A stretch of 47,767 bases of DNA from a virus, in the IMG/VR virus record IMGVR_UViG_3300042938_001376, positions 1 through 47,767 of that record; one strand, written 5' to 3'. A program made the position numbers and the translations under genes. Within the stretch, counting starts at the first letter, position 1; each line of letters opens with the position of its first letter. Of this stretch, positions 1 through 47,767 are shown one piece after another. Below the pieces are notes generated by a model, which made no database searches, was not told where the DNA came from, and was given only the letters and a program-made list of their open reading frames with translations.

Positions 1-2
1 AT

Positions 3-164
3 GACGAAATGCAATTATGGGATAATACTTTAATGGATGGACTTAAAGAAATTAAAGTTGAGGAAGTAATTGACAAAATCAGAAATTATTACAATACCTG
101 TTGTGATATTGATGGAAGATCACCATCTAAAGTAAAATTCAACGAGTTTCTTGATTTATTATAA
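3..164 (+). CDS. 3' end of an unidentified protein, cut by the window edge
   Basis: An open frame runs in from the left edge and stops with TAA after 53 codons. The visible part is charged and probably helical, with a CC pair and the C-terminus KFNEFLDLL. The first in-frame ATG is at 9, but nothing shows whether it is the true start or whether the gene begins outside the window. I do not recognise a family. A host-type promoter box follows almost at once, so the next gene is probably a separate transcription unit. Confidence 0.6.
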   Translation, partial: DEMQLWDNTLMDGLKEIKVEEVIDKIRNYYNTCCDIDGRSPSKVKFNEFLDLL

Positions 165-173
165 AAAAATTTA

Positions 174-181
174 TAAATTTG
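174..181 (+). promoter_or_regulatory. Bacteroidota-type -7 box TAAATTTG, 4 bases before ATG
   Basis: TAAATTTG matches the Bacteroidota sigma-ABfr -7 consensus TAnnTTTG. Exactly four bases (TTTT) separate it from the ATG at 186, the same spacing seen at several other genes here. Transcription would start at or next to the ATG. No clear -33 TTTG is visible. Confidence 0.55.
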
Positions 182-185
182 TTTT

Positions 186-431
186 ATGGGAAAAATAACA
201 ATAGAATTTGATTCGGTAGAAGAATCACAAGATGCAAGAGTGGCACTTGATGCTATGAAGTGGAAGATGGCAATGTGGGATCTTGACCAAAAGTTAAGGT
301 CAACAACCAAACACGGAATTAAGTTTTATTCCAATGAAGAAGCGTCAAGTGAGGAAATAGAGATTTGTCAAAAAATAAGAGATGAAATCAGAGAGACTCT
401 TGAAGGTTATAATTTAAATATAAACGATTAA
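186..431 (+). CDS. Small phage-type protein with MWDLDQ.LR..TK motif
   Basis: An 81-residue acidic soluble protein. It has an N-terminal beta-strand-like segment (ITIEFDSVEE), a helix with KWKMAMWDLDQKLRSTTK (residues about 26-43), and a charged C-terminal helix. From memory, the W-x-x-x-MWDLDQ-x-LR pattern belongs to a small protein repeatedly seen in Bacteroidota phages; its function is unknown. The start is supported by the -7 box at 174-181. It probably begins an early operon with the next two ORFs, the first of which is only 6 bases away. Confidence 0.85.
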   Translation: MGKITIEFDSVEESQDARVALDAMKWKMAMWDLDQKLRSTTKHGIKFYSNEEASSEEIEICQKIRDEIRETLEGYNLNIND

Positions 432-437
432 AAAGAT

Positions 438-680
438 ATGAAACAGACGGCAGTAGAGTGGCTTGAAAAAATACGCCATGGTCAGAAAGAACAACCCTTT
501 GATGATTATGAGTGGGAAATAGCATTTAATCATGCAAAAGAAATGGAGAAAGAGCAATATACAAGAATTAAAGAACTTGAAACTTTTTTAGAAGAAGAAA
601 TAATTGAAGATGTGTATCATTATATGGATCCATTATGGCGTGGAGCAACAAAATTATTAAAGATTAAATTAGAAGAATGA
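438..680 (+). CDS. MKQTAVEWL-type small phage protein, copy 1
   Basis: An 80-residue charged protein that opens with MKQTAVEWL and later has AFNHAKEMEKEQ. The next gene shares the same opening nonapeptide and an ARRMEK/AKEMEK block, so the two are tandem paralogues with divergent middles. This opening is common in small proteins of Bacteroidota phages (recalled knowledge); no function is established. The ORF overlaps the next by four bases (ATGA), so they are probably co-translated. It has no membrane segment and no signal peptide. Confidence 0.88.
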   Translation: MKQTAVEWLEKIRHGQKEQPFDDYEWEIAFNHAKEMEKEQYTRIKELETFLEEEIIEDVYHYMDPLWRGATKLLKIKLEE

Positions 681-907
681 AACAAACAGCAGTAGAATGG
701 TTAATTAAAGAGTTGGATAATTACGAAAAAGGTATCAGTGAATATTTTAGTGAAGTCGCAATTTATAACCACGCAAGAAGAATGGAGAAGCAATCACACA
801 AAGAAACTTGGGATGTAGCACATCAAGCGGGTAGATTTGAAGGTAAAGCTATTGCAGAAGAAAATTGGCAAACATTTGAAACATATTGGGAAGAAGAAGA
901 ACAATAA
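677..907 (+). CDS. MKQTAVEWL-type small phage protein, copy 2
   Basis: A 76-residue paralogue of the preceding gene with the identical opening MKQTAVEWL and the motif YNHARRMEKQ. Its C-terminal half (GRFEGKAIAEENWQTFETYW) differs from copy 1. It starts inside the stop of copy 1. The short gap after it contains a small hairpin (TACCA-TTTTT-TGGTA at 931-945) without a proper U-tract. Function unknown. Confidence 0.88.
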   Translation: MKQTAVEWLIKELDNYEKGISEYFSEVAIYNHARRMEKQSHKETWDVAHQAGRFEGKAIAEENWQTFETYWEEEEQ

Positions 908-983
908 TTTTAGTTTTTTATTTCAAAAAGTACCATTTTTTGGTATAAATCGCAAATTAAAACTAAGTAAAAACAAAAGACAA

Positions 984-1064
984 ATGAAAAAATTATTCAG
1001 ATACCTAATATGGTTACAAAAAGAAAAAATAAACGCAATGGTATATTGCCAACGAGGATTTTAA
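984..1064 (+). CDS. 26-residue microprotein, paralogue of the ORF at 13766
   Basis: ATG at 984 opens MKKLFRYLIWLQKEKINAMV followed by YCQRGF and TAA. A second ORF at 13766-13849 encodes MKRLFKYLSWLEQERIKAMV followed by HCGRGNY. The two share MK(K/R)LF(R/K)YLxWLxxE(K/R)IxAMVxCxRG, an identity level that argues for selection despite the size. Both look like a basic amphipathic helix ending in Cys-x-Arg-Gly. Longer upstream in-frame starts overlap the previous gene and are not shared with the second copy. Function unknown; it may be membrane-associated or a small inhibitor. Confidence 0.7.
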   Translation: MKKLFRYLIWLQKEKINAMVYCQRGF

Positions 1065-1089
1065 AAATAAAACAAAATTTATAAAAAAT

Positions 1090-1539
1090 ATGAAAAAAAT
1101 AATAATTAGTATCGCGTTAATGTTAAACTTAAATGTTAATGCACAATGGATGAACAAAAATATTAATAATGGGTTTGATGATCCTTATCGGATATGTTAT
1201 ACCGCAGAAAATAATGGATCAATTTTAAAGTTAGAAAATGTTGACGGATCAATATTTTTTTATCTTCAGGGTGGATATACTTGTGATGAATACCCAACGG
1301 TAGACTTGTCTTTTTTAGTTAATGGTTCTTATGTGAAATACTCTGAACCTATGGAAGTTTCTGAAGATAGAACAATTATATGGATAGTTAATAACTTAAT
1401 GGAAAGTACTATACTTAACGACTTTAAACTATGTAGTATATTAAAAATTAGGGTAAATGACATAACTTGCTCATCTGAAGTTTTTACCTTCAACATGGCC
1501 GGAAGCACATCGGCACTTAAGTTTATAGGTGAGAAATAA
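1090..1539 (+). CDS. Secreted protein of unknown function
   Basis: 149 residues. Residues 1-19 form a signal peptide (MKKIIISIALMLNLNVNAQ) with the Ala-Gln junction typical of this window. The mature part has Trp, four Cys (C36, C66, C118, C127 approximately) that could form disulfides, and a C-terminal FNMAGSTSAL segment. It looks like a small beta-rich periplasmic or secreted domain; I do not recognise the family. The stop overlaps the ATG of thyA by one base (TAATG), so it is probably expressed in the same operon, an unusual partner for a nucleotide enzyme. Confidence 0.85.
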   Translation: MKKIIISIALMLNLNVNAQWMNKNINNGFDDPYRICYTAENNGSILKLENVDGSIFFYLQGGYTCDEYPTVDLSFLVNGSYVKYSEPMEVSEDRTIIWIVNNLMESTILNDFKLCSILKIRVNDITCSSEVFTFNMAGSTSALKFIGEK

Positions 1540-2690
1540 TGAATAACTTAGATAAACAATACACAGATTTATTACAGGACATTCTTGAAAATGGAGTTAC
1601 AAAATCGGATCGTACTGGTACTGGGACTCTTTCAGTGTTTGGTAGACAGATCCGTCATAAAATGAGTGAGGGATTCCCATTACTTACAACAAAGAAAATG
1701 TCATTCAAAACAATTACAACAGAATTATTGTGGTTCCTTCGTGGTGATTCAGATATTAGGTTTTTATGGGAAAATAATTGTAAAATATGGGACGGTGATT
1801 GGGAAAAAAATTACAAAACTACTTGTTCAGAACCATATACAATAGAAGAGGTTAAACAGAAAGTAAAAGATGGTAATCATTCTTTTCACGATTCAATGTT
1901 TGATATGGGGCAAATCTACGGTAAGCAATGGCGTAATTGGACTAAATTTCAACAATACAAAGGTGAAAAAACTATTGATACTTATCAAATAGACCAAATC
2001 CAAAACCTAATCAACGACCTCAAAACAAACCCAGACTCAAGACGATTAATGGTTAATGCTTGGAATGTGGGTGAATTGGATCAAATGGTTCTTCCACCTT
2101 GTCATTATGGATTTCAAGTTTATACAAGAGAGTTGAGTATAAGTGAAAGAGTAAATTTGTTTATGCAAGGTAAGAAAGTTGAAAGATTTTTAGAAAAGAT
2201 TACCAATAAAGATTTAGATGAAGCAAACATTCCAACCAGATCAATCTCTTTAATGTGGAACCAAAGATCTGCGGATTTATTTTTGGGAATCCCATTCAAT
2301 ATTGCTTCTTATGGACTACTACTTGAAATCTTATCAAAAGAAGTTAATATGGTTCCTGATGAATTGATTGGTAATTTGGGTGATACACATTTATATTTAA
2401 ATCACATTGAACAAGCAAAAGAACAGATTGGTAGACAAATGACATGGGAAGAAAAAATTCAATGGGTAATAAAAAATACTGGTCTTGAAATGGATAATGT
2501 TTTAATAACAGAAGAATTATATAAAAAAACTACACCAACACATACAAGAGAACCATTTGAATTACCAACACTAAATCAGTTCCCAACTTACACAGGAACA
2601 AGACCAAGTATTGAATCGTATGTTGTTGGTGATTTTACATTAAAAGATTATCAATCACATCCACCAATAAAGGCACCATTATCAAATTAA
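1539..2690 (+). CDS. thyA: Thymidylate synthase (ThyA type), extended
   Basis: ThyA methylates dUMP to dTMP with methylene-tetrahydrofolate as donor. Visible motifs in order: SDRTGTGTLSVFG (phosphate-binding Arg, residues about 22-34), FPLLTTKK, ELLWFLRG, GQIYGKQWRNW, DSRRLMVNAWN (dimer-contact arginines), LPPCHYGFQ with catalytic Cys188, RSADLFLGIPFNIASYG, GDTHLYLNH, and a C-terminal FTLKDYQSHPPIKAPLSN. The protein is 383 residues, well above the usual roughly 264. Extra segments lie near residues 86-115 (TTCSEPYTIEEVKQKVKDGN) and 203-235 (between the YTREL and RSISLMW blocks). All catalytic landmarks remain, so it should be active and supports phage DNA synthesis. Confidence 0.97.
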   Translation: MNNLDKQYTDLLQDILENGVTKSDRTGTGTLSVFGRQIRHKMSEGFPLLTTKKMSFKTITTELLWFLRGDSDIRFLWENNCKIWDGDWEKNYKTTCSEPYTIEEVKQKVKDGNHSFHDSMFDMGQIYGKQWRNWTKFQQYKGEKTIDTYQIDQIQNLINDLKTNPDSRRLMVNAWNVGELDQMVLPPCHYGFQVYTRELSISERVNLFMQGKKVERFLEKITNKDLDEANIPTRSISLMWNQRSADLFLGIPFNIASYGLLLEILSKEVNMVPDELIGNLGDTHLYLNHIEQAKEQIGRQMTWEEKIQWVIKNTGLEMDNVLITEELYKKTTPTHTREPFELPTLNQFPTYTGTRPSIESYVVGDFTLKDYQSHPPIKAPLSN

Positions 2691-2697
2691 TAAAATT

Positions 2698-2931
2698 ATG
2701 AAATATAGAAAGAAACCGGTAGAGATTGACGCAATCCAATGGACAGGAGATAACAAATTAGAGATTTTTGATTTTTGTAACATGTCTTATATCACTAATC
2801 AAGAGTTAAGAATTCAAACTTTAGAGGGATCTATGACTGCTAGTATTGGTGACTACATAATCAAAGGAGTTATGGGCGAGTTTTATCCTTGTAAACCTGA
2901 CATTTTTGAAATGACTTACGAAAAAATATAA
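2698..2931 (+). CDS. PGDYG-like small phage protein
   Basis: 77 residues with the pattern MKYRKKPVEIDAIQWTGDN, then SMTASIGDYIIKGVMGEFYP and CKPDIFEMTYE. This is the very common small phage protein related to the PGDYG family (recalled pattern): a predicted compact beta domain whose function is not established. It begins seven bases after thyA and is probably co-transcribed. Confidence 0.9.
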   Translation: MKYRKKPVEIDAIQWTGDNKLEIFDFCNMSYITNQELRIQTLEGSMTASIGDYIIKGVMGEFYPCKPDIFEMTYEKI

Positions 2932-2933
2932 TT

Positions 2934-3173
2934 ATGAATGAACAAAACAATTGGAATGACCCTGTGTTATCAGACGGGGATTTCCCCCAAGTAAACAAAA
3001 CAAAATTCCAAGTAGGAGACAAAGCAGTAAAAGTTAAAGGATATAAGTTCCCATGTACAATCGTATCGGTATTCAAAACCGTAGATGGTAATGTCCGAGT
3101 AGTGGGTGAGATGGATGAGTATGGACTACTCCATATCTTTAATGAGGATCAATTAGAACATTTACATTATTAA
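2934..3173 (+). CDS. Small phage protein with KOW-like beta segment
   Basis: 79 residues. The core FQVGDKAVKVKGYKFPCTIV followed by VGEMDEYGLLHIFNEDQLE is a pattern I recall from small Bacteroidota phage proteins. It looks like a KOW/SH3-like beta barrel, but no function is known. It is separated from the previous gene by two bases, with the start at the first ATG after the upstream stop. Confidence 0.88.
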   Translation: MNEQNNWNDPVLSDGDFPQVNKTKFQVGDKAVKVKGYKFPCTIVSVFKTVDGNVRVVGEMDEYGLLHIFNEDQLEHLHY

Positions 3174-3195
3174 TAATAATGATTATAATAAGATT

Positions 3196-3504
3196 ATGGA
3201 AAAAGAAATATTAAAAGAAACAATTACTAAAGGGAAACCTGAAATTGAAAAAAAACCAAAAAAAAAGTATTACAAAACTAAAACAAAAAATGTAGAAAAT
3301 GTATTAACCGACGTGGTTGCAAATTCTGAAAAACCATTTGTTGCCGCATCGCAAGGATTAAAAATTCCAAAATCAGTTGGAAGCTATTGTATGGGTAATG
3401 GAAAACGATTTTGTATACATTTAGAGACTAAACCAAATTGGTTACATAGAAACTGTATGAAACTATTTTTGGGTTGGGAATGGGTAGATAGCAAAAGTAA
3501 ATAA
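3196..3504 (+). CDS. Unidentified basic small protein
   Basis: 102 residues. The N-terminal third is very Lys-rich (EKKPKKKYYKTKTKN) and probably disordered. The C-terminal half holds three Cys and three Trp (SYCMGNGKRFCIHLE, KPNWLHRNCMKLFLGWEW). It could bind nucleic acid or a metal, but this is only suggested by composition. It is the last gene before the surface-protein block, and a weak hairpin follows the stop. Confidence 0.82.
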   Translation: MEKEILKETITKGKPEIEKKPKKKYYKTKTKNVENVLTDVVANSEKPFVAASQGLKIPKSVGSYCMGNGKRFCIHLETKPNWLHRNCMKLFLGWEWVDSKSK

Positions 3505-3506
3505 AA

Positions 3507-3536
3507 AATTGAATTTTTTTATTCAGTTTGGGTTTT
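3507..3536 (+). terminator. Weak hairpin terminator after the first operon
   Basis: AATTGAAT (3507-3514) pairs with ATTCAGTT (3521-3528) around a T-rich loop, with one G-U pair. The following tract is broken (TGGGTTTT), so termination would be partial. Confidence 0.35.
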
Positions 3537-3542
3537 AAGATA

Positions 3543-3549
3543 TATTTAT
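3543..3549 (+). promoter_or_regulatory. TATTTAT motif upstream of the cohesin-like gene
   Basis: TATTTAT, the putative phage-specific promoter element recurring before late-type genes in this window. Here it lies 30 bases before the ATG at 3580, farther than the usual 4-6. Confidence 0.4.
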
Positions 3550-3579
3550 TTATATCAATTAAACCTAAAAAATAAAAAA

Positions 3580-5490
3580 ATGTCTATTCTATTTAAATTA
3601 CTATTAACCTTAGTTCTTTTATCTCCTTTATTCGTTTTTGCACAGGTACCCGCAGCACCATCTAATGGTTTGTGGGGTATCATCGCATCACAATATCAAG
3701 TAGGAACTACTGCTCAGGGAACGACCCAAGCAAAAATCACATTACAAAATACAACCCTTACAAAATTTGCGGGGGTTCAATTCCGAGTGTTTTACGATAA
3801 TATTGCATTTACAAATGCTGCCGTAACATTAATCGGATCATCAACCAACTTAGACCTTCAGTATATAACAAATACTGTGAATGGTTATATTACCGTTACT
3901 TTAAGTTACACAGGACCAAGTGCGGCGTACACAGTACCAAATGGTGAAAAATTCTTAATTACATTTACTCATGCACCTGCGGCTACTTTCAACAACTTAG
4001 CATCCATAAGTAACTTAACATGGACAGGAGCTCAAACTTTCACACCATATGCCGCAAAACAAGATGGTATGGATACTACTTTAAGTGTTCATAACTATGG
4101 TGGTGTGTTTACACCTGTAAACTTTGCGTATCACGGAACATTTACAAACGTAACCGGTACGGGAGCAAAAACTTTAACTTTAGCTTTAGAAAAGAAACCA
4201 TTAGGTAGTAATACTTGGACACAACACTCTACATATATAACAGATAACGACGGAGATTTTGCAATTTCAGTTCCATTGGATACTACTTTTTGGGATGTTC
4301 GTTTAGCGGTTCAAGGTGATAGTATGGGTGTGGGTAATGTTATCTCATCAACAGATGCTCAATTAATCAATCAGTGGGTATTGGGCAACGGTACTATGAC
4401 AGGATTTAACTACTATACTGCAGATGTTAATGGATCATATGGTACAACAATATCTGACGTATGGGGTGTGTTTGGTAGAGTGTCAGGTAGATTTACTCAG
4501 TGGCCTAACAACACTAAAGATGTTAAATTCTTTACATCATCAGAATACACAACAATTAACGGATCGGCAACTAACTACACATCAACAATTGGTGGAGTCA
4601 CCAACTTTACATTTAATATATTACCGGGTCAACCTGATTCAGTTGTTTATTATGTAATGGTACCGGGTGACGCAAATGGTACAGGTTATCATATGGCTCG
4701 TGTTACACCTATTGAAGTGGTTGTTGGACCGGCACCTGGTTTAGAGAATCAAATCTATAATGTTATCGACACTAAAGTTGAATACGATTTCCCTACACAA
4801 TCTATTGAGGTAAACGTACCACACATTTCAGTACAAGCTGGAAACTTGGTTGAACTTCCCGTTAAAGTTAATACTAACGGGGTAGAGTTAAGTTCATTAC
4901 AATTTGGTTTTATATATGATGACACATTATTAGAATTTAAAGGGATAATTTCTTCGGCAGGTGCTATGAAATGGATTACATATGTTAACCCAAATGATAA
5001 TGAAATTGATTGGGGTGGATTTGACCCAACAAATAATACGAACACATTAAAAGATGGTGACCAAGTAGTTACATTACAATTCTTGGCGTTACAACCACAA
5101 AACTTATGGGAAGCAAGTCCATTATATACTACAAGAAAATTTGCAGGAAATACATTATCTAAAGATTTAACTTTAACTCCTACAAATGGAATCCTTCAAG
5201 TATTAAAGATGGAAGGTGGAAAAATTCTAAATGGTAACAACATGGAAGTTTATCCTAACCCATATCAAGATGAGGTTAACATCACTTTTAAAGTTGAAGA
5301 AACTACAAACGCTACGTTATCAATTTATGATATTGTGGGTAGAAAGTTAGTTACAATTTTGGATACACAAATTCCTAACGGAGTTTATAACTACACTAAA
5401 GATTTAGGACAATTAGCTCCTGGTGTATATATAGTTAAACTTACTGTAGAAAATGGTGTTCCATCATTTGAAAGAATAGTAAAACAATAA
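3580..5490 (+). CDS. T9SS-exported surface protein with two cohesin-like and one dockerin-like domain
   Basis: 636 residues. Signal peptide 1-22 ends VFAQ. Residues about 23-165 and 414-542 each read as a cohesin-like beta sandwich (YQVGTTAQGTTQAKITLQNT and VQAGNLVELPVKVNTNGVEL are the typical first strands; VVTLQFLAL a late strand). Residues about 250-305 resemble a dockerin-like calcium-loop module (STDAQLINQWVLG, then ADVNGSYGTTISDVWGVFG). Residues 554-636 are a type A T9SS sorting domain: MEVYPNPYQDEVNI, LSIYDIVGRKL, APGVYIVKLTVENG. In Bacteroidota such a tail sends the protein through the type IX system to the cell surface. A phage-encoded T9SS client is unusual. Cohesin and dockerin calls are by pattern only. 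Confidence 0.88.
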   Translation: MSILFKLLLTLVLLSPLFVFAQVPAAPSNGLWGIIASQYQVGTTAQGTTQAKITLQNTTLTKFAGVQFRVFYDNIAFTNAAVTLIGSSTNLDLQYITNTVNGYITVTLSYTGPSAAYTVPNGEKFLITFTHAPAATFNNLASISNLTWTGAQTFTPYAAKQDGMDTTLSVHNYGGVFTPVNFAYHGTFTNVTGTGAKTLTLALEKKPLGSNTWTQHSTYITDNDGDFAISVPLDTTFWDVRLAVQGDSMGVGNVISSTDAQLINQWVLGNGTMTGFNYYTADVNGSYGTTISDVWGVFGRVSGRFTQWPNNTKDVKFFTSSEYTTINGSATNYTSTIGGVTNFTFNILPGQPDSVVYYVMVPGDANGTGYHMARVTPIEVVVGPAPGLENQIYNVIDTKVEYDFPTQSIEVNVPHISVQAGNLVELPVKVNTNGVELSSLQFGFIYDDTLLEFKGIISSAGAMKWITYVNPNDNEIDWGGFDPTNNTNTLKDGDQVVTLQFLALQPQNLWEASPLYTTRKFAGNTLSKDLTLTPTNGILQVLKMEGGKILNGNNMEVYPNPYQDEVNITFKVEETTNATLSIYDIVGRKLVTILDTQIPNGVYNYTKDLGQLAPGVYIVKLTVENGVPSFERIVKQ

Positions 5491-5511
5491 ACAAATAAAT
5501 AAAAACAAAAA

Positions 5512-5844
5512 ATGTCAGAAGAAGCACAAGAGACCAATGACGGAACATGGTCAGGTTTGAAAAAAACAATTATTGGTACATTAACAACAGTAATTGCTGG
5601 TGGGGGTACATGGTTAGGTGTTACATTATTTGGTAGTCATGAAGAACCAAAAGAAGAAACTAAAACAGAACAAAGTGGAGGTCAAGCACCAATCACTATT
5701 AATGTGGAACAAAACCAAGAAAATAAACAAAAAACTGAAAACAATGGGGGTAATACAGTAATTCATGAAAGAGTTATTGAGAAACCCGCATCTAATCCCC
5801 AACCGGTTCAACCTCAACCTAAAAAAGAGGAAGAATCTTGGTAA
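5512..5844 (+). CDS. Small membrane-anchored protein with disordered tail
   Basis: 110 residues. A single hydrophobic segment (TIIGTLTTVIAGGGTWLGVT, about 20-41) follows an acidic N-terminus. The rest is Glu/Gln/Asn/Pro-rich, with VIHERVIEKPASNPQPVQPQ, and looks disordered. It has no cleavable signal peptide. It lies directly before a two-segment membrane protein, so a lysis or envelope role is possible, but the sequence does not prove it. Confidence 0.82.
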   Translation: MSEEAQETNDGTWSGLKKTIIGTLTTVIAGGGTWLGVTLFGSHEEPKEETKTEQSGGQAPITINVEQNQENKQKTENNGGNTVIHERVIEKPASNPQPVQPQPKKEEESW

Positions 5845-5881
5845 TAAACAATTAAAATAAACAATTAAAATTAAAATTAAA

Positions 5882-6163
5882 ATGGTAGAAAAGAAAACAA
5901 AAAAGAAATCATTCTTAGTAAGAATGTTTATGGATCATAACGACATTAATGAAAAATCGATAGTAGGTTTTGGGTCATTTATCATGATGGTTATTTGTCT
6001 TGGTGTTGATATATGGACGGGATTACACGGACAAGAAATGCCAATAAATCAATTTATCTATGATGGGTTTTTATGGATAACTTTAGGTTCATTTGGTATT
6101 GCGTCTGTTGATAAATACTTTGCTGGTAAAAACAAAGATAAAGACGAAGAAGTAGAGGGATAA
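5882..6163 (+). CDS. Holin-like membrane protein
   Basis: 93 residues with two hydrophobic segments (SIVGFGSFIMMVICLGVDIW and FIYDGFLWITLGSFGIASVD), a short linker, and a very charged tail (KNKDKDEEVEG). Small size, two membrane spans and a charged C-terminus fit a class II-like holin. A lysozyme is present at 34358, but not adjacent. It could equally be a small structural membrane protein. Confidence 0.8.
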   Translation: MVEKKTKKKSFLVRMFMDHNDINEKSIVGFGSFIMMVICLGVDIWTGLHGQEMPINQFIYDGFLWITLGSFGIASVDKYFAGKNKDKDEEVEG

Positions 6164-6173
6164 TAAAAAATCC

Positions 6174-6233
6174 ACTTTACATATTATTAGAAAAATACTT
6201 TACACATTATGAGAAAAATACTTTACATATTAT
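6174..6233 (+). repeat. 23-base tandem repeat spanning a start codon
   Basis: ACTTTAC begins at 6174, 6197 and 6220, giving units of 23 bases: two full copies plus a 14-base third copy. Copy 2 contains the ATG of the CsgG-like gene (6209). Copy 1 has ATT at the equivalent place, and copy 3 lies inside the signal-peptide coding region. Confidence 0.85.
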
Positions 6234-6949
6234 CACTATTTCTGATTGGATGTAAAACAGTACAAGCCCAACCCCCACAAACCAGTGGGGGTATTGGTTC
6301 TGTAAAGACTGAACAATATCAGGCTGAATTTGAAAAGAAACAATCTATTAATGATGTTGCAAATTATACTGATACAATACAAGTACCCATCCAATTATTA
6401 AAGATTGGTATTAATGAGGAGTTGTATGAGCTATATCCTGAACTTAAAGACAAACGAGTTGGTTTGGGGGTTACAAACATTGTAATTGAGTATTTGGAGT
6501 ATACGGGTAGATTTGTATTTACTGAAGAAAAGGAAGACATCAAACAACGAATGATTGCTCAGGACAAGGCTTCTGATAAAGGAATCTCAGTTAATAAAAT
6601 CGATGTAAAAGGAAATGTGATATTGGCGAAGTACTTTGTTTATATTGAAGTCTACGATTTCAGTGTATCTGAGGATGAGGTTGTAAAAGTTAATGGTCAA
6701 CAGACAACAACACAAACAACTCGTTTAGGGTTACAAATTAAATTTGTAGATGCTGAAACAAGTCAAGTGATTGTAGGATCAGGTCTTGGTGAAGCAAGTA
6801 CGGTGAAAACATCATCATTATTAGGTGATATATCAGACGAGGTTAAATTCAATCAATCAACGATAGGTATTACTACCAAGAAGGCATTGGAAACGGCATC
6901 GTCAAGAGTCGTTAGTAGACTTATTACTAAAGGCGTATTTAAAAATTGA
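6209..6949 (+). CDS. CsgG-like lipoprotein
   Basis: 246 residues. The lipobox LFLIGC gives lipidation at about Cys15. The body matches the CsgG pattern: RVGLGVTNIVIEYLEYTGRF followed by VFTEEKEDIKQRMIAQDKAS; then GNVILAKYFVYIEVYDFSV; then TTRLGLQIKFVDAETSQVIV; and a C-terminal helix with KKALETASSRV. CsgG forms the outer-membrane curli secretion pore. No CsgA/B/E homologue is visible in the window, so the substrate is unknown. It overlaps the next gene by four bases. A shorter paralogue lies at 12327. The CsgG assignment rests on pattern recognition and is fairly but not fully secure. Confidence 0.8.
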   Translation: MRKILYILSLFLIGCKTVQAQPPQTSGGIGSVKTEQYQAEFEKKQSINDVANYTDTIQVPIQLLKIGINEELYELYPELKDKRVGLGVTNIVIEYLEYTGRFVFTEEKEDIKQRMIAQDKASDKGISVNKIDVKGNVILAKYFVYIEVYDFSVSEDEVVKVNGQQTTTQTTRLGLQIKFVDAETSQVIVGSGLGEASTVKTSSLLGDISDEVKFNQSTIGITTKKALETASSRVVSRLITKGVFKN

Positions 6950-8535
6950 AACTAAATGTTATTATACTATTGTTTTTTTGTGTGTTTTGGTTCTTAAACC
7001 TGAATGCACAAACTTACAATTATAGTTACACAGACCCTTGTACGGGTAATCTAAAAACAATAGTAGTGCCTATCAACGGAAACGTCACCGTTGCATACTA
7101 CGGAGAAATCGGGTCGTTTAGTCAAAACGATTTTACAAACGGAACATTTGACAATTGGACTAATAACATATTTTCACAATATGGTACGAATAGTCCTTGC
7201 TCTGAAATCGTGGGTTTAGGTACCACAATAAATGTAACCCAAGGAACCGCATTAAATGTTATTGGGATTCTAAACTCATTATCGTCAATATCTGATTTAG
7301 CCGGTGGGTCCACCAACATATTGGGAGGGGCTGTTAGTTCTTTAAGTAATGGGGGGTCTGGCAATAAAAACAAAAAAGGGAATAATTCCCAAAATGGAAG
7401 TGGAAGTAATACAACAAATACTAATAATTCCACAACCAATAATACTCAAAATCAAACGAATGGAACAGGTAACTCTACTCAAGGAGGTACAACCACTTCT
7501 GGATCAAATGAAGGAACTACAAACGGAGGAAATGGAACCACTAATCAAAATGTTGGAACTCAAAATTCAACACAAACAGGAGGAACTACAACTGAAGGTG
7601 GATCAAATGAAACAGGAACTCAGTCGTCTGAATCGTCTGTAGGTGGTCAGATAGGCGGTCAGATAGGTGGTCAAATAAACAATCAAACAACAACGGAAAA
7701 TGGTGGTAATAGTAACAATAGCGGCGTCGGGACTACTGGGAATAACGGTGGGAATGGGAGTACAGGGTCTGGTTCAGGAAATAATCAGACGGAAGAAAGC
7801 CAAACAACAACGGAAGAAGGAGGAGGACAAACAAATATAACAGGAGGTGCAACCACAACAATAAACTCAACACCAACATCTAAAGAAGGTGGTAAACCAA
7901 CAATAGTGGGTAGTGGAGATTTTATTGGGTTTAACTTTAGAAACAATGACGTTAAGTCGGGGTTAAAGTTAACGGGTGGTTATACTGCAATGAGATGGGA
8001 TGGTAAACGAAGTTCTGGGGTTTTAGTTGATTACACCTCAGCACTTAGAGGTCCTAACATAACAGGATTTTATGCATTCATTAGGTCTAAATCAATCATA
8101 ATAGGTTCAGGTACACTGACCGTAGGGTTTTTTGGTAATAAATCATTATATGGAACAATAGCGGTAGGTCAAATGTTTACATTTAAAAAACCTAAATCAC
8201 TTAAACTTCTTTATATGGCAACCGTATCTTATGGTCAAGTATATAGAGAATCTTTTTTAGGTACTGCCGTTATTGGTGGGGCAACTTATGATATGAAAAT
8301 AGGTAAACGATTTGATATTAAATTAATGAACCTATTTGTTTATGCTCCTTATGTGAGTTACTATAATGATGTGGTAATGAAATCTCCTTATGTAATGTTA
8401 CCAAGTATTGGTACAAATATTAAAATAACAAAAAAGTTTAAATTTAACATAAACGCAGGTGGTGCTTGGGATTTGAAATCAAGTGCTTTAAATTATACGG
8501 TAACATGTGGAGCAAGAATGTTAGTAGGACAATAA
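6946..8535 (+). CDS. Outer-membrane barrel protein with long Asn/Gly/Thr-rich spacer
   Basis: 529 residues from a TTG start (TTGA overlap with the previous stop). Signal peptide 1-22 ends LNAQ. A folded N-terminal part (about 23-130) contains CTGNLKTIVVPINGNVTVAY. Residues about 135-320 are low-complexity Asn/Gly/Thr/Ser/Gln, including a GGQI triplet repeat. The last roughly 200 residues alternate polar and hydrophobic positions, as in an outer-membrane beta barrel (TGFYAFIRSKSIIIGSGTLT, FKFNINAGGAWDL). It lies between a CsgG-like gene and a secreted lectin, suggesting a joint role at the cell surface. Exact function unknown. Confidence 0.83.
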   Translation: MKLNVIILLFFCVFWFLNLNAQTYNYSYTDPCTGNLKTIVVPINGNVTVAYYGEIGSFSQNDFTNGTFDNWTNNIFSQYGTNSPCSEIVGLGTTINVTQGTALNVIGILNSLSSISDLAGGSTNILGGAVSSLSNGGSGNKNKKGNNSQNGSGSNTTNTNNSTTNNTQNQTNGTGNSTQGGTTTSGSNEGTTNGGNGTTNQNVGTQNSTQTGGTTTEGGSNETGTQSSESSVGGQIGGQIGGQINNQTTTENGGNSNNSGVGTTGNNGGNGSTGSGSGNNQTEESQTTTEEGGGQTNITGGATTTINSTPTSKEGGKPTIVGSGDFIGFNFRNNDVKSGLKLTGGYTAMRWDGKRSSGVLVDYTSALRGPNITGFYAFIRSKSIIIGSGTLTVGFFGNKSLYGTIAVGQMFTFKKPKSLKLLYMATVSYGQVYRESFLGTAVIGGATYDMKIGKRFDIKLMNLFVYAPYVSYYNDVVMKSPYVMLPSIGTNIKITKKFKFNINAGGAWDLKSSALNYTVTCGARMLVGQ

Positions 8536-9512
8536 TAACGTTAATGTTATTTGTTATTCCGTTTATAGGGTTTACTCAAAACTTTACATATTCGGGATAC
8601 ATTTATAATGCGGATGGAACGGGTGCGGTTAATGTACCTGTTAAGTTGTATAAAAGAACTACACCCGTAATGAATGGGTTTACATCACAAAATAATTTTA
8701 ATGGACATTCATACTATAGATCAACAGGGTCAATGACTTGGACTGCGGCCAAACAAGCCTGTATTAATATGGGAGGACATCTTGTTACCTCAACTACATT
8801 GGCTGAAAATAATTTTTTATTTGGATTATGGCCAAGTGGGTGGATTGGTTTAACCGATGAGGTTACCGAAGGTGTTTGGCAATGGGTAACTGGAGAACCA
8901 TATTCTTGGTCATATTGGAATGGTGGTGAACCGAATAACTCTAATAATGAGGATTACATACAATTTGTTGGTGGTGGAAGATGGAATGATTTACCTAATA
9001 TGTCGTTGCCGTATGTGTTGGAATTTGAATACATTGTTACATACACTTCTTGGGTATTACATCAAACGGCATATACAAATGCGTCGGGGTATTATAGTTT
9101 CTCACAACCAACAAGTCCTGCGGTTGAGTGGTATTTACAATACGATGCCACAACACCTGTAACCGCATTACAAATAACAGATATGGTTGAGGTATCAAAG
9201 TTAGTTTTGGGAACGACAGCCATTAAAAGTATTCATTACCATAGATATGATGTGAACTACGATGGTAAAATAAACATTGCTGACCAAAATTATATTAACT
9301 TAAGAAGGTATAACACATTAACAAATTGGGTTACAATGACACCATCTAAATTATTCACACCAGCACAATATACAACACTAACAACAAACACAACAGACCT
9401 AAGAATAAGTATTCCTGGTATGCCATCTATGACAATAAACTCACCCGTAAGTGGGGGGTCACAAAACTATTACTTGATTGCTCCTGGATATAAAACAACA
9501 GTAAATTACTAA
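8505..9512 (+). CDS. Secreted C-type lectin with dockerin-like module
   Basis: The ATG at 8505 gives a proper signal peptide (MWSKNVSRTIITLMLFVIPF, then IGFTQ); an earlier TTG at 8466 would spoil it. The gene overlaps the previous one by 31 bases. Residues about 65-180 are a canonical C-type lectin domain: WTAAKQACINMGGHLV, WIGLTDEVTEGVWQWVTGE, then GGEPNNSNNEDYI and RWNDLP. The EPN and WND motifs are those of calcium-dependent, mannose-type sugar binding. Residues about 224-270 contain a dockerin-like module with calcium loop DVNYDGKINIADQNY. The protein therefore probably binds glycans outside the cell and may dock onto a cohesin such as that encoded at 3580. Confidence 0.87.
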   Translation: MWSKNVSRTIITLMLFVIPFIGFTQNFTYSGYIYNADGTGAVNVPVKLYKRTTPVMNGFTSQNNFNGHSYYRSTGSMTWTAAKQACINMGGHLVTSTTLAENNFLFGLWPSGWIGLTDEVTEGVWQWVTGEPYSWSYWNGGEPNNSNNEDYIQFVGGGRWNDLPNMSLPYVLEFEYIVTYTSWVLHQTAYTNASGYYSFSQPTSPAVEWYLQYDATTPVTALQITDMVEVSKLVLGTTAIKSIHYHRYDVNYDGKINIADQNYINLRRYNTLTNWVTMTPSKLFTPAQYTTLTTNTTDLRISIPGMPSMTINSPVSGGSQNYYLIAPGYKTTVNY

Positions 9513-10384
9513 TGAAAAAACTAACATTACTTTTTATTTTGTCTTTTTTGGGGTTTTTACTTCAAGCTCAAGATACTATTAAATTAACACCACAAGAACT
9601 ATTTGATTATAACTCAAAATGGAATAATTTAGGGACTACCCAATCTTACGTTGATTATTCAAAAGACATACTTTCTTCATCTGACATATCTTTAGGTTAT
9701 GTTAATAATCGTTTATCAACAACTCTTAATTTAAGTTATAATATAACATCAAACACTCAAAAATGGAATCACGCATTTATAACATCAATAAACCCAATAT
9801 GGAAGTATTATGGGATTGGATATGGGATTTCAAAAACAAAAAAAAATAGGGTAATTACATTACAAACAATTGGGTCTTGTGATTTTGTTTTCCAAAAAAA
9901 TATAACCGTATCATTTATTGATGTAATCAACACTAAAAAATTTGGAAAGTTTGGTTACAATTTTATAACATCAAAAACATTTTGGGGTGAGTGGGAAGGT
10001 CCTTGGGAAGGTCAGTTTGTGGTTGATTCAAGTGGTAATTGGGTTGAGAATATTTACCCAATAAACCCACCATCAACTCAACTAACAATTAGAGTTATGT
10101 TAATGTATACTTACCCGATAAAGACGAAAATCGTTGATATTTCACCACAGATATTTACCACAGGAGATATTTATAAAGTGTTTAAAAGCGATGATTTAAA
10201 TATTGGGTATTTTGAAAATTTCAACTTAGACATTTATTACGGAATTTCTATGAATTGGAAAATTACTAATAAATTTGTTTTAAATACAAACTTTAGATTA
10301 AACAACACAATAGATAAAACAATTACAACGTATAAAAAAAGTAATCCTATTTTATTTATGATAGGTACAAGATTCCAACTTTAA
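9512..10384 (+). CDS. Predicted outer-membrane beta-barrel protein
   Basis: 290 residues. Signal peptide about 1-20 ends QAQ. The mature part is rich in alternating aromatic/polar strands (TLNLSYNITSNTQKW, YYGIGYGISKTKKNR, NLDIYYGISMNWKIT), ending FMIGTRFQL, which looks like a barrel-closing strand. It overlaps the lectin stop by one base (TAATG). There is no recognisable transport or enzymatic motif. It may be a phage-encoded porin-like or surface-blocking protein; that role is inference. Confidence 0.82.
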   Translation: MKKLTLLFILSFLGFLLQAQDTIKLTPQELFDYNSKWNNLGTTQSYVDYSKDILSSSDISLGYVNNRLSTTLNLSYNITSNTQKWNHAFITSINPIWKYYGIGYGISKTKKNRVITLQTIGSCDFVFQKNITVSFIDVINTKKFGKFGYNFITSKTFWGEWEGPWEGQFVVDSSGNWVENIYPINPPSTQLTIRVMLMYTYPIKTKIVDISPQIFTTGDIYKVFKSDDLNIGYFENFNLDIYYGISMNWKITNKFVLNTNFRLNNTIDKTITTYKKSNPILFMIGTRFQL

Positions 10385-10389
10385 CTGAT

Positions 10390-10983
10390 ATGAAAAAATT
10401 ATTATTAACACTATTATTAACATTACCATTATTCGTATTCAGTCAGAAGACGTTAAGAGATTCTATCTATATTAAAACAGATATGTTTGAGATTGTTTAT
10501 TCAGAGAAATTACAACAACCAAAGTTTATTCGGTATACGGTACAATGTCCTAATGGATCGGCACCAAGAACAGGGATGGATTTCTATACTTGTGATTCAA
10601 TACTTACCTCTGATGATAAAGATTATTTTAATAATTCATATGATAAAGGTCATATGGCACCAGCGGCTGACTTTAATTGCACAAAAGATTTATTATTTAA
10701 AACGTTCACTTATCTAAATTGTTCATTACAACAAGAAAACTTAAATAGAACGACTTGGAGATTATTAGAAGTTAGAGAAAGGGAATTAGCAAAAACAGGT
10801 AAAAATGTTGTCGTTGAAATCAGATGTATATTTTCTAAAAAATCAATTGTTTTACCAACAGGGGCAACAGTTCCTGATGGGTATATTAAAACAATAAAAT
10901 ATGGTAATAAAATGGAGAAATATTACTTCAAAAATGAAAAACCTTTATCCACTGACTTTACTAAATACATTATTAAAAGTTAA
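10390..10983 (+). CDS. Secreted DNA/RNA non-specific endonuclease
   Basis: 197 residues. Signal peptide 1-19 (MKKLLLTLLLTLPLFVFSQ). The motif YDKGHMAPAADF corresponds to the D-R-G-H motif of the Endonuclease_NS (NucA/NUC1) family, with His88 as general base. The downstream NCSLQQENLNRTTWR carries the metal-binding Asn and the usual N-x-x-x-W helix. Arg of DRGH is Lys here, a tolerated change in some members. It is shorter than many family members at the C-terminus. It should degrade DNA or RNA in the periplasm or outside the cell, for nucleotide salvage or against competing DNA. Why a phage would export it is unclear. Confidence 0.9.
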   Translation: MKKLLLTLLLTLPLFVFSQKTLRDSIYIKTDMFEIVYSEKLQQPKFIRYTVQCPNGSAPRTGMDFYTCDSILTSDDKDYFNNSYDKGHMAPAADFNCTKDLLFKTFTYLNCSLQQENLNRTTWRLLEVRERELAKTGKNVVVEIRCIFSKKSIVLPTGATVPDGYIKTIKYGNKMEKYYFKNEKPLSTDFTKYIIKS

Positions 10984-10986
10984 GAC

Positions 10987-10993
10987 TATTTAT
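10987..10993 (+). promoter_or_regulatory. TATTTAT motif upstream of 11011
   Basis: TATTTAT immediately after the nuclease stop, 17 bases before the ATG at 11011. It is followed by TTATAAAACTAAACG and may start a short transcription unit with 11314. Confidence 0.4.
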
Positions 10994-11010
10994 TTATAAA
11001 ACTAAACGTT

Positions 11011-11295
11011 ATGTCAGGAAACACAAACCCAATTTCAGGATTCGCAGATACGTTCTTATCTAAACTTAAAGAACAATCTTTTATTATTATACTTATGTTA
11101 GGTGTAATTTATTATCAACATCGTATGATGGAAGAAAGAGTTTCATTTTGGCAAGTACAATACGAAGAAAAGGACCAACTTATAGATAAAACGGCCAAAG
11201 AAGATAAAGAAATACTCTTACAAAGAATTACGTATCTCCAAGACCAAAGAGATAAGTATGTTGAGGATGCAATAAATGAATTAAAAGATAAATAA
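11011..11295 (+). CDS. Single-pass membrane protein with coiled-coil tail
   Basis: 94 residues: a short N-terminus, one membrane segment (SFIIILMLGVIYYQHRMM, about 28-45), then a charged helix with heptad-like spacing to the end (QRITYLQDQRDKYVEDAINE). The topology resembles phage spanin or envelope-spanning helper proteins but carries no family motif. It precedes the coiled-coil protein at 11314. Confidence 0.8.
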   Translation: MSGNTNPISGFADTFLSKLKEQSFIIILMLGVIYYQHRMMEERVSFWQVQYEEKDQLIDKTAKEDKEILLQRITYLQDQRDKYVEDAINELKDK

Positions 11296-11313
11296 ATTAA
11301 AAACTAAGTAAAA

Positions 11314-12324
11314 ATGAAAAAACACGCACACATCAAACACAACGAAACCGCCGAAACACATTCAAATGAAACCTCAGGTGGAGCATCAATTGACAATACA
11401 ACCACTGCATCTGCGGGTGTGGAAGTCGGAGATGAAAATGCCTCAATTGGTATTGAAGCGTCTGCTAAAACCGGAACAGAGGCATCTGTGGAAGGTGGAT
11501 TAGACGGTAATAACGTATATGTAGAAGCAAACTACTCAGATACAACTGAAGTTCATGTGACGGTAGAAGGTCAAGCAAATGCTGAAGGATTTGGAGTTGG
11601 TGGTTCTGTAGACGCTTATGCTAAAACAGGAAATGAGGCAAGTTTAGAAGTAAGAGCGGGAGATGAAGGTGTAGTTGCAAACGGAAGTGTATCTGCAGGT
11701 ACATCAGTAGGTGTTGATGGTGAAGGAACTGCCGATTTTAGAGAAGGTTCAGTAACTGCTGGAGCAGGAGTATCGGTTGGAGAACAAGTTGGAATTGGTG
11801 GTGGTGGTGAAGCTACCTTTGTGGATGGAGTTGCAACTGTTGGAGTTAGTGGTGAAGTGGCGGTTTTACTTGGTGTTGATGTTGATTTAAGTGTTAGTGT
11901 TGATACAAACCAAATTGCTGAAGACGCTAGATTGGCGGCTGAAGAATCAGAACGTGTGGCGGCAGAAGCACAAGCATTATCTGAAGCAACACAAAGAGAA
12001 ACTGAACGACTTGCAAAAATAGCCCAAGAAGAAACTGAAAGAAAGGCGAGAGAAGCTCAAGAAGAATTTGATAGACAAGCGAAAGCTGCTAAAGAGGAAA
12101 CTGATAGATTGGCAAGAATTGCTCAGGAAGAATTAGATAGAAAGGCGAGAGAGGCACAACAAGAACTTGATAGACAAGCGAGAGCAGCACAAGATGAACT
12201 TGATAGACAAGCAAGAGCGGCACAAGATGAAATTAATAGACAGGCAAGAGAGGCTCAAGACGCGTTAGATAGAGCTGCTAGAGATGCTGAAAAATCAAAA
12301 TGGAATCCAAAAAATTGGTTTTAA
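11314..12324 (+). CDS. Gly/Ser/Val-rich repeat protein with 11-residue coiled-coil repeats
   Basis: 336 residues and no signal peptide. Residues 1-205 are Ala/Gly/Ser/Val/Glu-rich with recurrent ASVEGG, SVSAGTSVG and GEATFVDGVATVGV patterns, suggestive of a repetitive beta structure. Residues about 210-325 are a continuous helix of about nine 11-residue repeats of the type AQEELDRKARE, encoded by 33-base tandem units (about 11987-12290). The C-terminus is WNPKNWF. Eleven-residue helical repeats occur in apolipoprotein-like and LEA-like proteins, where they bind lipid or form long right-handed coils. A fibrous virion or surface role is possible; function unknown. Confidence 0.87.
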   Translation: MKKHAHIKHNETAETHSNETSGGASIDNTTTASAGVEVGDENASIGIEASAKTGTEASVEGGLDGNNVYVEANYSDTTEVHVTVEGQANAEGFGVGGSVDAYAKTGNEASLEVRAGDEGVVANGSVSAGTSVGVDGEGTADFREGSVTAGAGVSVGEQVGIGGGGEATFVDGVATVGVSGEVAVLLGVDVDLSVSVDTNQIAEDARLAAEESERVAAEAQALSEATQRETERLAKIAQEETERKAREAQEEFDRQAKAAKEETDRLARIAQEELDRKAREAQQELDRQARAAQDELDRQARAAQDEINRQAREAQDALDRAARDAEKSKWNPKNWF

Positions 12325-12326
12325 AT

Positions 12327-12782
12327 ATGAAGAATTTAATCTTACTCTTTGGTATGTTACTACTTGGTAACCTCGCAACGGCTCAACAATGTGTTCATGT
12401 TGATTCAATATATAATACGGCAAAATTAAGAGAACTGGGTAATAGAGATATTCGTTTTGGTATTAAACAAATTGTTGAAGAAGAGTTATCTGAAAAGTAT
12501 TGTTTATCTGACAATGGTGATGATATTGATGTTGAGGTGTATTATTTTGGATTACCTAAAACAACCATAAGAGTTGTTGGTGTAGAAAAAACAAACACAA
12601 TAACTCAGGTCGGAGTTAAACTTCACTATAAAGGTAATTGTTACCAAGGTATTGGTGAATCAGACACTGAGATTAGAGCGATAATGATTGAGGTTCAAGA
12701 AGGGTCAATTCCATTTGAAAAGATGACGGTATCGTCAGCGTTAAAAAAAGCAATACACGAGGCTGCAACTAAATTGCCGTGA
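12327..12782 (+). CDS. Short CsgG-like secreted protein
   Basis: The ATG at 12327, three bases after the previous stop, gives a clean signal peptide (MKNLILLFGMLLLGNLATAQ); a further upstream in-frame ATG at 12300 lies inside the previous gene. The mature 130 residues align by eye with the C-terminal half of the CsgG-like protein at 6209: VEVYYFGLPKTTIRVVGVEK / IEVYDFSVSEDEVVKVNGQQ, then TQVGVKL / TRLGLQI, then GIGESDT / GLGEAST, and a final helix SALKKAIHEAATKL / TKKALETASSRV. It lacks a lipobox. It could be a CsgG-fold accessory. Stop overlaps the next GTG start. Confidence 0.82.
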   Translation: MKNLILLFGMLLLGNLATAQQCVHVDSIYNTAKLRELGNRDIRFGIKQIVEEELSEKYCLSDNGDDIDVEVYYFGLPKTTIRVVGVEKTNTITQVGVKLHYKGNCYQGIGESDTEIRAIMIEVQEGSIPFEKMTVSSALKKAIHEAATKLP

Positions 12783-13231
12783 AGATATGGACACTTTTGA
12801 TATTGTTAATTTTGTCCTCATACTCTTTCTCTCAAATCAGAATTACTGATGTTGGGGATGGGTGGAAAGGTAAAGTAGAACAGGCTTTAGATACTGTACA
12901 AAAATATGATATAGAAAAATACTACCTTATTATGGAAACATGTAAGGTAGTTGCTTTTTGGAATGGAGGGTTTTCAACAACAGAATCGGATAGTATAATT
13001 ACAATTCCAACAAAAGAGATGAACAACGGTAATATATACAATATAGCCGCAATCCTTGTTCACGAGTCATTACATTTATATTTTTTAACAACTAACTTTA
13101 ACTTGGCACCAAACGTTGAAGAAGTAATAACTTATCAACATGAGTTGGATTTCTTAAAAAAGATTCCATATGTTGATGAATGGTTAATAGAAAACGCCAA
13201 AAACAAAATCAAATTTTATTCAAAACCATAG
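12779..13231 (+). CDS. Secreted zincin-like metallopeptidase
   Basis: 150 residues from a GTG start that overlaps the previous stop (GTGA). Signal peptide about 1-19 ends SFSQ. The zinc-binding helix is AAILVHESLHLYF, with His95-Glu96 and His99 (HExxH). A downstream VEEVITYQHELDFL offers Glu as a third ligand, as in gluzincins. The protein is very small for a protease, and substrate and family are unknown. Second HExxH protein in the window (see 18792), but unlike that one it is exported rather than leader-tagged. Confidence 0.83.
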   Translation: MKIWTLLILLILSSYSFSQIRITDVGDGWKGKVEQALDTVQKYDIEKYYLIMETCKVVAFWNGGFSTTESDSIITIPTKEMNNGNIYNIAAILVHESLHLYFLTTNFNLAPNVEEVITYQHELDFLKKIPYVDEWLIENAKNKIKFYSKP

Positions 13232-13266
13232 TTGATTTTAGAACACAAATCATTTAATTTTTGTAT

Positions 13267-13551
13267 ATGAAAAAAAAAGAAATAGATATTGGACCATTAT
13301 TTGTGATGATAATTGGATTCCTACTTGGTATGGTTCTTATATCGTTAACATCGTGTGATAAAACAATATCTGAACAAATAGAAAAACCTATAGAGTTAAG
13401 ACAGAAATCTAATGACCGTTTCAAAAATGTAACAGAATTTACATATGGAGGTTGTGAATACATTAAAGTTGGTTTTGGAGAAAATACTTGGGGTTCACAT
13501 AAAGGAAATTGTGAAAACCCAATTCATTTTGAAAACAAAAATCCACGTTAA
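13267..13551 (+). CDS. Small membrane or lipoprotein with C-terminal Cys motif
   Basis: The ATG at 13267 is chosen over a TTG at 13261. A hydrophobic segment (PLFVMIIGFLLGMVLISLTSC, about 9-29) ends in a possible lipobox-like SLTSC. After a charged linker comes FTYGGCEYIKVGF, then HKGNCENPIHF, a pattern I recall from small phage proteins (G-C-E-Y-I ... H-K-G-N-C). It may be a membrane-anchored metal or heme ligand, which is not proven. An imperfect host-type -7 box (TAATTTTTG, one base too long) lies just upstream. Confidence 0.82.
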   Translation: MKKKEIDIGPLFVMIIGFLLGMVLISLTSCDKTISEQIEKPIELRQKSNDRFKNVTEFTYGGCEYIKVGFGENTWGSHKGNCENPIHFENKNPR

Positions 13552-13762
13552 CCAACACCATATTAGGTCAAACAAAACAAAGAATACGGACTTACCGGTA
13601 ATAACAATTAAACAAGGTAGAAAGAACACGTATTGTAATGAGGTCGAAATACTTGGACCAAGTAGAATTATATATTGTGGTAGTGGGGATGAGAAACCGT
13701 TATTAAGTTGTGGGGCAAGAGTAGTAATAGAAACTGAAAGTGAAATTAAAATAATAAGTTAA
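13445..13762 (+). CDS. Phage-family small protein; start uncertain
   Basis: The conserved part is the last roughly 60 residues: TDLPVITIKQGRKNTYCNEV, EILGPSRIIYCGSGDEKPLL, then SCGARVVIETESEIKII. From memory this matches a recurrent small Bacteroidota-phage protein. No ATG, GTG or TTG lies in frame between the upstream stop at 13551 and this block. The only ATG in frame is at 13445, inside the previous gene. Residues 1-45 are then an out-of-frame reading of that gene. Either the long form is real, a non-standard start is used near 13570, or ribosomes shift from the previous frame. Confidence 0.72.
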   Translation: MEVVNTLKLVLEKILGVHIKEIVKTQFILKTKIHVNQHHIRSNKTKNTDLPVITIKQGRKNTYCNEVEILGPSRIIYCGSGDEKPLLSCGARVVIETESEIKIIS

Positions 13763-13765
13763 GAC

Positions 13766-13849
13766 ATGAAAAGATTATTTAAATACCTTTCTTGGTTAGA
13801 ACAAGAAAGAATAAAAGCTATGGTTCACTGTGGAAGAGGAAACTATTAA
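13766..13849 (+). CDS. 27-residue microprotein, paralogue of the ORF at 984
   Basis: MKRLFKYLSWLEQERIKAMV followed by HCGRGNY. It shares the pattern MK(K/R)LF(R/K)YLxWLxxE(K/R)IxAMVxCxRG with 984-1064. It starts three bases after the preceding stop and overlaps the next gene by 20 bases. The repeated occurrence is the main argument that it is real. Function unknown. Confidence 0.68.
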   Translation: MKRLFKYLSWLEQERIKAMVHCGRGNY

Positions 13850-14225
13850 TTCAAAAAAACCTGATAATTATGTGGAAAACGCAGGATTATTACCTTATGG
13901 TAGTAATATTGGGGCACCTGCTATACATGTTCCTAATATAGAAAGTTGGAAACAACCAAGAGTAATTCACGTTAACCAACAATTCCAAGATAAGGTTGAG
14001 GAATTAAAGAATGAATATCAAAAACTAATTGACGAATACAAGTGGAATGACTTGGTTTATAATGCAAAGTTTAGTTTTGAACCTGTGATTGGAAAAATAT
14101 ATCATCTTTATTATGGTAAAAAAGGAAATGTTTTCTTATCATTAATAGACCCAAAAGAATGGAATCGTGAACACATTGGGTCTTTTAAATATAATCACGA
14201 CAATAAATGGATTAAAATAAATTAA
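13830..14225 (+). CDS. DUF2452-like protein
   Basis: 131 residues from a GTG start inside the end of the microprotein gene. The opening KKPDNYVENAGLLPYGSNIG followed by APAIHVPNIES, and the later LVYNAKFSFEPVIGKIYHLY with LSLIDPKEW, match the DUF2452 pattern known from Bacteroidota chromosomes and phages (recalled). Helical middle, beta-rich end, soluble; molecular function unknown. An AT-rich tract and the -7 box of the next gene follow. Confidence 0.85.
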   Translation: MEEETINSKKPDNYVENAGLLPYGSNIGAPAIHVPNIESWKQPRVIHVNQQFQDKVEELKNEYQKLIDEYKWNDLVYNAKFSFEPVIGKIYHLYYGKKGNVFLSLIDPKEWNREHIGSFKYNHDNKWIKIN

Positions 14226-14287
14226 GATGTTTTACAAATTAAAATACAAATTATTAAAATATATTTTATTAAAATTAAAAAAATGAT

Positions 14288-14295
14288 TATATTTG
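14288..14295 (+). promoter_or_regulatory. -7 box TATATTTG, 4 bases before ATG
   Basis: TATATTTG followed by TATT and the ATG at 14300. Same box and same four-base gap as at 17704, 20057 and 21543. Predicts a leaderless mRNA. Confidence 0.65.
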
Positions 14296-14299
14296 TATT

Positions 14300-14992
14300 A
14301 TGAAATTAACTATCATATCAGACACTCACGGAAAACACAAACACGTACACCACGATTTACCTGGTGGCGATTTGTTGTTACACGCAGGTGACATCAGTTC
14401 TATGGGTTACGAACACGAGATCACTCAGTTTGCGGGTTGGTATGACAAAATCGTAACCTACGATCACAAAGTATTTATTGCGGGTAATCACGATTGGGGA
14501 TTCCAAAACAATGTTGAGAAAGTAAAAGGTATCTTGACAGGTTACAAAACTATTGAATATATTCAAGATGAGTTAATGACCATTCAAGATGGTGATGGAC
14601 CTGAGATTAAAATTTGGGGATCTCCTTGGCAACCTGAGTTCTACAATTGGGCGTTTAACTTACCAAAAAATGGTGAGGAGTTAAAAGCGGTATGGGATAT
14701 GATTCCTGAAGGAATTGATATCTTAATTACTCACGGACCGGCTTGGGGAATATTGGATGATGTTGAAGGTAACCGCAATGTTCACTTGGGTTGTGAATTA
14801 CTTGCTGAGAAAATCAAACAAATCAAACCTAAGATTCACATCTGTGGTCACATCCATAGTGGACACGGACATTACTTTGATGGATACACACACTACTTCA
14901 ATGCGTCTGTGTTGAATGAACAATACCTTTATTCTCACAAGCCTTGGATTATTGATTGGAATCCAGTAACCAATGAAATTGACTTTTTATAA
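14300..14992 (+). CDS. Calcineurin-like metallophosphoesterase
   Basis: 230 residues with all metallophosphoesterase motifs in order: ISDTHGKH (about 5-12), GDLLLHAGDISSMG (24-37), FIAGNHDW (about 54-61), ILITHGPAWG (about 147-156) and HICGHIHSGHGHY (about 182-194). These residues bind two metal ions that hydrolyse phosphomono- or diesters. The C-terminus FNASVLNEQY is typical of YfcE/Rv0805-like hydrolases. Substrate unknown; the RNA-repair genes elsewhere in the window make a 2',3'-cyclic phosphate or a nucleotide conceivable. Single-gene unit with its own promoter and terminator. It uses more C- and G-ending codons (CAC, AAC, TTC) than neighbours, suggesting high expression or separate origin. 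Confidence 0.94.
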   Translation: MKLTIISDTHGKHKHVHHDLPGGDLLLHAGDISSMGYEHEITQFAGWYDKIVTYDHKVFIAGNHDWGFQNNVEKVKGILTGYKTIEYIQDELMTIQDGDGPEIKIWGSPWQPEFYNWAFNLPKNGEELKAVWDMIPEGIDILITHGPAWGILDDVEGNRNVHLGCELLAEKIKQIKPKIHICGHIHSGHGHYFDGYTHYFNASVLNEQYLYSHKPWIIDWNPVTNEIDFL

Positions 14993-15029
14993 TAATCCCA
15001 ATTGACCTTCGATTGGGGTTATTGTTTTT
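14991..15029 (+). terminator. Intrinsic terminator after the phosphoesterase gene
   Basis: AATAATCCCAAT (14991-15002) pairs with ATTGGGGTTATT (15012-15023), one G-U, followed by GTTTTTG. It overlaps the stop codon. The 3' arm contains the left copy of a 17-base direct repeat. Confidence 0.8.
15007..15023 (+). repeat. 17-bp direct repeat, left copy
   Basis: CTTCGATTGGGGTTATT occurs here and at 17116-17132. The two copies bracket the surface-protein gene 15226-17094 and its unusual upstream element. Confidence 0.75.
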
Positions 15030-15133
15030 GGGTTTAAATAGTATTCGATAAAGATATATTCTAAATAATAATTAAAACACCATAAATATTCATCTATAAC
15101 GCAATTACCTTTAATTGTTTTGTGGTACTTCTA

Positions 15134-15200
15134 TATTTATGTACGTCTCGACCGGCCCATGGAATATGGGGGTTTCTTAAAAGATTCTTCAAGTGAGTAA
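15134..15200 (+). other. GC-richer leader element, possible structured RNA or tiny ORF
   Basis: Inside the 233-base gap 14993-15225, which otherwise is plain AT-rich DNA. A TATTTAT motif (15134-15140) is followed by CGTCTCGACCGGCCC, a CCCAT-GGAAT-ATGGG hairpin, and TTTCTTAAAAGATTCTTCAA. Two tiny frames exist: 15139-15180 (MYVSTGPWNMGVS) and 15159-15200 (MEYGGFLKDSSSE). The base composition contrast suggests selection, but I cannot tell RNA from peptide. Confidence 0.35.
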
Positions 15201-15207
15201 ATAACTT

Positions 15208-15218
15208 TATTTATTTAT
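15208..15218 (+). promoter_or_regulatory. Double TATTTAT motif before 15226
   Basis: TATTTATTTAT gives two overlapping copies of the putative phage promoter motif; the second ends 7 bases before the ATG at 15226. Confidence 0.5.
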
Positions 15219-15225
15219 TTTTAAT

Positions 15226-17094
15226 ATGAAGAATATACTACTTGGATTTTTTGTCCTATTTTCATCTCTCTTATTTTCACAATCATGCTTACATACCATA
15301 CAAAGAACCGACACTTGGGGTGATGGTTGGAATGGAGGTTTGGTATCTGTTTCCGTTAACGGTGTAACTGTTTTATCTAATTTAAGTTGTGTTGGAGCCG
15401 GACCTACTTCTTCTTCCTTTAGTGCTGCTGTAGGGGCAACAATTAGAGTATTCCGAACCACTGCAGGACTTTATCCTTCCGAAATGCGTATACGAGTTAT
15501 CAATGGAGCAGGAACCACCATAATCAATACTATCCAACCGGTTGCTGGATCTGCAACCGCTGGAGGGCAAACCGTATTAGCAAGTTGTGCAGGTGCCGCT
15601 GTAGGTCCATGTATTAATACCACATCATACGGATCGGCAACGGCACCATCAACACCAACAACAGTAATTATTAGTACTTGTCAATTTCAAGCAGAATACA
15701 GTACGATATATTCTTGTATTGTAGGTCGTACATATCAATCAGCTTACAATTTAGGTGGATTCATAACGGTTAGATCAGGAACATATAATGGTACGGTAAT
15801 TGCTAGTGGAAATGCTCCACTAAATTGGACATGTCCATCCTCAGGAACGTATTTCGTTCATTACAACACAAATAATACTTGTGGTACCGCTATGAACTGC
15901 GGAACATCATCTATTTCTTGTTTAACTTGCTCAGCACCTGCAGCCCCATCAAATGATTTAGTGTGTAATTCAACACCTATTACTTGTGGCCAAACCATAG
16001 CAGGAACAACAGTAAATGCCACTAACTCTGGAACGGGTGAAGGTGGATTTTGTTCTGTTAGTCAAACGCAACCTGGTGTTTGGTATGTTATTCCAGGAAA
16101 TGGACAAATCATGACTGCAAATCTTTGTGCAACGGCATGGGATAGTAAAATGTCTGTATTTTCAGGGGTAGGGTGCGGAAGTCTAACTTGTGTGGGGGGT
16201 AATGATGATTATGGTCCTGCTTGTGGTAGTTCATCCGCTTCATTTTCATGGTCTTCTGTGGTAGGAACAAATTATTATATACTAGTTCATGGGTATAGTA
16301 CGAATAGTGGTTTTTCTATAAACTTAACTTGCGTTTCACCTCCTACACCAGGACCTTGTATCAATACCATTGCATATGGAACACAAAGTTTACCGGTATT
16401 TGGTGGAATATCATATACTACGGTGCCGTGTCAATTTGCCGGTGAATATTCAGTTTGGAGTGGTGCTGTGGTAGGAACACCATATATTGCAATGACTACG
16501 GTCGCAACTGACTGGATAACAGTGAGAAGTGGGACATCTAATGGGTCTGTTATTGCCGTAGGGTTATCGCCATTATCTTTCACACCTACAAACAATAATA
16601 CCTTATACATACATGTTAATACAAACTCATTATGTGGAACAGTAAATGTATGTAGGGATGTTTCTGTGACTAGAATGTCTGCGTTACCTATTGAGTTGTT
16701 ATCGTTTGAAGGTAAGAAACAAACTAACTCAAATCTATTATATTGGTCAACCGCGTCTGAACACAATACTAGTCACTTTATTATTGAAAAAAGTGAAGAT
16801 GGTTTTAAATGGGGTGGTATCGGACAAGTACAATCTGTTGGTAACTCAACTCAAAAAATAGACTATAGTTTAGAGGATAAAGATGTGTCCCAAGTAATTA
16901 ACTACTATAGATTACATCAATATGATATTGATGGTGTTAATGAGGTATTTGGACCAATAGCTATTAACAATAGAGATGCCATTAAAATAATTGCCAAAAC
17001 TATTAATGCTGCAGGACAAGAAGTTGGCCCAAATGCTACAGGAATTGTTATTGAAATTTATACGGATGGAACCATTAGACGAGTGATAAGATAA
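15226..17094 (+). CDS. Large secreted Cys-rich surface protein with T9SS-client-like C-terminus
   Basis: 622 residues. Signal peptide 1-19 (LLFSQ end). Many Cys and repeated Gly/Thr/Ser-rich beta segments: TWGDGWNGGLVSVSVNG near the start; related blocks GPCINTTSYGSATAPSTPTT and GPCINTIAYGTQSLPVFGGI, each followed by a CQF...GEYS or AEYS block, indicating an internal duplication. Residues about 486-590 match the LPIELLSF ... NLLYWSTASEHNTSHFIIEK ... NYYRLHQYDIDGVNE module common in T9SS cargo. The end (AAGQEVGPNATGIVIEIYTD, then GTIRRVIR) resembles the last strands of a type A sorting domain, but YPNP is missing. It has no near homologue in the window. Adhesion or host-surface role inferred. 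Confidence 0.86.
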   Translation: MKNILLGFFVLFSSLLFSQSCLHTIQRTDTWGDGWNGGLVSVSVNGVTVLSNLSCVGAGPTSSSFSAAVGATIRVFRTTAGLYPSEMRIRVINGAGTTIINTIQPVAGSATAGGQTVLASCAGAAVGPCINTTSYGSATAPSTPTTVIISTCQFQAEYSTIYSCIVGRTYQSAYNLGGFITVRSGTYNGTVIASGNAPLNWTCPSSGTYFVHYNTNNTCGTAMNCGTSSISCLTCSAPAAPSNDLVCNSTPITCGQTIAGTTVNATNSGTGEGGFCSVSQTQPGVWYVIPGNGQIMTANLCATAWDSKMSVFSGVGCGSLTCVGGNDDYGPACGSSSASFSWSSVVGTNYYILVHGYSTNSGFSINLTCVSPPTPGPCINTIAYGTQSLPVFGGISYTTVPCQFAGEYSVWSGAVVGTPYIAMTTVATDWITVRSGTSNGSVIAVGLSPLSFTPTNNNTLYIHVNTNSLCGTVNVCRDVSVTRMSALPIELLSFEGKKQTNSNLLYWSTASEHNTSHFIIEKSEDGFKWGGIGQVQSVGNSTQKIDYSLEDKDVSQVINYYRLHQYDIDGVNEVFGPIAINNRDAIKIIAKTINAAGQEVGPNATGIVIEIYTDGTIRRVIR

Positions 17095-17110
17095 AATATG
17101 AATGATTATT

Positions 17111-17674
17111 TTAATCTTCGATTGGGGTTATTTTATTTTTAATTTTAGACATTACGCTTTTTAATCCGTAAACTACCGTTGCAAATGCGGCACCTGATAA
17201 TAATCTATTTGTGTCTGATGAGGTTATATTTTCATCAGATATTATGTCGTTTACGATATTCATCGTTGGGTTTAATAATAATGCAAAACCTAAAATATCT
17301 AATAGAGAATAAGTAACACCAATCACTTTACTTGATATATTATTAATTAGTTTTTTAGTGTTAATTAAAAATTCACCAACACCATTAAGGGCCTCAGTCA
17401 ATCCTTTTTCTTTAACCTCATCTAATAATATATTAGATTCGGAGTCCTTAATGATAATTGCAATTGATGTGATTAATAATAGTAATATTTCTTTTTCACT
17501 TAATGAAAATCCTGAGTTGTTTAATAACCTATCCACTGGTCCCATAAGTGCGGCCATTCCGGAACCAAACGTAAATAATATTCCGGAAGTAATATTAAAG
17601 TCTTTTAAAATATCCTTTAATATGTTTTCGGTTAAAATTGTTTTGTATTGTTCTTCTGTAATTATTATTTTCAT
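17111..17674 (-). CDS. Leader-tagged hydrophobic protein
   Basis: 187 residues opening MKIIITEEQYKTILTE|N, with LTE giving a predicted prohead-protease site after residue 16. The rest has several hydrophobic helices: FTFGSGMAALMGPVDRLL, EILLLLITSIAIII, YSLLDILGFALLL and LLSGAAFATVVYG, suggesting membrane insertion or pore-like behaviour after delivery. It is one of only three minus-strand genes and has its own TATTTAT motif. Function unknown. Confidence 0.88.
   Translation of the reverse strand: MKIIITEEQYKTILTENILKDILKDFNITSGILFTFGSGMAALMGPVDRLLNNSGFSLSEKEILLLLITSIAIIIKDSESNILLDEVKEKGLTEALNGVGEFLINTKKLINNISSKVIGVTYSLLDILGFALLLNPTMNIVNDIISDENITSSDTNRLLSGAAFATVVYGLKSVMSKIKNKITPIED
17116..17132 (+). 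repeat. 17-bp direct repeat, right copy
   Basis: CTTCGATTGGGGTTATT, identical to 15007-15023. Here it overlaps the last codons of the minus-strand gene (encoding ITPIED and stop). Confidence 0.75.
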
Positions 17675-17680
17675 ATATTG

Positions 17681-17687
17681 ATAAATA
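17681..17687 (-). promoter_or_regulatory. TATTTAT motif for the minus-strand leader gene
   Basis: On the minus strand TATTTAT is followed by six bases (CAATAT) and the ATG at 17674. Same arrangement as on the plus strand, which shows the motif is orientation-specific to the downstream gene. Confidence 0.6.
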
Positions 17688-17703
17688 TTATCAAATTGTT
17701 TAT

Positions 17704-17711
17704 TATATTTG
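17704..17711 (+). promoter_or_regulatory. -7 box TATATTTG, 4 bases before ATG
   Basis: TATATTTG, then TACT, then the ATG at 17716. Divergent to the minus-strand TATTTAT promoter. Confidence 0.65.
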
Positions 17712-17715
17712 TACT

Positions 17716-18108
17716 ATGGAAAAAATGATATATTTAGTTAGAGGAATACCAGGAAGTGGTAAGACAACTTTAGCAAAACAATTAGCCCCAAATTGGGTTT
17801 TTGAGGCAGACCATTATTTTTATGATAATGATGGTAACTACAATTTTATTGCATCTGAAATAAAAGATGCTCATAAAGAGTGTCAACAATATGTTGGATA
17901 TGCAATGGAGTCAAACACACCAAAAATTGCAGTGTCAAACACATTCACACAAGAATGGGAACTTCAACCATATTATGAATTGGCAATTAAGTATGGTTAT
18001 TATGTGACCTCTATTATTGTGGAAAATAGACACGGAGGAACAAACAAACATGGAGTTCCTGACGATAAATTAGAACAAATGAAAAACCGTTTTGAGATAA
18101 AAATATAA
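17716..18108 (+). CDS. P-loop kinase of polynucleotide-kinase / N4BP2L type
   Basis: 130 residues. Walker A GIPGSGKTT at 10-18, then FEADHYFYD (metal-binding Asp region), VSNTFTQEWE, and near the C-terminus NKHGVPDDKLEQMKNRFE. The H-G-V-P ... M-x-x-R-x-E ending is seen in Pnkp-like and N4BP2-like 5' kinases. It likely phosphorylates a nucleic-acid 5' end or a small substrate. It lies four bases before a metallophosphoesterase, echoing the kinase-phosphatase pairing of bacterial Pnkp, and an RNA ligase follows at 22252. Substrate is inferred. Confidence 0.88.
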   Translation: MEKMIYLVRGIPGSGKTTLAKQLAPNWVFEADHYFYDNDGNYNFIASEIKDAHKECQQYVGYAMESNTPKIAVSNTFTQEWELQPYYELAIKYGYYVTSIIVENRHGGTNKHGVPDDKLEQMKNRFEIKI

Positions 18109-18111
18109 GAA

Positions 18112-18765
18112 ATGAAATTTGATAAAATATTAACTAGTGGGGTTGTTTGGATTACTTCAGACACTCACTATTCGCACAAAAACATTTGTCGCGGAGTTAC
18201 CAATTGGAGAACCAAAGACGGTAAAACCCCTATAGAATCGACAAGAGACTTTAATAGTATTGAGGATATGAATAGTGTTATTGTTGATAACATCAATTCA
18301 AAAATTGGACCTGACGATACGTTGATTCACTTGGGTGATTTCTCTTTTGGTGGGTTTGATAAAATAGGGCAATTCTTGGATCGTTTGGTTTGTAAAAACA
18401 TTCACCTTGTATTAGGAAACCACGACCACCACATTAAAAATAATCGAGAAAATATCCATGATAGGTTTTTATCTATTCAAAATTATTTGGAAGTAAATAT
18501 TGGTGGTGCTGACTTTGTATTGTCTCACTATCCATTATGTAGTTGGAATCAACTATCAAAAGGGGCAATCCAACTTCACGGACACGTTCACTTACCTACA
18601 AATAAAAAATGGGGTAATGGGAAACGATTGGATGTTGGTGTTGATGGTAATAACTACCAACCTTATAAATTAACTGAGATTGTTCATATGATGGACCGCC
18701 GTGAAGTTCGTTCAGAAATAGTGAATGACCACCACTTAGATGATATAGATGGAGTTGTGGGTTAA
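18112..18765 (+). CDS. Calcineurin-like metallophosphoesterase
   Basis: 217 residues with ITSDTHYSHKNIC (about 14-26), DDTLIHLGDFSFGG (about 65-78), LVLGNHDHH (about 98-106), FVLSHYPLCSW (about 134-144) and IQLHGHVHLP (about 152-161). This is the subfamily with T-D-x-H-Y-S/F-H-x-N-I often found in phages. It is read four bases after the P-loop kinase, so the pair probably acts together, for instance removing a 3' or cyclic phosphate while the kinase adds a 5' phosphate (inference). The first phosphoesterase at 14300 is a different subfamily. Confidence 0.93.
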   Translation: MKFDKILTSGVVWITSDTHYSHKNICRGVTNWRTKDGKTPIESTRDFNSIEDMNSVIVDNINSKIGPDDTLIHLGDFSFGGFDKIGQFLDRLVCKNIHLVLGNHDHHIKNNRENIHDRFLSIQNYLEVNIGGADFVLSHYPLCSWNQLSKGAIQLHGHVHLPTNKKWGNGKRLDVGVDGNNYQPYKLTEIVHMMDRREVRSEIVNDHHLDDIDGVVG

Positions 18766-18780
18766 ACCATAACTTCAATA

Positions 18781-18787
18781 TATTTAT
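18781..18787 (+). promoter_or_regulatory. TATTTAT motif, 4 bases before ATG
   Basis: TATTTAT, AAAT, then the ATG at 18792. The palindromic run TATTTATAAATA also contains the T4-type late box TATAAATA, but that copy overlaps the start codon and cannot serve this gene. Confidence 0.6.
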
Positions 18788-18791
18788 AAAT

Positions 18792-20036
18792 ATGAAAATT
18801 ATTATAACAGAATCACAACTTAAATTTATTAACGAAGCGTTAGGGGTTCCTGATTCTATTTTAGCTGCTGCTGAAGAAGTTTTTGATATTGTTGTAAATG
18901 ATGTTAAATCAATAGATGAAAAAGAAAACACATATGCGTTTAGTGGTGATTTAGATTTTGAATTGGGAGATAAGAAAAAAATCGTAATTGATGGTTATGA
19001 GTTAACGGTTAATGTGGAAGAACTTGATGGTTATGATGGTAATGTTTTGATTATGTCAATGGGTATGGGTCAATCATTTAACTTTGATAGAGAAGTGATG
19101 ATGAAAAGAATTGAACCATCCACAACCGCTGAGATTGAAATAACATTTGGTGTTTCAGAAAATTGGGAACCACATGAGTTATATGATACGATAATGAAAG
19201 AAAGGGTAAAACATTTATCGGCTATTGCTCACGAATTAAAACACAAATATGATAAACAAGCAAAAGAATTAGATTTAGTTGGTAGAGATGCCGAATATAC
19301 TGCAACACAAAGAATGTCTACTTTTGGTATTCCGGTAATTGATCATAAATTCTTTAGATATATGTATTATACCTCAATTGCTGAAAATTTGGTTAGAACA
19401 ACAGAGGTCGCTTCAGAACTTAAAAGTAAAAATATTACCAAATCACAATTCAAAGAATTTTTAGAAAATAACAGTGTTTATAAAGAATTTATTGAAATTA
19501 AAAATTTTACATTTAATAATTTAATTGAAGGAATGAAAGAACAAATGAATAGGGTGGACGCTTTACTTGAACACATTGGTACTGATCCTGAAAATATGTC
19601 GGAAAATGAAAAAATTGATGAGGTTCTAAATCTTGTTTATGTTAACTTAGTAAATCTTAGAATGGGGATTTTTAATGATATGATTTCAGATAAAGCTGAT
19701 GAGATAAGAAATTTTTTAAAACTAATGTCTAAAAATGTCCCATCTTTTATGGAGGATGACAATAAAGAAAAAATGGATAACTTAAGAACTAAGTTTTTAA
19801 ATTACCTTATTAAATTTCAAAATGACCCAACGGGATTCTTTGAGGCTGAATGTGAAAAATTTAATTATATATCAACTAAAATGTTAAAGAAAATATCAAA
19901 ATTATATGCAATGGCAAAAGATGATAATCAACCTGTCAGCGAATCAATTATCAATTGGGAACTACACCAAAAACTAATGGAAAAAAAATACGGTAAAAGA
20001 AAAATAGAAACCGAATTTAAATTCAAAAAAAAATAG
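18792..20036 (+). CDS. Leader-tagged HExxH putative metalloprotease
   Basis: 414 residues opening MKIIITESQLKFINE|A; INE gives a predicted cut after 15. Residues 143-155 read AIAHELKHKYDKQ, an HExxH zinc helix (His147, Glu148, His151). A later YTSIAENLVRTTEVASEL (about 196-213) could supply the third ligand Glu, as in gluzincins and in phage HELxH-D proteins. The remaining 200 residues are helical and charged (EEKIDEVLNLVYVNLVNLRM-like). If the leader is a capsid-targeting sequence, this would be an injected protease. Zinc binding and proteolysis are inferred from the motif. Confidence 0.87.
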   Translation: MKIIITESQLKFINEALGVPDSILAAAEEVFDIVVNDVKSIDEKENTYAFSGDLDFELGDKKKIVIDGYELTVNVEELDGYDGNVLIMSMGMGQSFNFDREVMMKRIEPSTTAEIEITFGVSENWEPHELYDTIMKERVKHLSAIAHELKHKYDKQAKELDLVGRDAEYTATQRMSTFGIPVIDHKFFRYMYYTSIAENLVRTTEVASELKSKNITKSQFKEFLENNSVYKEFIEIKNFTFNNLIEGMKEQMNRVDALLEHIGTDPENMSENEKIDEVLNLVYVNLVNLRMGIFNDMISDKADEIRNFLKLMSKNVPSFMEDDNKEKMDNLRTKFLNYLIKFQNDPTGFFEAECEKFNYISTKMLKKISKLYAMAKDDNQPVSESIINWELHQKLMEKKYGKRKIETEFKFKKK

Positions 20037-20056
20037 TTTAATCTAAATTTATTTAT

Positions 20057-20064
20057 TATATTTG
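20057..20064 (+). promoter_or_regulatory. -7 box TATATTTG, 4 bases before GTG
   Basis: TATATTTG, TATT, then GTG at 20069. The conserved spacing supports the GTG as start codon. Confidence 0.6.
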
Positions 20065-20068
20065 TATT

Positions 20069-20260
20069 GTGAAAAAACCGTGCAAAGAATGTCCCCACGT
20101 TATTAAGAATCGTCATAATGATATGATTGTTGAATTTGGTCGTAGGACTGGTAAGAAACATAATTGTCATATGACGGAGGGTGTTAAAGATTTATGGAAT
20201 GTTACAGATAAAAAATTAGAATGTTATGGATCAAAGAGAGATGATTTACGGAGTATGTGA
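20069..20260 (+). CDS. Small Cys/His zinc-ribbon-like phage protein
   Basis: 63 residues: KKPCKECPHVIKNRHNDMIV, then GKKHNCHMTEGVKDLW and KKLECYGSKRDD. Cys5, Cys8, a His, Cys33 and Cys52 could bind Zn. The pattern C-K-x-C-P ... H-N-C-H is recalled from DUF6283-like phage proteins, but that match is uncertain. It opens an operon of four overlapping genes up to 21530. Confidence 0.83.
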   Translation: MKKPCKECPHVIKNRHNDMIVEFGRRTGKKHNCHMTEGVKDLWNVTDKKLECYGSKRDDLRSM

Positions 20261-20447
20261 TAAAACAGGTGGGTGTGATTCCTACTTTGGTTTTTTCAAA
20301 AATGAAAAAGACGCTGAACACGAAGTTGGGGTACAAGCTAACAGACTCAAGGAAGACTTGGGTATGATGGAGATTGACATTCAAACAGACCGAGCGTTAT
20401 TTGGTGGTAATCTGGTAATAGTAATTCATAGATACGTTCTTAGATGA
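20226..20447 (+). CDS. Unidentified small protein
   Basis: 73 residues. It overlaps the previous gene by 35 bases; an ATG at 20241 (giving 68 residues) is an alternative start. Contains MIYGVCDKTGGCDSYFGFFK and KDAEHEVGVQANRLKEDLGM, ending VIVIHRYVLR. Two Cys. Soluble; no family recognised. Confidence 0.75.
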   Translation: MDQREMIYGVCDKTGGCDSYFGFFKNEKDAEHEVGVQANRLKEDLGMMEIDIQTDRALFGGNLVIVIHRYVLR

Positions 20448-20707
20448 TTAAAAAATATTTGATTGTTTTCTTTTCGGCACTTATATTAGAGATTGGAAGC
20501 ACATTTTACATTACAGTTGTTGCTGACAAGAACTATATTGGAATGTTGTTCTTTGCATTCATCGGACCATTTTTATCACTACCTTTCGTGGGATTTATGG
20601 TTGAGTCAAAAACTTGGAAGGAAAGAATGAGATTGGCATTATGTTCGGGACTTGGATATTTGTTTGGGTCCTTTGTTGTAATAATATTTTTAGAATTAAT
20701 TAAATGA
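20444..20707 (+). CDS. Small polytopic membrane protein
   Basis: 87 residues with three hydrophobic segments: YLIVFFSALILEIGSTFYI, IGMLFFAFIGPFLSLPFVGF, and LALCSGLGYLFGSFVVIIFL, separated by KTWKERMR. Overlaps both neighbours by four bases (ATGA). Bacterial phage-membrane proteins of this type are common; role unknown. Confidence 0.83.
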   Translation: MIKKYLIVFFSALILEIGSTFYITVVADKNYIGMLFFAFIGPFLSLPFVGFMVESKTWKERMRLALCSGLGYLFGSFVVIIFLELIK

Positions 20708-21009
20708 AAACAATAGAAACTAAATTTGGAACATATATAGATATGGAAACAGAAACAAGCACAAAATTAACTGGTGATAAAATCACGGTATTTGTAGAAA
20801 GATTGAAAAAAATTGGTATTGATGTAAAACTATCAGGAAACTTTCCTTGGGTATATATTACTGAAATCTGTGGTAAAAGAGTAACTGAAAAGTTTGAAGG
20901 GAATCACGGATTTACATTAATATTTTTACCGGGTAGAAACGATAGTCCACCATCCGAGTTTACGGATATTACAGAAATTTTTAAACTAATTAGAAAATAC
21001 GCAAAATGA
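20704..21009 (+). CDS. Small phage-family protein
   Basis: 101 residues. The centre LSGNFPWVYITEICGKRVTE followed by KFEGNHGFTLIFLPGR and the C-terminal ITEIFKLIRKY match a hypothetical family I recall from phages. Alpha/beta, soluble, function unknown. ATGA overlaps on both sides. Confidence 0.86.
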   Translation: MKTIETKFGTYIDMETETSTKLTGDKITVFVERLKKIGIDVKLSGNFPWVYITEICGKRVTEKFEGNHGFTLIFLPGRNDSPPSEFTDITEIFKLIRKYAK

Positions 21010-21530
21010 ATTTAGACAAATTAACAATGGACGAACTTATTTCATTAAGAAATGAAATTCAAGGAAAAATACATTCCTACACAGATGGGTATTTGTATAT
21101 CTGTTCTGTTCGTCAGTTCGGTAGTGTATGGGAAGAAAAACCAAGTAGTTTATATGGTTTAAGAGAACTTTGTGATTCATATTACGGTGACAATGGTATT
21201 GTTGATGTTTATACCAACAATCCAAATTTAGAATTTTCTGAAATGGAGTTTGAAAATTATGGTGACGTTATGTTTATTAAATCTGAGGACGATTACAGAG
21301 AGTGGATTAAACACACTAAAAGTAAAAATCTTATTGAAGATGTAACACAACGACTTGATGAGTGGGATGAAAGTAAAAATTTACCATTTAAGTATCGTCC
21401 TTCTTTTGCTCCACATTGGACAAGAGAAGATGTTAATGAATGGGTTACAGAGTTTGAAAGTAATAAGTGGGATTTTGTTGAACCAAGATCTATGAAGGTA
21501 AAATATTCTGAAGAAGATGGTGAAGATTAA
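21006..21530 (+). CDS. Unidentified acidic protein
   Basis: 174 residues, rich in Asp, Glu, Trp and Tyr. Begins with a helix (LDKLTMDELISLRNEIQGKI) and ends in an acidic tail. A central ELCDSYYGDNGIVDVYTNNP could be a small alpha/beta fold. Last gene of the operon that starts at 20069. No family recognised. Confidence 0.83.
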   Translation: MNLDKLTMDELISLRNEIQGKIHSYTDGYLYICSVRQFGSVWEEKPSSLYGLRELCDSYYGDNGIVDVYTNNPNLEFSEMEFENYGDVMFIKSEDDYREWIKHTKSKNLIEDVTQRLDEWDESKNLPFKYRPSFAPHWTREDVNEWVTEFESNKWDFVEPRSMKVKYSEEDGED

Positions 21531-21542
21531 AAAAATAATTAA

Positions 21543-21550
21543 TATATTTG
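21543..21550 (+). promoter_or_regulatory. -7 box TATATTTG, 4 bases before ATG
   Basis: TATATTTG, TGAT, then the ATG at 21555. Drives the cREC-RNA ligase operon. Confidence 0.65.
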
Positions 21551-21554
21551 TGAT

Positions 21555-21977
21555 ATGGAATTAGAAAAACAAAAATACAGAATCTATCTAGATGATGTTC
21601 GTACACCGGTAGATCCAAGTTGGATTGTTGTTCGTTCTTATGATGAATTTGTTAGTAAGATAAATGAAATTGGTTTGGAGAACATTGAACTAATATCTTT
21701 GGATCATGATTTGGGTGATACCGCAATGAGAGAATGGCATTACGGAGTTGTAAAAAACTATACTATCAATTACGATAACATCACCGAAAAAACTGGTATG
21801 GATTGCACCAAGTGGTTAGTTAATCAATGGTTAGATGGTAAACATATTGTTGAAGTTGTAGTACATTCAGCAAATGCGGTGGGTAGTGGAAACATGATGG
21901 GTTACATCAACAATTACCGACACTTGAATAGAATGGAACAAAATTGTGTAAGAGTTAAAATTGAACATACAGTATAA
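21555..21977 (+). CDS. cREC (cyclic-phosphate processing receiver-like) domain protein
   Basis: 140 residues. YRIYLDDVRTP (about 8-18), VVRSYDEFV (about 26-34), LISLDHDLGD (about 47-56), TGMDCTKWLVN (about 79-89) and VHSANAVGSGNMMGYINNY (about 102-120) are the successive motifs of the cREC family. This receiver-like domain was named by Burroughs and Aravind from its association with RNA-repair genes, where processing of terminal cyclic phosphates is proposed. The RNA ligase two genes downstream fits that context. Active-site Asp residues and the H-S-x-N motif are intact. Confidence 0.87.
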   Translation: MELEKQKYRIYLDDVRTPVDPSWIVVRSYDEFVSKINEIGLENIELISLDHDLGDTAMREWHYGVVKNYTINYDNITEKTGMDCTKWLVNQWLDGKHIVEVVVHSANAVGSGNMMGYINNYRHLNRMEQNCVRVKIEHTV

Positions 21978-21987
21978 AAAAATAGTT

Positions 21988-22248
21988 ATGGAATTAGAAA
22001 AATTTGAACAAGCAAAAAAAGTTAAAGAAAACCTTGAAAGGTTAAAAACACGGAAACATAAATTAGAATCCGCACTTAAATCTTGTAGTTTGGGGGTTAC
22101 GATTAAGTATACGTATGGAGGTAAATTCCAAACGCCAGGTGAAGTCGGATTATATGATAAAGAGATTATAAAAGAAATGATGATTAAAGAACTTGAAAAG
22201 TTGGATGAAGAAATAAATTTAGTTAAAGAAGAATTTGAAAAAGTATAA
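21988..22248 (+). CDS. Small coiled-coil protein
   Basis: 86 residues from the ATG at 21988; a TTG at 21961 would overlap the previous gene. Two charged helices (EKFEQAKKVKENLERLKTRK and KEMMIKELEKLDEEINLVKE) flank a Gly-containing hairpin with IKYTYGGKFQTPGEVGLYD. Probably a helical hairpin or dimer. It sits between cREC and the RNA ligase, only 3 bases before the latter, so it might be a partner. No family recognised. Confidence 0.8.
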   Translation: MELEKFEQAKKVKENLERLKTRKHKLESALKSCSLGVTIKYTYGGKFQTPGEVGLYDKEIIKEMMIKELEKLDEEINLVKEEFEKV

Positions 22249-22251
22249 GAA

Positions 22252-23370
22252 ATGGAAAATTTAAATAGTGTATGTTATGTTGGTGCAATCGGAGAGGTTA
22301 AGACAATAGAAGGTGCTGACAACATAGAGCTTGCAATCGTTAATGGTTGGAACGCTATAACTAAAAAAGGTGAATATACAGAAGGTGATTTAGTTGTTGT
22401 TGCAACTACCGATGCGGTTATACCACAAAAACTTTCTGATGAATTAGGTGTTACAAGTTATCTTCGTAAGGGTCAGAGAGTAAGAACTATAAAACTTCGT
22501 AAGGTTTATTCTGAATGTTTAATAATACCAATAAGTTTTGTTCCTGAGGAATACAGATACGATGGTTCTGACTGCATGGAGTTACTTGAAGTGTTCAAAT
22601 ACGAACCACCTGTTAAGATGGTTCAGTTAAGTGGGGGTAGAAAATTTAAGTACCACCAAAACCCTAACTTCCATATCTACTACAAGTTTCCTAACTTGAA
22701 GAACGCACCTGAAATGTTTAACGAGGAAGACATAGTTACTATCACTCGTAAACTTCACGGAACAAATGCTCGTTATGGTATTGTTAAAAAGAAAAGATTA
22801 TCTTTTTGGGACTATGTTAAAAAGTTCTTTGGAAACAAATGGGCTGGGTATGAATATGTTTACGGGTCTCACAATGTAGAGAAAGGTTCTGACTCTCAAG
22901 GTTTTTATGAAACCGATGTTTGGAGAACTGTCGCAGATAATTACAAAATAAAAGATAAACTATGGGATTATGTTAAGACATATAGTCGTCCTGACTATTT
23001 GGGTGATGGGTTAATCATCTATGGTGAGATATATGGTCATGGTATACAAAAAAATTATGATTATGGTTTAACTGATGTTAAATTTGCTGGTTTTGATGTT
23101 GAATTAAATGGTAATTACAGACCTTATTACGATGAAAAGAATGTCTTCAAATCTTTGGGGTTACAAAGAGTTGAGGTTCTTTATTTGGGGACTTGGTGCA
23201 AAGAAAAACAAGATAAATACGTATTTAATAATAATATAGAGGGAACCAAAGTTCCTCACGAAGGTGTAGTTGTTAAATCTGTTACTGGTGATAGACACAA
23301 AGTAGGTAAAGTAATTAATCCTGACTATAGCATATTTAGTGAAAAACATAACGTAGGTGACTCCCATTAA
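22252..23370 (+). CDS. RNA ligase, DRB0094 (Rnl5-like) family
   Basis: 372 residues. The N-terminal OB-like domain (about 1-125) has VCYVGAIGEVKTIEGADNIE and KGEYTEGDLVVVATTDAVIP, the arrangement of Deinococcus-type DraRnl. The nucleotidyltransferase domain has motif I TRKLHGTNARYG with Lys167 as the adenylated nucleophile, YVYGSHNVEKG (motif III region), DGLIIYGEIYG (motif IIIa/IV), and HEGVVVKS (motif IV/V), ending RHKVGKVINPDYS. It should seal 5'-phosphate to 3'-OH ends in RNA or RNA/DNA hybrids. In phages such ligases counter tRNA-cleaving host defences. Same operon as cREC; a terminator overlaps the stop. Confidence 0.93.
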   Translation: MENLNSVCYVGAIGEVKTIEGADNIELAIVNGWNAITKKGEYTEGDLVVVATTDAVIPQKLSDELGVTSYLRKGQRVRTIKLRKVYSECLIIPISFVPEEYRYDGSDCMELLEVFKYEPPVKMVQLSGGRKFKYHQNPNFHIYYKFPNLKNAPEMFNEEDIVTITRKLHGTNARYGIVKKKRLSFWDYVKKFFGNKWAGYEYVYGSHNVEKGSDSQGFYETDVWRTVADNYKIKDKLWDYVKTYSRPDYLGDGLIIYGEIYGHGIQKNYDYGLTDVKFAGFDVELNGNYRPYYDEKNVFKSLGLQRVEVLYLGTWCKEKQDKYVFNNNIEGTKVPHEGVVVKSVTGDRHKVGKVINPDYSIFSEKHNVGDSH

Positions 23371-23391
23371 CTTGATGGGGTCACTTTTATT
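23357..23391 (+). terminator. Intrinsic terminator overlapping the RNA ligase stop
   Basis: GTGAC(T)CCCAT (23357-23367) pairs with ATGGGGTCAC (23375-23384) with one bulged base, followed by TTTTATT. The TAA stop lies in the loop. Confidence 0.75.
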
Positions 23392-23417
23392 ACTTACTAT
23401 TAAAAAAATAACAAATT

Positions 23418-23627
23418 ATGAAAATGGAAACAGATAAACCAACTGGGTTAGTTTTGACCGAGTTAATATTTAAAAATCTTTTTTGGTTTTTAATATTTTC
23501 AACAATATATGCTAATATTAACCCATTAGAGTGGTGGTTAACACAAAATGTGTGGGGTAGAGTATTATTAGTTCTTTTAGAGTTAGGTATTCTAACATCA
23601 ACCTTTTCTGAAAATGAAAAAAAATGA
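23418..23627 (+). CDS. Small membrane protein
   Basis: 69 residues with two hydrophobic segments (FKNLFWFLIFSTIYANI and WGRVLLVLLELGILTSTF) around a WWLTQNVW turn. A second ATG at 23424 is possible. The stop overlaps the next ORF (ATGA). Function unknown. Confidence 0.78.
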   Translation: MKMETDKPTGLVLTELIFKNLFWFLIFSTIYANINPLEWWLTQNVWGRVLLVLLELGILTSTFSENEKK

Positions 23628-23800
23628 AAAAAGAAGTGTTCGTAAGATTTGCAAATGAAAGTGTTTATTATACTAGAATTATGGTAGACCCTAAAAAAAT
23701 AGAAAAACCTATGATATTTACTAATGAGGTATTTTTTAATATCGATGGTATCAGAGTTTCGGTAAAAAAAGAAGATTGGGAAGAATTACAAAAAACTTAA
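23624..23800 (+). CDS. 58-residue unidentified protein
   Basis: Starts within the stop of the membrane protein (ATGA). Reads MKKEVFVRFANESVYYTRIM ... PKKIEKPMIFTNEVFFNIDG ... VSVKKEDWEELQKT: a compact strand-rich domain with alternating hydrophobics. The coupling overlap and uninterrupted frame argue that it is a gene. No family recognised. Confidence 0.72.
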   Translation: MKKEVFVRFANESVYYTRIMVDPKKIEKPMIFTNEVFFNIDGIRVSVKKEDWEELQKT

Positions 23801-23838
23801 GAACTATGAGAGAAAATAAAATCATAAAAAATATAAAA

Positions 23839-24021
23839 ATGAAAAAACTAATTTATTTACTTGGACTTGTTGTTATTTTAATGTCCTGTAAAACATCTAA
23901 AGCTGGTTGCGACGCATATAGTTCATATGACACACAAAAAGATTCAACTATTGTTAAAGTAGGGAATTACCACATAGAAAATGAACAATATAGTTTCTAT
24001 TTAATAGATACTGTTGATTAA
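23839..24021 (+). CDS. Small lipoprotein
   Basis: The ATG at 23839 gives a lipoprotein signal (MKKLIYLLGLVVILMSC) with Cys17; an ATG at 23806 would add 11 Lys/Asn-rich residues. The mature 44 residues (KTSKAGCDAYSSYDTQKDST, ending YSFYLIDTVD) contain one more Cys. It would be anchored in a membrane. A good terminator follows. Confidence 0.78.
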   Translation: MKKLIYLLGLVVILMSCKTSKAGCDAYSSYDTQKDSTIVKVGNYHIENEQYSFYLIDTVD

Positions 24022-24031
24022 TAAATAATAT

Positions 24032-24070
24032 AAACCCCTCTTTATTTTAATGGTGGGGTTTTTTGTTTTT
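24032..24070 (+). terminator. Intrinsic terminator after the small lipoprotein
   Basis: AAACCCC (24032-24038) pairs with GGGGTTT (24055-24061), followed by TTTGTTTTT. Confidence 0.8.
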
Positions 24071-24075
24071 TAATA

Positions 24076-24086
24076 TATTTATTTAT
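24076..24086 (+). promoter_or_regulatory. Double TATTTAT motif before the Cys-repeat gene
   Basis: TATTTATTTAT; the first copy ends 4 bases before the ATG at 24087. Confidence 0.55.
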
Positions 24087-25004
24087 ATGAATCAAGAAGA
24101 GATAAGAAAAATATTATCAATTGCTAAAACTTTCAAAAATTATATTGAAAGTGAAGGTATGGGTATAAAAACGTTAAACAATCTAAAACGTATTTCAGAC
24201 AATGACCATTTGGTTAATGTTTTATTTTCTAAACTAAACACACATAGAGAAAGAACAAAAACTATTTTTGCTACTTACTTTATGATTAGAAACCCAAAAA
24301 TACCAACAGACGGTTTAGTAAAAATTATTAGTAATCTTTATGAATATCAAATTCAAATTTTTACTGAGTTAACCAAAAAAACCATGGATTGTTCATACTG
24401 TGATGGTGGAGGTCAAGAGGGATGTTACGAATGTGATGGAGATGGACAAGTTGAATGCCCAAGTTGTGATGGTTCGGGTAAAGAAGATTGTTACGAATGT
24501 GATGGTTCGGGTAAAGAAGATTGCTCAAATTGTGATGGTTCTGGTGAAGAAACTGATTATGACGATGAAGGTGAAGAGATAGAAGTTGAATGTTCAAGTT
24601 GTGATGGTTCGGGTAAAGAAGCTTGCTCAAATTGTAGTGGAGAGGGTAATTATGAATGTAATGAATGTGACGGATCACAAACTTTATCCTGTAGTGATTG
24701 TGGTGGAGATGGTGATGTTCAATGTTCAAATTGTGATGGTAGTGGACAAGAAGAATCTACCGAAGACTATTTTAATATAAATTATATGAGTATTGTTGTG
24801 CTAGGTTCAAAAATTAAAAAGTTTGAAGACACCGAAATGACTTTAGAAAAATTTGAAGAATTAAATGCTAACGATAGCGCATTTTCATATGAATTAATTA
24901 TCACTAATTATAATGATATTGATGACTACGATTATGAAGATAGAATGCGAATGGAAGAATTTAATGATGATTTTGTAAAAATTGGAGATATTTTAAAACT
25001 ATAA
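24087..25004 (+). CDS. Protein with a DnaJ-type CxxCxGxG-like repeat array
   Basis: The ATG at 24087 directly follows the promoter motif; a TTG at 24063 would run through it. 305 residues. Residues 1-100 are a helical domain. Residues about 102-223 hold eleven C-x-x-C modules of the type CSYCDGGGQEGCYECDGDGQ, most followed by D/G-G-S/D-G, resembling the DnaJ cysteine-rich zinc finger but far longer (DnaJ has four). A Glu/Asp insert (DDEGEEIEVE) splits the array. Residues 225-305 are an acidic tail. It probably binds several Zn ions and unfolded or partner proteins. The repeats are also near-identical in DNA (TGTGATGGTTCGGGTAAAGA). Confidence 0.87.
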   Translation: MNQEEIRKILSIAKTFKNYIESEGMGIKTLNNLKRISDNDHLVNVLFSKLNTHRERTKTIFATYFMIRNPKIPTDGLVKIISNLYEYQIQIFTELTKKTMDCSYCDGGGQEGCYECDGDGQVECPSCDGSGKEDCYECDGSGKEDCSNCDGSGEETDYDDEGEEIEVECSSCDGSGKEACSNCSGEGNYECNECDGSQTLSCSDCGGDGDVQCSNCDGSGQEESTEDYFNINYMSIVVLGSKIKKFEDTEMTLEKFEELNANDSAFSYELIITNYNDIDDYDYEDRMRMEEFNDDFVKIGDILKL

Positions 25005-25006
25005 AG

Positions 25007-25013
25007 TATTTAT
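25007..25013 (+). promoter_or_regulatory. TATTTAT motif upstream of 25031
   Basis: TATTTAT three bases after the previous stop and 17 bases before the leader gene ATG. Confidence 0.5.
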
Positions 25014-25030
25014 AATAAAACTATAAAAAA

Positions 25031-25612
25031 ATGAAAAGAACTATAAGACTAACAGAATCCGAACTTATTAATTTGGTAAAAAGAATTATCAAAGAAGATG
25101 AAGAACAATGGATGGCAGACTCCCAAGAAATGGAAGGGGAATCGGATTTTTCTAAAATGGATTTAGAAACCGCTAAAGAAGAACTACAACATACTATTTC
25201 ACCATCTGAAATGAGATTCCTTAGTGATTTAATGAAACGTAAAGGTAAAGATGAATTAGAAGACATGTTGATGGATGTGGTATCACAAATGGAAGAGGAA
25301 GATGCTAATTATTCAGAAGTTGACGAAATGATGTATGAGGATTTTGAAAAACAATACGGAATGAGTGAAACTGAAATGAAATTAAGAGGAATTTTAGATA
25401 AAATTGTTCAAAATACTAGTTTGATAGCTGGTTTAGGAATTGTGCCGGCCGCGATGTTTATTGGTGGTGGAGCCGCTCTTGTTGCTGGTATTGTTTCTTT
25501 GTTGGGTGTGACTTTAAAAGACTCTGCGTTCTTTAAAAGAGGTGGATATGATAAGTATAAAACCGGTTTTCACTACAAGGCCGCCGACAAATCAAGAATG
25601 GATAGAAAATAA
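25031..25612 (+). CDS. Leader-tagged protein with a hydrophobic hairpin
   Basis: 193 residues opening MKRTIRLTESELINLVKRII, KE|D; IKE predicts cleavage after 22. This is the IRLTES-x-L leader class, shared with 39050. Residues about 30-125 are very acidic (QMEEEDANYSEVDEMMYEDF). Residues about 135-166 form a hydrophobic hairpin (SLIAGLGIVPAAMFIGGGAA, then LVAGIVSLLGVTL), followed by a basic tail. Acidic plus membrane-active parts fit an ejected membrane protein, but that is inference. Confidence 0.87.
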   Translation: MKRTIRLTESELINLVKRIIKEDEEQWMADSQEMEGESDFSKMDLETAKEELQHTISPSEMRFLSDLMKRKGKDELEDMLMDVVSQMEEEDANYSEVDEMMYEDFEKQYGMSETEMKLRGILDKIVQNTSLIAGLGIVPAAMFIGGGAALVAGIVSLLGVTLKDSAFFKRGGYDKYKTGFHYKAADKSRMDRK

Positions 25613-25635
25613 TTTTTAGTTCCGCAAACTATATA

Positions 25636-25668
25636 AAAGTCCTCATTTTGAAAAAAGTGGGGATTTTA
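25636..25668 (+). terminator. Intrinsic terminator with GAAA tetraloop
   Basis: TCCTCATTTT (25640-25649) pairs with AAAGTGGGGA (25654-25663) around a GAAA loop, extended by AAAG/TTTT. Confidence 0.75.
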
Positions 25669-25675
25669 TATTTAT
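25669..25675 (+). promoter_or_regulatory. TATTTAT motif, 5 bases before ATG
   Basis: TATTTAT, AGAAT, then the ATG at 25681; it abuts the terminator above. Confidence 0.6.
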
Positions 25676-25680
25676 AGAAT

Positions 25681-26184
25681 ATGAAAAGATTAATAGAAAG
25701 AATTTTCAGAGAATATCTTTTGGAGGAAAAAAAATTTCCTAAGCAAAAAGGTATTGAAGTCTATGATAAGATGATGTATAAGATTATATCTACATATCAT
25801 CAGTGGTTTGAAAGACATGGTGATGACTCACTATTAAAACACATTGACATACTTGATAAAAAGGGATATGACTATCGAATAGGTGCGACAGACTCAATTT
25901 TGGCACCAACAATTAAAAATAACATTCAAAAAATTGTAGAAAGTTTCAAATTAAATAAACCGTGCAGCAATAGAATTATTTTTATAAAAAAAATTAAGAA
26001 TAATAATAATTCAGAATATTTTGATTTTGTTGAATTTATACTCCAAAAGGACGGAAATGAACTATCAATAATTACCTCCGCTTATTCGAAAGATGGTAAT
26101 TTTTTGCTTAATAAAGTAAAAACTAAAAAAGAAAGGTTAGAAGAAAATTTTTGTAAAAATGATTATATAGTTGTAGAATTGTAA
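25681..26184 (+). CDS. Leader-tagged protein, atypical leader
   Basis: 167 residues opening MKRLIERIFREYLLE|EKK. The leader resembles the LI(R/K)xxLKE class but has FRE at 9-11 and LLE at 13-15, the latter fitting (L/I)-x-E. The body is basic and mixed alpha/beta: YDKMMYKIISTYHQWFERHG, IIFIKKIKNNNNSEYFDFVE, FILQKDGNELSIITSAYSKD. No motif recognised. Own TATTTAT promoter; the ncRNA unit follows. Confidence 0.84.
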   Translation: MKRLIERIFREYLLEEKKFPKQKGIEVYDKMMYKIISTYHQWFERHGDDSLLKHIDILDKKGYDYRIGATDSILAPTIKNNIQKIVESFKLNKPCSNRIIFIKKIKNNNNSEYFDFVEFILQKDGNELSIITSAYSKDGNFLLNKVKTKKERLEENFCKNDYIVVEL

Positions 26185-26192
26185 AAAAGTAT

Positions 26193-26200
26193 TATCTTTG
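26193..26200 (+). promoter_or_regulatory. -7 box TATCTTTG driving a noncoding RNA
   Basis: TATCTTTG with no start codon at the usual distance. A structured, ORF-free stretch ending in a strong terminator follows. Confidence 0.65.
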
Positions 26201-26204
26201 TATA

Positions 26205-26336
26205 AGAATTGATTGTTATTGGTTCAATCATTAAAAAAATACCAATCGTAGGGTGTCTGGCGTAATCCGACACAGGTTGAAAATCCCACCCCTAGGTGAA
26301 ATTGATCCCCACTGAAATATGTGGGGATTTTTTTTT
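26205..26336 (+). ncRNA. Putative structured noncoding RNA, about 130 nt
   Basis: It lies between a -7 box (26193-26200) and an intrinsic terminator (26305-26336), with no plausible ORF. Stem 1: TGATTG (26210-26215) with CAATCA (26225-26230). Its loop contains ATTGGT (26218-26223), complementary to ACCAAT (26241-26246), which gives an H-type pseudoknot with an A-rich third loop (TTAAAAAAAT). Next, TAGGG (26249-26253) pairs with CCCTA (26290-26294), enclosing a TGTC/GACA hairpin (26254-26257 and 26269-26272). It is not a tRNA by cloverleaf inspection. Could be a regulatory RNA, an anti-defence decoy, or a riboswitch-like leader terminated early. Confidence 0.62.
26305..26336 (+). terminator. 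Intrinsic terminator of the noncoding RNA
   Basis: ATCCCCAC (26305-26312), loop TGAAATAT, GTGGGGAT (26321-26328), then an unbroken T-tract. Confidence 0.88.
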
Positions 26337-26339
26337 AAG

Positions 26340-26426
26340 AGACCCCATCTTAGTTGATGGGCTTTAGGGCCGTTATCCGTTAGGGTAACGATTTAAAGGG
26401 GGGAATTCGCTACTCCCCCTTTTTTT
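26340..26426 (+). ncRNA. Second structured noncoding segment with terminator
   Basis: No ORF. Three consecutive hairpins: CCCATC-TTAGTT-GATGGG (26344-26361); CGTTATCC-GTTA-GGGTAACG (26371-26390); and AAAGGGGG (26395-26402) with CCCCCTTT (26415-26422), followed by T's to 26426, a terminator. There is no own TAnnTTTG box, so it may arise from read-through of the upstream RNA or use another promoter. Possible second RNA or 3' extension. Confidence 0.45.
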
Positions 26427-26442
26427 ATTTAATTCTTTTACT

Positions 26443-26450
26443 TATCTTTG
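26443..26450 (+). promoter_or_regulatory. -7 box TATCTTTG, 4 bases before ATG
   Basis: TATCTTTG, TGTT, then the ATG at 26455. The spacing supports the 26-codon ORF as the first gene of this unit. Confidence 0.65.
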
Positions 26451-26454
26451 TGTT

Positions 26455-26535
26455 ATGTTAATTATGACCATATTGTTTATTGTTTTAATCCTATGTATTG
26501 GGATATGGGGTAAACACGGAAAACACTTTAAATGA
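26455..26535 (+). CDS. 26-residue membrane microprotein
   Basis: MLIMTILFIVLILCIGIWGK followed by HGKHFK: one hydrophobic helix with a basic His/Lys tail, i.e. a single-span membrane peptide. It sits exactly four bases after a -7 box, and its stop overlaps the HAD gene start (ATGA), so it is translationally coupled. Could also be only a leader peptide that sets translation of the HAD gene. Confidence 0.65.
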   Translation: MLIMTILFIVLILCIGIWGKHGKHFK

Positions 26536-27113
26536 TGAAAGTAATATTTTTAGATCACGATGGAGTGATTTGTCTATCCAATAATTGGGGTGGACGAACA
26601 AAGAAATGGAAAAAATATAGAAGCGAAAATCCTGAAAGTAGTGATGAGAAAAAAACTGCTCCTGTTGAATATCGTTTTGATGACTTTGATACAAAGGCAA
26701 TTAAGGTCCTAAATGAAATTATCGAAGAAACCGGTGCTGAAATAGTTGTAAGTTCAGATTGGAAATTGCACGCAACTCTTGAAGAACTTGGTGATTACTA
26801 CGAAAGTCAAGGTATCATTAAACGACCAATTGCGTTAACTCCGGATATACAAAATTGTACGGTTCATGGTAATGTTTTTATATGGTCACCACGATGGGAT
26901 TTAGAACAAACCAGAACTATTGAGATTAGACAATATTTACATGACCATCCTGAGGTTACACATTGGGTTTCAGTTGATGATTTGAATATGGGTAAAATTG
27001 GTGAACCGTGGAAAGATGTTTGGGCAATTGATAATTTTGTATTAACACCAAGATCAAGTGAAGGGATTAAACAAAGTGGTATTAAAGAAAAAATATTAAA
27101 ATTTTTGACTTAA
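26532..27113 (+). CDS. HAD-fold protein of the RNA-repair (HAD_SAK) type
   Basis: 193 residues. Motif I MKVIFLDHDGV (nucleophile Asp8, acid Asp10), FDTKAIKVLNEIIEETGAEI, motif II IVVSSDWK, and motif IV WVSVDDLNMG ... VWAIDNFVLT. The order and the V-S-S-D-W signature match the HAD domain described in Swiss-army-knife RNA-repair proteins (PF18143-like, from memory). Probably a phosphatase acting on nucleic-acid ends. ATG 26532 or 26535. Coupled to the membrane microprotein upstream. Confidence 0.85.
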   Translation: MMKVIFLDHDGVICLSNNWGGRTKKWKKYRSENPESSDEKKTAPVEYRFDDFDTKAIKVLNEIIEETGAEIVVSSDWKLHATLEELGDYYESQGIIKRPIALTPDIQNCTVHGNVFIWSPRWDLEQTRTIEIRQYLHDHPEVTHWVSVDDLNMGKIGEPWKDVWAIDNFVLTPRSSEGIKQSGIKEKILKFLT

Positions 27114-27114
27114 G

Positions 27115-27201
27115 GTGAATAAAAGAATAATCCAAAAGATTGTGCTGTGGATATCACTCAAGTTCCCAAAGAAGAAACGAAAATCAATTTGGGACCTGTA
27201 A
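27115..27201 (+). CDS. Possible 28-residue basic peptide
   Basis: A GTG start two bases after the HAD stop opens VNKRIIQKIVLWISLKFPKK, then KRKSIWDL and TAA. Strongly basic with a hydrophobic centre, like a membrane-active or nucleic-acid-binding peptide. Supported only by position, frame and composition. Confidence 0.35.
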   Translation: MNKRIIQKIVLWISLKFPKKKRKSIWDL

Positions 27202-27212
27202 ATTAAAGTTGT

Positions 27213-27596
27213 ATGAAAGATAAAGAAATGAATGAATACCTTGAGTCCATAGGTGGACTTGAGAATGGTTTTTATCCCGATAAAGACCTAATTAAGGACT
27301 CTAAGTTCTTTGAGTGTGGTGATGGTTGGTATCCATTAATTAAAGACCTAATAACCGATTTAATAGTGTTAGGTTGGGACAAACAAACCTGCCAGGTTAA
27401 GGAAAAGTTTGGTGGCTTAAGATTTTATATTAATGGGGCATCAGAAGAGATTTATAAAAGAATACAAACTGCTGAGGACTTAAGTTATGAAACTTGTGAG
27501 ACCTGTGGGGAAAAAGGAGAGTTAAGGTCTGTAGGTTGGTATAAAACATTATGTAATAAACACCATGAAGAACGTAAATCAAATATTCAAAAATAA
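27213..27596 (+). CDS. Phage/bacterial protein with CxxC...CxxxH motif
   Basis: 127 residues. ECGDGWYPLIKDLITDL, then CQVKEKFGGLRFYI, then AEDLSYETCETCGEKGELRS and GWYKTLCNKHHEE. This G-D-G-W ... V-K-E-K-F-G-G-L-R-F-Y ... C-x-x-C-G ... L-C-x-x-H-H pattern belongs to a widely seen uncharacterised family in phages and bacteria (recalled). The Cys and His probably bind Zn. Overlaps the next ORF by 32 bases. Confidence 0.9.
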   Translation: MKDKEMNEYLESIGGLENGFYPDKDLIKDSKFFECGDGWYPLIKDLITDLIVLGWDKQTCQVKEKFGGLRFYINGASEEIYKRIQTAEDLSYETCETCGEKGELRSVGWYKTLCNKHHEERKSNIQK

Positions 27597-27876
27597 TAAA
27601 CATTTAATCGAACATCCTGAGGTGCAAGAGTTAATAGATTATTGTAGAGAATTGGAGGGAAAATTAATGGAAGTGGAGATTAATAAACAATACGATAAAG
27701 AGGACATCTTAATTAATGTGATTAGAGACATTAAAGAAAGTTGTGAACAGACAATTAATGATAATGAGGAATCTATTAGGTTTAATGAGACACCAAGAGT
27801 TGATTTTGAAAAAAGTGTGGTTAACCTTAAAAAGTATATTGAAACCATAAATACCTTATATAAAATTGGATTATGA
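27565..27876 (+). CDS. Small helical phage protein
   Basis: 103 residues: MKNVNQIFKNNKHLIEHPEV followed by QELIDYCRELEGKLME, a start pattern I recall from phage hypothetical proteins, then charged helices. Starts inside the previous gene and overlaps the next by four bases. Function unknown. Confidence 0.87.
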   Translation: MKNVNQIFKNNKHLIEHPEVQELIDYCRELEGKLMEVEINKQYDKEDILINVIRDIKESCEQTINDNEESIRFNETPRVDFEKSVVNLKKYIETINTLYKIGL

Positions 27877-28190
27877 AAAAAATAGAAATTAGTGAGGCAT
27901 GTTTAGGTCATGATGTTTTAGTAGATGGTGAATCATTATTTACTCATGAATACGACAATAGGAGTCCTGAGTATATTAACAATCTTAAATCGACGTTTAT
28001 TTTAAAATTAGATGAAATAAAAGATAAGTTGGATATAATGGATTGGGTGGCGATTGCTGAAATCATTACCAGTCGATCTGATGAATTTGAAATGAATGAT
28101 GATGAATCGAAAGATTATGATAAATGTGATGCGTGTGGTAATTACGGATATAGTTTAGTATATAACAAAAAAGATGAAACAAACCTTTAA
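27873..28190 (+). CDS. Small protein with C-terminal CxxC
   Basis: 105 residues. ISEACLGHDVLVDGESLFTH at the start, a helix, then WVAIAEIITSRSDEFEMNDD and a C-terminal KCDACGNYGYSLVY. One C-x-x-C, so a dimeric Zn site is conceivable. Operon member (ATGA overlap upstream; 17-base overlap downstream). Confidence 0.86.
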   Translation: MKKIEISEACLGHDVLVDGESLFTHEYDNRSPEYINNLKSTFILKLDEIKDKLDIMDWVAIAEIITSRSDEFEMNDDESKDYDKCDACGNYGYSLVYNKKDETNL

Positions 28191-28494
28191 ACTTTTTATG
28201 GTGAAAGAAAAACCATACTTAACCACAGATGAACCTATATCTGTTGGGGATATTGCGATTGTTACCGTTGGTGATTTTTATCCATCTGTTGTTGAATGTA
28301 AAAATGATGAACAAATTAAATTAATACAAGAATCAAAGTTATCGATGACCAAAAGACATAAAGTGATAATGAAACCTGAAAAGATTGATTTGGATGATGA
28401 AACAATAAGGGCGTTTGGAAATGGTGATGGTTTTATTATTGTTGAAGTTGAAGATGGTAAAATAAAAGTTGTTAATAACAACGAAGAGATATAA
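28174..28494 (+). CDS. Small phage-family protein
   Basis: 106 residues with EKPYLTTDEPISVGDIAIVT, VGDFYPSVVECKNDEQIKLI and HKVIMKPEKIDLDDETI. This beta-rich layout (Y-L-T-T-D-E-x-I-x-x-G-D) is recalled from Bacteroidota phage proteins. Function unknown. Last gene before a bidirectional terminator. Confidence 0.87.
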   Translation: MKQTFKLFMVKEKPYLTTDEPISVGDIAIVTVGDFYPSVVECKNDEQIKLIQESKLSMTKRHKVIMKPEKIDLDDETIRAFGNGDGFIIVEVEDGKIKVVNNNEEI

Positions 28495-28521
28495 AAAAAG
28501 GGAAGTTTTACTTCCCTTTTT
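28493..28521. terminator. Bidirectional terminator between convergent genes
   Basis: An A-tract, GGGAAG (28500-28505), loop TTTTA, CTTCCC (28511-28516), T-tract. Serves the plus-strand gene ending at 28494 and the minus-strand gene ending at 28524. Confidence 0.85.
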
Positions 28522-28523
28522 CA

Positions 28524-29123
28524 TTACTTAATGTCTGAACTTTCAATTAGTGTATAAGTGAAAGAATTGCCGTGAATATCTTTCGATTTTCTACAGATTT
28601 TCATAAATTCTTCAAAGTTTGCTGATTTTTTAAATACTTGACATCCTTCAGACCAATTTTCCACATATGTAGAATCGGCACCTGCTTTATGAATGTTTAT
28701 ACCAAAAACACCTTCTTGAATTAATTTTTCGTCATATGCCATATCACGGTTTGCGTCTCGGTATACCTTTACTGGTTTGTTTTGTCCTAACGCTTCGTAT
28801 TTTCCTCCATGTAATCTAATAATGTGTGAACCTCTGTATTGACCTTCAACAAGTCTAGCAACACCAGCTTTATTACCAAATTGTTTAACACCCTTTGTTC
28901 CTGGGTCTGTAGTTGCAGCCCATTCGTGGTAATGCCAAGCACCGGTTTCGTCTTTATAAGAAACGGTTAATAAATCATCAAACACATTCGTAACTTTTTG
29001 TCCTGTTGTTGAGTTTCTAATTCCAATGATGTTAACATCATAACTTTTATTATTTGCGTCTTCAAAGTAGACGTAACCTTTGGCTTTAACGGCAGCCACA
29101 ACCTGTTCTCTTGTGTAACCCAT
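28524..29123 (-). CDS. L,D-transpeptidase (YkuD)-like protein
   Basis: 199 residues, no signal peptide. An N-terminal helix (YTREQVVAAVKAKGYVYF) is followed by a beta-rich part (DDLLTVSYKDETGAWHYHEW, RGSHIIRLHGGKYEALGQ) and GINIHKAGADSTYVENWSEGCQVF. The His145 ... Ser158-Glu-Gly-Cys161 pattern resembles the YkuD H-x(14-17)-S/T-H-G-C active site, with slightly shorter spacing and Glu for His. It may modify or cleave peptidoglycan cross-links, i.e. act in lysis. Minus-strand and single. Confidence 0.78.
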   Translation of the reverse strand: MGYTREQVVAAVKAKGYVYFEDANNKSYDVNIIGIRNSTTGQKVTNVFDDLLTVSYKDETGAWHYHEWAATTDPGTKGVKQFGNKAGVARLVEGQYRGSHIIRLHGGKYEALGQNKPVKVYRDANRDMAYDEKLIQEGVFGINIHKAGADSTYVENWSEGCQVFKKSANFEEFMKICRKSKDIHGNSFTYTLIESSDIK

Positions 29124-29142
29124 TCTTAATAGTTTTTTAGTT

Positions 29143-29158
29143 TATTTATTAATAAATA
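29143..29158. promoter_or_regulatory. Back-to-back TATTTAT motifs between divergent genes
   Basis: TATTTAT on + (29143-29149) and its complement ATAAATA (29152-29158) form an inverted pair. Each lies about 28-29 bases from the start of its gene (29179 on +, 29123 on -). Confidence 0.45.
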
Positions 29159-29178
29159 TTATCTATTATTAAAATGAT

Positions 29179-29544
29179 ATGAGTATCAAAAATGCGGTTA
29201 AAGATTTTGTCAGGGAATACTACCACATTACTTATCTACCCAAAAGAAATGTTATATTTTTTGAAGATAGTAATGAGGGTATGATTTGCGAGTCATCACC
29301 AAATTTTATACCTATTGGTAATTTTAAAGGTAAAAAGGTTATTTTATCTTGGGGTAACATAAAAGAAATCACAGGAATTGAATATTTTCATAAAGATTAC
29401 GTAACAGATTTAACTGAATTATTTTCAGATATTTATATAAATAAACTATCAAGGGATTTGTTTGAAACATTAATAGAAGGGGACTTACCAGTAAGTTTAA
29501 CAATACAAGAAATGATAAACTATTTTCCAACATTAGAAGATTAA
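29179..29544 (+). CDS. Unidentified protein
   Basis: 121 residues. The start MSIKNAVKDFVREYYHITYL is helical and amphipathic but lacks the (L/I)-x-E leader pattern. Middle beta-rich (RNVIFFEDSNEGMICESSPN), end helical (SLTIQEMINYFPTLED). No family recognised. Two bases before the next gene. Confidence 0.83.
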   Translation: MSIKNAVKDFVREYYHITYLPKRNVIFFEDSNEGMICESSPNFIPIGNFKGKKVILSWGNIKEITGIEYFHKDYVTDLTELFSDIYINKLSRDLFETLIEGDLPVSLTIQEMINYFPTLED

Positions 29545-29546
29545 TT

Positions 29547-29900
29547 ATGGCACATCCGATTTTACATGCAAAAAGTTCAGTTAAAAAGTTTGGCGGAAAA
29601 TGGGAAGATTATATCCATTTACATAATTGGTTAGATGAGACCAAGAGTTGGCATGGCCATTCCTTTCATAGGATGTGGAGACACCATTCAGAAGGGATAT
29701 TTGAGATGGAACAAAGGTTTGGGCCTGAATTTAAAAATAGTGACGGGAAAACGGTTTATACTCGATACGTTGGTGAGCAACATGTAAAAGAAGATTGTGA
29801 TGGATACATACCAACCGCAAGAGAGTGGTTCCAAATTGTAGAAAATAAACAAAGACCTTTATGGGCAACAAGGACTCAAAAGTTAGAGTTTGAGGACTAG
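29547..29900 (+). CDS. DUF6915-like His-rich protein
   Basis: 117 residues. HPILHAKSSVKKFGGKWEDY, IHLHNWLDETKSWHGHSFHR, MWRHHSEGIFEMEQRFGPEF and VGEQHVKEDCDGYIPTAREW follow the H-x-x-x-H-A-x-S-S-V ... D-Y-x-x-x-H-x-W ... R-H-H-x-x-G-I ... G-E-Q-H-V pattern of DUF6915 (from memory). The conserved His residues suggest a metal site. Found in phages and chromosomes; function unknown. Confidence 0.88.
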   Translation: MAHPILHAKSSVKKFGGKWEDYIHLHNWLDETKSWHGHSFHRMWRHHSEGIFEMEQRFGPEFKNSDGKTVYTRYVGEQHVKEDCDGYIPTAREWFQIVENKQRPLWATRTQKLEFED

Positions 29901-29902
29901 TA

Positions 29903-29909
29903 TATTTAT
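29903..29909 (+). promoter_or_regulatory. TATTTAT motif, 4 bases before ATG
   Basis: TATTTAT, TATT, then the ATG at 29914. Confidence 0.55.
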
Positions 29910-29913
29910 TATT

Positions 29914-30678
29914 ATGGAAAATATTAAAATAACTGACGAACAAAAAAAAATAATAAATAAATACAACTATTACCTAATGGCGGTTGTTGGTGATTCTGGA
30001 ATATTTTGGGATGGTTATGTCTCTGAAGATGATGGTCTTTATGATTTTGAAGGTCCTTATACCAGAAGATATGATACCTCAGACGATATTGATAGAGGAA
30101 GTAGTGGGGCAATCTTACTTAATGATATTATAGATGAATTCATCAAAAACAATGAAGATGAATTTATGAGTTTTTTGTTTTGTGATAATTGCACAGGTTA
30201 TGGTAATATTAATGTAAAATACTCACCAATGGATTCAAAAATTAATATTTTTTTAAATATAACAACAAGAGATTCCCAAGAGAGTGAAAATTTTATGGCT
30301 TTTGATGATTTAAAAAATAAAACACAAAGTCAATGGGGCGCTAAATATGAATACCTAAAAAAATTAGGTGATTCTAATTTTATTGAAAAAATGAAAAAAG
30401 ATTATGGAAATACTTTAGAAATAACTTATGAAGGTGGAGGGGATAGTGGTCAAATTAATGATTACGGAGATAGTGAAACAAGTAGTGTGCGACTAAACCA
30501 AGATATTGAGTATACGGGATATGAAATAATTGATTTGTACCATTCAGGATGGGAAAACAATGAAGGTGGTGACGGTAGAATTAAATTTAATTTTGAAGAA
30601 GGTACTGTCATGTTATCACATAATATGAACTATGAGGATGAATTTGTCCAAGATATTGGAGAATTTAAACTAGTTTAA
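29914..30678 (+). CDS. Phage-family acidic protein
   Basis: The ATG at 29914 follows the TATTTAT motif; an upstream TTG would cross it. 254 residues, acidic. The C-terminal half has ITYEGGGDSGQINDYGD, then GYEIIDLYHSGWENNEGGDG, RIKFNFEEGTVMLSHNMNYE and DEFVQDIGEF. I recall this Y-x-G-x-G-D-S-G-Q-I ... G-W-E-x-x-x-G-x-x-G ... F-x-x-x-x-x-T-I-x-L pattern from uncharacterised phage proteins. No enzyme motif. Function unknown. Confidence 0.87.
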   Translation: MENIKITDEQKKIINKYNYYLMAVVGDSGIFWDGYVSEDDGLYDFEGPYTRRYDTSDDIDRGSSGAILLNDIIDEFIKNNEDEFMSFLFCDNCTGYGNINVKYSPMDSKINIFLNITTRDSQESENFMAFDDLKNKTQSQWGAKYEYLKKLGDSNFIEKMKKDYGNTLEITYEGGGDSGQINDYGDSETSSVRLNQDIEYTGYEIIDLYHSGWENNEGGDGRIKFNFEEGTVMLSHNMNYEDEFVQDIGEFKLV

Positions 30679-30700
30679 TTATTAATTAAAAAACTTTTTG

Positions 30701-30708
30701 TATATTTG
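30701..30708 (+). promoter_or_regulatory. -7 box TATATTTG, 5 bases before ATG
   Basis: TATATTTG, TAATT, then the ATG of a 46-codon ORF at 30714. Confidence 0.6.
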
Positions 30709-30713
30709 TAATT

Positions 30714-30854
30714 ATGAAAAAAGAAGAAATAAAAATTAATGGTTTATCTCTACGACACGTAGCTCAAATTGTCAGAAGAAAGATGATTCAAAAATCTGTA
30801 CCTTCAAAAAAAGTTTATAATAGAAAAGATAAGTTTAAACTTACAGAGTGTTGA
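30714..30854 (+). CDS. 46-residue basic protein
   Basis: MKKEEIKINGLSLRHVAQIV, RRKMIQKSVPSKKVYNRKDK, FKLTEC. Highly basic, with a short helix that could bind nucleic acid. Supported by its own host-type -7 box. Its stop codon directly abuts the next TATTTAT promoter. Confidence 0.65.
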   Translation: MKKEEIKINGLSLRHVAQIVRRKMIQKSVPSKKVYNRKDKFKLTEC

Positions 30855-30861
30855 TATTTAT
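30855..30861 (+). promoter_or_regulatory. TATTTAT motif, 5 bases before ATG
   Basis: TATTTAT, AATTA, then the ATG at 30867. An example of the two promoter classes side by side. Confidence 0.6.
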
Positions 30862-30866
30862 AATTA

Positions 30867-31784
30867 ATGAAGGGATTAAATGAAGATATAATAAGAATCA
30901 AACAGTTAATGTTAGTTGAAAGCGATGAACAACTAACGTTTGATTTTAATTCGGATGAAACCATTGAACCCGAAACACCTATAGAAAAAAACACTTCTAA
31001 ACCAATATCCATCAATTCAGATGAATTTACAAAAAAGTTCAAAGAAAAAGTATATTTCATATTGAAAGACTTATATAAGTCAAATTGGGATAGTGATAGA
31101 AGTAGAGGTCCTGGTGGTGGAGGTGGTGTTGTTAATGTTCATACGGTACATGATTTATTAATTAAAAAAGGATTAGATGATTATGATCCAGAAGGTGGTG
31201 ATTGGTCAATATTAAATTACTTCGACACCAATCCACAAGTTAGAAAAACAATTATTAGTTTATATGAAAATGAAACAAAAAATGTGATAAACAATGAGGA
31301 CACTATGAACGACTTCATTAAATGGATGTCAATGAATAGAAACAAATTATTTAAGAACGGGCCAATCCTTGATAAGTTAATTAAACAAAATACGGAGTCA
31401 CTTTATCGGGGAGAATTAAATGAAAGACACGCTTACGAATACCTTATCAAAATACTTAAAAACTTAAAAGGTTGGAAGTTAAGGGGTAGATCAGTTCCTG
31501 GTTCAAAATTGGATAGAAAAGGTATTGACTTTGTAATGGAAAAAGAAGGTACCAATGACCTTGCTAAGTTCCAAGTAAAACCTTTTAGTTCGCTTGAAAA
31601 AGATGGAAACCAATATAAGATAACAAGTTATAATATTAAAAACTTAGATAAAAAACCTGTTGACTATTTTGTTTTTGCATCTAGTGGTAATAATGATATT
31701 TATATATTTAGAAATAAGATTAATAAATACAAAATCTTAGATAATGACACAATTCAATTTGAAGAGGCACCAATTCAGTTTTAA
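30867..31784 (+). CDS. Leader-tagged PD-(D/E)XK-like nuclease
   Basis: 305 residues opening MKGLNEDIIRIKQLMLVE|S; LVE predicts cleavage after 18. The leader resembles that at 42170 (RLRQLMLSE). Residues about 60-170 are mixed, with a Gly run (GPGGGGGVV). Residues 188-245 carry NERHAYEYLIKILKNL (Glu191), then GSKLDRKGIDFVM (Asp221) and FQVKPF (Gln236-Val-Lys238), the E ... D ... Q-x-K pattern of PD-(D/E)XK nucleases. Predicted DNase, possibly delivered with the genome to attack host DNA. Activity and target are inferred. Confidence 0.86.
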   Translation: MKGLNEDIIRIKQLMLVESDEQLTFDFNSDETIEPETPIEKNTSKPISINSDEFTKKFKEKVYFILKDLYKSNWDSDRSRGPGGGGGVVNVHTVHDLLIKKGLDDYDPEGGDWSILNYFDTNPQVRKTIISLYENETKNVINNEDTMNDFIKWMSMNRNKLFKNGPILDKLIKQNTESLYRGELNERHAYEYLIKILKNLKGWKLRGRSVPGSKLDRKGIDFVMEKEGTNDLAKFQVKPFSSLEKDGNQYKITSYNIKNLDKKPVDYFVFASSGNNDIYIFRNKINKYKILDNDTIQFEEAPIQF

Positions 31785-31786
31785 TT

Positions 31787-32908
31787 ATGGATGTAGAAGA
31801 ACTTATACAAAACTTTAATGACGGTTTTTTTGATACCGAAATCAAACCATATTTTAATGATATAATAACTTTTTTTAAATTCATTAACAAATATAATCGT
31901 TTAGATGACCTTGATTTAAGATCGATACCTTCTAATGATTTTAGTAATGAATTGTTTGATTATTTGGTTGATAATGGTATTATGGCTAATTTAGACTACA
32001 ATTCTGTTCCAGAAGAGTTTCAAAACAATTATTTACTACATGGTTTAGAATATAACTATGAAAATACCGTTAAATATATTACAAGCAACGTTTTAGGTGA
32101 TGTTGAAATTAGACCTGATGGGTTCTATCTATATTTAGGTAATGATAGAGATGAATTAGCTGATTTCTTTTGCGGTTCCTCTCGTCGTGATAGTTCTCCT
32201 CAAGATGTTGCAAAACTAGTATTTAGTGAAGATGGTTTAGGTAACGATTGGTATTTTGATAATGATACAAAACCATCTGATGTTATTGACGATTTAAATG
32301 AAAAAAATACTATTCATTTAAAAGATGCTATTTTTAAAGAAATTGGTAATGTTGAGTTATCTTTAGAAGATTATAGTTCCGATTTTTTTGAAAGTTTATC
32401 AGAAGAACAGGGAACTGAAGGTTATTTTAAAATTCAAGCTGAAGACTTAAATGAATTAATTAAAGATTCCGACGCAATAAACGAACTATGTGAAAAAGAT
32501 TTAAGTGAGTTAGGTCAAGAATTAAAAAATATTTATTGGAACGCTTATAATTCTGCATATGAAAATGAAATATATGAATTAGTATATGATGGTTTAAATG
32601 AATACTTTGAAGGAAAAATTGATGAAGTACGAAAAGAAACTACCAAATCGGATGGTAAAAAAGTGACCACATACTTAAATTATATTAAAATTAGAGATTT
32701 TGTTGGAAACATCACTTTATTTTTAGAAAACAATAGAGGTCAATCATATTCCGATTCATATTTAGACTATTTTGGTAGTTATACTACTTTAATGAAACAA
32801 CTAATCTACGATCAAGATTATGACTGTATAGATTTTAGAACTCCTGATTATCCAGATTGGTCCACAACTCAAAAATACATAAACGAAATGTTTTACGACT
32901 ATATATAA
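31787..32908 (+). CDS. Large acidic protein of unknown function
   Basis: 373 residues, very rich in Asp, Glu, Tyr and Phe; no signal peptide, no leader. Contains FYLYLGNDRDELADFFCGSS, DDLNEKNTIHLKDAIFKEIG and NAYNSAYENEIYELVYDGLN. The composition resembles DNA mimics or partner-binding proteins. It lies two bases after one nuclease-like gene and six before another, so an inhibitor or partner role is conceivable. No family recognised. Confidence 0.83.
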   Translation: MDVEELIQNFNDGFFDTEIKPYFNDIITFFKFINKYNRLDDLDLRSIPSNDFSNELFDYLVDNGIMANLDYNSVPEEFQNNYLLHGLEYNYENTVKYITSNVLGDVEIRPDGFYLYLGNDRDELADFFCGSSRRDSSPQDVAKLVFSEDGLGNDWYFDNDTKPSDVIDDLNEKNTIHLKDAIFKEIGNVELSLEDYSSDFFESLSEEQGTEGYFKIQAEDLNELIKDSDAINELCEKDLSELGQELKNIYWNAYNSAYENEIYELVYDGLNEYFEGKIDEVRKETTKSDGKKVTTYLNYIKIRDFVGNITLFLENNRGQSYSDSYLDYFGSYTTLMKQLIYDQDYDCIDFRTPDYPDWSTTQKYINEMFYDYI

Positions 32909-32914
32909 CTAACT

Positions 32915-33943
32915 ATGAATAATATATTTTACCAAATTGCCGAACAAAAAATGGAAGTGGTTTCATTTTTATTAAATGAGATGCCAAAAGAAGACCTAAA
33001 AAGGATAATGGCTAGAGAACTACAAAAAATTAAGTTGATACCACTTGATATGTTTAGTGCTAGAGACGCTATCAGTAACATTATATATGCAGAAATTGGA
33101 AGAAAAACTATTAATTTTAATAGAACAATTGCATCATTAATGTCTTTGAATTTATCAAACGTAACCACTCGTTCTAAATTTAGATTTGATAACTATTATA
33201 GAAGATTCTACGTATCAAGAAATAGGGGATTTGATTTTGAAGGAATGATAGCAGGATTTTTAGATGGGGATATTTCTGAAAGTAAATCATCACCATTTGA
33301 CGTAGACGCTAAAGGGAATAAAATATCACTTAAAACTTTAAATAACGAAACAGAATCTGTGGTTATTAAATCTATATCTACAAGTTTAAAAACTTATTAC
33401 AACACATATAATGGTTCACCCGAAAATAAGGAGGAATTACTTAACATCTTCAATTCAGAAAACCCTATTAAAGAATTAGTTAATTCTGAAAACAACGATA
33501 TGGTAAACATTGCTGAAGATGTTGTTAGATTATCGTTAGAAGGTATTGATTCACTTTTAATTGGTATACCAAAAGAAAATAATAGAGTTGATTTATATTA
33601 CTTTACTAAAGAACGATTAGTTCAGTTAGCGACAACGAAAGGTGTTATTATGGCCCCTAAGACTAAAGGAGGTAAACAATTAAGACTTTCATCTAGTATA
33701 TTATCTGAAGCTGATCTAACAGGTAGTGTCATATTTCCAAACCTGACTGATGCAGATTATGAGGCATTTTTAATTGGTGATGATACAACTAAGGCAACCG
33801 TAGATGTTTTAAATAAATTTGGTAGAAAGTACGGAGTTAATGGTTTAGGTGGTCAACTACCACAAGATATTGTTATGGATTTGGCAAAAAGTCAAGAATT
33901 TATAACTGATATGAGTTTTATACTTGGTAATGAAAAAAAATAA
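32915..33943 (+). CDS. PD-(D/E)XK-like protein
   Basis: 342 residues. GFDFEGMIAGFLDGD (Glu109), SSPFDVDAKGNKISLKTLN (Asp129, Lys140) gives the E ... D-x-D-x-x-G-x-x-I-S-L-K layout typical of restriction-endonuclease-like folds. The N-terminus MNNIFYQIAEQKMEVVSFLL, NE is helical and contains LNE at 20-22; it does not match the four leader classes, so I do not count it as leader-tagged. The C-terminal half is alpha/beta (NRVDLYYFTKERLVQLATTK). Predicted nuclease; specificity unknown. Confidence 0.83.
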   Translation: MNNIFYQIAEQKMEVVSFLLNEMPKEDLKRIMARELQKIKLIPLDMFSARDAISNIIYAEIGRKTINFNRTIASLMSLNLSNVTTRSKFRFDNYYRRFYVSRNRGFDFEGMIAGFLDGDISESKSSPFDVDAKGNKISLKTLNNETESVVIKSISTSLKTYYNTYNGSPENKEELLNIFNSENPIKELVNSENNDMVNIAEDVVRLSLEGIDSLLIGIPKENNRVDLYYFTKERLVQLATTKGVIMAPKTKGGKQLRLSSSILSEADLTGSVIFPNLTDADYEAFLIGDDTTKATVDVLNKFGRKYGVNGLGGQLPQDIVMDLAKSQEFITDMSFILGNEKK

Positions 33944-33963
33944 TAAAAATAATTCATAAAAGT

Positions 33964-33995
33964 TTTGAATTATAGAAATAAGTTTTATATATTTG
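33964..33995 (+). promoter_or_regulatory. Complete host-type promoter TTTG-N20-TATATTTG
   Basis: -33 TTTG at 33964-33967, 20-base spacer, -7 TATATTTG at 33988-33995. About 39 bases precede the ATG at 34035, so this mRNA has a real leader. Confidence 0.75.
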
Positions 33996-34034
33996 TATCA
34001 GTATTAATCACTTAAAAAATAAACAAAAGAAATT

Positions 34035-34286
34035 ATGGCAACAAAATCAGGAAACAAAGGACGTTACATTTGCAAAGTTGGATTTTATGACATCTATGCT
34101 AAAGATAGTTTAAAACCAAAAAAAGAAAGTAAGTATAGTTTTGTGAAGGGCGAAGTGAAGTCTACGGTTTATAATATCGTACACGCTAAAAAATTAAAAG
34201 AAGGGAACTTTAAAACAAAAGACATGGCTATTACCAAAGCTATTGAACTATTGGGTAATAAAGTGGCACTCTACGGGTTAGTATAG
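34035..34286 (+). CDS. Small basic protein, single-gene unit
   Basis: 83 residues: SGNKGRYICKVGFYDIYAKD, SLKPKKESKYSFVKGEVKST, then LKEGNFKTKDMAITKAIELL. Basic N-terminus, compact alpha/beta. Flanked by a strong host-type promoter and a perfect terminator, so probably expressed early and at high level. Function unknown. Confidence 0.85.
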   Translation: MATKSGNKGRYICKVGFYDIYAKDSLKPKKESKYSFVKGEVKSTVYNIVHAKKLKEGNFKTKDMAITKAIELLGNKVALYGLV

Positions 34287-34309
34287 ACCCACTCTATATA
34301 TATGAAAAG

Positions 34310-34337
34310 GTCAGGGATATCCCTGACTTTTTTTTTT
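34310..34337 (+). terminator. Strong intrinsic terminator
   Basis: GTCAGGG-ATAT-CCCTGAC (34310-34327), followed by ten T. Confidence 0.92.
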
Positions 34338-34345
34338 GTTTAAAC

Positions 34346-34352
34346 TATTTAT
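34346..34352 (+). promoter_or_regulatory. TATTTAT motif, 5 bases before ATG
   Basis: TATTTAT, AGTTT, then the ATG at 34358. Promoter of a five-gene leader operon. Confidence 0.62.
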
Positions 34353-34357
34353 AGTTT

Positions 34358-35281
34358 ATGAGAATAATAATAACAGAATCACAATTTAATTTATTAATGG
34401 AGGGTACGCCATTGACTGATGATGAAGATTTTAGAAAAATTATTAAGTCTTACGAAAATGAAGTGACCAATTCATCAGGTAAACACTATGTTTTTGATGA
34501 CAAAGACCCTAAAGACCCTAAAACATTTGTAAACGCATCAAGTAAAAAAAGAGGAGGCACTTTGACTATCGGTTGGGGACACACAGGACCTGAAGCTAAA
34601 ATTGGAAATACTATAACAAAATCTAAGGCGGAACAATTATTAACGTCAGATATTCAAAAAGAAGAAAATAAAACTAAATCTCTTTTCCCAAAGTATGATA
34701 ACTATCCGTTATACGTAAGAAAGGCTCTTGTAAATTCAGTTTATCGAGGTGAAGCAAAAAAAGGTTACAAGTGGGTTGAAGCAATTAACGCTGGTAATTG
34801 GCAAGATGCTGCAACAAAATACTTACAAGGTTGGGATATAGATTTTTCACAAGCAAAGAATCCAAAATATAAAGGTGGTGTTGCCGATAGAATGGTAACA
34901 AATCAAGAGGCTTTTAAAAGATATGGTAACGAATTAAAAACAAAAAAACCAGTTAATAACCCATTAGAAAAGGGTGCGGTATGGGGTAAAGAAAAATGTT
35001 TATCACAATTAATATCGGGATTAGATATGTATAAAATGAGTCAACATCCTGAGTGTAACCAATATTTTACCCCAAATAAAAAAATTAGTAAGGAAACAGA
35101 TAAAACATTAAACTCTAAACCTATTAATTCTTATGATGTCTTTTATACGGTAAAACCAGGTGATAGTCTTTCTAAAATAGCGGCTAAATACGATAAAACG
35201 GTAACGGCTGAAACAATAAAAAAATTAAATAATTTGAAATCAGATAGTATAAAAGTTGGTCAAAAATTAAAAATAAAATGA
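34358..35281 (+). CDS. Leader-tagged GH24 lysozyme with C-terminal LysM
   Basis: 307 residues opening MRIIITESQFNLLME|G; LME predicts cleavage after 15. Residues about 21-190 form a T4-type (GH24) muramidase: KIIKSYENEV with catalytic Glu33, TLTIGWGHTGPEA, TKSKAEQLLTSDI, KALVNSVYRGEAKKG, WQDAATKYLQGWD and VADRMVTNQEAFKRYG. Residues 259-307 are a LysM domain (YTVKPGDSLSKIAAKYDKTV, then KVGQKLKIK). It should hydrolyse peptidoglycan between MurNAc and GlcNAc. The leader suggests packaging in the virion, perhaps as an entry lysozyme, though it could also serve release. First of five overlapping genes. Confidence 0.93.
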   Translation: MRIIITESQFNLLMEGTPLTDDEDFRKIIKSYENEVTNSSGKHYVFDDKDPKDPKTFVNASSKKRGGTLTIGWGHTGPEAKIGNTITKSKAEQLLTSDIQKEENKTKSLFPKYDNYPLYVRKALVNSVYRGEAKKGYKWVEAINAGNWQDAATKYLQGWDIDFSQAKNPKYKGGVADRMVTNQEAFKRYGNELKTKKPVNNPLEKGAVWGKEKCLSQLISGLDMYKMSQHPECNQYFTPNKKISKETDKTLNSKPINSYDVFYTVKPGDSLSKIAAKYDKTVTAETIKKLNNLKSDSIKVGQKLKIK

Positions 35282-36390
35282 AAATAATAATAACAGAATC
35301 ACAATATCAAAACCTCACTGAAAAAAAACTTCGGGAGTTTTTATATGGTTTTTGGGATAATCAAAAAAAACATGGGGAAGAACCAAGTTTGGATTATATG
35401 TTATTTAGAGTTTTGGATATTAATAAAGAAACTCGTGAAGATTACGATACCATTAGACCAATTTGGTATGAATACAATGGAGGTTCTGAGGTGTTGTTTA
35501 AAAAACTTGAAGATGAAATTGATGCCAAGGAATATAAGTTAGTTGAGGGTGAATTTGATTTGGAAACAACAATGAAAGTTGTTCATCTTGATTTTGAAAG
35601 ACCAATTCTTGAAATTATGGTTGATGTTGATCCTCGTGGAACTATGAGATTTCAAGGATGGAATGAAGATACGGATGAAGAATATACGGTGAACGACACA
35701 ATAGATGCTGCTTACCATGAGGCGTTACTTAATTATGAAGGTTCTGATTTTGAAGGAATGATTAGAAGTTCAGTATATGATTTCTTTTATGGTTTATTAG
35801 AAAAATACGGAATCCCAATTGATGTGGATATTGACTTACAAGAGATATATGGAGCACCTTATGGTATAAATGAGAACACACAAAAACCTACCAGAAAATC
35901 TGACATTCTTATACAGATGTGGGATAAAGAAAAGGAGGAAAAAGGTTATGCTACATTTGATCCTGACGTATTAAAATATTTTGGTATTAGTACCCATAAT
36001 AATAGAAAAGATATCGTAATGTACGAGGAATTTTTTAGTGACTACATTGGAGGAGAGGAAAAAATAAGGGAAATCATAAACCACATAGCAATTAATACTT
36101 TTCACACCAAAGATTTTCCTGAAAAAACTGTTGGTGGTTATGATTTTGAATGGAGAATATCTGATGTATACGTAAGAGATTTTGAAATATATTTATCCGC
36201 CCAAGTATCTGAAGGTGGAATGGTTTCTTTAATGAATGGTAAAACTGAAAGATTAGATGATGCTATTGCCGATAGTAATGTTGGGTGGGAAATTCAAAAC
36301 GAAGTTGAAGGGGTAATTCAAGATTGTATGAATGATTTAACATACCCAAGAACTGCAATGTACGTTACCGTAAATTACGTGGAGATATGA
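35278..36390 (+). CDS. Leader-tagged acidic protein
   Basis: 370 residues opening MKIIITESQYQNLTE|K; LTE predicts cleavage after 15. Next, KKLREFLYGFWDNQKKHGEE, then acidic alpha/beta segments: LDFERPILEIMVDVDPRGTM, ISDVYVRDFEIYLSAQVSEG, AMYVTVNYVEI. No motif recognised. The phrase L-R-E-F-L-Y-x-x-W-D resembles phage hypothetical proteins seen elsewhere (recollection). ATGA overlap with both neighbours. Confidence 0.88.
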   Translation: MKIIITESQYQNLTEKKLREFLYGFWDNQKKHGEEPSLDYMLFRVLDINKETREDYDTIRPIWYEYNGGSEVLFKKLEDEIDAKEYKLVEGEFDLETTMKVVHLDFERPILEIMVDVDPRGTMRFQGWNEDTDEEYTVNDTIDAAYHEALLNYEGSDFEGMIRSSVYDFFYGLLEKYGIPIDVDIDLQEIYGAPYGINENTQKPTRKSDILIQMWDKEKEEKGYATFDPDVLKYFGISTHNNRKDIVMYEEFFSDYIGGEEKIREIINHIAINTFHTKDFPEKTVGGYDFEWRISDVYVRDFEIYLSAQVSEGGMVSLMNGKTERLDDAIADSNVGWEIQNEVEGVIQDCMNDLTYPRTAMYVTVNYVEI

Positions 36391-36794
36391 AAATAATAAT
36401 TACAGAGAGACAATATAAAATGTTATTTGAATCAAATAAAAATGAGTCGATGCAAAATCTTATTGACATGGCTTTTGATGGGGTAAAAGAAAAATGTGAG
36501 GGAGGTTCTTATATAAGGTCACACCACAATTACATATGTGACCCAATAGAAATGATTGAAGAAATAAAGGTGGTAGATGTATCAAAAACAACCTCTATGG
36601 GTTACCTTGAAAAAAAAGAATTATCTCAAATACATATTACCGTTGATATTCATCTTGAATCTATATATTTATTTTACGATTTAGATAATTTTATTTATCA
36701 GTTACAGGGGGAAGTAAGAGACATATTAGGGGGAAGTGTTGCGTCTATATCAATAGGAGAAGTAATCAATAAAAGAAAAGACTTTAACTGGTGA
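36387..36794 (+). CDS. Leader-tagged small protein
   Basis: 135 residues opening MKIIITERQYKMLFE|S; LFE predicts cleavage after 15. SMQNLIDMAFDGVKEKCEGG is a helix; HITVDIHLESIYLFYDLDNF is beta; three His/Cys residues lie in SHHNYICDP. No family. The arrangement, a helix followed by paired strands, recurs in 46054 and 46497, so several leader proteins may share one small fold. Confidence 0.87.
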   Translation: MKIIITERQYKMLFESNKNESMQNLIDMAFDGVKEKCEGGSYIRSHHNYICDPIEMIEEIKVVDVSKTTSMGYLEKKELSQIHITVDIHLESIYLFYDLDNFIYQLQGEVRDILGGSVASISIGEVINKRKDFNW

Positions 36795-37090
36795 TGAAAA
36801 TAATAATAACAGAATCTCAAATAGCATTATTAAGAAGGATAAGTGAATTAGAACAAATTCTTGATACTTCTATTAAAGAATTAAATAAGGATATAATGAA
36901 TAGTGGTCCAGGTAATAAACCTGATAATTTTGGTGTTTACGAAGGGTGGGTAACGAATAGAACTGAATGGAGTTTTGAAGATAATAATCCAGATATTAAA
37001 TTTACAAAACACGATTTTTTAATGTTAATGTCGGGACAATTTAACAATAAAATTAGAAACGGTTTTAATAAAGTTAAAAAGAAAAGATGA
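36794..37090 (+). CDS. Leader-tagged small protein
   Basis: 98 residues from the ATG at 36794 (TGATG with the previous stop); a GTG at 36791 adds one Met. Opens MKIIITESQIALLRRISE|L, so ISE predicts cleavage after 18, three residues later than siblings. The rest contains TSIKELNKDIMNSGPGNKPD and NFGVYEGWVTNRTEWSFEDN and a basic C-terminus. Function unknown. Confidence 0.86.
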   Translation: MKIIITESQIALLRRISELEQILDTSIKELNKDIMNSGPGNKPDNFGVYEGWVTNRTEWSFEDNNPDIKFTKHDFLMLMSGQFNNKIRNGFNKVKKKR

Positions 37091-37662
37091 AAATAATATT
37101 AACAGAATCTCAATATAAGAATCTTTTTGAATCCAAAGAAGAAAAGAAGTCAGACCTTTTATATAGTATGTGGATGGAGGGAATGTCAATAGATGACATT
37201 AAAGATTATACGGGAATGAGTAATCATCAAATTATTTCTTATCTTAAAAATAGAGAAATAAACATAGATTGTAAATTTGCTGAGGACTTAGTCCTAAAAC
37301 TTATGTTTAACACTGATTTTATTAATAAAAATTATAATTTTAACAATGGTCAAATGTTTCTAAATTTAAGTTCGGGTGGTTTTAGTGGGACTATAGATTT
37401 TGAGTTTAATGATAAAGAATATAAGTTAACAGGTTTTGCAACACCTTATTGGGGTGGTGATTGTGAAACTCCTGTTGATGGTAGTTATTTTGAGGATAAA
37501 AAAACAGATGAATATGTTGATGAATACAGTAATTCAGATAAAAAAATAGAATACACTCCATCAAGTTTTAACTCAATACAGGAACTTATTGATTTTTTAA
37601 ATAACGATTACCCTAAACAATTAATCAAACCAATAAAAGAATTAATTGAATATTATATTTAA
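37087..37662 (+). CDS. Leader-tagged protein with helix-turn-helix-like segment
   Basis: 191 residues opening MKIILTESQYKNLFE|S; LFE predicts cleavage after 15. Residues about 29-57 (MWMEGMSIDDIKDYTGMSNH, then QIISYLKNR) read as a helix-turn-helix, so DNA binding is possible. The centre is beta-rich (GGFSGTIDFEFNDKEYKLTG), the end helical. Could be an injected regulator of host transcription; this is inference. Last gene of the operon. Confidence 0.87.
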   Translation: MKIILTESQYKNLFESKEEKKSDLLYSMWMEGMSIDDIKDYTGMSNHQIISYLKNREINIDCKFAEDLVLKLMFNTDFINKNYNFNNGQMFLNLSSGGFSGTIDFEFNDKEYKLTGFATPYWGGDCETPVDGSYFEDKKTDEYVDEYSNSDKKIEYTPSSFNSIQELIDFLNNDYPKQLIKPIKELIEYYI

Positions 37663-37700
37663 AAGATAAGTTCAAAAAGTCGTAAATTATTTGACATTTA

Positions 37701-37708
37701 TAAATTTG
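37701..37708 (+). promoter_or_regulatory. -7 box TAAATTTG upstream of 37729
   Basis: TAAATTTG, 20 bases before the ATG at 37729. No -33 TTTG at the right distance. Confidence 0.45.
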
Positions 37709-37728
37709 TAAATTATATTTTATTCACT

Positions 37729-37986
37729 ATGAAAACATTCCGACAAGAATTAAGAAATTGGTTAAAAGAAAAAAAGGGTAATGAAACAAACCCTGACATT
37801 TTGTCATTAATTGAAGAAATTATAGATAAAACAAATTCATTAGAAAACCACGAAGAAAGTGCTATAAATAGAGCTTATCATTATGGTCATATGGATGCAG
37901 AAAAGAAGAAAAATCCAAAAAATAACTATTATAGAGAAGAACATAAAGTTAATAGTTTTTTTAGGAATCGTGTCGTTAAAATATAA
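37729..37986 (+). CDS. Small helical protein
   Basis: 85 residues: MKTFRQELRNWLKEKKGNET, LIEEIIDKTNSLENHEESAI, NRAYHYGHMDAEKKKNPKNN. The first 14 residues end in LKE (12-14), which matches the (L/I)-x-E site, but the promoter is of the host type and the rest looks like an ordinary small phage helical protein, so I do not count it among the leaders. Function unknown. Confidence 0.82.
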   Translation: MKTFRQELRNWLKEKKGNETNPDILSLIEEIIDKTNSLENHEESAINRAYHYGHMDAEKKKNPKNNYYREEHKVNSFFRNRVVKI

Positions 37987-38015
37987 TAATTATGGAAATT
38001 TGAGCTGTATGGTGA

Positions 38016-38022
38016 TATTTAT
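38016..38022 (+). promoter_or_regulatory. TATTTAT motif upstream of the homing endonuclease
   Basis: TATTTAT 14 bases before the ATG at 38037. Confidence 0.45.
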
Positions 38023-38036
38023 ATATAAACACCATA

Positions 38037-38705
38037 ATGTTAGAAAAAGGTTACATATATATAATTAAAAACATTATTAACGGTAAACAATATGTTGGTT
38101 GCACAATAACATCATTAAAAAAAAGATTTGAAGAACACGCTTGGAGATGTTTAAAAACAGACATAAATACAAAATTTTGTAATTCTATAAGAAAGTATGG
38201 GGTTGAAAACTTTCAAATAGAGTTATTAGAAGAGTGTAATGCATCAAACATATACGAAAGAGAAAAACACCACATAAATGACCTTGACACATATAAAGAA
38301 GGTTTAAACTCAACACACGGAGGTGAAGGATGTTTAGGGTATAGACACTCTAAAGAAATTAGAGAAAAGATTTCTAAAAAATTAAAAGATGGTAGATCAC
38401 ATAAAGGTAAAACGTATGAGGACTTATATGGGGATAAGGCTAATGAAGAAAAAGAAAGACGAAAACTATCAGTTAAAAATGGTTGGGACAATATGTCCGA
38501 AGAAGAAAAAGAAAAAAGAATAAATAAAACAACACAAAATATTAGAAAACAATCAAAATATGGTGTTGAAATTATTAAGGAAATAAAAAAAGAATTTAAA
38601 GAAGGCGCATCTATTAGCGATGTAAATAAAAAATACCCAAAATTTAATAAACAATATTTATATAGTATAAAAAATAATAGAAGATGGAAGGACATAATAA
38701 TTTAG
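38037..38705 (+). CDS. GIY-YIG homing endonuclease with NUMOD3 and HTH
   Basis: 222 residues. Catalytic domain 1-95: KGYIYIIKNIINGKQYVGCT (GIY ... YVG variant), TSLKKRFEEH with catalytic Arg, NFQIELLEEC, YEREKHHINDL with catalytic Glu, and LNSTHGGEG. Residues about 97-155 are NUMOD3-like (GYRHSKEIREKISKKLKDGR, HKGKTYEDLYGDKA), a DNA-contact module. The C-terminus (IIKEIKKEFKEGASISDVNK, then KYPKFNKQYLYSIKNNRRWK) is a helix-turn-helix. Free-standing, selfish endonuclease; no intron or intein is visible around it. It overlaps thioredoxin by 22 bases. Confidence 0.93.
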   Translation: MLEKGYIYIIKNIINGKQYVGCTITSLKKRFEEHAWRCLKTDINTKFCNSIRKYGVENFQIELLEECNASNIYEREKHHINDLDTYKEGLNSTHGGEGCLGYRHSKEIREKISKKLKDGRSHKGKTYEDLYGDKANEEKERRKLSVKNGWDNMSEEEKEKRINKTTQNIRKQSKYGVEIIKEIKKEFKEGASISDVNKKYPKFNKQYLYSIKNNRRWKDIII

Positions 38706-39010
38706 AAATTACCGCAAAAGAATTAAAAGAAAAATTAAACAATGGTGAAAAAATTATTGTTGAATTTCATGGATTATGGTGCGGACCCTGTAAGATGATG
38801 ATGCCAATATTTGAAAAAGTGGCCAAAAACAATCAAACTGAAATCCAAATGTATACTATGGACATAGATAAAAATAAGGATTACGTAACGTCTATTGGTA
38901 TTAGAAGTATTCCTGCAATCAAATCGTTTAATGGGTCTGAAGTAACGAATACAAGTGTTGGTGTCGTTTCAGAACAAAGCATTAAAGAAATGGTTACGTT
39001 ATTAGTTTAA
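38684..39010 (+). CDS. Thioredoxin-like protein
   Basis: 108 residues. VEFHGLWCGPCKMMMPIFEK has the redox-active Cys33-Gly-Pro-Cys36. MDIDKNKDYVTSIGIRSIPA carries the cis-Pro loop, followed by IKSFNGSEV and a final helix. Full thioredoxin fold. It would reduce disulfides, for example for a phage ribonucleotide reductase (not in the window) or as a DNA polymerase factor. Its start lies in the end of the homing endonuclease gene. Confidence 0.92.
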   Translation: MEGHNNLEITAKELKEKLNNGEKIIVEFHGLWCGPCKMMMPIFEKVAKNNQTEIQMYTMDIDKNKDYVTSIGIRSIPAIKSFNGSEVTNTSVGVVSEQSIKEMVTLLV

Positions 39011-39037
39011 TAAAGTATTGTTTTATGTCTTAAGACA

Positions 39038-39044
39038 TATTTAT
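39038..39044 (+). promoter_or_regulatory. TATTTAT motif, 5 bases before ATG
   Basis: TATTTAT, TTAAT, then the ATG at 39050. Confidence 0.6.
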
Positions 39045-39049
39045 TTAAT

Positions 39050-40408
39050 ATGAAAAAAGTAATAAGACTTACTGAATCCGATTTAAAAAGAATTGTTAGA
39101 CGAATATTGAATGAAGATGTTGATCCTACAACACCAACGGGGGTTGCTAATTCAAGTGGTAAGTATATAACATTAGATAAAAATAGTTCTTTGGGTATTT
39201 TAGATGGTGGTGTTTATGACTTTTTTAATGTCGAAAGTGTTTTTAAAGATTATAACACAACTAAAAATATACCTGACGGGTCAAAATATTATTTAACCCT
39301 TGAAAAAACAATTAATGGGGTTAACGTTAATATTGACCATAATGCATATTTAACAATCGAAGATGGTAAATTAATTGATAACACATGGAAAGATTTATTT
39401 TATAAATTTAATAAAGTTTCATTTAATACTCCAAATGGTTTATCATCGGATGCAAATAACATCATCCAATCACTTTTAAATAATACCGTTTCTTGTTTTG
39501 AAATTGATAAAGAAGATGTGTCAAATAACATTGTGTTTGACCCTAAAACCGGAACCGTTATTATTGTTACGTTAATATTAAAATCAAAATGTGATAAAAA
39601 AATACCATATGTTCGGTTAGAATTAAATTCGTCCGATGGTATAACTGCCACCATAAATCAGGAAGATGTTACCGTAATATGGGATGGTAAAGATTTAAAG
39701 TTTGGGCAAAGTGATACGCCAAATGATGAGGTAATACCAAAACCAACACTAAATAATAATAATACAACACCAACAGGGGTTGTTGATTCATATAGTAATT
39801 TTGTGTTAGATGAAAACGTTTCTTTGGGTGTTTTAGGTGATGGTGAATATATTTTTTATGGAGAACCATTAGAAAATGATGGCAAAACAAAAAAAATACC
39901 TGATGGGTCAGGTTATTATTTATCACTTAAAAAAACACTTAATGGGTATAAGGTTAGTATTGGTAGTGGTGAGGCATTAACAATCAAGGACGGCATATTA
40001 AACGGAACTACATGGGGAAATTTATTTAGTAAAATTAATAATGTTTCGATGACTAACCCAAATGACTTATTATCAAATGAGGATGACATTTTCCAATCAC
40101 TTTTAGATGGTACCGTGCCTAGTTTTGAAATTGATAAAGAAAAAGAACATAAGATTAAATATGACGTTAAAACAGGAACCGTTAATGTCTTTATTTTATA
40201 TTTAAAATCAAAATTTAATAAAAAAATAACAAGCGTTCGTTTAACGTTAGATAAGTTTGATAAGGTAAATGCGTTGGTAAATGGTAAAATGGTAAATACA
40301 ATATGGGATGGTAATGATTTAAAGTTTAAAAAAAGTAAAAATCAAGAATTAATAATAAAAGTTAACGAAAACGTTAGAAAGACGTTAAAAACTTACTTTT
40401 ATGGTTAA
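39050..40408 (+). CDS. Leader-tagged protein with tandem duplicated domain
   Basis: 452 residues opening MKKVIRLTESDLKRIVRRIL, NE|D; LNE predicts cleavage after 22. Two copies of a roughly 190-residue beta-rich domain follow. Copy 1 begins TTPTGVANSSGKYITLDKNS and ends VTVIWDGKDLKFGQS; copy 2 begins TTPTGVVDSYSNFVLDENVS and ends VNTIWDGNDLKFKKS, with an NNNN linker. IPDGSKYYLTLEKTINGVNV / IPDGSGYYLSLKKTLNGYKV show the homology. No catalytic motif; possibly a binding or structural cargo. Only one Cys-containing copy. Confidence 0.88.
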   Translation: MKKVIRLTESDLKRIVRRILNEDVDPTTPTGVANSSGKYITLDKNSSLGILDGGVYDFFNVESVFKDYNTTKNIPDGSKYYLTLEKTINGVNVNIDHNAYLTIEDGKLIDNTWKDLFYKFNKVSFNTPNGLSSDANNIIQSLLNNTVSCFEIDKEDVSNNIVFDPKTGTVIIVTLILKSKCDKKIPYVRLELNSSDGITATINQEDVTVIWDGKDLKFGQSDTPNDEVIPKPTLNNNNTTPTGVVDSYSNFVLDENVSLGVLGDGEYIFYGEPLENDGKTKKIPDGSGYYLSLKKTLNGYKVSIGSGEALTIKDGILNGTTWGNLFSKINNVSMTNPNDLLSNEDDIFQSLLDGTVPSFEIDKEKEHKIKYDVKTGTVNVFILYLKSKFNKKITSVRLTLDKFDKVNALVNGKMVNTIWDGNDLKFKKSKNQELIIKVNENVRKTLKTYFYG

Positions 40409-40424
40409 AGTTTATTTAAAAATG

Positions 40425-40456
40425 TTTGGAAGTTTGTAACCAATTACATATCTTTG
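40425..40456 (+). promoter_or_regulatory. Complete host-type promoter TTTG-N20-TATCTTTG
   Basis: -33 TTTG at 40425-40428, 20 bases, -7 TATCTTTG at 40449-40456. 26 bases precede the ATG at 40483. Confidence 0.72.
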
Positions 40457-40482
40457 TATTCTAATTAAAAACTAAACGACAT

Positions 40483-41235
40483 ATGATAACACTTGACCAA
40501 TTAAAATCACAAACACCTTCTGTATTTGCAACGTCACCATCTACAAAGATGTCAGACAAATACGTATTTGTCCCAACTATGGATATCCTTGAAAACTTCG
40601 AACGTGAAGGATGGGAATTAGCATCAGCAAAACAAGTGGGTAAAGGTATTCACTCAGTACACGAACTACGATTACGTAATGGCGAACTACCAAAAGTTGG
40701 AGACACATTGGTTGAAGCTATCATACGTAATTCACATAACGGAATGGCGTCCTTCCGAGTAAGTGCAGGATTACACAGATTGGTCTGCTCAAACGGACTA
40801 ACAGTACCAACAGCACTTGCAGAATCATTCAATATACGACACTCACGTTTTGATTTAGATGAGGTAAAACGACTTACAGAGTCATTTGCTGGAAAACTAC
40901 CTAAAATTGAGGGTTCGGTTAAAAGAATGATGGAACGTGAGATGACAATTGACGAGAAGATTGAATTTGTTCGTAAGTCAGTTGGAATCCGATTCGGACA
41001 AGACAAAGTGTTAAATGAGTTACAGATTGTTGGGTTATTAACACCAAACAGAGATGAGGATCAAGGTGACGACTTGTGGACAACCTTCAATGTGGTACAA
41101 GAGAAATACATTAGAGGTGGTATTGAAACAACATCACAACGTGGACGTAGAACTAAACTACGAGGTCTTGAAAACATTATGGCTGTGAACCAAGTGAATA
41201 CAAAACTTTGGACATTGGCTGAGGAAATGTTATAA
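40483..41235 (+). CDS. DUF932 family protein
   Basis: 250 residues. Typical DUF932 segments: YVFVPTMDILENFEREGWEL, HSVHELRLRNGELPKVGDTL, VEAIIRNSHNGMASFRVSAG, LHRLVCSNGLTVPTALAESF, FNVVQEKYIRGGI and a C-terminal LRGLENIMAVNQVNTKLWTL. DUF932 proteins are common on phages and plasmids; molecular function is not settled. Monocistronic with a strong host-type promoter and terminator. Arg codons are mostly CGT/CGA, and C-ending codons are frequent, unlike the AGA-dominated neighbours, pointing to high expression. Confidence 0.94.
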   Translation: MITLDQLKSQTPSVFATSPSTKMSDKYVFVPTMDILENFEREGWELASAKQVGKGIHSVHELRLRNGELPKVGDTLVEAIIRNSHNGMASFRVSAGLHRLVCSNGLTVPTALAESFNIRHSRFDLDEVKRLTESFAGKLPKIEGSVKRMMEREMTIDEKIEFVRKSVGIRFGQDKVLNELQIVGLLTPNRDEDQGDDLWTTFNVVQEKYIRGGIETTSQRGRRTKLRGLENIMAVNQVNTKLWTLAEEML

Positions 41236-41243
41236 AAAATTAA

Positions 41244-41273
41244 AATCCTCACAAAAAAGTGGGGATTTTTTTT
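41244..41273 (+). terminator. Intrinsic terminator after DUF932 gene
   Basis: AATCCTCAC (41244-41252) pairs with GTGGGGATT (41259-41267), one G-U, loop of A's, then a T-tract. Similar in sequence to the terminator at 25636. Confidence 0.88.
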
Positions 41274-41300
41274 GCAATTACCGTTTTATTACTATCTTTG
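41271..41300 (+). promoter_or_regulatory. Complete host-type promoter TTTG-N18-TATCTTTG
   Basis: -33 TTTG at 41271-41274 (end of the terminator T-tract), 18 bases, -7 TATCTTTG at 41293-41300. 26 bases precede the ATG at 41327, the same leader length as for 40483. Confidence 0.72.
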
Positions 41301-41326
41301 TAAGGTAATCAATAAAACACATATCT

Positions 41327-42055
41327 ATGTCCACTATCACTCAAGTACAAAACTACCAAGGATCTAACACTTTCGTTATTAAGATGAATGATGTAATCAA
41401 AAAATACGGCACACTAACACCAAAACAAGTAGCCGCTGTAGAAAAAATCTTATCAGTTGTTGTCGAAGCAAAACAAGTTGAATTGTCTGACGGCATGAAA
41501 AAAATTCAATCATACGATGGTCCAAACGACTTCGTTAACGATATCAAATCTAAACTTGAGAAGTTTGGTAAATTGTCTGATAAACAAGTATCGGCAGCAT
41601 TGGGTCAAATCCAAAAAGAGGAGACTAAAAATGCGACTCGTAAAATGAATCTTGTTTTGGACGGTGACACTATTATCGTAGGACGTAGCATTGGTCAAAA
41701 GATGAAAGAAACTTATGGACTTAAATTCAACCCAACACTTTTGGACCTCACTAAAGTGTTGGCCATTTCACCTAAAGCTGTAAAATTGGTAGGTAAAATG
41801 ACAATCAAACGTGGTGATGTTTGTGTATGTTGTGGTAGAACTTTGACTGATGAGTTCTCTATGTTGACTAAAATGGGTAAGACTTGTGCTGGTCACATGG
41901 GTGTTGAATACATCACTAACAGTTCAGAAACTGAGCGTTTCCGTAACGAATACCTCAAAAGAGTTGAAGAAATTGGTGAAATGGAGTTTTGGGTTCCTAA
42001 ACGACAAATCAAAATGTGGGAAGGAAACGGGGACTTACTTCTGAAAATGTTCTAA
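41327..42055 (+). CDS. Protein with two related helical modules and a zinc-finger
   Basis: 242 residues. Residues about 8-55 and 62-105 are two related modules (YQGSNTFVIKMNDVIKKYGT, LTPKQVAAVEKIL versus YDGPNDFVNDIKSKLEKFGK, LSDKQVSAALGQI), an internal repeat. Residues about 164-198 contain GDVCVCCGRTLTDEFSMLTK and MGKTCAGHMGVEY, a C-x-x-C ... C-x-x-H treble-clef-like site resembling DUF6011. Such small domains occur in phage DNA-metabolism proteins. Like its neighbour it is monocistronic, with CGT-type Arg codons. Function unknown. Confidence 0.87.
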   Translation: MSTITQVQNYQGSNTFVIKMNDVIKKYGTLTPKQVAAVEKILSVVVEAKQVELSDGMKKIQSYDGPNDFVNDIKSKLEKFGKLSDKQVSAALGQIQKEETKNATRKMNLVLDGDTIIVGRSIGQKMKETYGLKFNPTLLDLTKVLAISPKAVKLVGKMTIKRGDVCVCCGRTLTDEFSMLTKMGKTCAGHMGVEYITNSSETERFRNEYLKRVEEIGEMEFWVPKRQIKMWEGNGDLLLKMF

Positions 42056-42058
42056 GAC

Positions 42059-42087
42059 AAAGGGGGGGAGAAAGTCTCCCTTTTTTT
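42059..42087 (+). terminator. Intrinsic terminator
   Basis: GGGAGA (42066-42071), loop AAG, TCTCCC (42075-42080), then seven T. Confidence 0.85.
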
Positions 42088-42158
42088 ATTTTATATTATA
42101 ATTTTCTCATATTGTAATGATATCAAAACGCTCTTTACCTCATAAATAAAATAGGTGA

Positions 42159-42165
42159 TATTTAT
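42159..42165 (+). promoter_or_regulatory. TATTTAT motif, 4 bases before ATG
   Basis: TATTTAT, TATT, then the ATG at 42170. The preceding GGTGA is shared with 38011-38015. Confidence 0.6.
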
Positions 42166-42169
42166 TATT

Positions 42170-42937
42170 ATGAAAACTATTTTACAAGAAGAATTAAATA
42201 GACTTAGACAATTAATGTTGTCTGAAGAGATGGTTCAAAGTGACGGATATAAAAAACTAAAACAAACCATCGATATTTTAAAAAAGAAAGACAAAGTTCT
42301 TTTATTGTCTTGTTCAAATAGGTATCAGTTTGACCCAAAGAATATAGATATTCCAAAATCAAGGTTATTGGCTTTACACATACAAGAAGAGTTAGGTGAC
42401 AAAGCAACGTTCATAGATATTACTGAACTCAAAATATTACCTTGTGAAGGTAATGTATCAAGAAAAGATGGAAACTCTTGTGGATTACTAAAGGCAACAC
42501 TTAAAGATAAGAAAAAGAACCCTACAGGTAACCACAGATGTTGGGTAAACATTAATGAACCATCAGACGAACTATGGAAAGTTAGTAGAGAATTATTTGA
42601 ATCGGACGCTGTGTTATTCTTTTCATCAATAAGATGGGGACAGGCAAATATGTATTACCAAAACTTAATGGAAAGACTTACATGGATTCAAAACCGACAC
42701 TCAACGCTAGGTGAATCTAATTTAATCAAAGATATTGAATCGGGGTTTATTTGTGTTGGTCAAAACTGGAATGGTGAAAACGTTACTGAAACACAAAAAG
42801 AAAGTCATGAATATTATGGGTTTAAACCTAATGATAAACTTTATTGGAATTGGCAATACACTAAAAATATGAATGACGAAAGTAAAAAATCGTATAAGGA
42901 TTCGCACAATAAGTTTATTAAAGATATGAAATTATAA
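42170..42937 (+). CDS. Leader-tagged flavodoxin/FMN-reductase-like protein
   Basis: 255 residues from the ATG at 42170. Opens MKTILQEELNRLRQLMLSE|E; LSE predicts cleavage after 19. The body reads as an NAD(P)H-dependent FMN reductase-like flavodoxin fold: KDKVLLLSCSNRYQFD (phosphate-loop strand), SRLLALHIQEELGDKATFID, then ELFESDAVLFFSSIRWGQAN, MYYQNLMERLTWIQN, and FICVGQNWNGENVT. The strand-S/T-x-R-W-G-Q-A-N ... K/M-x-x-x-R-L layout is typical. If packaged, it could alter host redox. Flavin binding is inferred. Confidence 0.84.
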   Translation: MKTILQEELNRLRQLMLSEEMVQSDGYKKLKQTIDILKKKDKVLLLSCSNRYQFDPKNIDIPKSRLLALHIQEELGDKATFIDITELKILPCEGNVSRKDGNSCGLLKATLKDKKKNPTGNHRCWVNINEPSDELWKVSRELFESDAVLFFSSIRWGQANMYYQNLMERLTWIQNRHSTLGESNLIKDIESGFICVGQNWNGENVTETQKESHEYYGFKPNDKLYWNWQYTKNMNDESKKSYKDSHNKFIKDMKL

Positions 42938-42943
42938 TACTCG

Positions 42944-43216
42944 TCACATATTCTTTAATACCATCTCCAAACTATAGATAGATTCTTTATCTTGTTTAGA
43001 CTTAATTGATTTATTTTTAAGGTAGTTTAATGACGCAATTATCTCTTGTTTTTTATCAGAGACTCTTGGTGTTTCAACCACAGATGGTTTTACGTATTCA
43101 AATATTTGCATATTTGTTGTTTTCTCTGGATGATATATCATTTGATATATTTTGGCCGCTGTCATAGGGTCCTTAGTGGTTCGATAGATAAAGTAATATG
43201 CTAAGAATTTTTTCAT
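42944..43216 (-). CDS. Small unidentified protein
   Basis: 90 residues: MKKFLAYYFIYRTTKDPMTA, AKIYQMIYHPEKTTNMQIFE, then a Lys-rich helical end. Third minus-strand gene. A complete host-type promoter lies upstream on the minus strand. No family recognised. Confidence 0.8.
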   Translation of the reverse strand: MKKFLAYYFIYRTTKDPMTAAKIYQMIYHPEKTTNMQIFEYVKPSVVETPRVSDKKQEIIASLNYLKNKSIKSKQDKESIYSLEMVLKNM

Positions 43217-43220
43217 AACA

Positions 43221-43251
43221 TAAAGATACGATAAACTATTGATGACGCAAA
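43221..43251 (-). promoter_or_regulatory. Host-type promoter TTTG-N19-TATCTTTA on minus strand
   Basis: On the minus strand TTTG (43248-43251), 19 bases, TATCTTTA (43221-43228), then four bases (TGTT) and the ATG at 43216. The last base of the -7 box is A instead of G. Confidence 0.6.
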
Positions 43252-43263
43252 ATAATTAAGCGA

Positions 43264-43270
43264 TATTTAT
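43264..43270 (+). promoter_or_regulatory. TATTTAT motif, 4 bases before ATG
   Basis: TATTTAT, AACT, then the ATG at 43275. Promoter of a leader-gene operon that runs off the right edge. Confidence 0.62.
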
Positions 43271-43274
43271 AACT

Positions 43275-43919
43275 ATGAAAGATTTAATTAGAAAAGTATT
43301 AAAAGAATATGTTGGTTTAAATCCTAATATATTAGAGGATAACGAAAAGAAAAAAGGGGCTAATATTAAACCTGACCCGACTAAAGACCTTAAAGGTTCA
43401 CTATGGTTAGACCCATCAAAAGGATTTTCATCAGATGAAGTAATAAAAGGAAGTTATAGTGCTGCTGGTAAATCAGGAGTTTACGACGCATTACATTCAT
43501 TTCACAGAAGACGGTCCGATGGGTTTGGTGGTAGAATTAATACGATAGTACAAAATGGTATTAAAGATTATAAATTTAAAAATAAAAATGTTAAGGCCGT
43601 TGATATTAAAGACATGTATGTGTTTATTGACCCAAATACTTTAACGGTAAATTGGGAAGTTACTATTGGTCCTAGTACTGATGGATATACTTACGAGCAA
43701 TTCGATAGTAGAGGAAGTGCTGGTGGAGGTGAGTCTGCGGTTAATGGACAATTACAATCCATGCACTCAGGCAATTCAGGGGAGCCTAAAATGGTTTATT
43801 ATTTTAATAAAACCATACCTAAATGTTTTAATGATAATGGGACTAAGAAGACAGGTGGATGTAAGGGCACAATAAACATACAACAGAAATTCTACAAATA
43901 CGGTAAGCCAGTAAAATGA
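43275..43919 (+). CDS. Leader-tagged protein
   Basis: 214 residues opening MKDLIRKVLKE|Y; LKE predicts cleavage after 11. Body: Lys-rich linker, GVYDALHSFHRRRSDGFGGR, INTIVQNGIKDYKFKNKNVK, then beta segments DMYVFIDPNTLTVNWEVTIG and FDSRGSAGGGESAVNGQLQS, ending with CFNDNGTKKTGGCKGTINIQ. The final Cys pair may form a disulfide. A H-x-x-x-R-R-R-S-D-G-F-G-G-R cluster looks functional, but I do not recognise a family. Confidence 0.87.
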   Translation: MKDLIRKVLKEYVGLNPNILEDNEKKKGANIKPDPTKDLKGSLWLDPSKGFSSDEVIKGSYSAAGKSGVYDALHSFHRRRSDGFGGRINTIVQNGIKDYKFKNKNVKAVDIKDMYVFIDPNTLTVNWEVTIGPSTDGYTYEQFDSRGSAGGGESAVNGQLQSMHSGNSGEPKMVYYFNKTIPKCFNDNGTKKTGGCKGTINIQQKFYKYGKPVK

Positions 43920-44347
43920 AAGAAATAATTAGAAAAGTATTAAAAGAAGATACTTCAGATCTTAAAGAAAAGTTTATTAGATCTGCTCAAAAAATTGCGT
44001 GGATATTACAAAGTAATGTAGATTCAAGTTTAATAACAAATATAGAAACTGCGAATATTAATTATATTAGCAGAAGTAACGAAATTGAGGGTGAATTATT
44101 AATAACATCTTGGTGTGAAGACCCTGACCTTTTTTCGTTTACCGACCAACTAAAAACAGTCGATAAAGAATTGAATAAAATTTTACTTAATTATTCATTT
44201 ACAAGTAATGGGTCTTTTGGGGAAAAGAAAGGTAAACATAATAACTTGATGTTTTGGTTTATTGGTTGTGAATGGAGTGCGGGAGGTGACTATTCAATGA
44301 ATATGAAATACCAATTTGTACAAGAAGAATATGATGATGGAGAATAG
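43916..44347 (+). CDS. Leader-tagged small protein
   Basis: 143 residues opening MKEIIRKVLKE|D; LKE predicts cleavage after 11, almost identical to the preceding gene. Then FIRSAQKIAWILQSNVDSSL, beta segments EIEGELLITSWCEDPDLFSF and NNLMFWFIGCEWSAGGDYSM. ATGA overlap with 43275; overlaps the next gene by 11 bases. Function unknown. Confidence 0.86.
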   Translation: MKEIIRKVLKEDTSDLKEKFIRSAQKIAWILQSNVDSSLITNIETANINYISRSNEIEGELLITSWCEDPDLFSFTDQLKTVDKELNKILLNYSFTSNGSFGEKKGKHNNLMFWFIGCEWSAGGDYSMNMKYQFVQEEYDDGE

Positions 44348-44987
44348 AAATTTAATTAGACATATATTAAAAGAAGAGGTTAATAAGAAATACTCAAAGC
44401 CAACACCAAGTGTGGATAAACTTATCTATAGGTGGTTAAACGACTATGTTGATGGCGCACAAATGTATCATGACAAATCTTGGGAAACAAGACATGATTT
44501 TGAATGGTGTAACGACGGAAAAGAAATAATGAGTGTTATATTATTCTTCCATGATGATGAAAATGTTTTTGATGATAAAAGAAAAACGGAAGAAAGAGAT
44601 TTTGAAAGTGGTGAATTACAAATGCCTAAAGATATATTTGATGAATTAAATTCAGACATTCCCGTAAGAAAAAACTATTTAAAATATGTTATTCAAGACT
44701 GGTTTGAAGACACATTTTTAGAAACAATCCAAAATAAAATGGGAAGAAATGATATAACAATAGATGAATTTTCTGTACATCCAGAAAAAACTCAAATTTG
44801 CGTTCCTCCTGTTTCAAAACCTGAAGGAGTTACAAATGATGAAATGATTGATTTTATTGTCAAAAATACTTTATGGAAAGCAAACGATTTAATTAAAAAA
44901 GAAAAAGAAACTCCTGGTTATATTGATAAATTATATGTAGATAAACTTCGTGAGGTCGAAATAGATAGAGTAAGAGGAAGTAGATAG
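44337..44987 (+). CDS. Leader-tagged protein
   Basis: 216 residues from the ATG at 44337; ATGs at 44331 and 44334 are alternatives. Opens MENRNLIRHILKE|E; LKE predicts cleavage after 13. Acidic, with SVDKLIYRWLNDYVDGAQMY, DFEWCNDGKEIMSVILFFHD, KYVIQDWFEDTFLETIQNKM. The end (IDRVRGSR) is basic. Unrecognised; probably alpha/beta. Confidence 0.85.
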   Translation: MENRNLIRHILKEEVNKKYSKPTPSVDKLIYRWLNDYVDGAQMYHDKSWETRHDFEWCNDGKEIMSVILFFHDDENVFDDKRKTEERDFESGELQMPKDIFDELNSDIPVRKNYLKYVIQDWFEDTFLETIQNKMGRNDITIDEFSVHPEKTQICVPPVSKPEGVTNDEMIDFIVKNTLWKANDLIKKEKETPGYIDKLYVDKLREVEIDRVRGSR

Positions 44988-44989
44988 TA

Positions 44990-46051
44990 ATGAGAGAACT
45001 TATTAAACACATATTAAAAGAAAATAGACTCCAACAAGAGCTGAAACAATTTATCGAAGATAATAATATCTTTGATGCTGCTGAAATGGTTGGTGGACTG
45101 GATAATCTTAAAAGTATATTCAAAGATGACCTCGAAGTTTCTGAAATATTAGATGAATTAACAGGTGTTGTTGATTTTGAAATGTATTACGATGGGAAAT
45201 TTAAAAGTGATAAATTTGTTGTATTTCCAATTAAATATGAAATAATAGGTATTGGAAAAAATATATGGGGCACACATTCTTGGCCTGAATTAAATCTTAT
45301 TTATGATGACAGTAAATTAACTTCGGTGGAAAAAAACAAACTGATAACCATTATTTCGGTAATTCAAAATGACAACACTGTAGGAAAGTTAAAAACTAAA
45401 TCATTTGATTTTGGGAAGTCCACTTATTTTGATGTTACACAAATAAACGGTAATGATGTCGATATACATGATTATGATGACTCTTTTTCAATAGAAGATG
45501 TAGAGAGAATACACGACAAACTTTATGGCGAATCTGAAAGTTTAAATGAAAGTAATAATTCGGACATTATTAATCTAATAAAAACGGATGGATTATTTTA
45601 TGCTGCAAAATTGGTTGGAGGATTAGACAATTTAAAAAAAATATTCAAAGACGACCCCGAAATGGTTGAAAGAATTGAAAACCAAAAAGGTTTGGTTGAG
45701 GTATCTTGGACAACGGATGGGGACGAACCATCAATTGTTTTACCATTTAAAACTATCGATGCCGGATGGAATAGGTGGATGTCTAATAGTTGGCCAATAG
45801 TTAATATTATTTATAATGAAAATAAATTAACGGAAGATGAGAATCATAAATTTAAAGATTTTTTATATGATTCTTTTAATGATGAGTCTTCAGTAAAAGT
45901 TGTTAAATTGGATAGTAATGAACATAGGATGCCTCAAACCTATGTTCAGTTGGGGGAAATAAACGGAAAGACTGCACAACGACCAAACAACATAAGTCGT
46001 AGTTATGATTTGTCTGACATTCAGGATATAGTAGAAACGTTAAAAGCATAA
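44990..46051 (+). CDS. Leader-tagged protein with internal duplication
   Basis: 353 residues opening MRELIKHILKE|N; LKE predicts cleavage after 11. Two related halves: FIEDNNIFDAAEMVGGLDNL, KSIFKDD versus LIKTDGLFYAAKLVGGLDNL, KKIFKDD (about residues 18-50 and 193-225), each followed by a beta-rich domain with THSWPELNLIYDDSKLTSVE / SNSWPIVNIIYNENKLTEDE. The V-G-G-L-D-N-L helix looks like a small helical bundle. The duplication suggests a two-site binder. No catalytic motif. Confidence 0.87.
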   Translation: MRELIKHILKENRLQQELKQFIEDNNIFDAAEMVGGLDNLKSIFKDDLEVSEILDELTGVVDFEMYYDGKFKSDKFVVFPIKYEIIGIGKNIWGTHSWPELNLIYDDSKLTSVEKNKLITIISVIQNDNTVGKLKTKSFDFGKSTYFDVTQINGNDVDIHDYDDSFSIEDVERIHDKLYGESESLNESNNSDIINLIKTDGLFYAAKLVGGLDNLKKIFKDDPEMVERIENQKGLVEVSWTTDGDEPSIVLPFKTIDAGWNRWMSNSWPIVNIIYNENKLTEDENHKFKDFLYDSFNDESSVKVVKLDSNEHRMPQTYVQLGEINGKTAQRPNNISRSYDLSDIQDIVETLKA

Positions 46052-46053
46052 TA

Positions 46054-46497
46054 ATGAGAGGACTTATTAAACACATATTAAATGAAGAGGTATCTAAACA
46101 ACAAATAGATAAGGGTATTGATATTGTTGTTAACGGATTAAAGAACGAGTTTCCATTTGTTGTTGGTTGGCAATTACATAACGACTATGAGGAATATAGG
46201 ACAAGTATTTATATTGATTTAGTTGTTGAATATGAAAAGGTAAAAGAATTTTATGGTTTGGAAAAAAAACGGATGTATAACCTTGAATATATTAAAAACA
46301 AACAAATAGCATATGTCCTTACTCCATTTGATTATGAAGGTAAATTTGACCCCTATATAGAGTCTCAAAAATTAGGTGAATATGTGTTTGAGATGTATGA
46401 ATATATACCTGACGAATTAAAATTAGAAGAGAGTTATACGTATGGATCTGTGACAGGATATAAAGGATTAAAAGTTGATGATTATATTTTTATTTAA
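46054..46497 (+). CDS. Leader-tagged small protein
   Basis: 147 residues opening MRGLIKHILNE|E; LNE predicts cleavage after 11. A helix (QIDKGIDIVVNGLKNEFPFV) and strands (VGWQLHNDYEEYRTSIYIDL, VVEYEKVKEF) follow, ending TGYKGLKVDDYIFI. Same helix-then-strands layout as 46497 and the start of 46822. TAATG overlap with the next gene. Confidence 0.86.
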   Translation: MRGLIKHILNEEVSKQQIDKGIDIVVNGLKNEFPFVVGWQLHNDYEEYRTSIYIDLVVEYEKVKEFYGLEKKRMYNLEYIKNKQIAYVLTPFDYEGKFDPYIESQKLGEYVFEMYEYIPDELKLEESYTYGSVTGYKGLKVDDYIFI

Positions 46498-46820
46498 TGA
46501 GAAAACTAATTAGACACATATTGAAAGAAGAAACTGAGGACATTGACAAAAAAGTTATGAATTTTCTTATGCGAAGATATAAAGTTGAAGAAATAAATAT
46601 TGATGACCAGATTAGATTTAAAAAAGTTTATTTCAAAGTAGATGACGATTATTATAATATTGGAACTTTTGATAATAAAAAAAGACAAGTAAGATTGATA
46701 TTGAATATGTTAGAAGATAATAACGTTACAGAACCAATTGATAATTTTTCAAATGAAAACAATCCATATAGACAAAAAGTGGTTAGAACAATTAAAAAGT
46801 TTTTATCCCAAGTAATGTAA
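46497..46820 (+). CDS. Leader-tagged small protein
   Basis: 107 residues opening MRKLIRHILKE|E; LKE predicts cleavage after 11. DIDKKVMNFLMRRYKVEEIN, then strands QIRFKKVYFKVDDDYYNIGT, then a basic helix (NPYRQKVVRTIKKFLSQVM). Function unknown. Confidence 0.86.
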   Translation: MRKLIRHILKEETEDIDKKVMNFLMRRYKVEEINIDDQIRFKKVYFKVDDDYYNIGTFDNKKRQVRLILNMLEDNNVTEPIDNFSNENNPYRQKVVRTIKKFLSQVM

Positions 46821-46821
46821 C

Positions 46822-47767
46822 ATGAACATAAAAAAGAACATAAAAAAAGTATTAAAAGAGGAGACTAATAAATTTGAGTTAGTTAAGAATTTTATATATA
46901 CCATGTTTGATAATATTATAGATTTAGAATACATCGCCAAAAGAAATGAGATTATGGTTTACTATGATGCATGGGAAGAGTTAGAGAGTTCAGAAATATG
47001 TGATACTATAAATAAGTTTACCGGTTTAAATGTTGTTCCTTGGTATGACTACAAGAAACGAACAGAATTAAAAAAGGAACCTGATTTTTATTTAGATACT
47101 GAAAGATATGAGGAAGAACTTAATGAAAATTATAGCCCAGCAGGAAAAGAAATTACACCAAACAAAATTGTTATACATAAATCCAATCCAAAGTTTAGAG
47201 ATAGAATATCAAATGAAGGGTTAAAGGCAATTGCTGGTGAATGTTATAAAATATACGCAGGATATGGTGAAAAATGTATACCTGCAATATTTGCAACCAA
47301 CTCGACAAATAAACGAGCGTGGTTTGATTCTACATATGACGACGATGTATGGACAATCAATACAGAATTAATACCTAATGTTAAGTGGTATAAAGATAGA
47401 CATTTTGAATCATCTAAGAAACATATAGTTACGTTTGATAACATACCATCAGAAGCAATAGAATTAATGCGTGAAGGTACTGGCAGAGATATGATAAGAG
47501 AATCCAAAGAAGAGTCACAAAAAGAAATGATTGAGAATGTATTAAATAATATAATACTACCTGAATATGACCACGTAATATGTGGGTTTGAAGTTAAGGT
47601 GCCTAATGAAAGGGTTGATGATTTGGGAGAAAATCCATCAAAATATCAAACCAATCAATTAAAGTTTGTAAGTGTTACCGTAACATTTATTGGTGGACAT
47701 GGAACAAAACTTTTTCCACAAACTCAAGGGATTAAACAAATGTATGATAACATATTGGATGAGATTT
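46822..47767 (+). CDS. Leader-tagged protein with possible ADP-ribosyltransferase-like domain, 3' partial
   Basis: The ATG at 46822 opens MNIKKNIKKVLKE|E; LKE predicts cleavage after 13. The frame is open to the window edge (315 codons). Residues about 113-215: NKIVIHKSNPKFRDRISNEG, LKAIAGECYK, CIPAIFATNS, WTINTELIPNVKW, HIVTFDNIPSEAIEL. The H-x-S ... I-x-x-x-G-L start plus the following strands resemble ADP-ribosyltransferase-like (KptA/ART) folds, which are often hard to recognise by sequence. T4 Alt is a packaged ADP-ribosyltransferase with the same type of capsid-targeting leader. A second alpha/beta part follows (YDHVICGFEVKVPNERVDDL). ART call tentative. Confidence 0.8.
   Translation, partial: MNIKKNIKKVLKEETNKFELVKNFIYTMFDNIIDLEYIAKRNEIMVYYDAWEELESSEICDTINKFTGLNVVPWYDYKKRTELKKEPDFYLDTERYEEELNENYSPAGKEITPNKIVIHKSNPKFRDRISNEGLKAIAGECYKIYAGYGEKCIPAIFATNSTNKRAWFDSTYDDDVWTINTELIPNVKWYKDRHFESSKKHIVTFDNIPSEAIELMREGTGRDMIRESKEESQKEMIENVLNNIILPEYDHVICGFEVKVPNERVDDLGENPSKYQTNQLKFVSVTVTFIGGHGTKLFPQTQGIKQMYDNILDEI

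Follow-up and report, generated by a model that had tools for sequence, protein, structure and literature searches.

The window, by which we mean the whole analysed stretch of 47,767 nt, matches at 99.9% a 292 kb phage contig (G1), apparently that of a giant (jumbo) phage with a Bacteroidetes host. An initial annotation had picked out 19 reading frames, all of which were found at the starts it gave, and assigned them to four leader types, here A to D (a slash marks the predicted cut; bit values are PSSM scores). Leader A opens a gene on the minus strand at 17111–17674 (MKIIITEEQYKTILTE/N.., 187 aa, 35.5 bits) and, on the plus strand, where all the others lie, a metalloprotease-like protein with an HExxH motif at 18792–20036 (MKIIITESQLKFINE/ALGVP.., 414 aa, 41.4 bits), a phage lysozyme with LysM at 34358–35281 (MRIIITESQFNLLME/G.., 39.2 bits; Pfam PF00959, 1.3e-11, and PF01476, 7.6e-17), and proteins at 35278–36390 (MKIIITESQYQNLTE/K.., 370 aa, 44.7 bits), 36387–36794 (MKIIITERQYKMLFE/S.., 135 aa, 44.7 bits) and 37087–37662 (MKIILTESQYKNLFE/S.., 191 aa, 39.5 bits). 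The 98-aa protein at 36794–37090 (MKIIITESQIALLRRISE.., 38.2 bits) has a leader A front with the site off its usual place, ISE with E18, whereas the other A leaders in the window have E15 or E16. Leader B was found at 25031–25612 (MKRTIRLTESELINLVKRIIKE/D.., 53.0 bits) and 39050–40408 (MKKVIRLTESDLKRIVRRILNE/D.., 452 aa, 68.5 bits), and leader D, which is defined by a separate pattern, at 30867–31784 (MKGLNEDIIRIKQLMLVE/S.., 305 aa) and 42170–42937 (MKTILQEELNRLRQLMLSE/E.., 255 aa).

Leader C begins the genes at 43275–43919 (MKDLIRKVLKE/Y.., 30.6 bits), 43916–44347 (MKEIIRKVLKE/D.., 27.9 bits), 44337–44987 (MENRNLIRHILKE/E.., 36.9 bits), 44990–46051 (33.2 bits), 46054–46497 (MRGLIKHILNE/E.., 28.4 bits), 46497–46820 (MRKLIRHILKE/E.., 40.5 bits) and 46822–47766 (22.5 bits), the last encoding a multidomain protein truncated at the window end; a C-like leader at 25681–26184 (MKRLIERIFREYLLE/E..) is borderline, with 8.3 bits against a threshold of 10. 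Sixteen of the 19 genes accordingly lie between 22.5 and 68.5 bits. Leaders are also found inside some multidomain proteins. The protein of the gene at 46822 has 531 aa in the longer contig, with the order N-terminal part, LNE/NYSPAGKE and an ADP-ribosyltransferase-fold domain, an internal leader copy LKESIRKVLKE/E (25.0 bits in G1) and an HExxH domain, the last two lying beyond the window. In the protein encoded at 44990, VGGLDNLKxIFKDD was seen by eye once per half, with ..ESLNE/S.. in between (BLASTP at E 0.01 gave no second match). Since the density of internal [LI][NKR]E[SNE] motifs separates leader proteins from others poorly (0.82 versus 0.67 per 1000 aa), we argue only from internal leader copies.

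The PSSMs were trained on 276 rows, none of them from the window's own phage and 3, 1 and 3 from the phages G5, G9 and G32. At 10 bits or more they recovered 40 of the 363 genes scanned in G1, against 1 of 4439 internal methionines, whose maximum was 10.03. After the G5, G9 and G32 rows had been dropped from training, 40, 31, 34 and 36 leader genes were found in G1, G32, G5 and G9, and the null was still 1/4439. The leader D pattern matched 9 of 323 N-termini against 1 of 2530 internal windows of the 292 kb contig, giving 49 leader genes in G1, arranged in tandem clusters, many of them elsewhere in the genome than in the window; the load is some 30–50 per phage. Leaders are 11–22 residues long, with one B variant of up to 26. 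The leader B pattern occurs in only 2 stretches of 84,980 cellular genomes versus at least 120 in viral contigs, and its 23-residue consensus had no tblastn match in 50,697 phage records. Immuto, whose named host is Flavobacterium and which is among the best matches of the capsid protein, has no more than one or two C-like leaders: its 218 ORFs, called over about 148 out of 160 kb, reach top scores of 11.0 and 9.8. The motif TATTTAT lies upstream of 21 of the 40 leader genes, of 69 of the 323 others and in 2.45% of random 60-mers; it also precedes a DnaB-like helicase gene and was dropped as an argument for late promoters.

The prohead protease of phage T4 cleaves at the consensus (L/I)-x-E. 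As the initial annotation had proposed, such a site, with E at residues 11–22, is present in all 19 window genes, while 372 of 2762 internal 12-residue windows of G1 (13.5%) contain one by chance. Across the four phages the corresponding counts among leader genes were 35/40, 22/30, 31/33 and 27/35, against 12–14% of internal windows, and with the broader [LIVMF]-x-E and E at 10–24 the site was found in 38 of 40 G1 genes and in neither of the other two. The A and B sites were not selected by the search, whose patterns ended at residue 9 for A and residue 11 for B; the C pattern contains its own site. Among 118 non-redundant leader B proteins, less than 60% identical over residues 10–60, information is 3.54 bits at E22, falls to 1.06 at residue 23 and stays at 0.21–0.65 over residues 24–45; in leader A, conservation declines more gradually past the site. 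The site is absent from its expected place in 5/17 A leaders of G1, 10/17 of G32, 4/14 of G5 and 6/13 of G9, in 1/10 B leaders of G32, and in 1/11 and 1/12 C leaders of G5 and G9.

The four leader classes are real; in our reading of the alignments, however, they look like a continuum, B having an A-like front and a C-like back, and MNLQExIxRI being common to some C and some D leaders. The leaders are interchangeable, in that homologous bodies carry different ones, and in the clearest families the bodies meet at the E of the site: ..KIINE/ALGVP, ..LLRE/AVGVP and ..LLSE/AVGVP in one, RVIKE/EKLSK and RILKE/EKLSK in another. In the family of the 18792 protein, E15 is shared by all 12 aligned homologues, of which 11 bear leader A, in two lengths, and one bears leader C, while most of the surrounding leader residues vary. 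Of 40 cross-leader pairs, 10 were dropped for having one member without a predicted cut, and in 14 of the remaining 30 the predicted cuts fell within one column; the B-versus-C pairs among them weigh little, because B and C leaders end alike.

The 292 kb contig encodes a prohead protease of the T4 gp21 (S77) type (PF03420, 88.5 bits) and a gp23 capsid protein (PF07068, E 2.9e-73), so that the absence of a prohead protease, which the initial annotation had named as evidence against its proposal, does not apply. Among 44 of the longer leader-bearing records, PF03420 was present in 30 and gp23 in 29; 14 had neither, of which 13 also lacked terminase and T4 portal and one had a portal truncated by the contig end. 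Protease and terminase are both missing from two other records with leaders, G002 (75 kb) and G003 (39 kb). Every examined leader-bearing record in which a terminase was found together with a T4-type portal or gp23 that is not truncated also has PF03420, within a search for T4-type head genes that a differently built head module would escape. This association is confined to one phage group and may be caused by shared ancestry. In 31 of 31 capsid proteins (30 from 29 leader-bearing records, and that of G1) an [ILV]-x-E site, mostly LINE/A, is aligned just upstream of the block matching mature T4 gp23, near T4's cleavage position; that block is by itself weak, at 10 bits within an overall match of E 8.1e-26. 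From this alignment, the capsid protein would be cleaved after ..LINE/A..

We consider it likely that the leaders are capsid-targeting propeptides acting like the capsid-targeting sequence of T4. In late infection the leader, probably an amphipathic helix, would dock the protein that it precedes into the prohead's scaffold core; the gp21-type protease would cut after the hydrophobic-x-E that closes the leader, as it would in the capsid protein; the leader would be lost, and the body would remain with the DNA and enter the next host cell. Exchangeable leader modules would allow new cargo to be recruited, and fused cargo with internal leaders would probably be split into separate products in the prohead. 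A different and unlikely reading is that the leaders are uncut localisation or docking tags for another phage structure, such as tail, membrane or replication site, and that hydrophobic-x-E is a mere helix end. Those A leaders that lack the site where it is expected agree with it, as do D-like starts on large proteins (341–1031 aa) in a block with no library-assigned function, but it fits poorly with an end motif that four leader types share with the processing site of the capsid protein, with bodies that, in the clearest families, meet at its E, and with a DHH body that in megaphages of 634 and 642 kb is preceded by a T4-like YxxFIxE start.

Less probable still, the shared N-termini could stem from duplication or recombination among paralogues, with no common function of the leader, as tandem gene clusters and the grouping of some bodies into families in the wider data set might suggest. 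Yet the bodies in the window are mostly unrelated, as had been noted before: from residue 29 on, the 19 proteins have no mutual BLASTP match at E 0.01. Moreover, leader B is kept in its 118 divergent proteins with background-level information past residue 23, and E15 is retained in the metalloprotease-like family within a mostly variable leader. Finally, it is most improbable that the leaders are translation-start enhancers with favourable first codons, in phages with their own ribosomal protein S21: G1 does encode bS21, for which a role in favouring phage transcripts has been proposed in the portion of PMC9723584 available to us, and K2 and K17 are AAA in 94–96% (84% in the body), with I5, S10 and R18 also departing from body usage, but synonymous codons vary at conserved leader residues, mostly as in the body, so that conservation is at the protein level, and this conservation reaches residue 22 and ends at E, in four different leaders with copies inside proteins.

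The cargo that capsid targeting would deliver is nearly all unannotated. A Pfam scan of 130 leader proteins (out of 133 of at least 80 aa; two across tile ends and one other were left out) gave 11 families with 13 member matches altogether. Among the cargo are lysozyme, ADP-ribosyltransferase-fold, metalloprotease-like and DHH proteins, with sigma factors in relatives. The domain in the 46822 protein is predicted to have an ADP-ribosyltransferase fold from the model (pLDDT 73.5) of a 142-aa homologue, 54% identical to the window protein; its best 18 Foldseek matches are of KptA/Tpt1 type (E 2.5e-4 to 0.012, probability 1.0, TMq 0.43–0.51), two of them with E ≤ 0.001. HExxH is the sole basis for calling the 18792 protein metalloprotease-like, because it had no match in the phage search and its model none among PDB folds (best Foldseek E 0.16). 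The DHH protein had no convincing match among PDB sequences. Two sigma-70 proteins with leaders occur in related phages (Sigma70_r2 5.7e-11 and r4_2 4.2e-11; r2 6.5e-10 and r4_2 1.2e-12), and a homologue sought in the window's own phage was not found. Lysozyme and sigma factor could also act without being packaged.

The system resembles that of T4, in which IPI–III and Alt are processed by gp21, in its short N-terminal leaders on unrelated cargo, its hydrophobic-x-E end, and its S77 protease with a gp23 capsid protein bearing the same kind of site. T4's packaged Alt, which according to its annotation enters together with the DNA, is an ADP-ribosyltransferase, and the fold in the cargo parallels it. 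In contrast to T4, the leader sequences are unrelated (T4 ipI–III and Alt score -11 to -20, and 11 T4 head-related proteins -5 to -24, on the leader PSSMs), there are at least four interchangeable leader types with internal copies, the 49 leader genes of G1 compare with four IP/Alt genes counted in the examined parts of T4, and the cargo includes DHH, lysozyme with LysM and, in relatives, sigma factors. We regard the system as probable T4-like capsid targeting, new in that its leaders are unrelated to T4's and its clients far more numerous. According to the available portion of PMC5694885, the jumbo phages SPN3US and phiKZ also have many inner-head proteins whose propeptides are removed by a prohead protease, several exceeding 100 residues and eight of about 50 SPN3US head proteins being cleaved; the leaders here, by contrast, have 11–26 residues and open some 30–50 genes per phage. 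The bS21 gene of G1, between portal and protease genes and on the strand opposite to the surrounding terminase, portal, protease and capsid genes, is placed as in the freshwater Bacteroidetes jumbo phages of PMC9723584, the available part of which does not mention leaders or cargo. A literature search found no virion proteomics of such phages, and the accessible text of PMC7077304, by title a Flavobacterium phage paper, contained neither virion proteomics nor the word immuto.

With leaders, closing sites, protease gene, capsid-protein site and modularity present together, we infer docking, leader cleavage, residence in the virion and injection into the host. More tentatively, and with rather less than even confidence, we suggest that each of these phages brings along in its virion a modular starter proteome of some thirty to fifty proteins, packed through interchangeable leaders, partly as polyproteins cut inside the capsid, and including an ADP-ribosyltransferase, protease-like proteins and sometimes an ECF-like sigma factor. 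In this scheme the sigma factor would redirect the host's RNA polymerase ahead of the transcription of any phage gene. To our knowledge, no phage has been described that packages a sigma factor or processes a cargo polyprotein in its capsid. If the capsid-targeting reading is right, the leader would be a sequence tag by which metagenomes alone reveal the proteins that a large group of phages takes into the host, dozens per phage. Such proteins would be ranked candidates for counter-defence and host-takeover factors, their exact cut sites would be predicted, and the leaders would be usable for loading proteins into large capsids.

Aligned to IMGVR_UViG_3300034117_001582 (here G1, 291,867 bases), the window is 99.94% identical across positions 1263-47767 and the alignment reaches the contig's end; thus, the window represents one end of a jumbo phage genome. 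The initial annotation had called for a search for a gp21-like prohead protease elsewhere in the genome, and one is present at 154799-155509 of G1 (236 aa, PF03420, 88.5 bits), on a contig that also encodes a gp23 major capsid protein (PF07068, E 2.9e-73), a portal (phrog_213 family), a terminase (PF03237) and, between portal and protease on the opposite strand, ribosomal protein S21. In the accessible part of PMC9723584, bS21-encoding phages with freshwater Bacteroidetes as predicted hosts have the same arrangement of head genes and S21, hence we infer a Bacteroidetes host for the window phage.

Nineteen window genes had been named as bearing short N-terminal leaders (classes A-D), and all 19 carry [LI]-x-E with E at residues 11-22. 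This count proves little on its own because leaders of one class are related; in G1, the motif occurs in 372 of 2762 internal 12-residue windows (13.5%) and at residues 11-22 in 74 of 323 genes without an A, B or C leader. The 19 bodies (residues 29 on) gave no BLASTP match to one another at E 0.01, in agreement with their description as mostly unrelated. By eye, two window genes absent from that list also have leader-like starts, 37729-37986 with MKTFRQELRNWLKE/K and 32915-33943 with MNNIFYQIAEQKMEVVSFLLNE/M (slashes mark predicted cuts).

Leaders were collected by scanning 2.9 million viral contigs with degenerate DNA patterns that covered residues 1-9 (A), 1-11 (B) or 1-12 (C); each scan gave at least about 120 stretches, and the leader sets are samples. 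With near-duplicates removed, leader B (118 proteins) is conserved through E22 (3.54 bits), after which information drops to 1.06 bits for residue 23 and lies between 0.21 and 0.65 bits over residues 24-45. In leader A (81 proteins, likewise filtered), 95% have L or I at residue 13 and 40% have E at residue 15, the other leaders having E further on or not at all. Information in leader C is at background two residues beyond its KE(E/D) end, which is no independent evidence since the scan pattern contained the site. Conserved leader residues are encoded by varying synonymous codons, which argues that selection acts on the peptide. Among 84,980 cellular genomes, leader B was found in only two stretches, both from metagenome-assembled genomes.

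A search for further leader genes elsewhere in the genome had been proposed, and PSSMs built from the A, B and C sets without G1 sequences (threshold 10; genes called by a simple longest-ORF method) did find them: 40 of 363 genes in G1, with 30/384, 33/349 and 35/413 in three other leader-bearing records, G32 (322 kb), G5 (281 kb) and G9 (269 kb), against 1 of 4439 internal Met positions. Seven training rows derived from G32, G5 and G9; upon dropping them, the counts were 40 (G1), 31, 34 and 36, respectively, and the null was still 1/4439. With the pattern for leader D (e.g. MNLQENIxRIKxMM..E), nine more genes are found in G1 and two each in G5 and G9; G32 has none, and of 2530 internal windows of G1 one matches. 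TATTTAT, a promoter- or start-like element often at -11/-12 in G1, lies within 60 nt upstream of 21/40 leader genes versus 69/323 others there (2.45% of random 60-mers), and also ahead of the tail tube, sheath and DnaB-like helicase genes.

With residues 1-28 of each leader protein masked, comparison of the bodies gave 187 families, of which 33 had at least two leader classes, a figure that is only approximate because the largest family chains through multidomain proteins. In the metalloprotease-like family of window gene 18792, the junctions ..KIINE/ALGVP and ..QLLSE/AVGVP occur beside ..KLLRE/AVGVP with leader C, and E15 is invariant in 12/12 aligned members (11 leader A, one leader C). DHH-domain proteins have LINE/SGIRD behind leader A and EEGQRLLNE/SGIRD behind leader C. 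When the best pair was taken for each combination of family and classes, the cuts predicted for its two members were at most one column apart in 14 of 30 pairs; the other 16 disagree, rearranged or domain-shuffled proteins among them. Moreover, internal leader copies scoring at least 16 occur in 19 of 3451 non-redundant proteins (20 copies; none in shuffled sequence), and at 12 or more there are 36 versus 6 in shuffled sequence. Misplaced starts may account for 6 of these 19 proteins, and are unlikely for the other 13, which have no Met near the copy start. The window's own case of an internal copy is the 531-aa protein of gene 46822, where leader C and a first part are followed by LNE/NYSPAGKE with a domain, then LKESIRKVLKE/E and an HExxH domain.

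PF03420 is present in 30, and gp23 in 29, of 44 leader-bearing records taken from among the longer ones (72-413 kb, a sample of the full set). Of the 14 records without PF03420, 13 have neither terminase (PF03237) nor T4 portal (PF07230) and appear to be fragments that lack a T4-type head module; the other, G036, has both, its portal being truncated at the contig end. Searches of two shorter records, G002 and G003, gave no protease and no terminase. An [ILV]-x-E site is present in all capsid proteins compared (30 from 29 leader-bearing records, and that of G1), mostly as ..ENQASxLINE/A.. and in most around residue 60; this predicted cut sits just upstream of the block aligning with mature T4 gp23, an alignment that is weak alone (10 bits). 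The T4 record reads MKTYQEFIAE/A in ipII and ipIII, LLRE/S in gp24 and FLTE/A in gp23, with cuts at the slashes, and these controls show the same logic as the leader and capsid sites here. G9 (268,739 bases) has one T4-type head module at 25-35 kb and a second at 228-238 kb, with two each of terminase, portal, S77 protease and gp23 in total; either the assembly is chimeric or the phage has both modules. The capsid protein of the first module starts like that of Flavobacterium phage immuto.

Of 130 leader proteins from four phages, Pfam named few: two are lysozymes, one is a sigma factor, and other families occur once or twice. A 142-aa homologue of the 46822 middle domain, modelled from a five-sequence alignment (pLDDT 73.5), has a fold like KptA/Tpt1 (Foldseek E 2.5e-4, TMq 0.47), so that with moderate confidence this domain may be assigned an ADP-ribosyltransferase superfamily fold; T4 Alt, which its annotation places in the capsid and describes as entering together with the DNA, is an ADP-ribosyltransferase as well. 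A sigma-70 family protein, which we label ECF-like, stands behind leader A in G9 (158640-159206) and at six further loci in related phages, two of which have the same start; the six include stretches L117 (907-1452), L076 (8108-8770), L086 (6533-7129), L093 (9257-9814) and L122 (2357-2935); Pfam was run on the L117 and G9 proteins only. In an eighth match the leader is inside a longer ORF, and G1 has no homologue.

Other window genes were also noted. The 3580-5490 protein has a cohesin domain, a C-terminal T9SS type A sorting domain (TIGR04183 1.3e-13, PF18962 1.6e-12) and, by eye, an apparent signal peptide, and is apparently a phage gene product for export via the host type IX secretion system; several nearby genes, up to 17 kb, also start signal-peptide-like, and gene 8466 has a C-type lectin domain. 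Gene 24063-25004 has a long CxxCxGxG repeat run (BSD2_CRD 7.7e-8; DnaJ central domain 3.8e-7, under its cut-off), with no J domain among the reported matches.

The DHH body described above also occurs in phages of 634 and 642 kb, behind MISKYNQFINE/E and MLRKYGQFINE/E, starts that share YxxFIxE with the T4 leader; their S77 matches (20-23 bits) are under the family cut-off. In a 150 kb stretch of the 634 kb phage (LR745206.1), [YFL]xxF[ILV]xE lies within 18 residues of a possible start in 7/207 genes versus 4/1839 internal windows, which resembles the same idea with T4-type leaders.

The leaders described here, in contrast, do not belong with the T4 capsid-targeting sequence by leader sequence. 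The strings IRLTES, IIITESQ and KLTESDL had no match in the literature searched, which omits most subscription journals and preprints, and searches of the same scope gave no description of these leaders in titles or abstract openings. For SPN3US, the portion of PMC5694885 consulted gives eight cleaved among ~50 head proteins, several with propeptides of more than 100 residues. T-even internal proteins are described, in the available part of PMC3012670, as diverse defence proteins with the targeting sequence as their sole common part, and this fits the leader/body pattern here. Read most economically, these sequences would belong to a system of capsid targeting and prohead processing like that of T4, with leaders of its own and far more clients.
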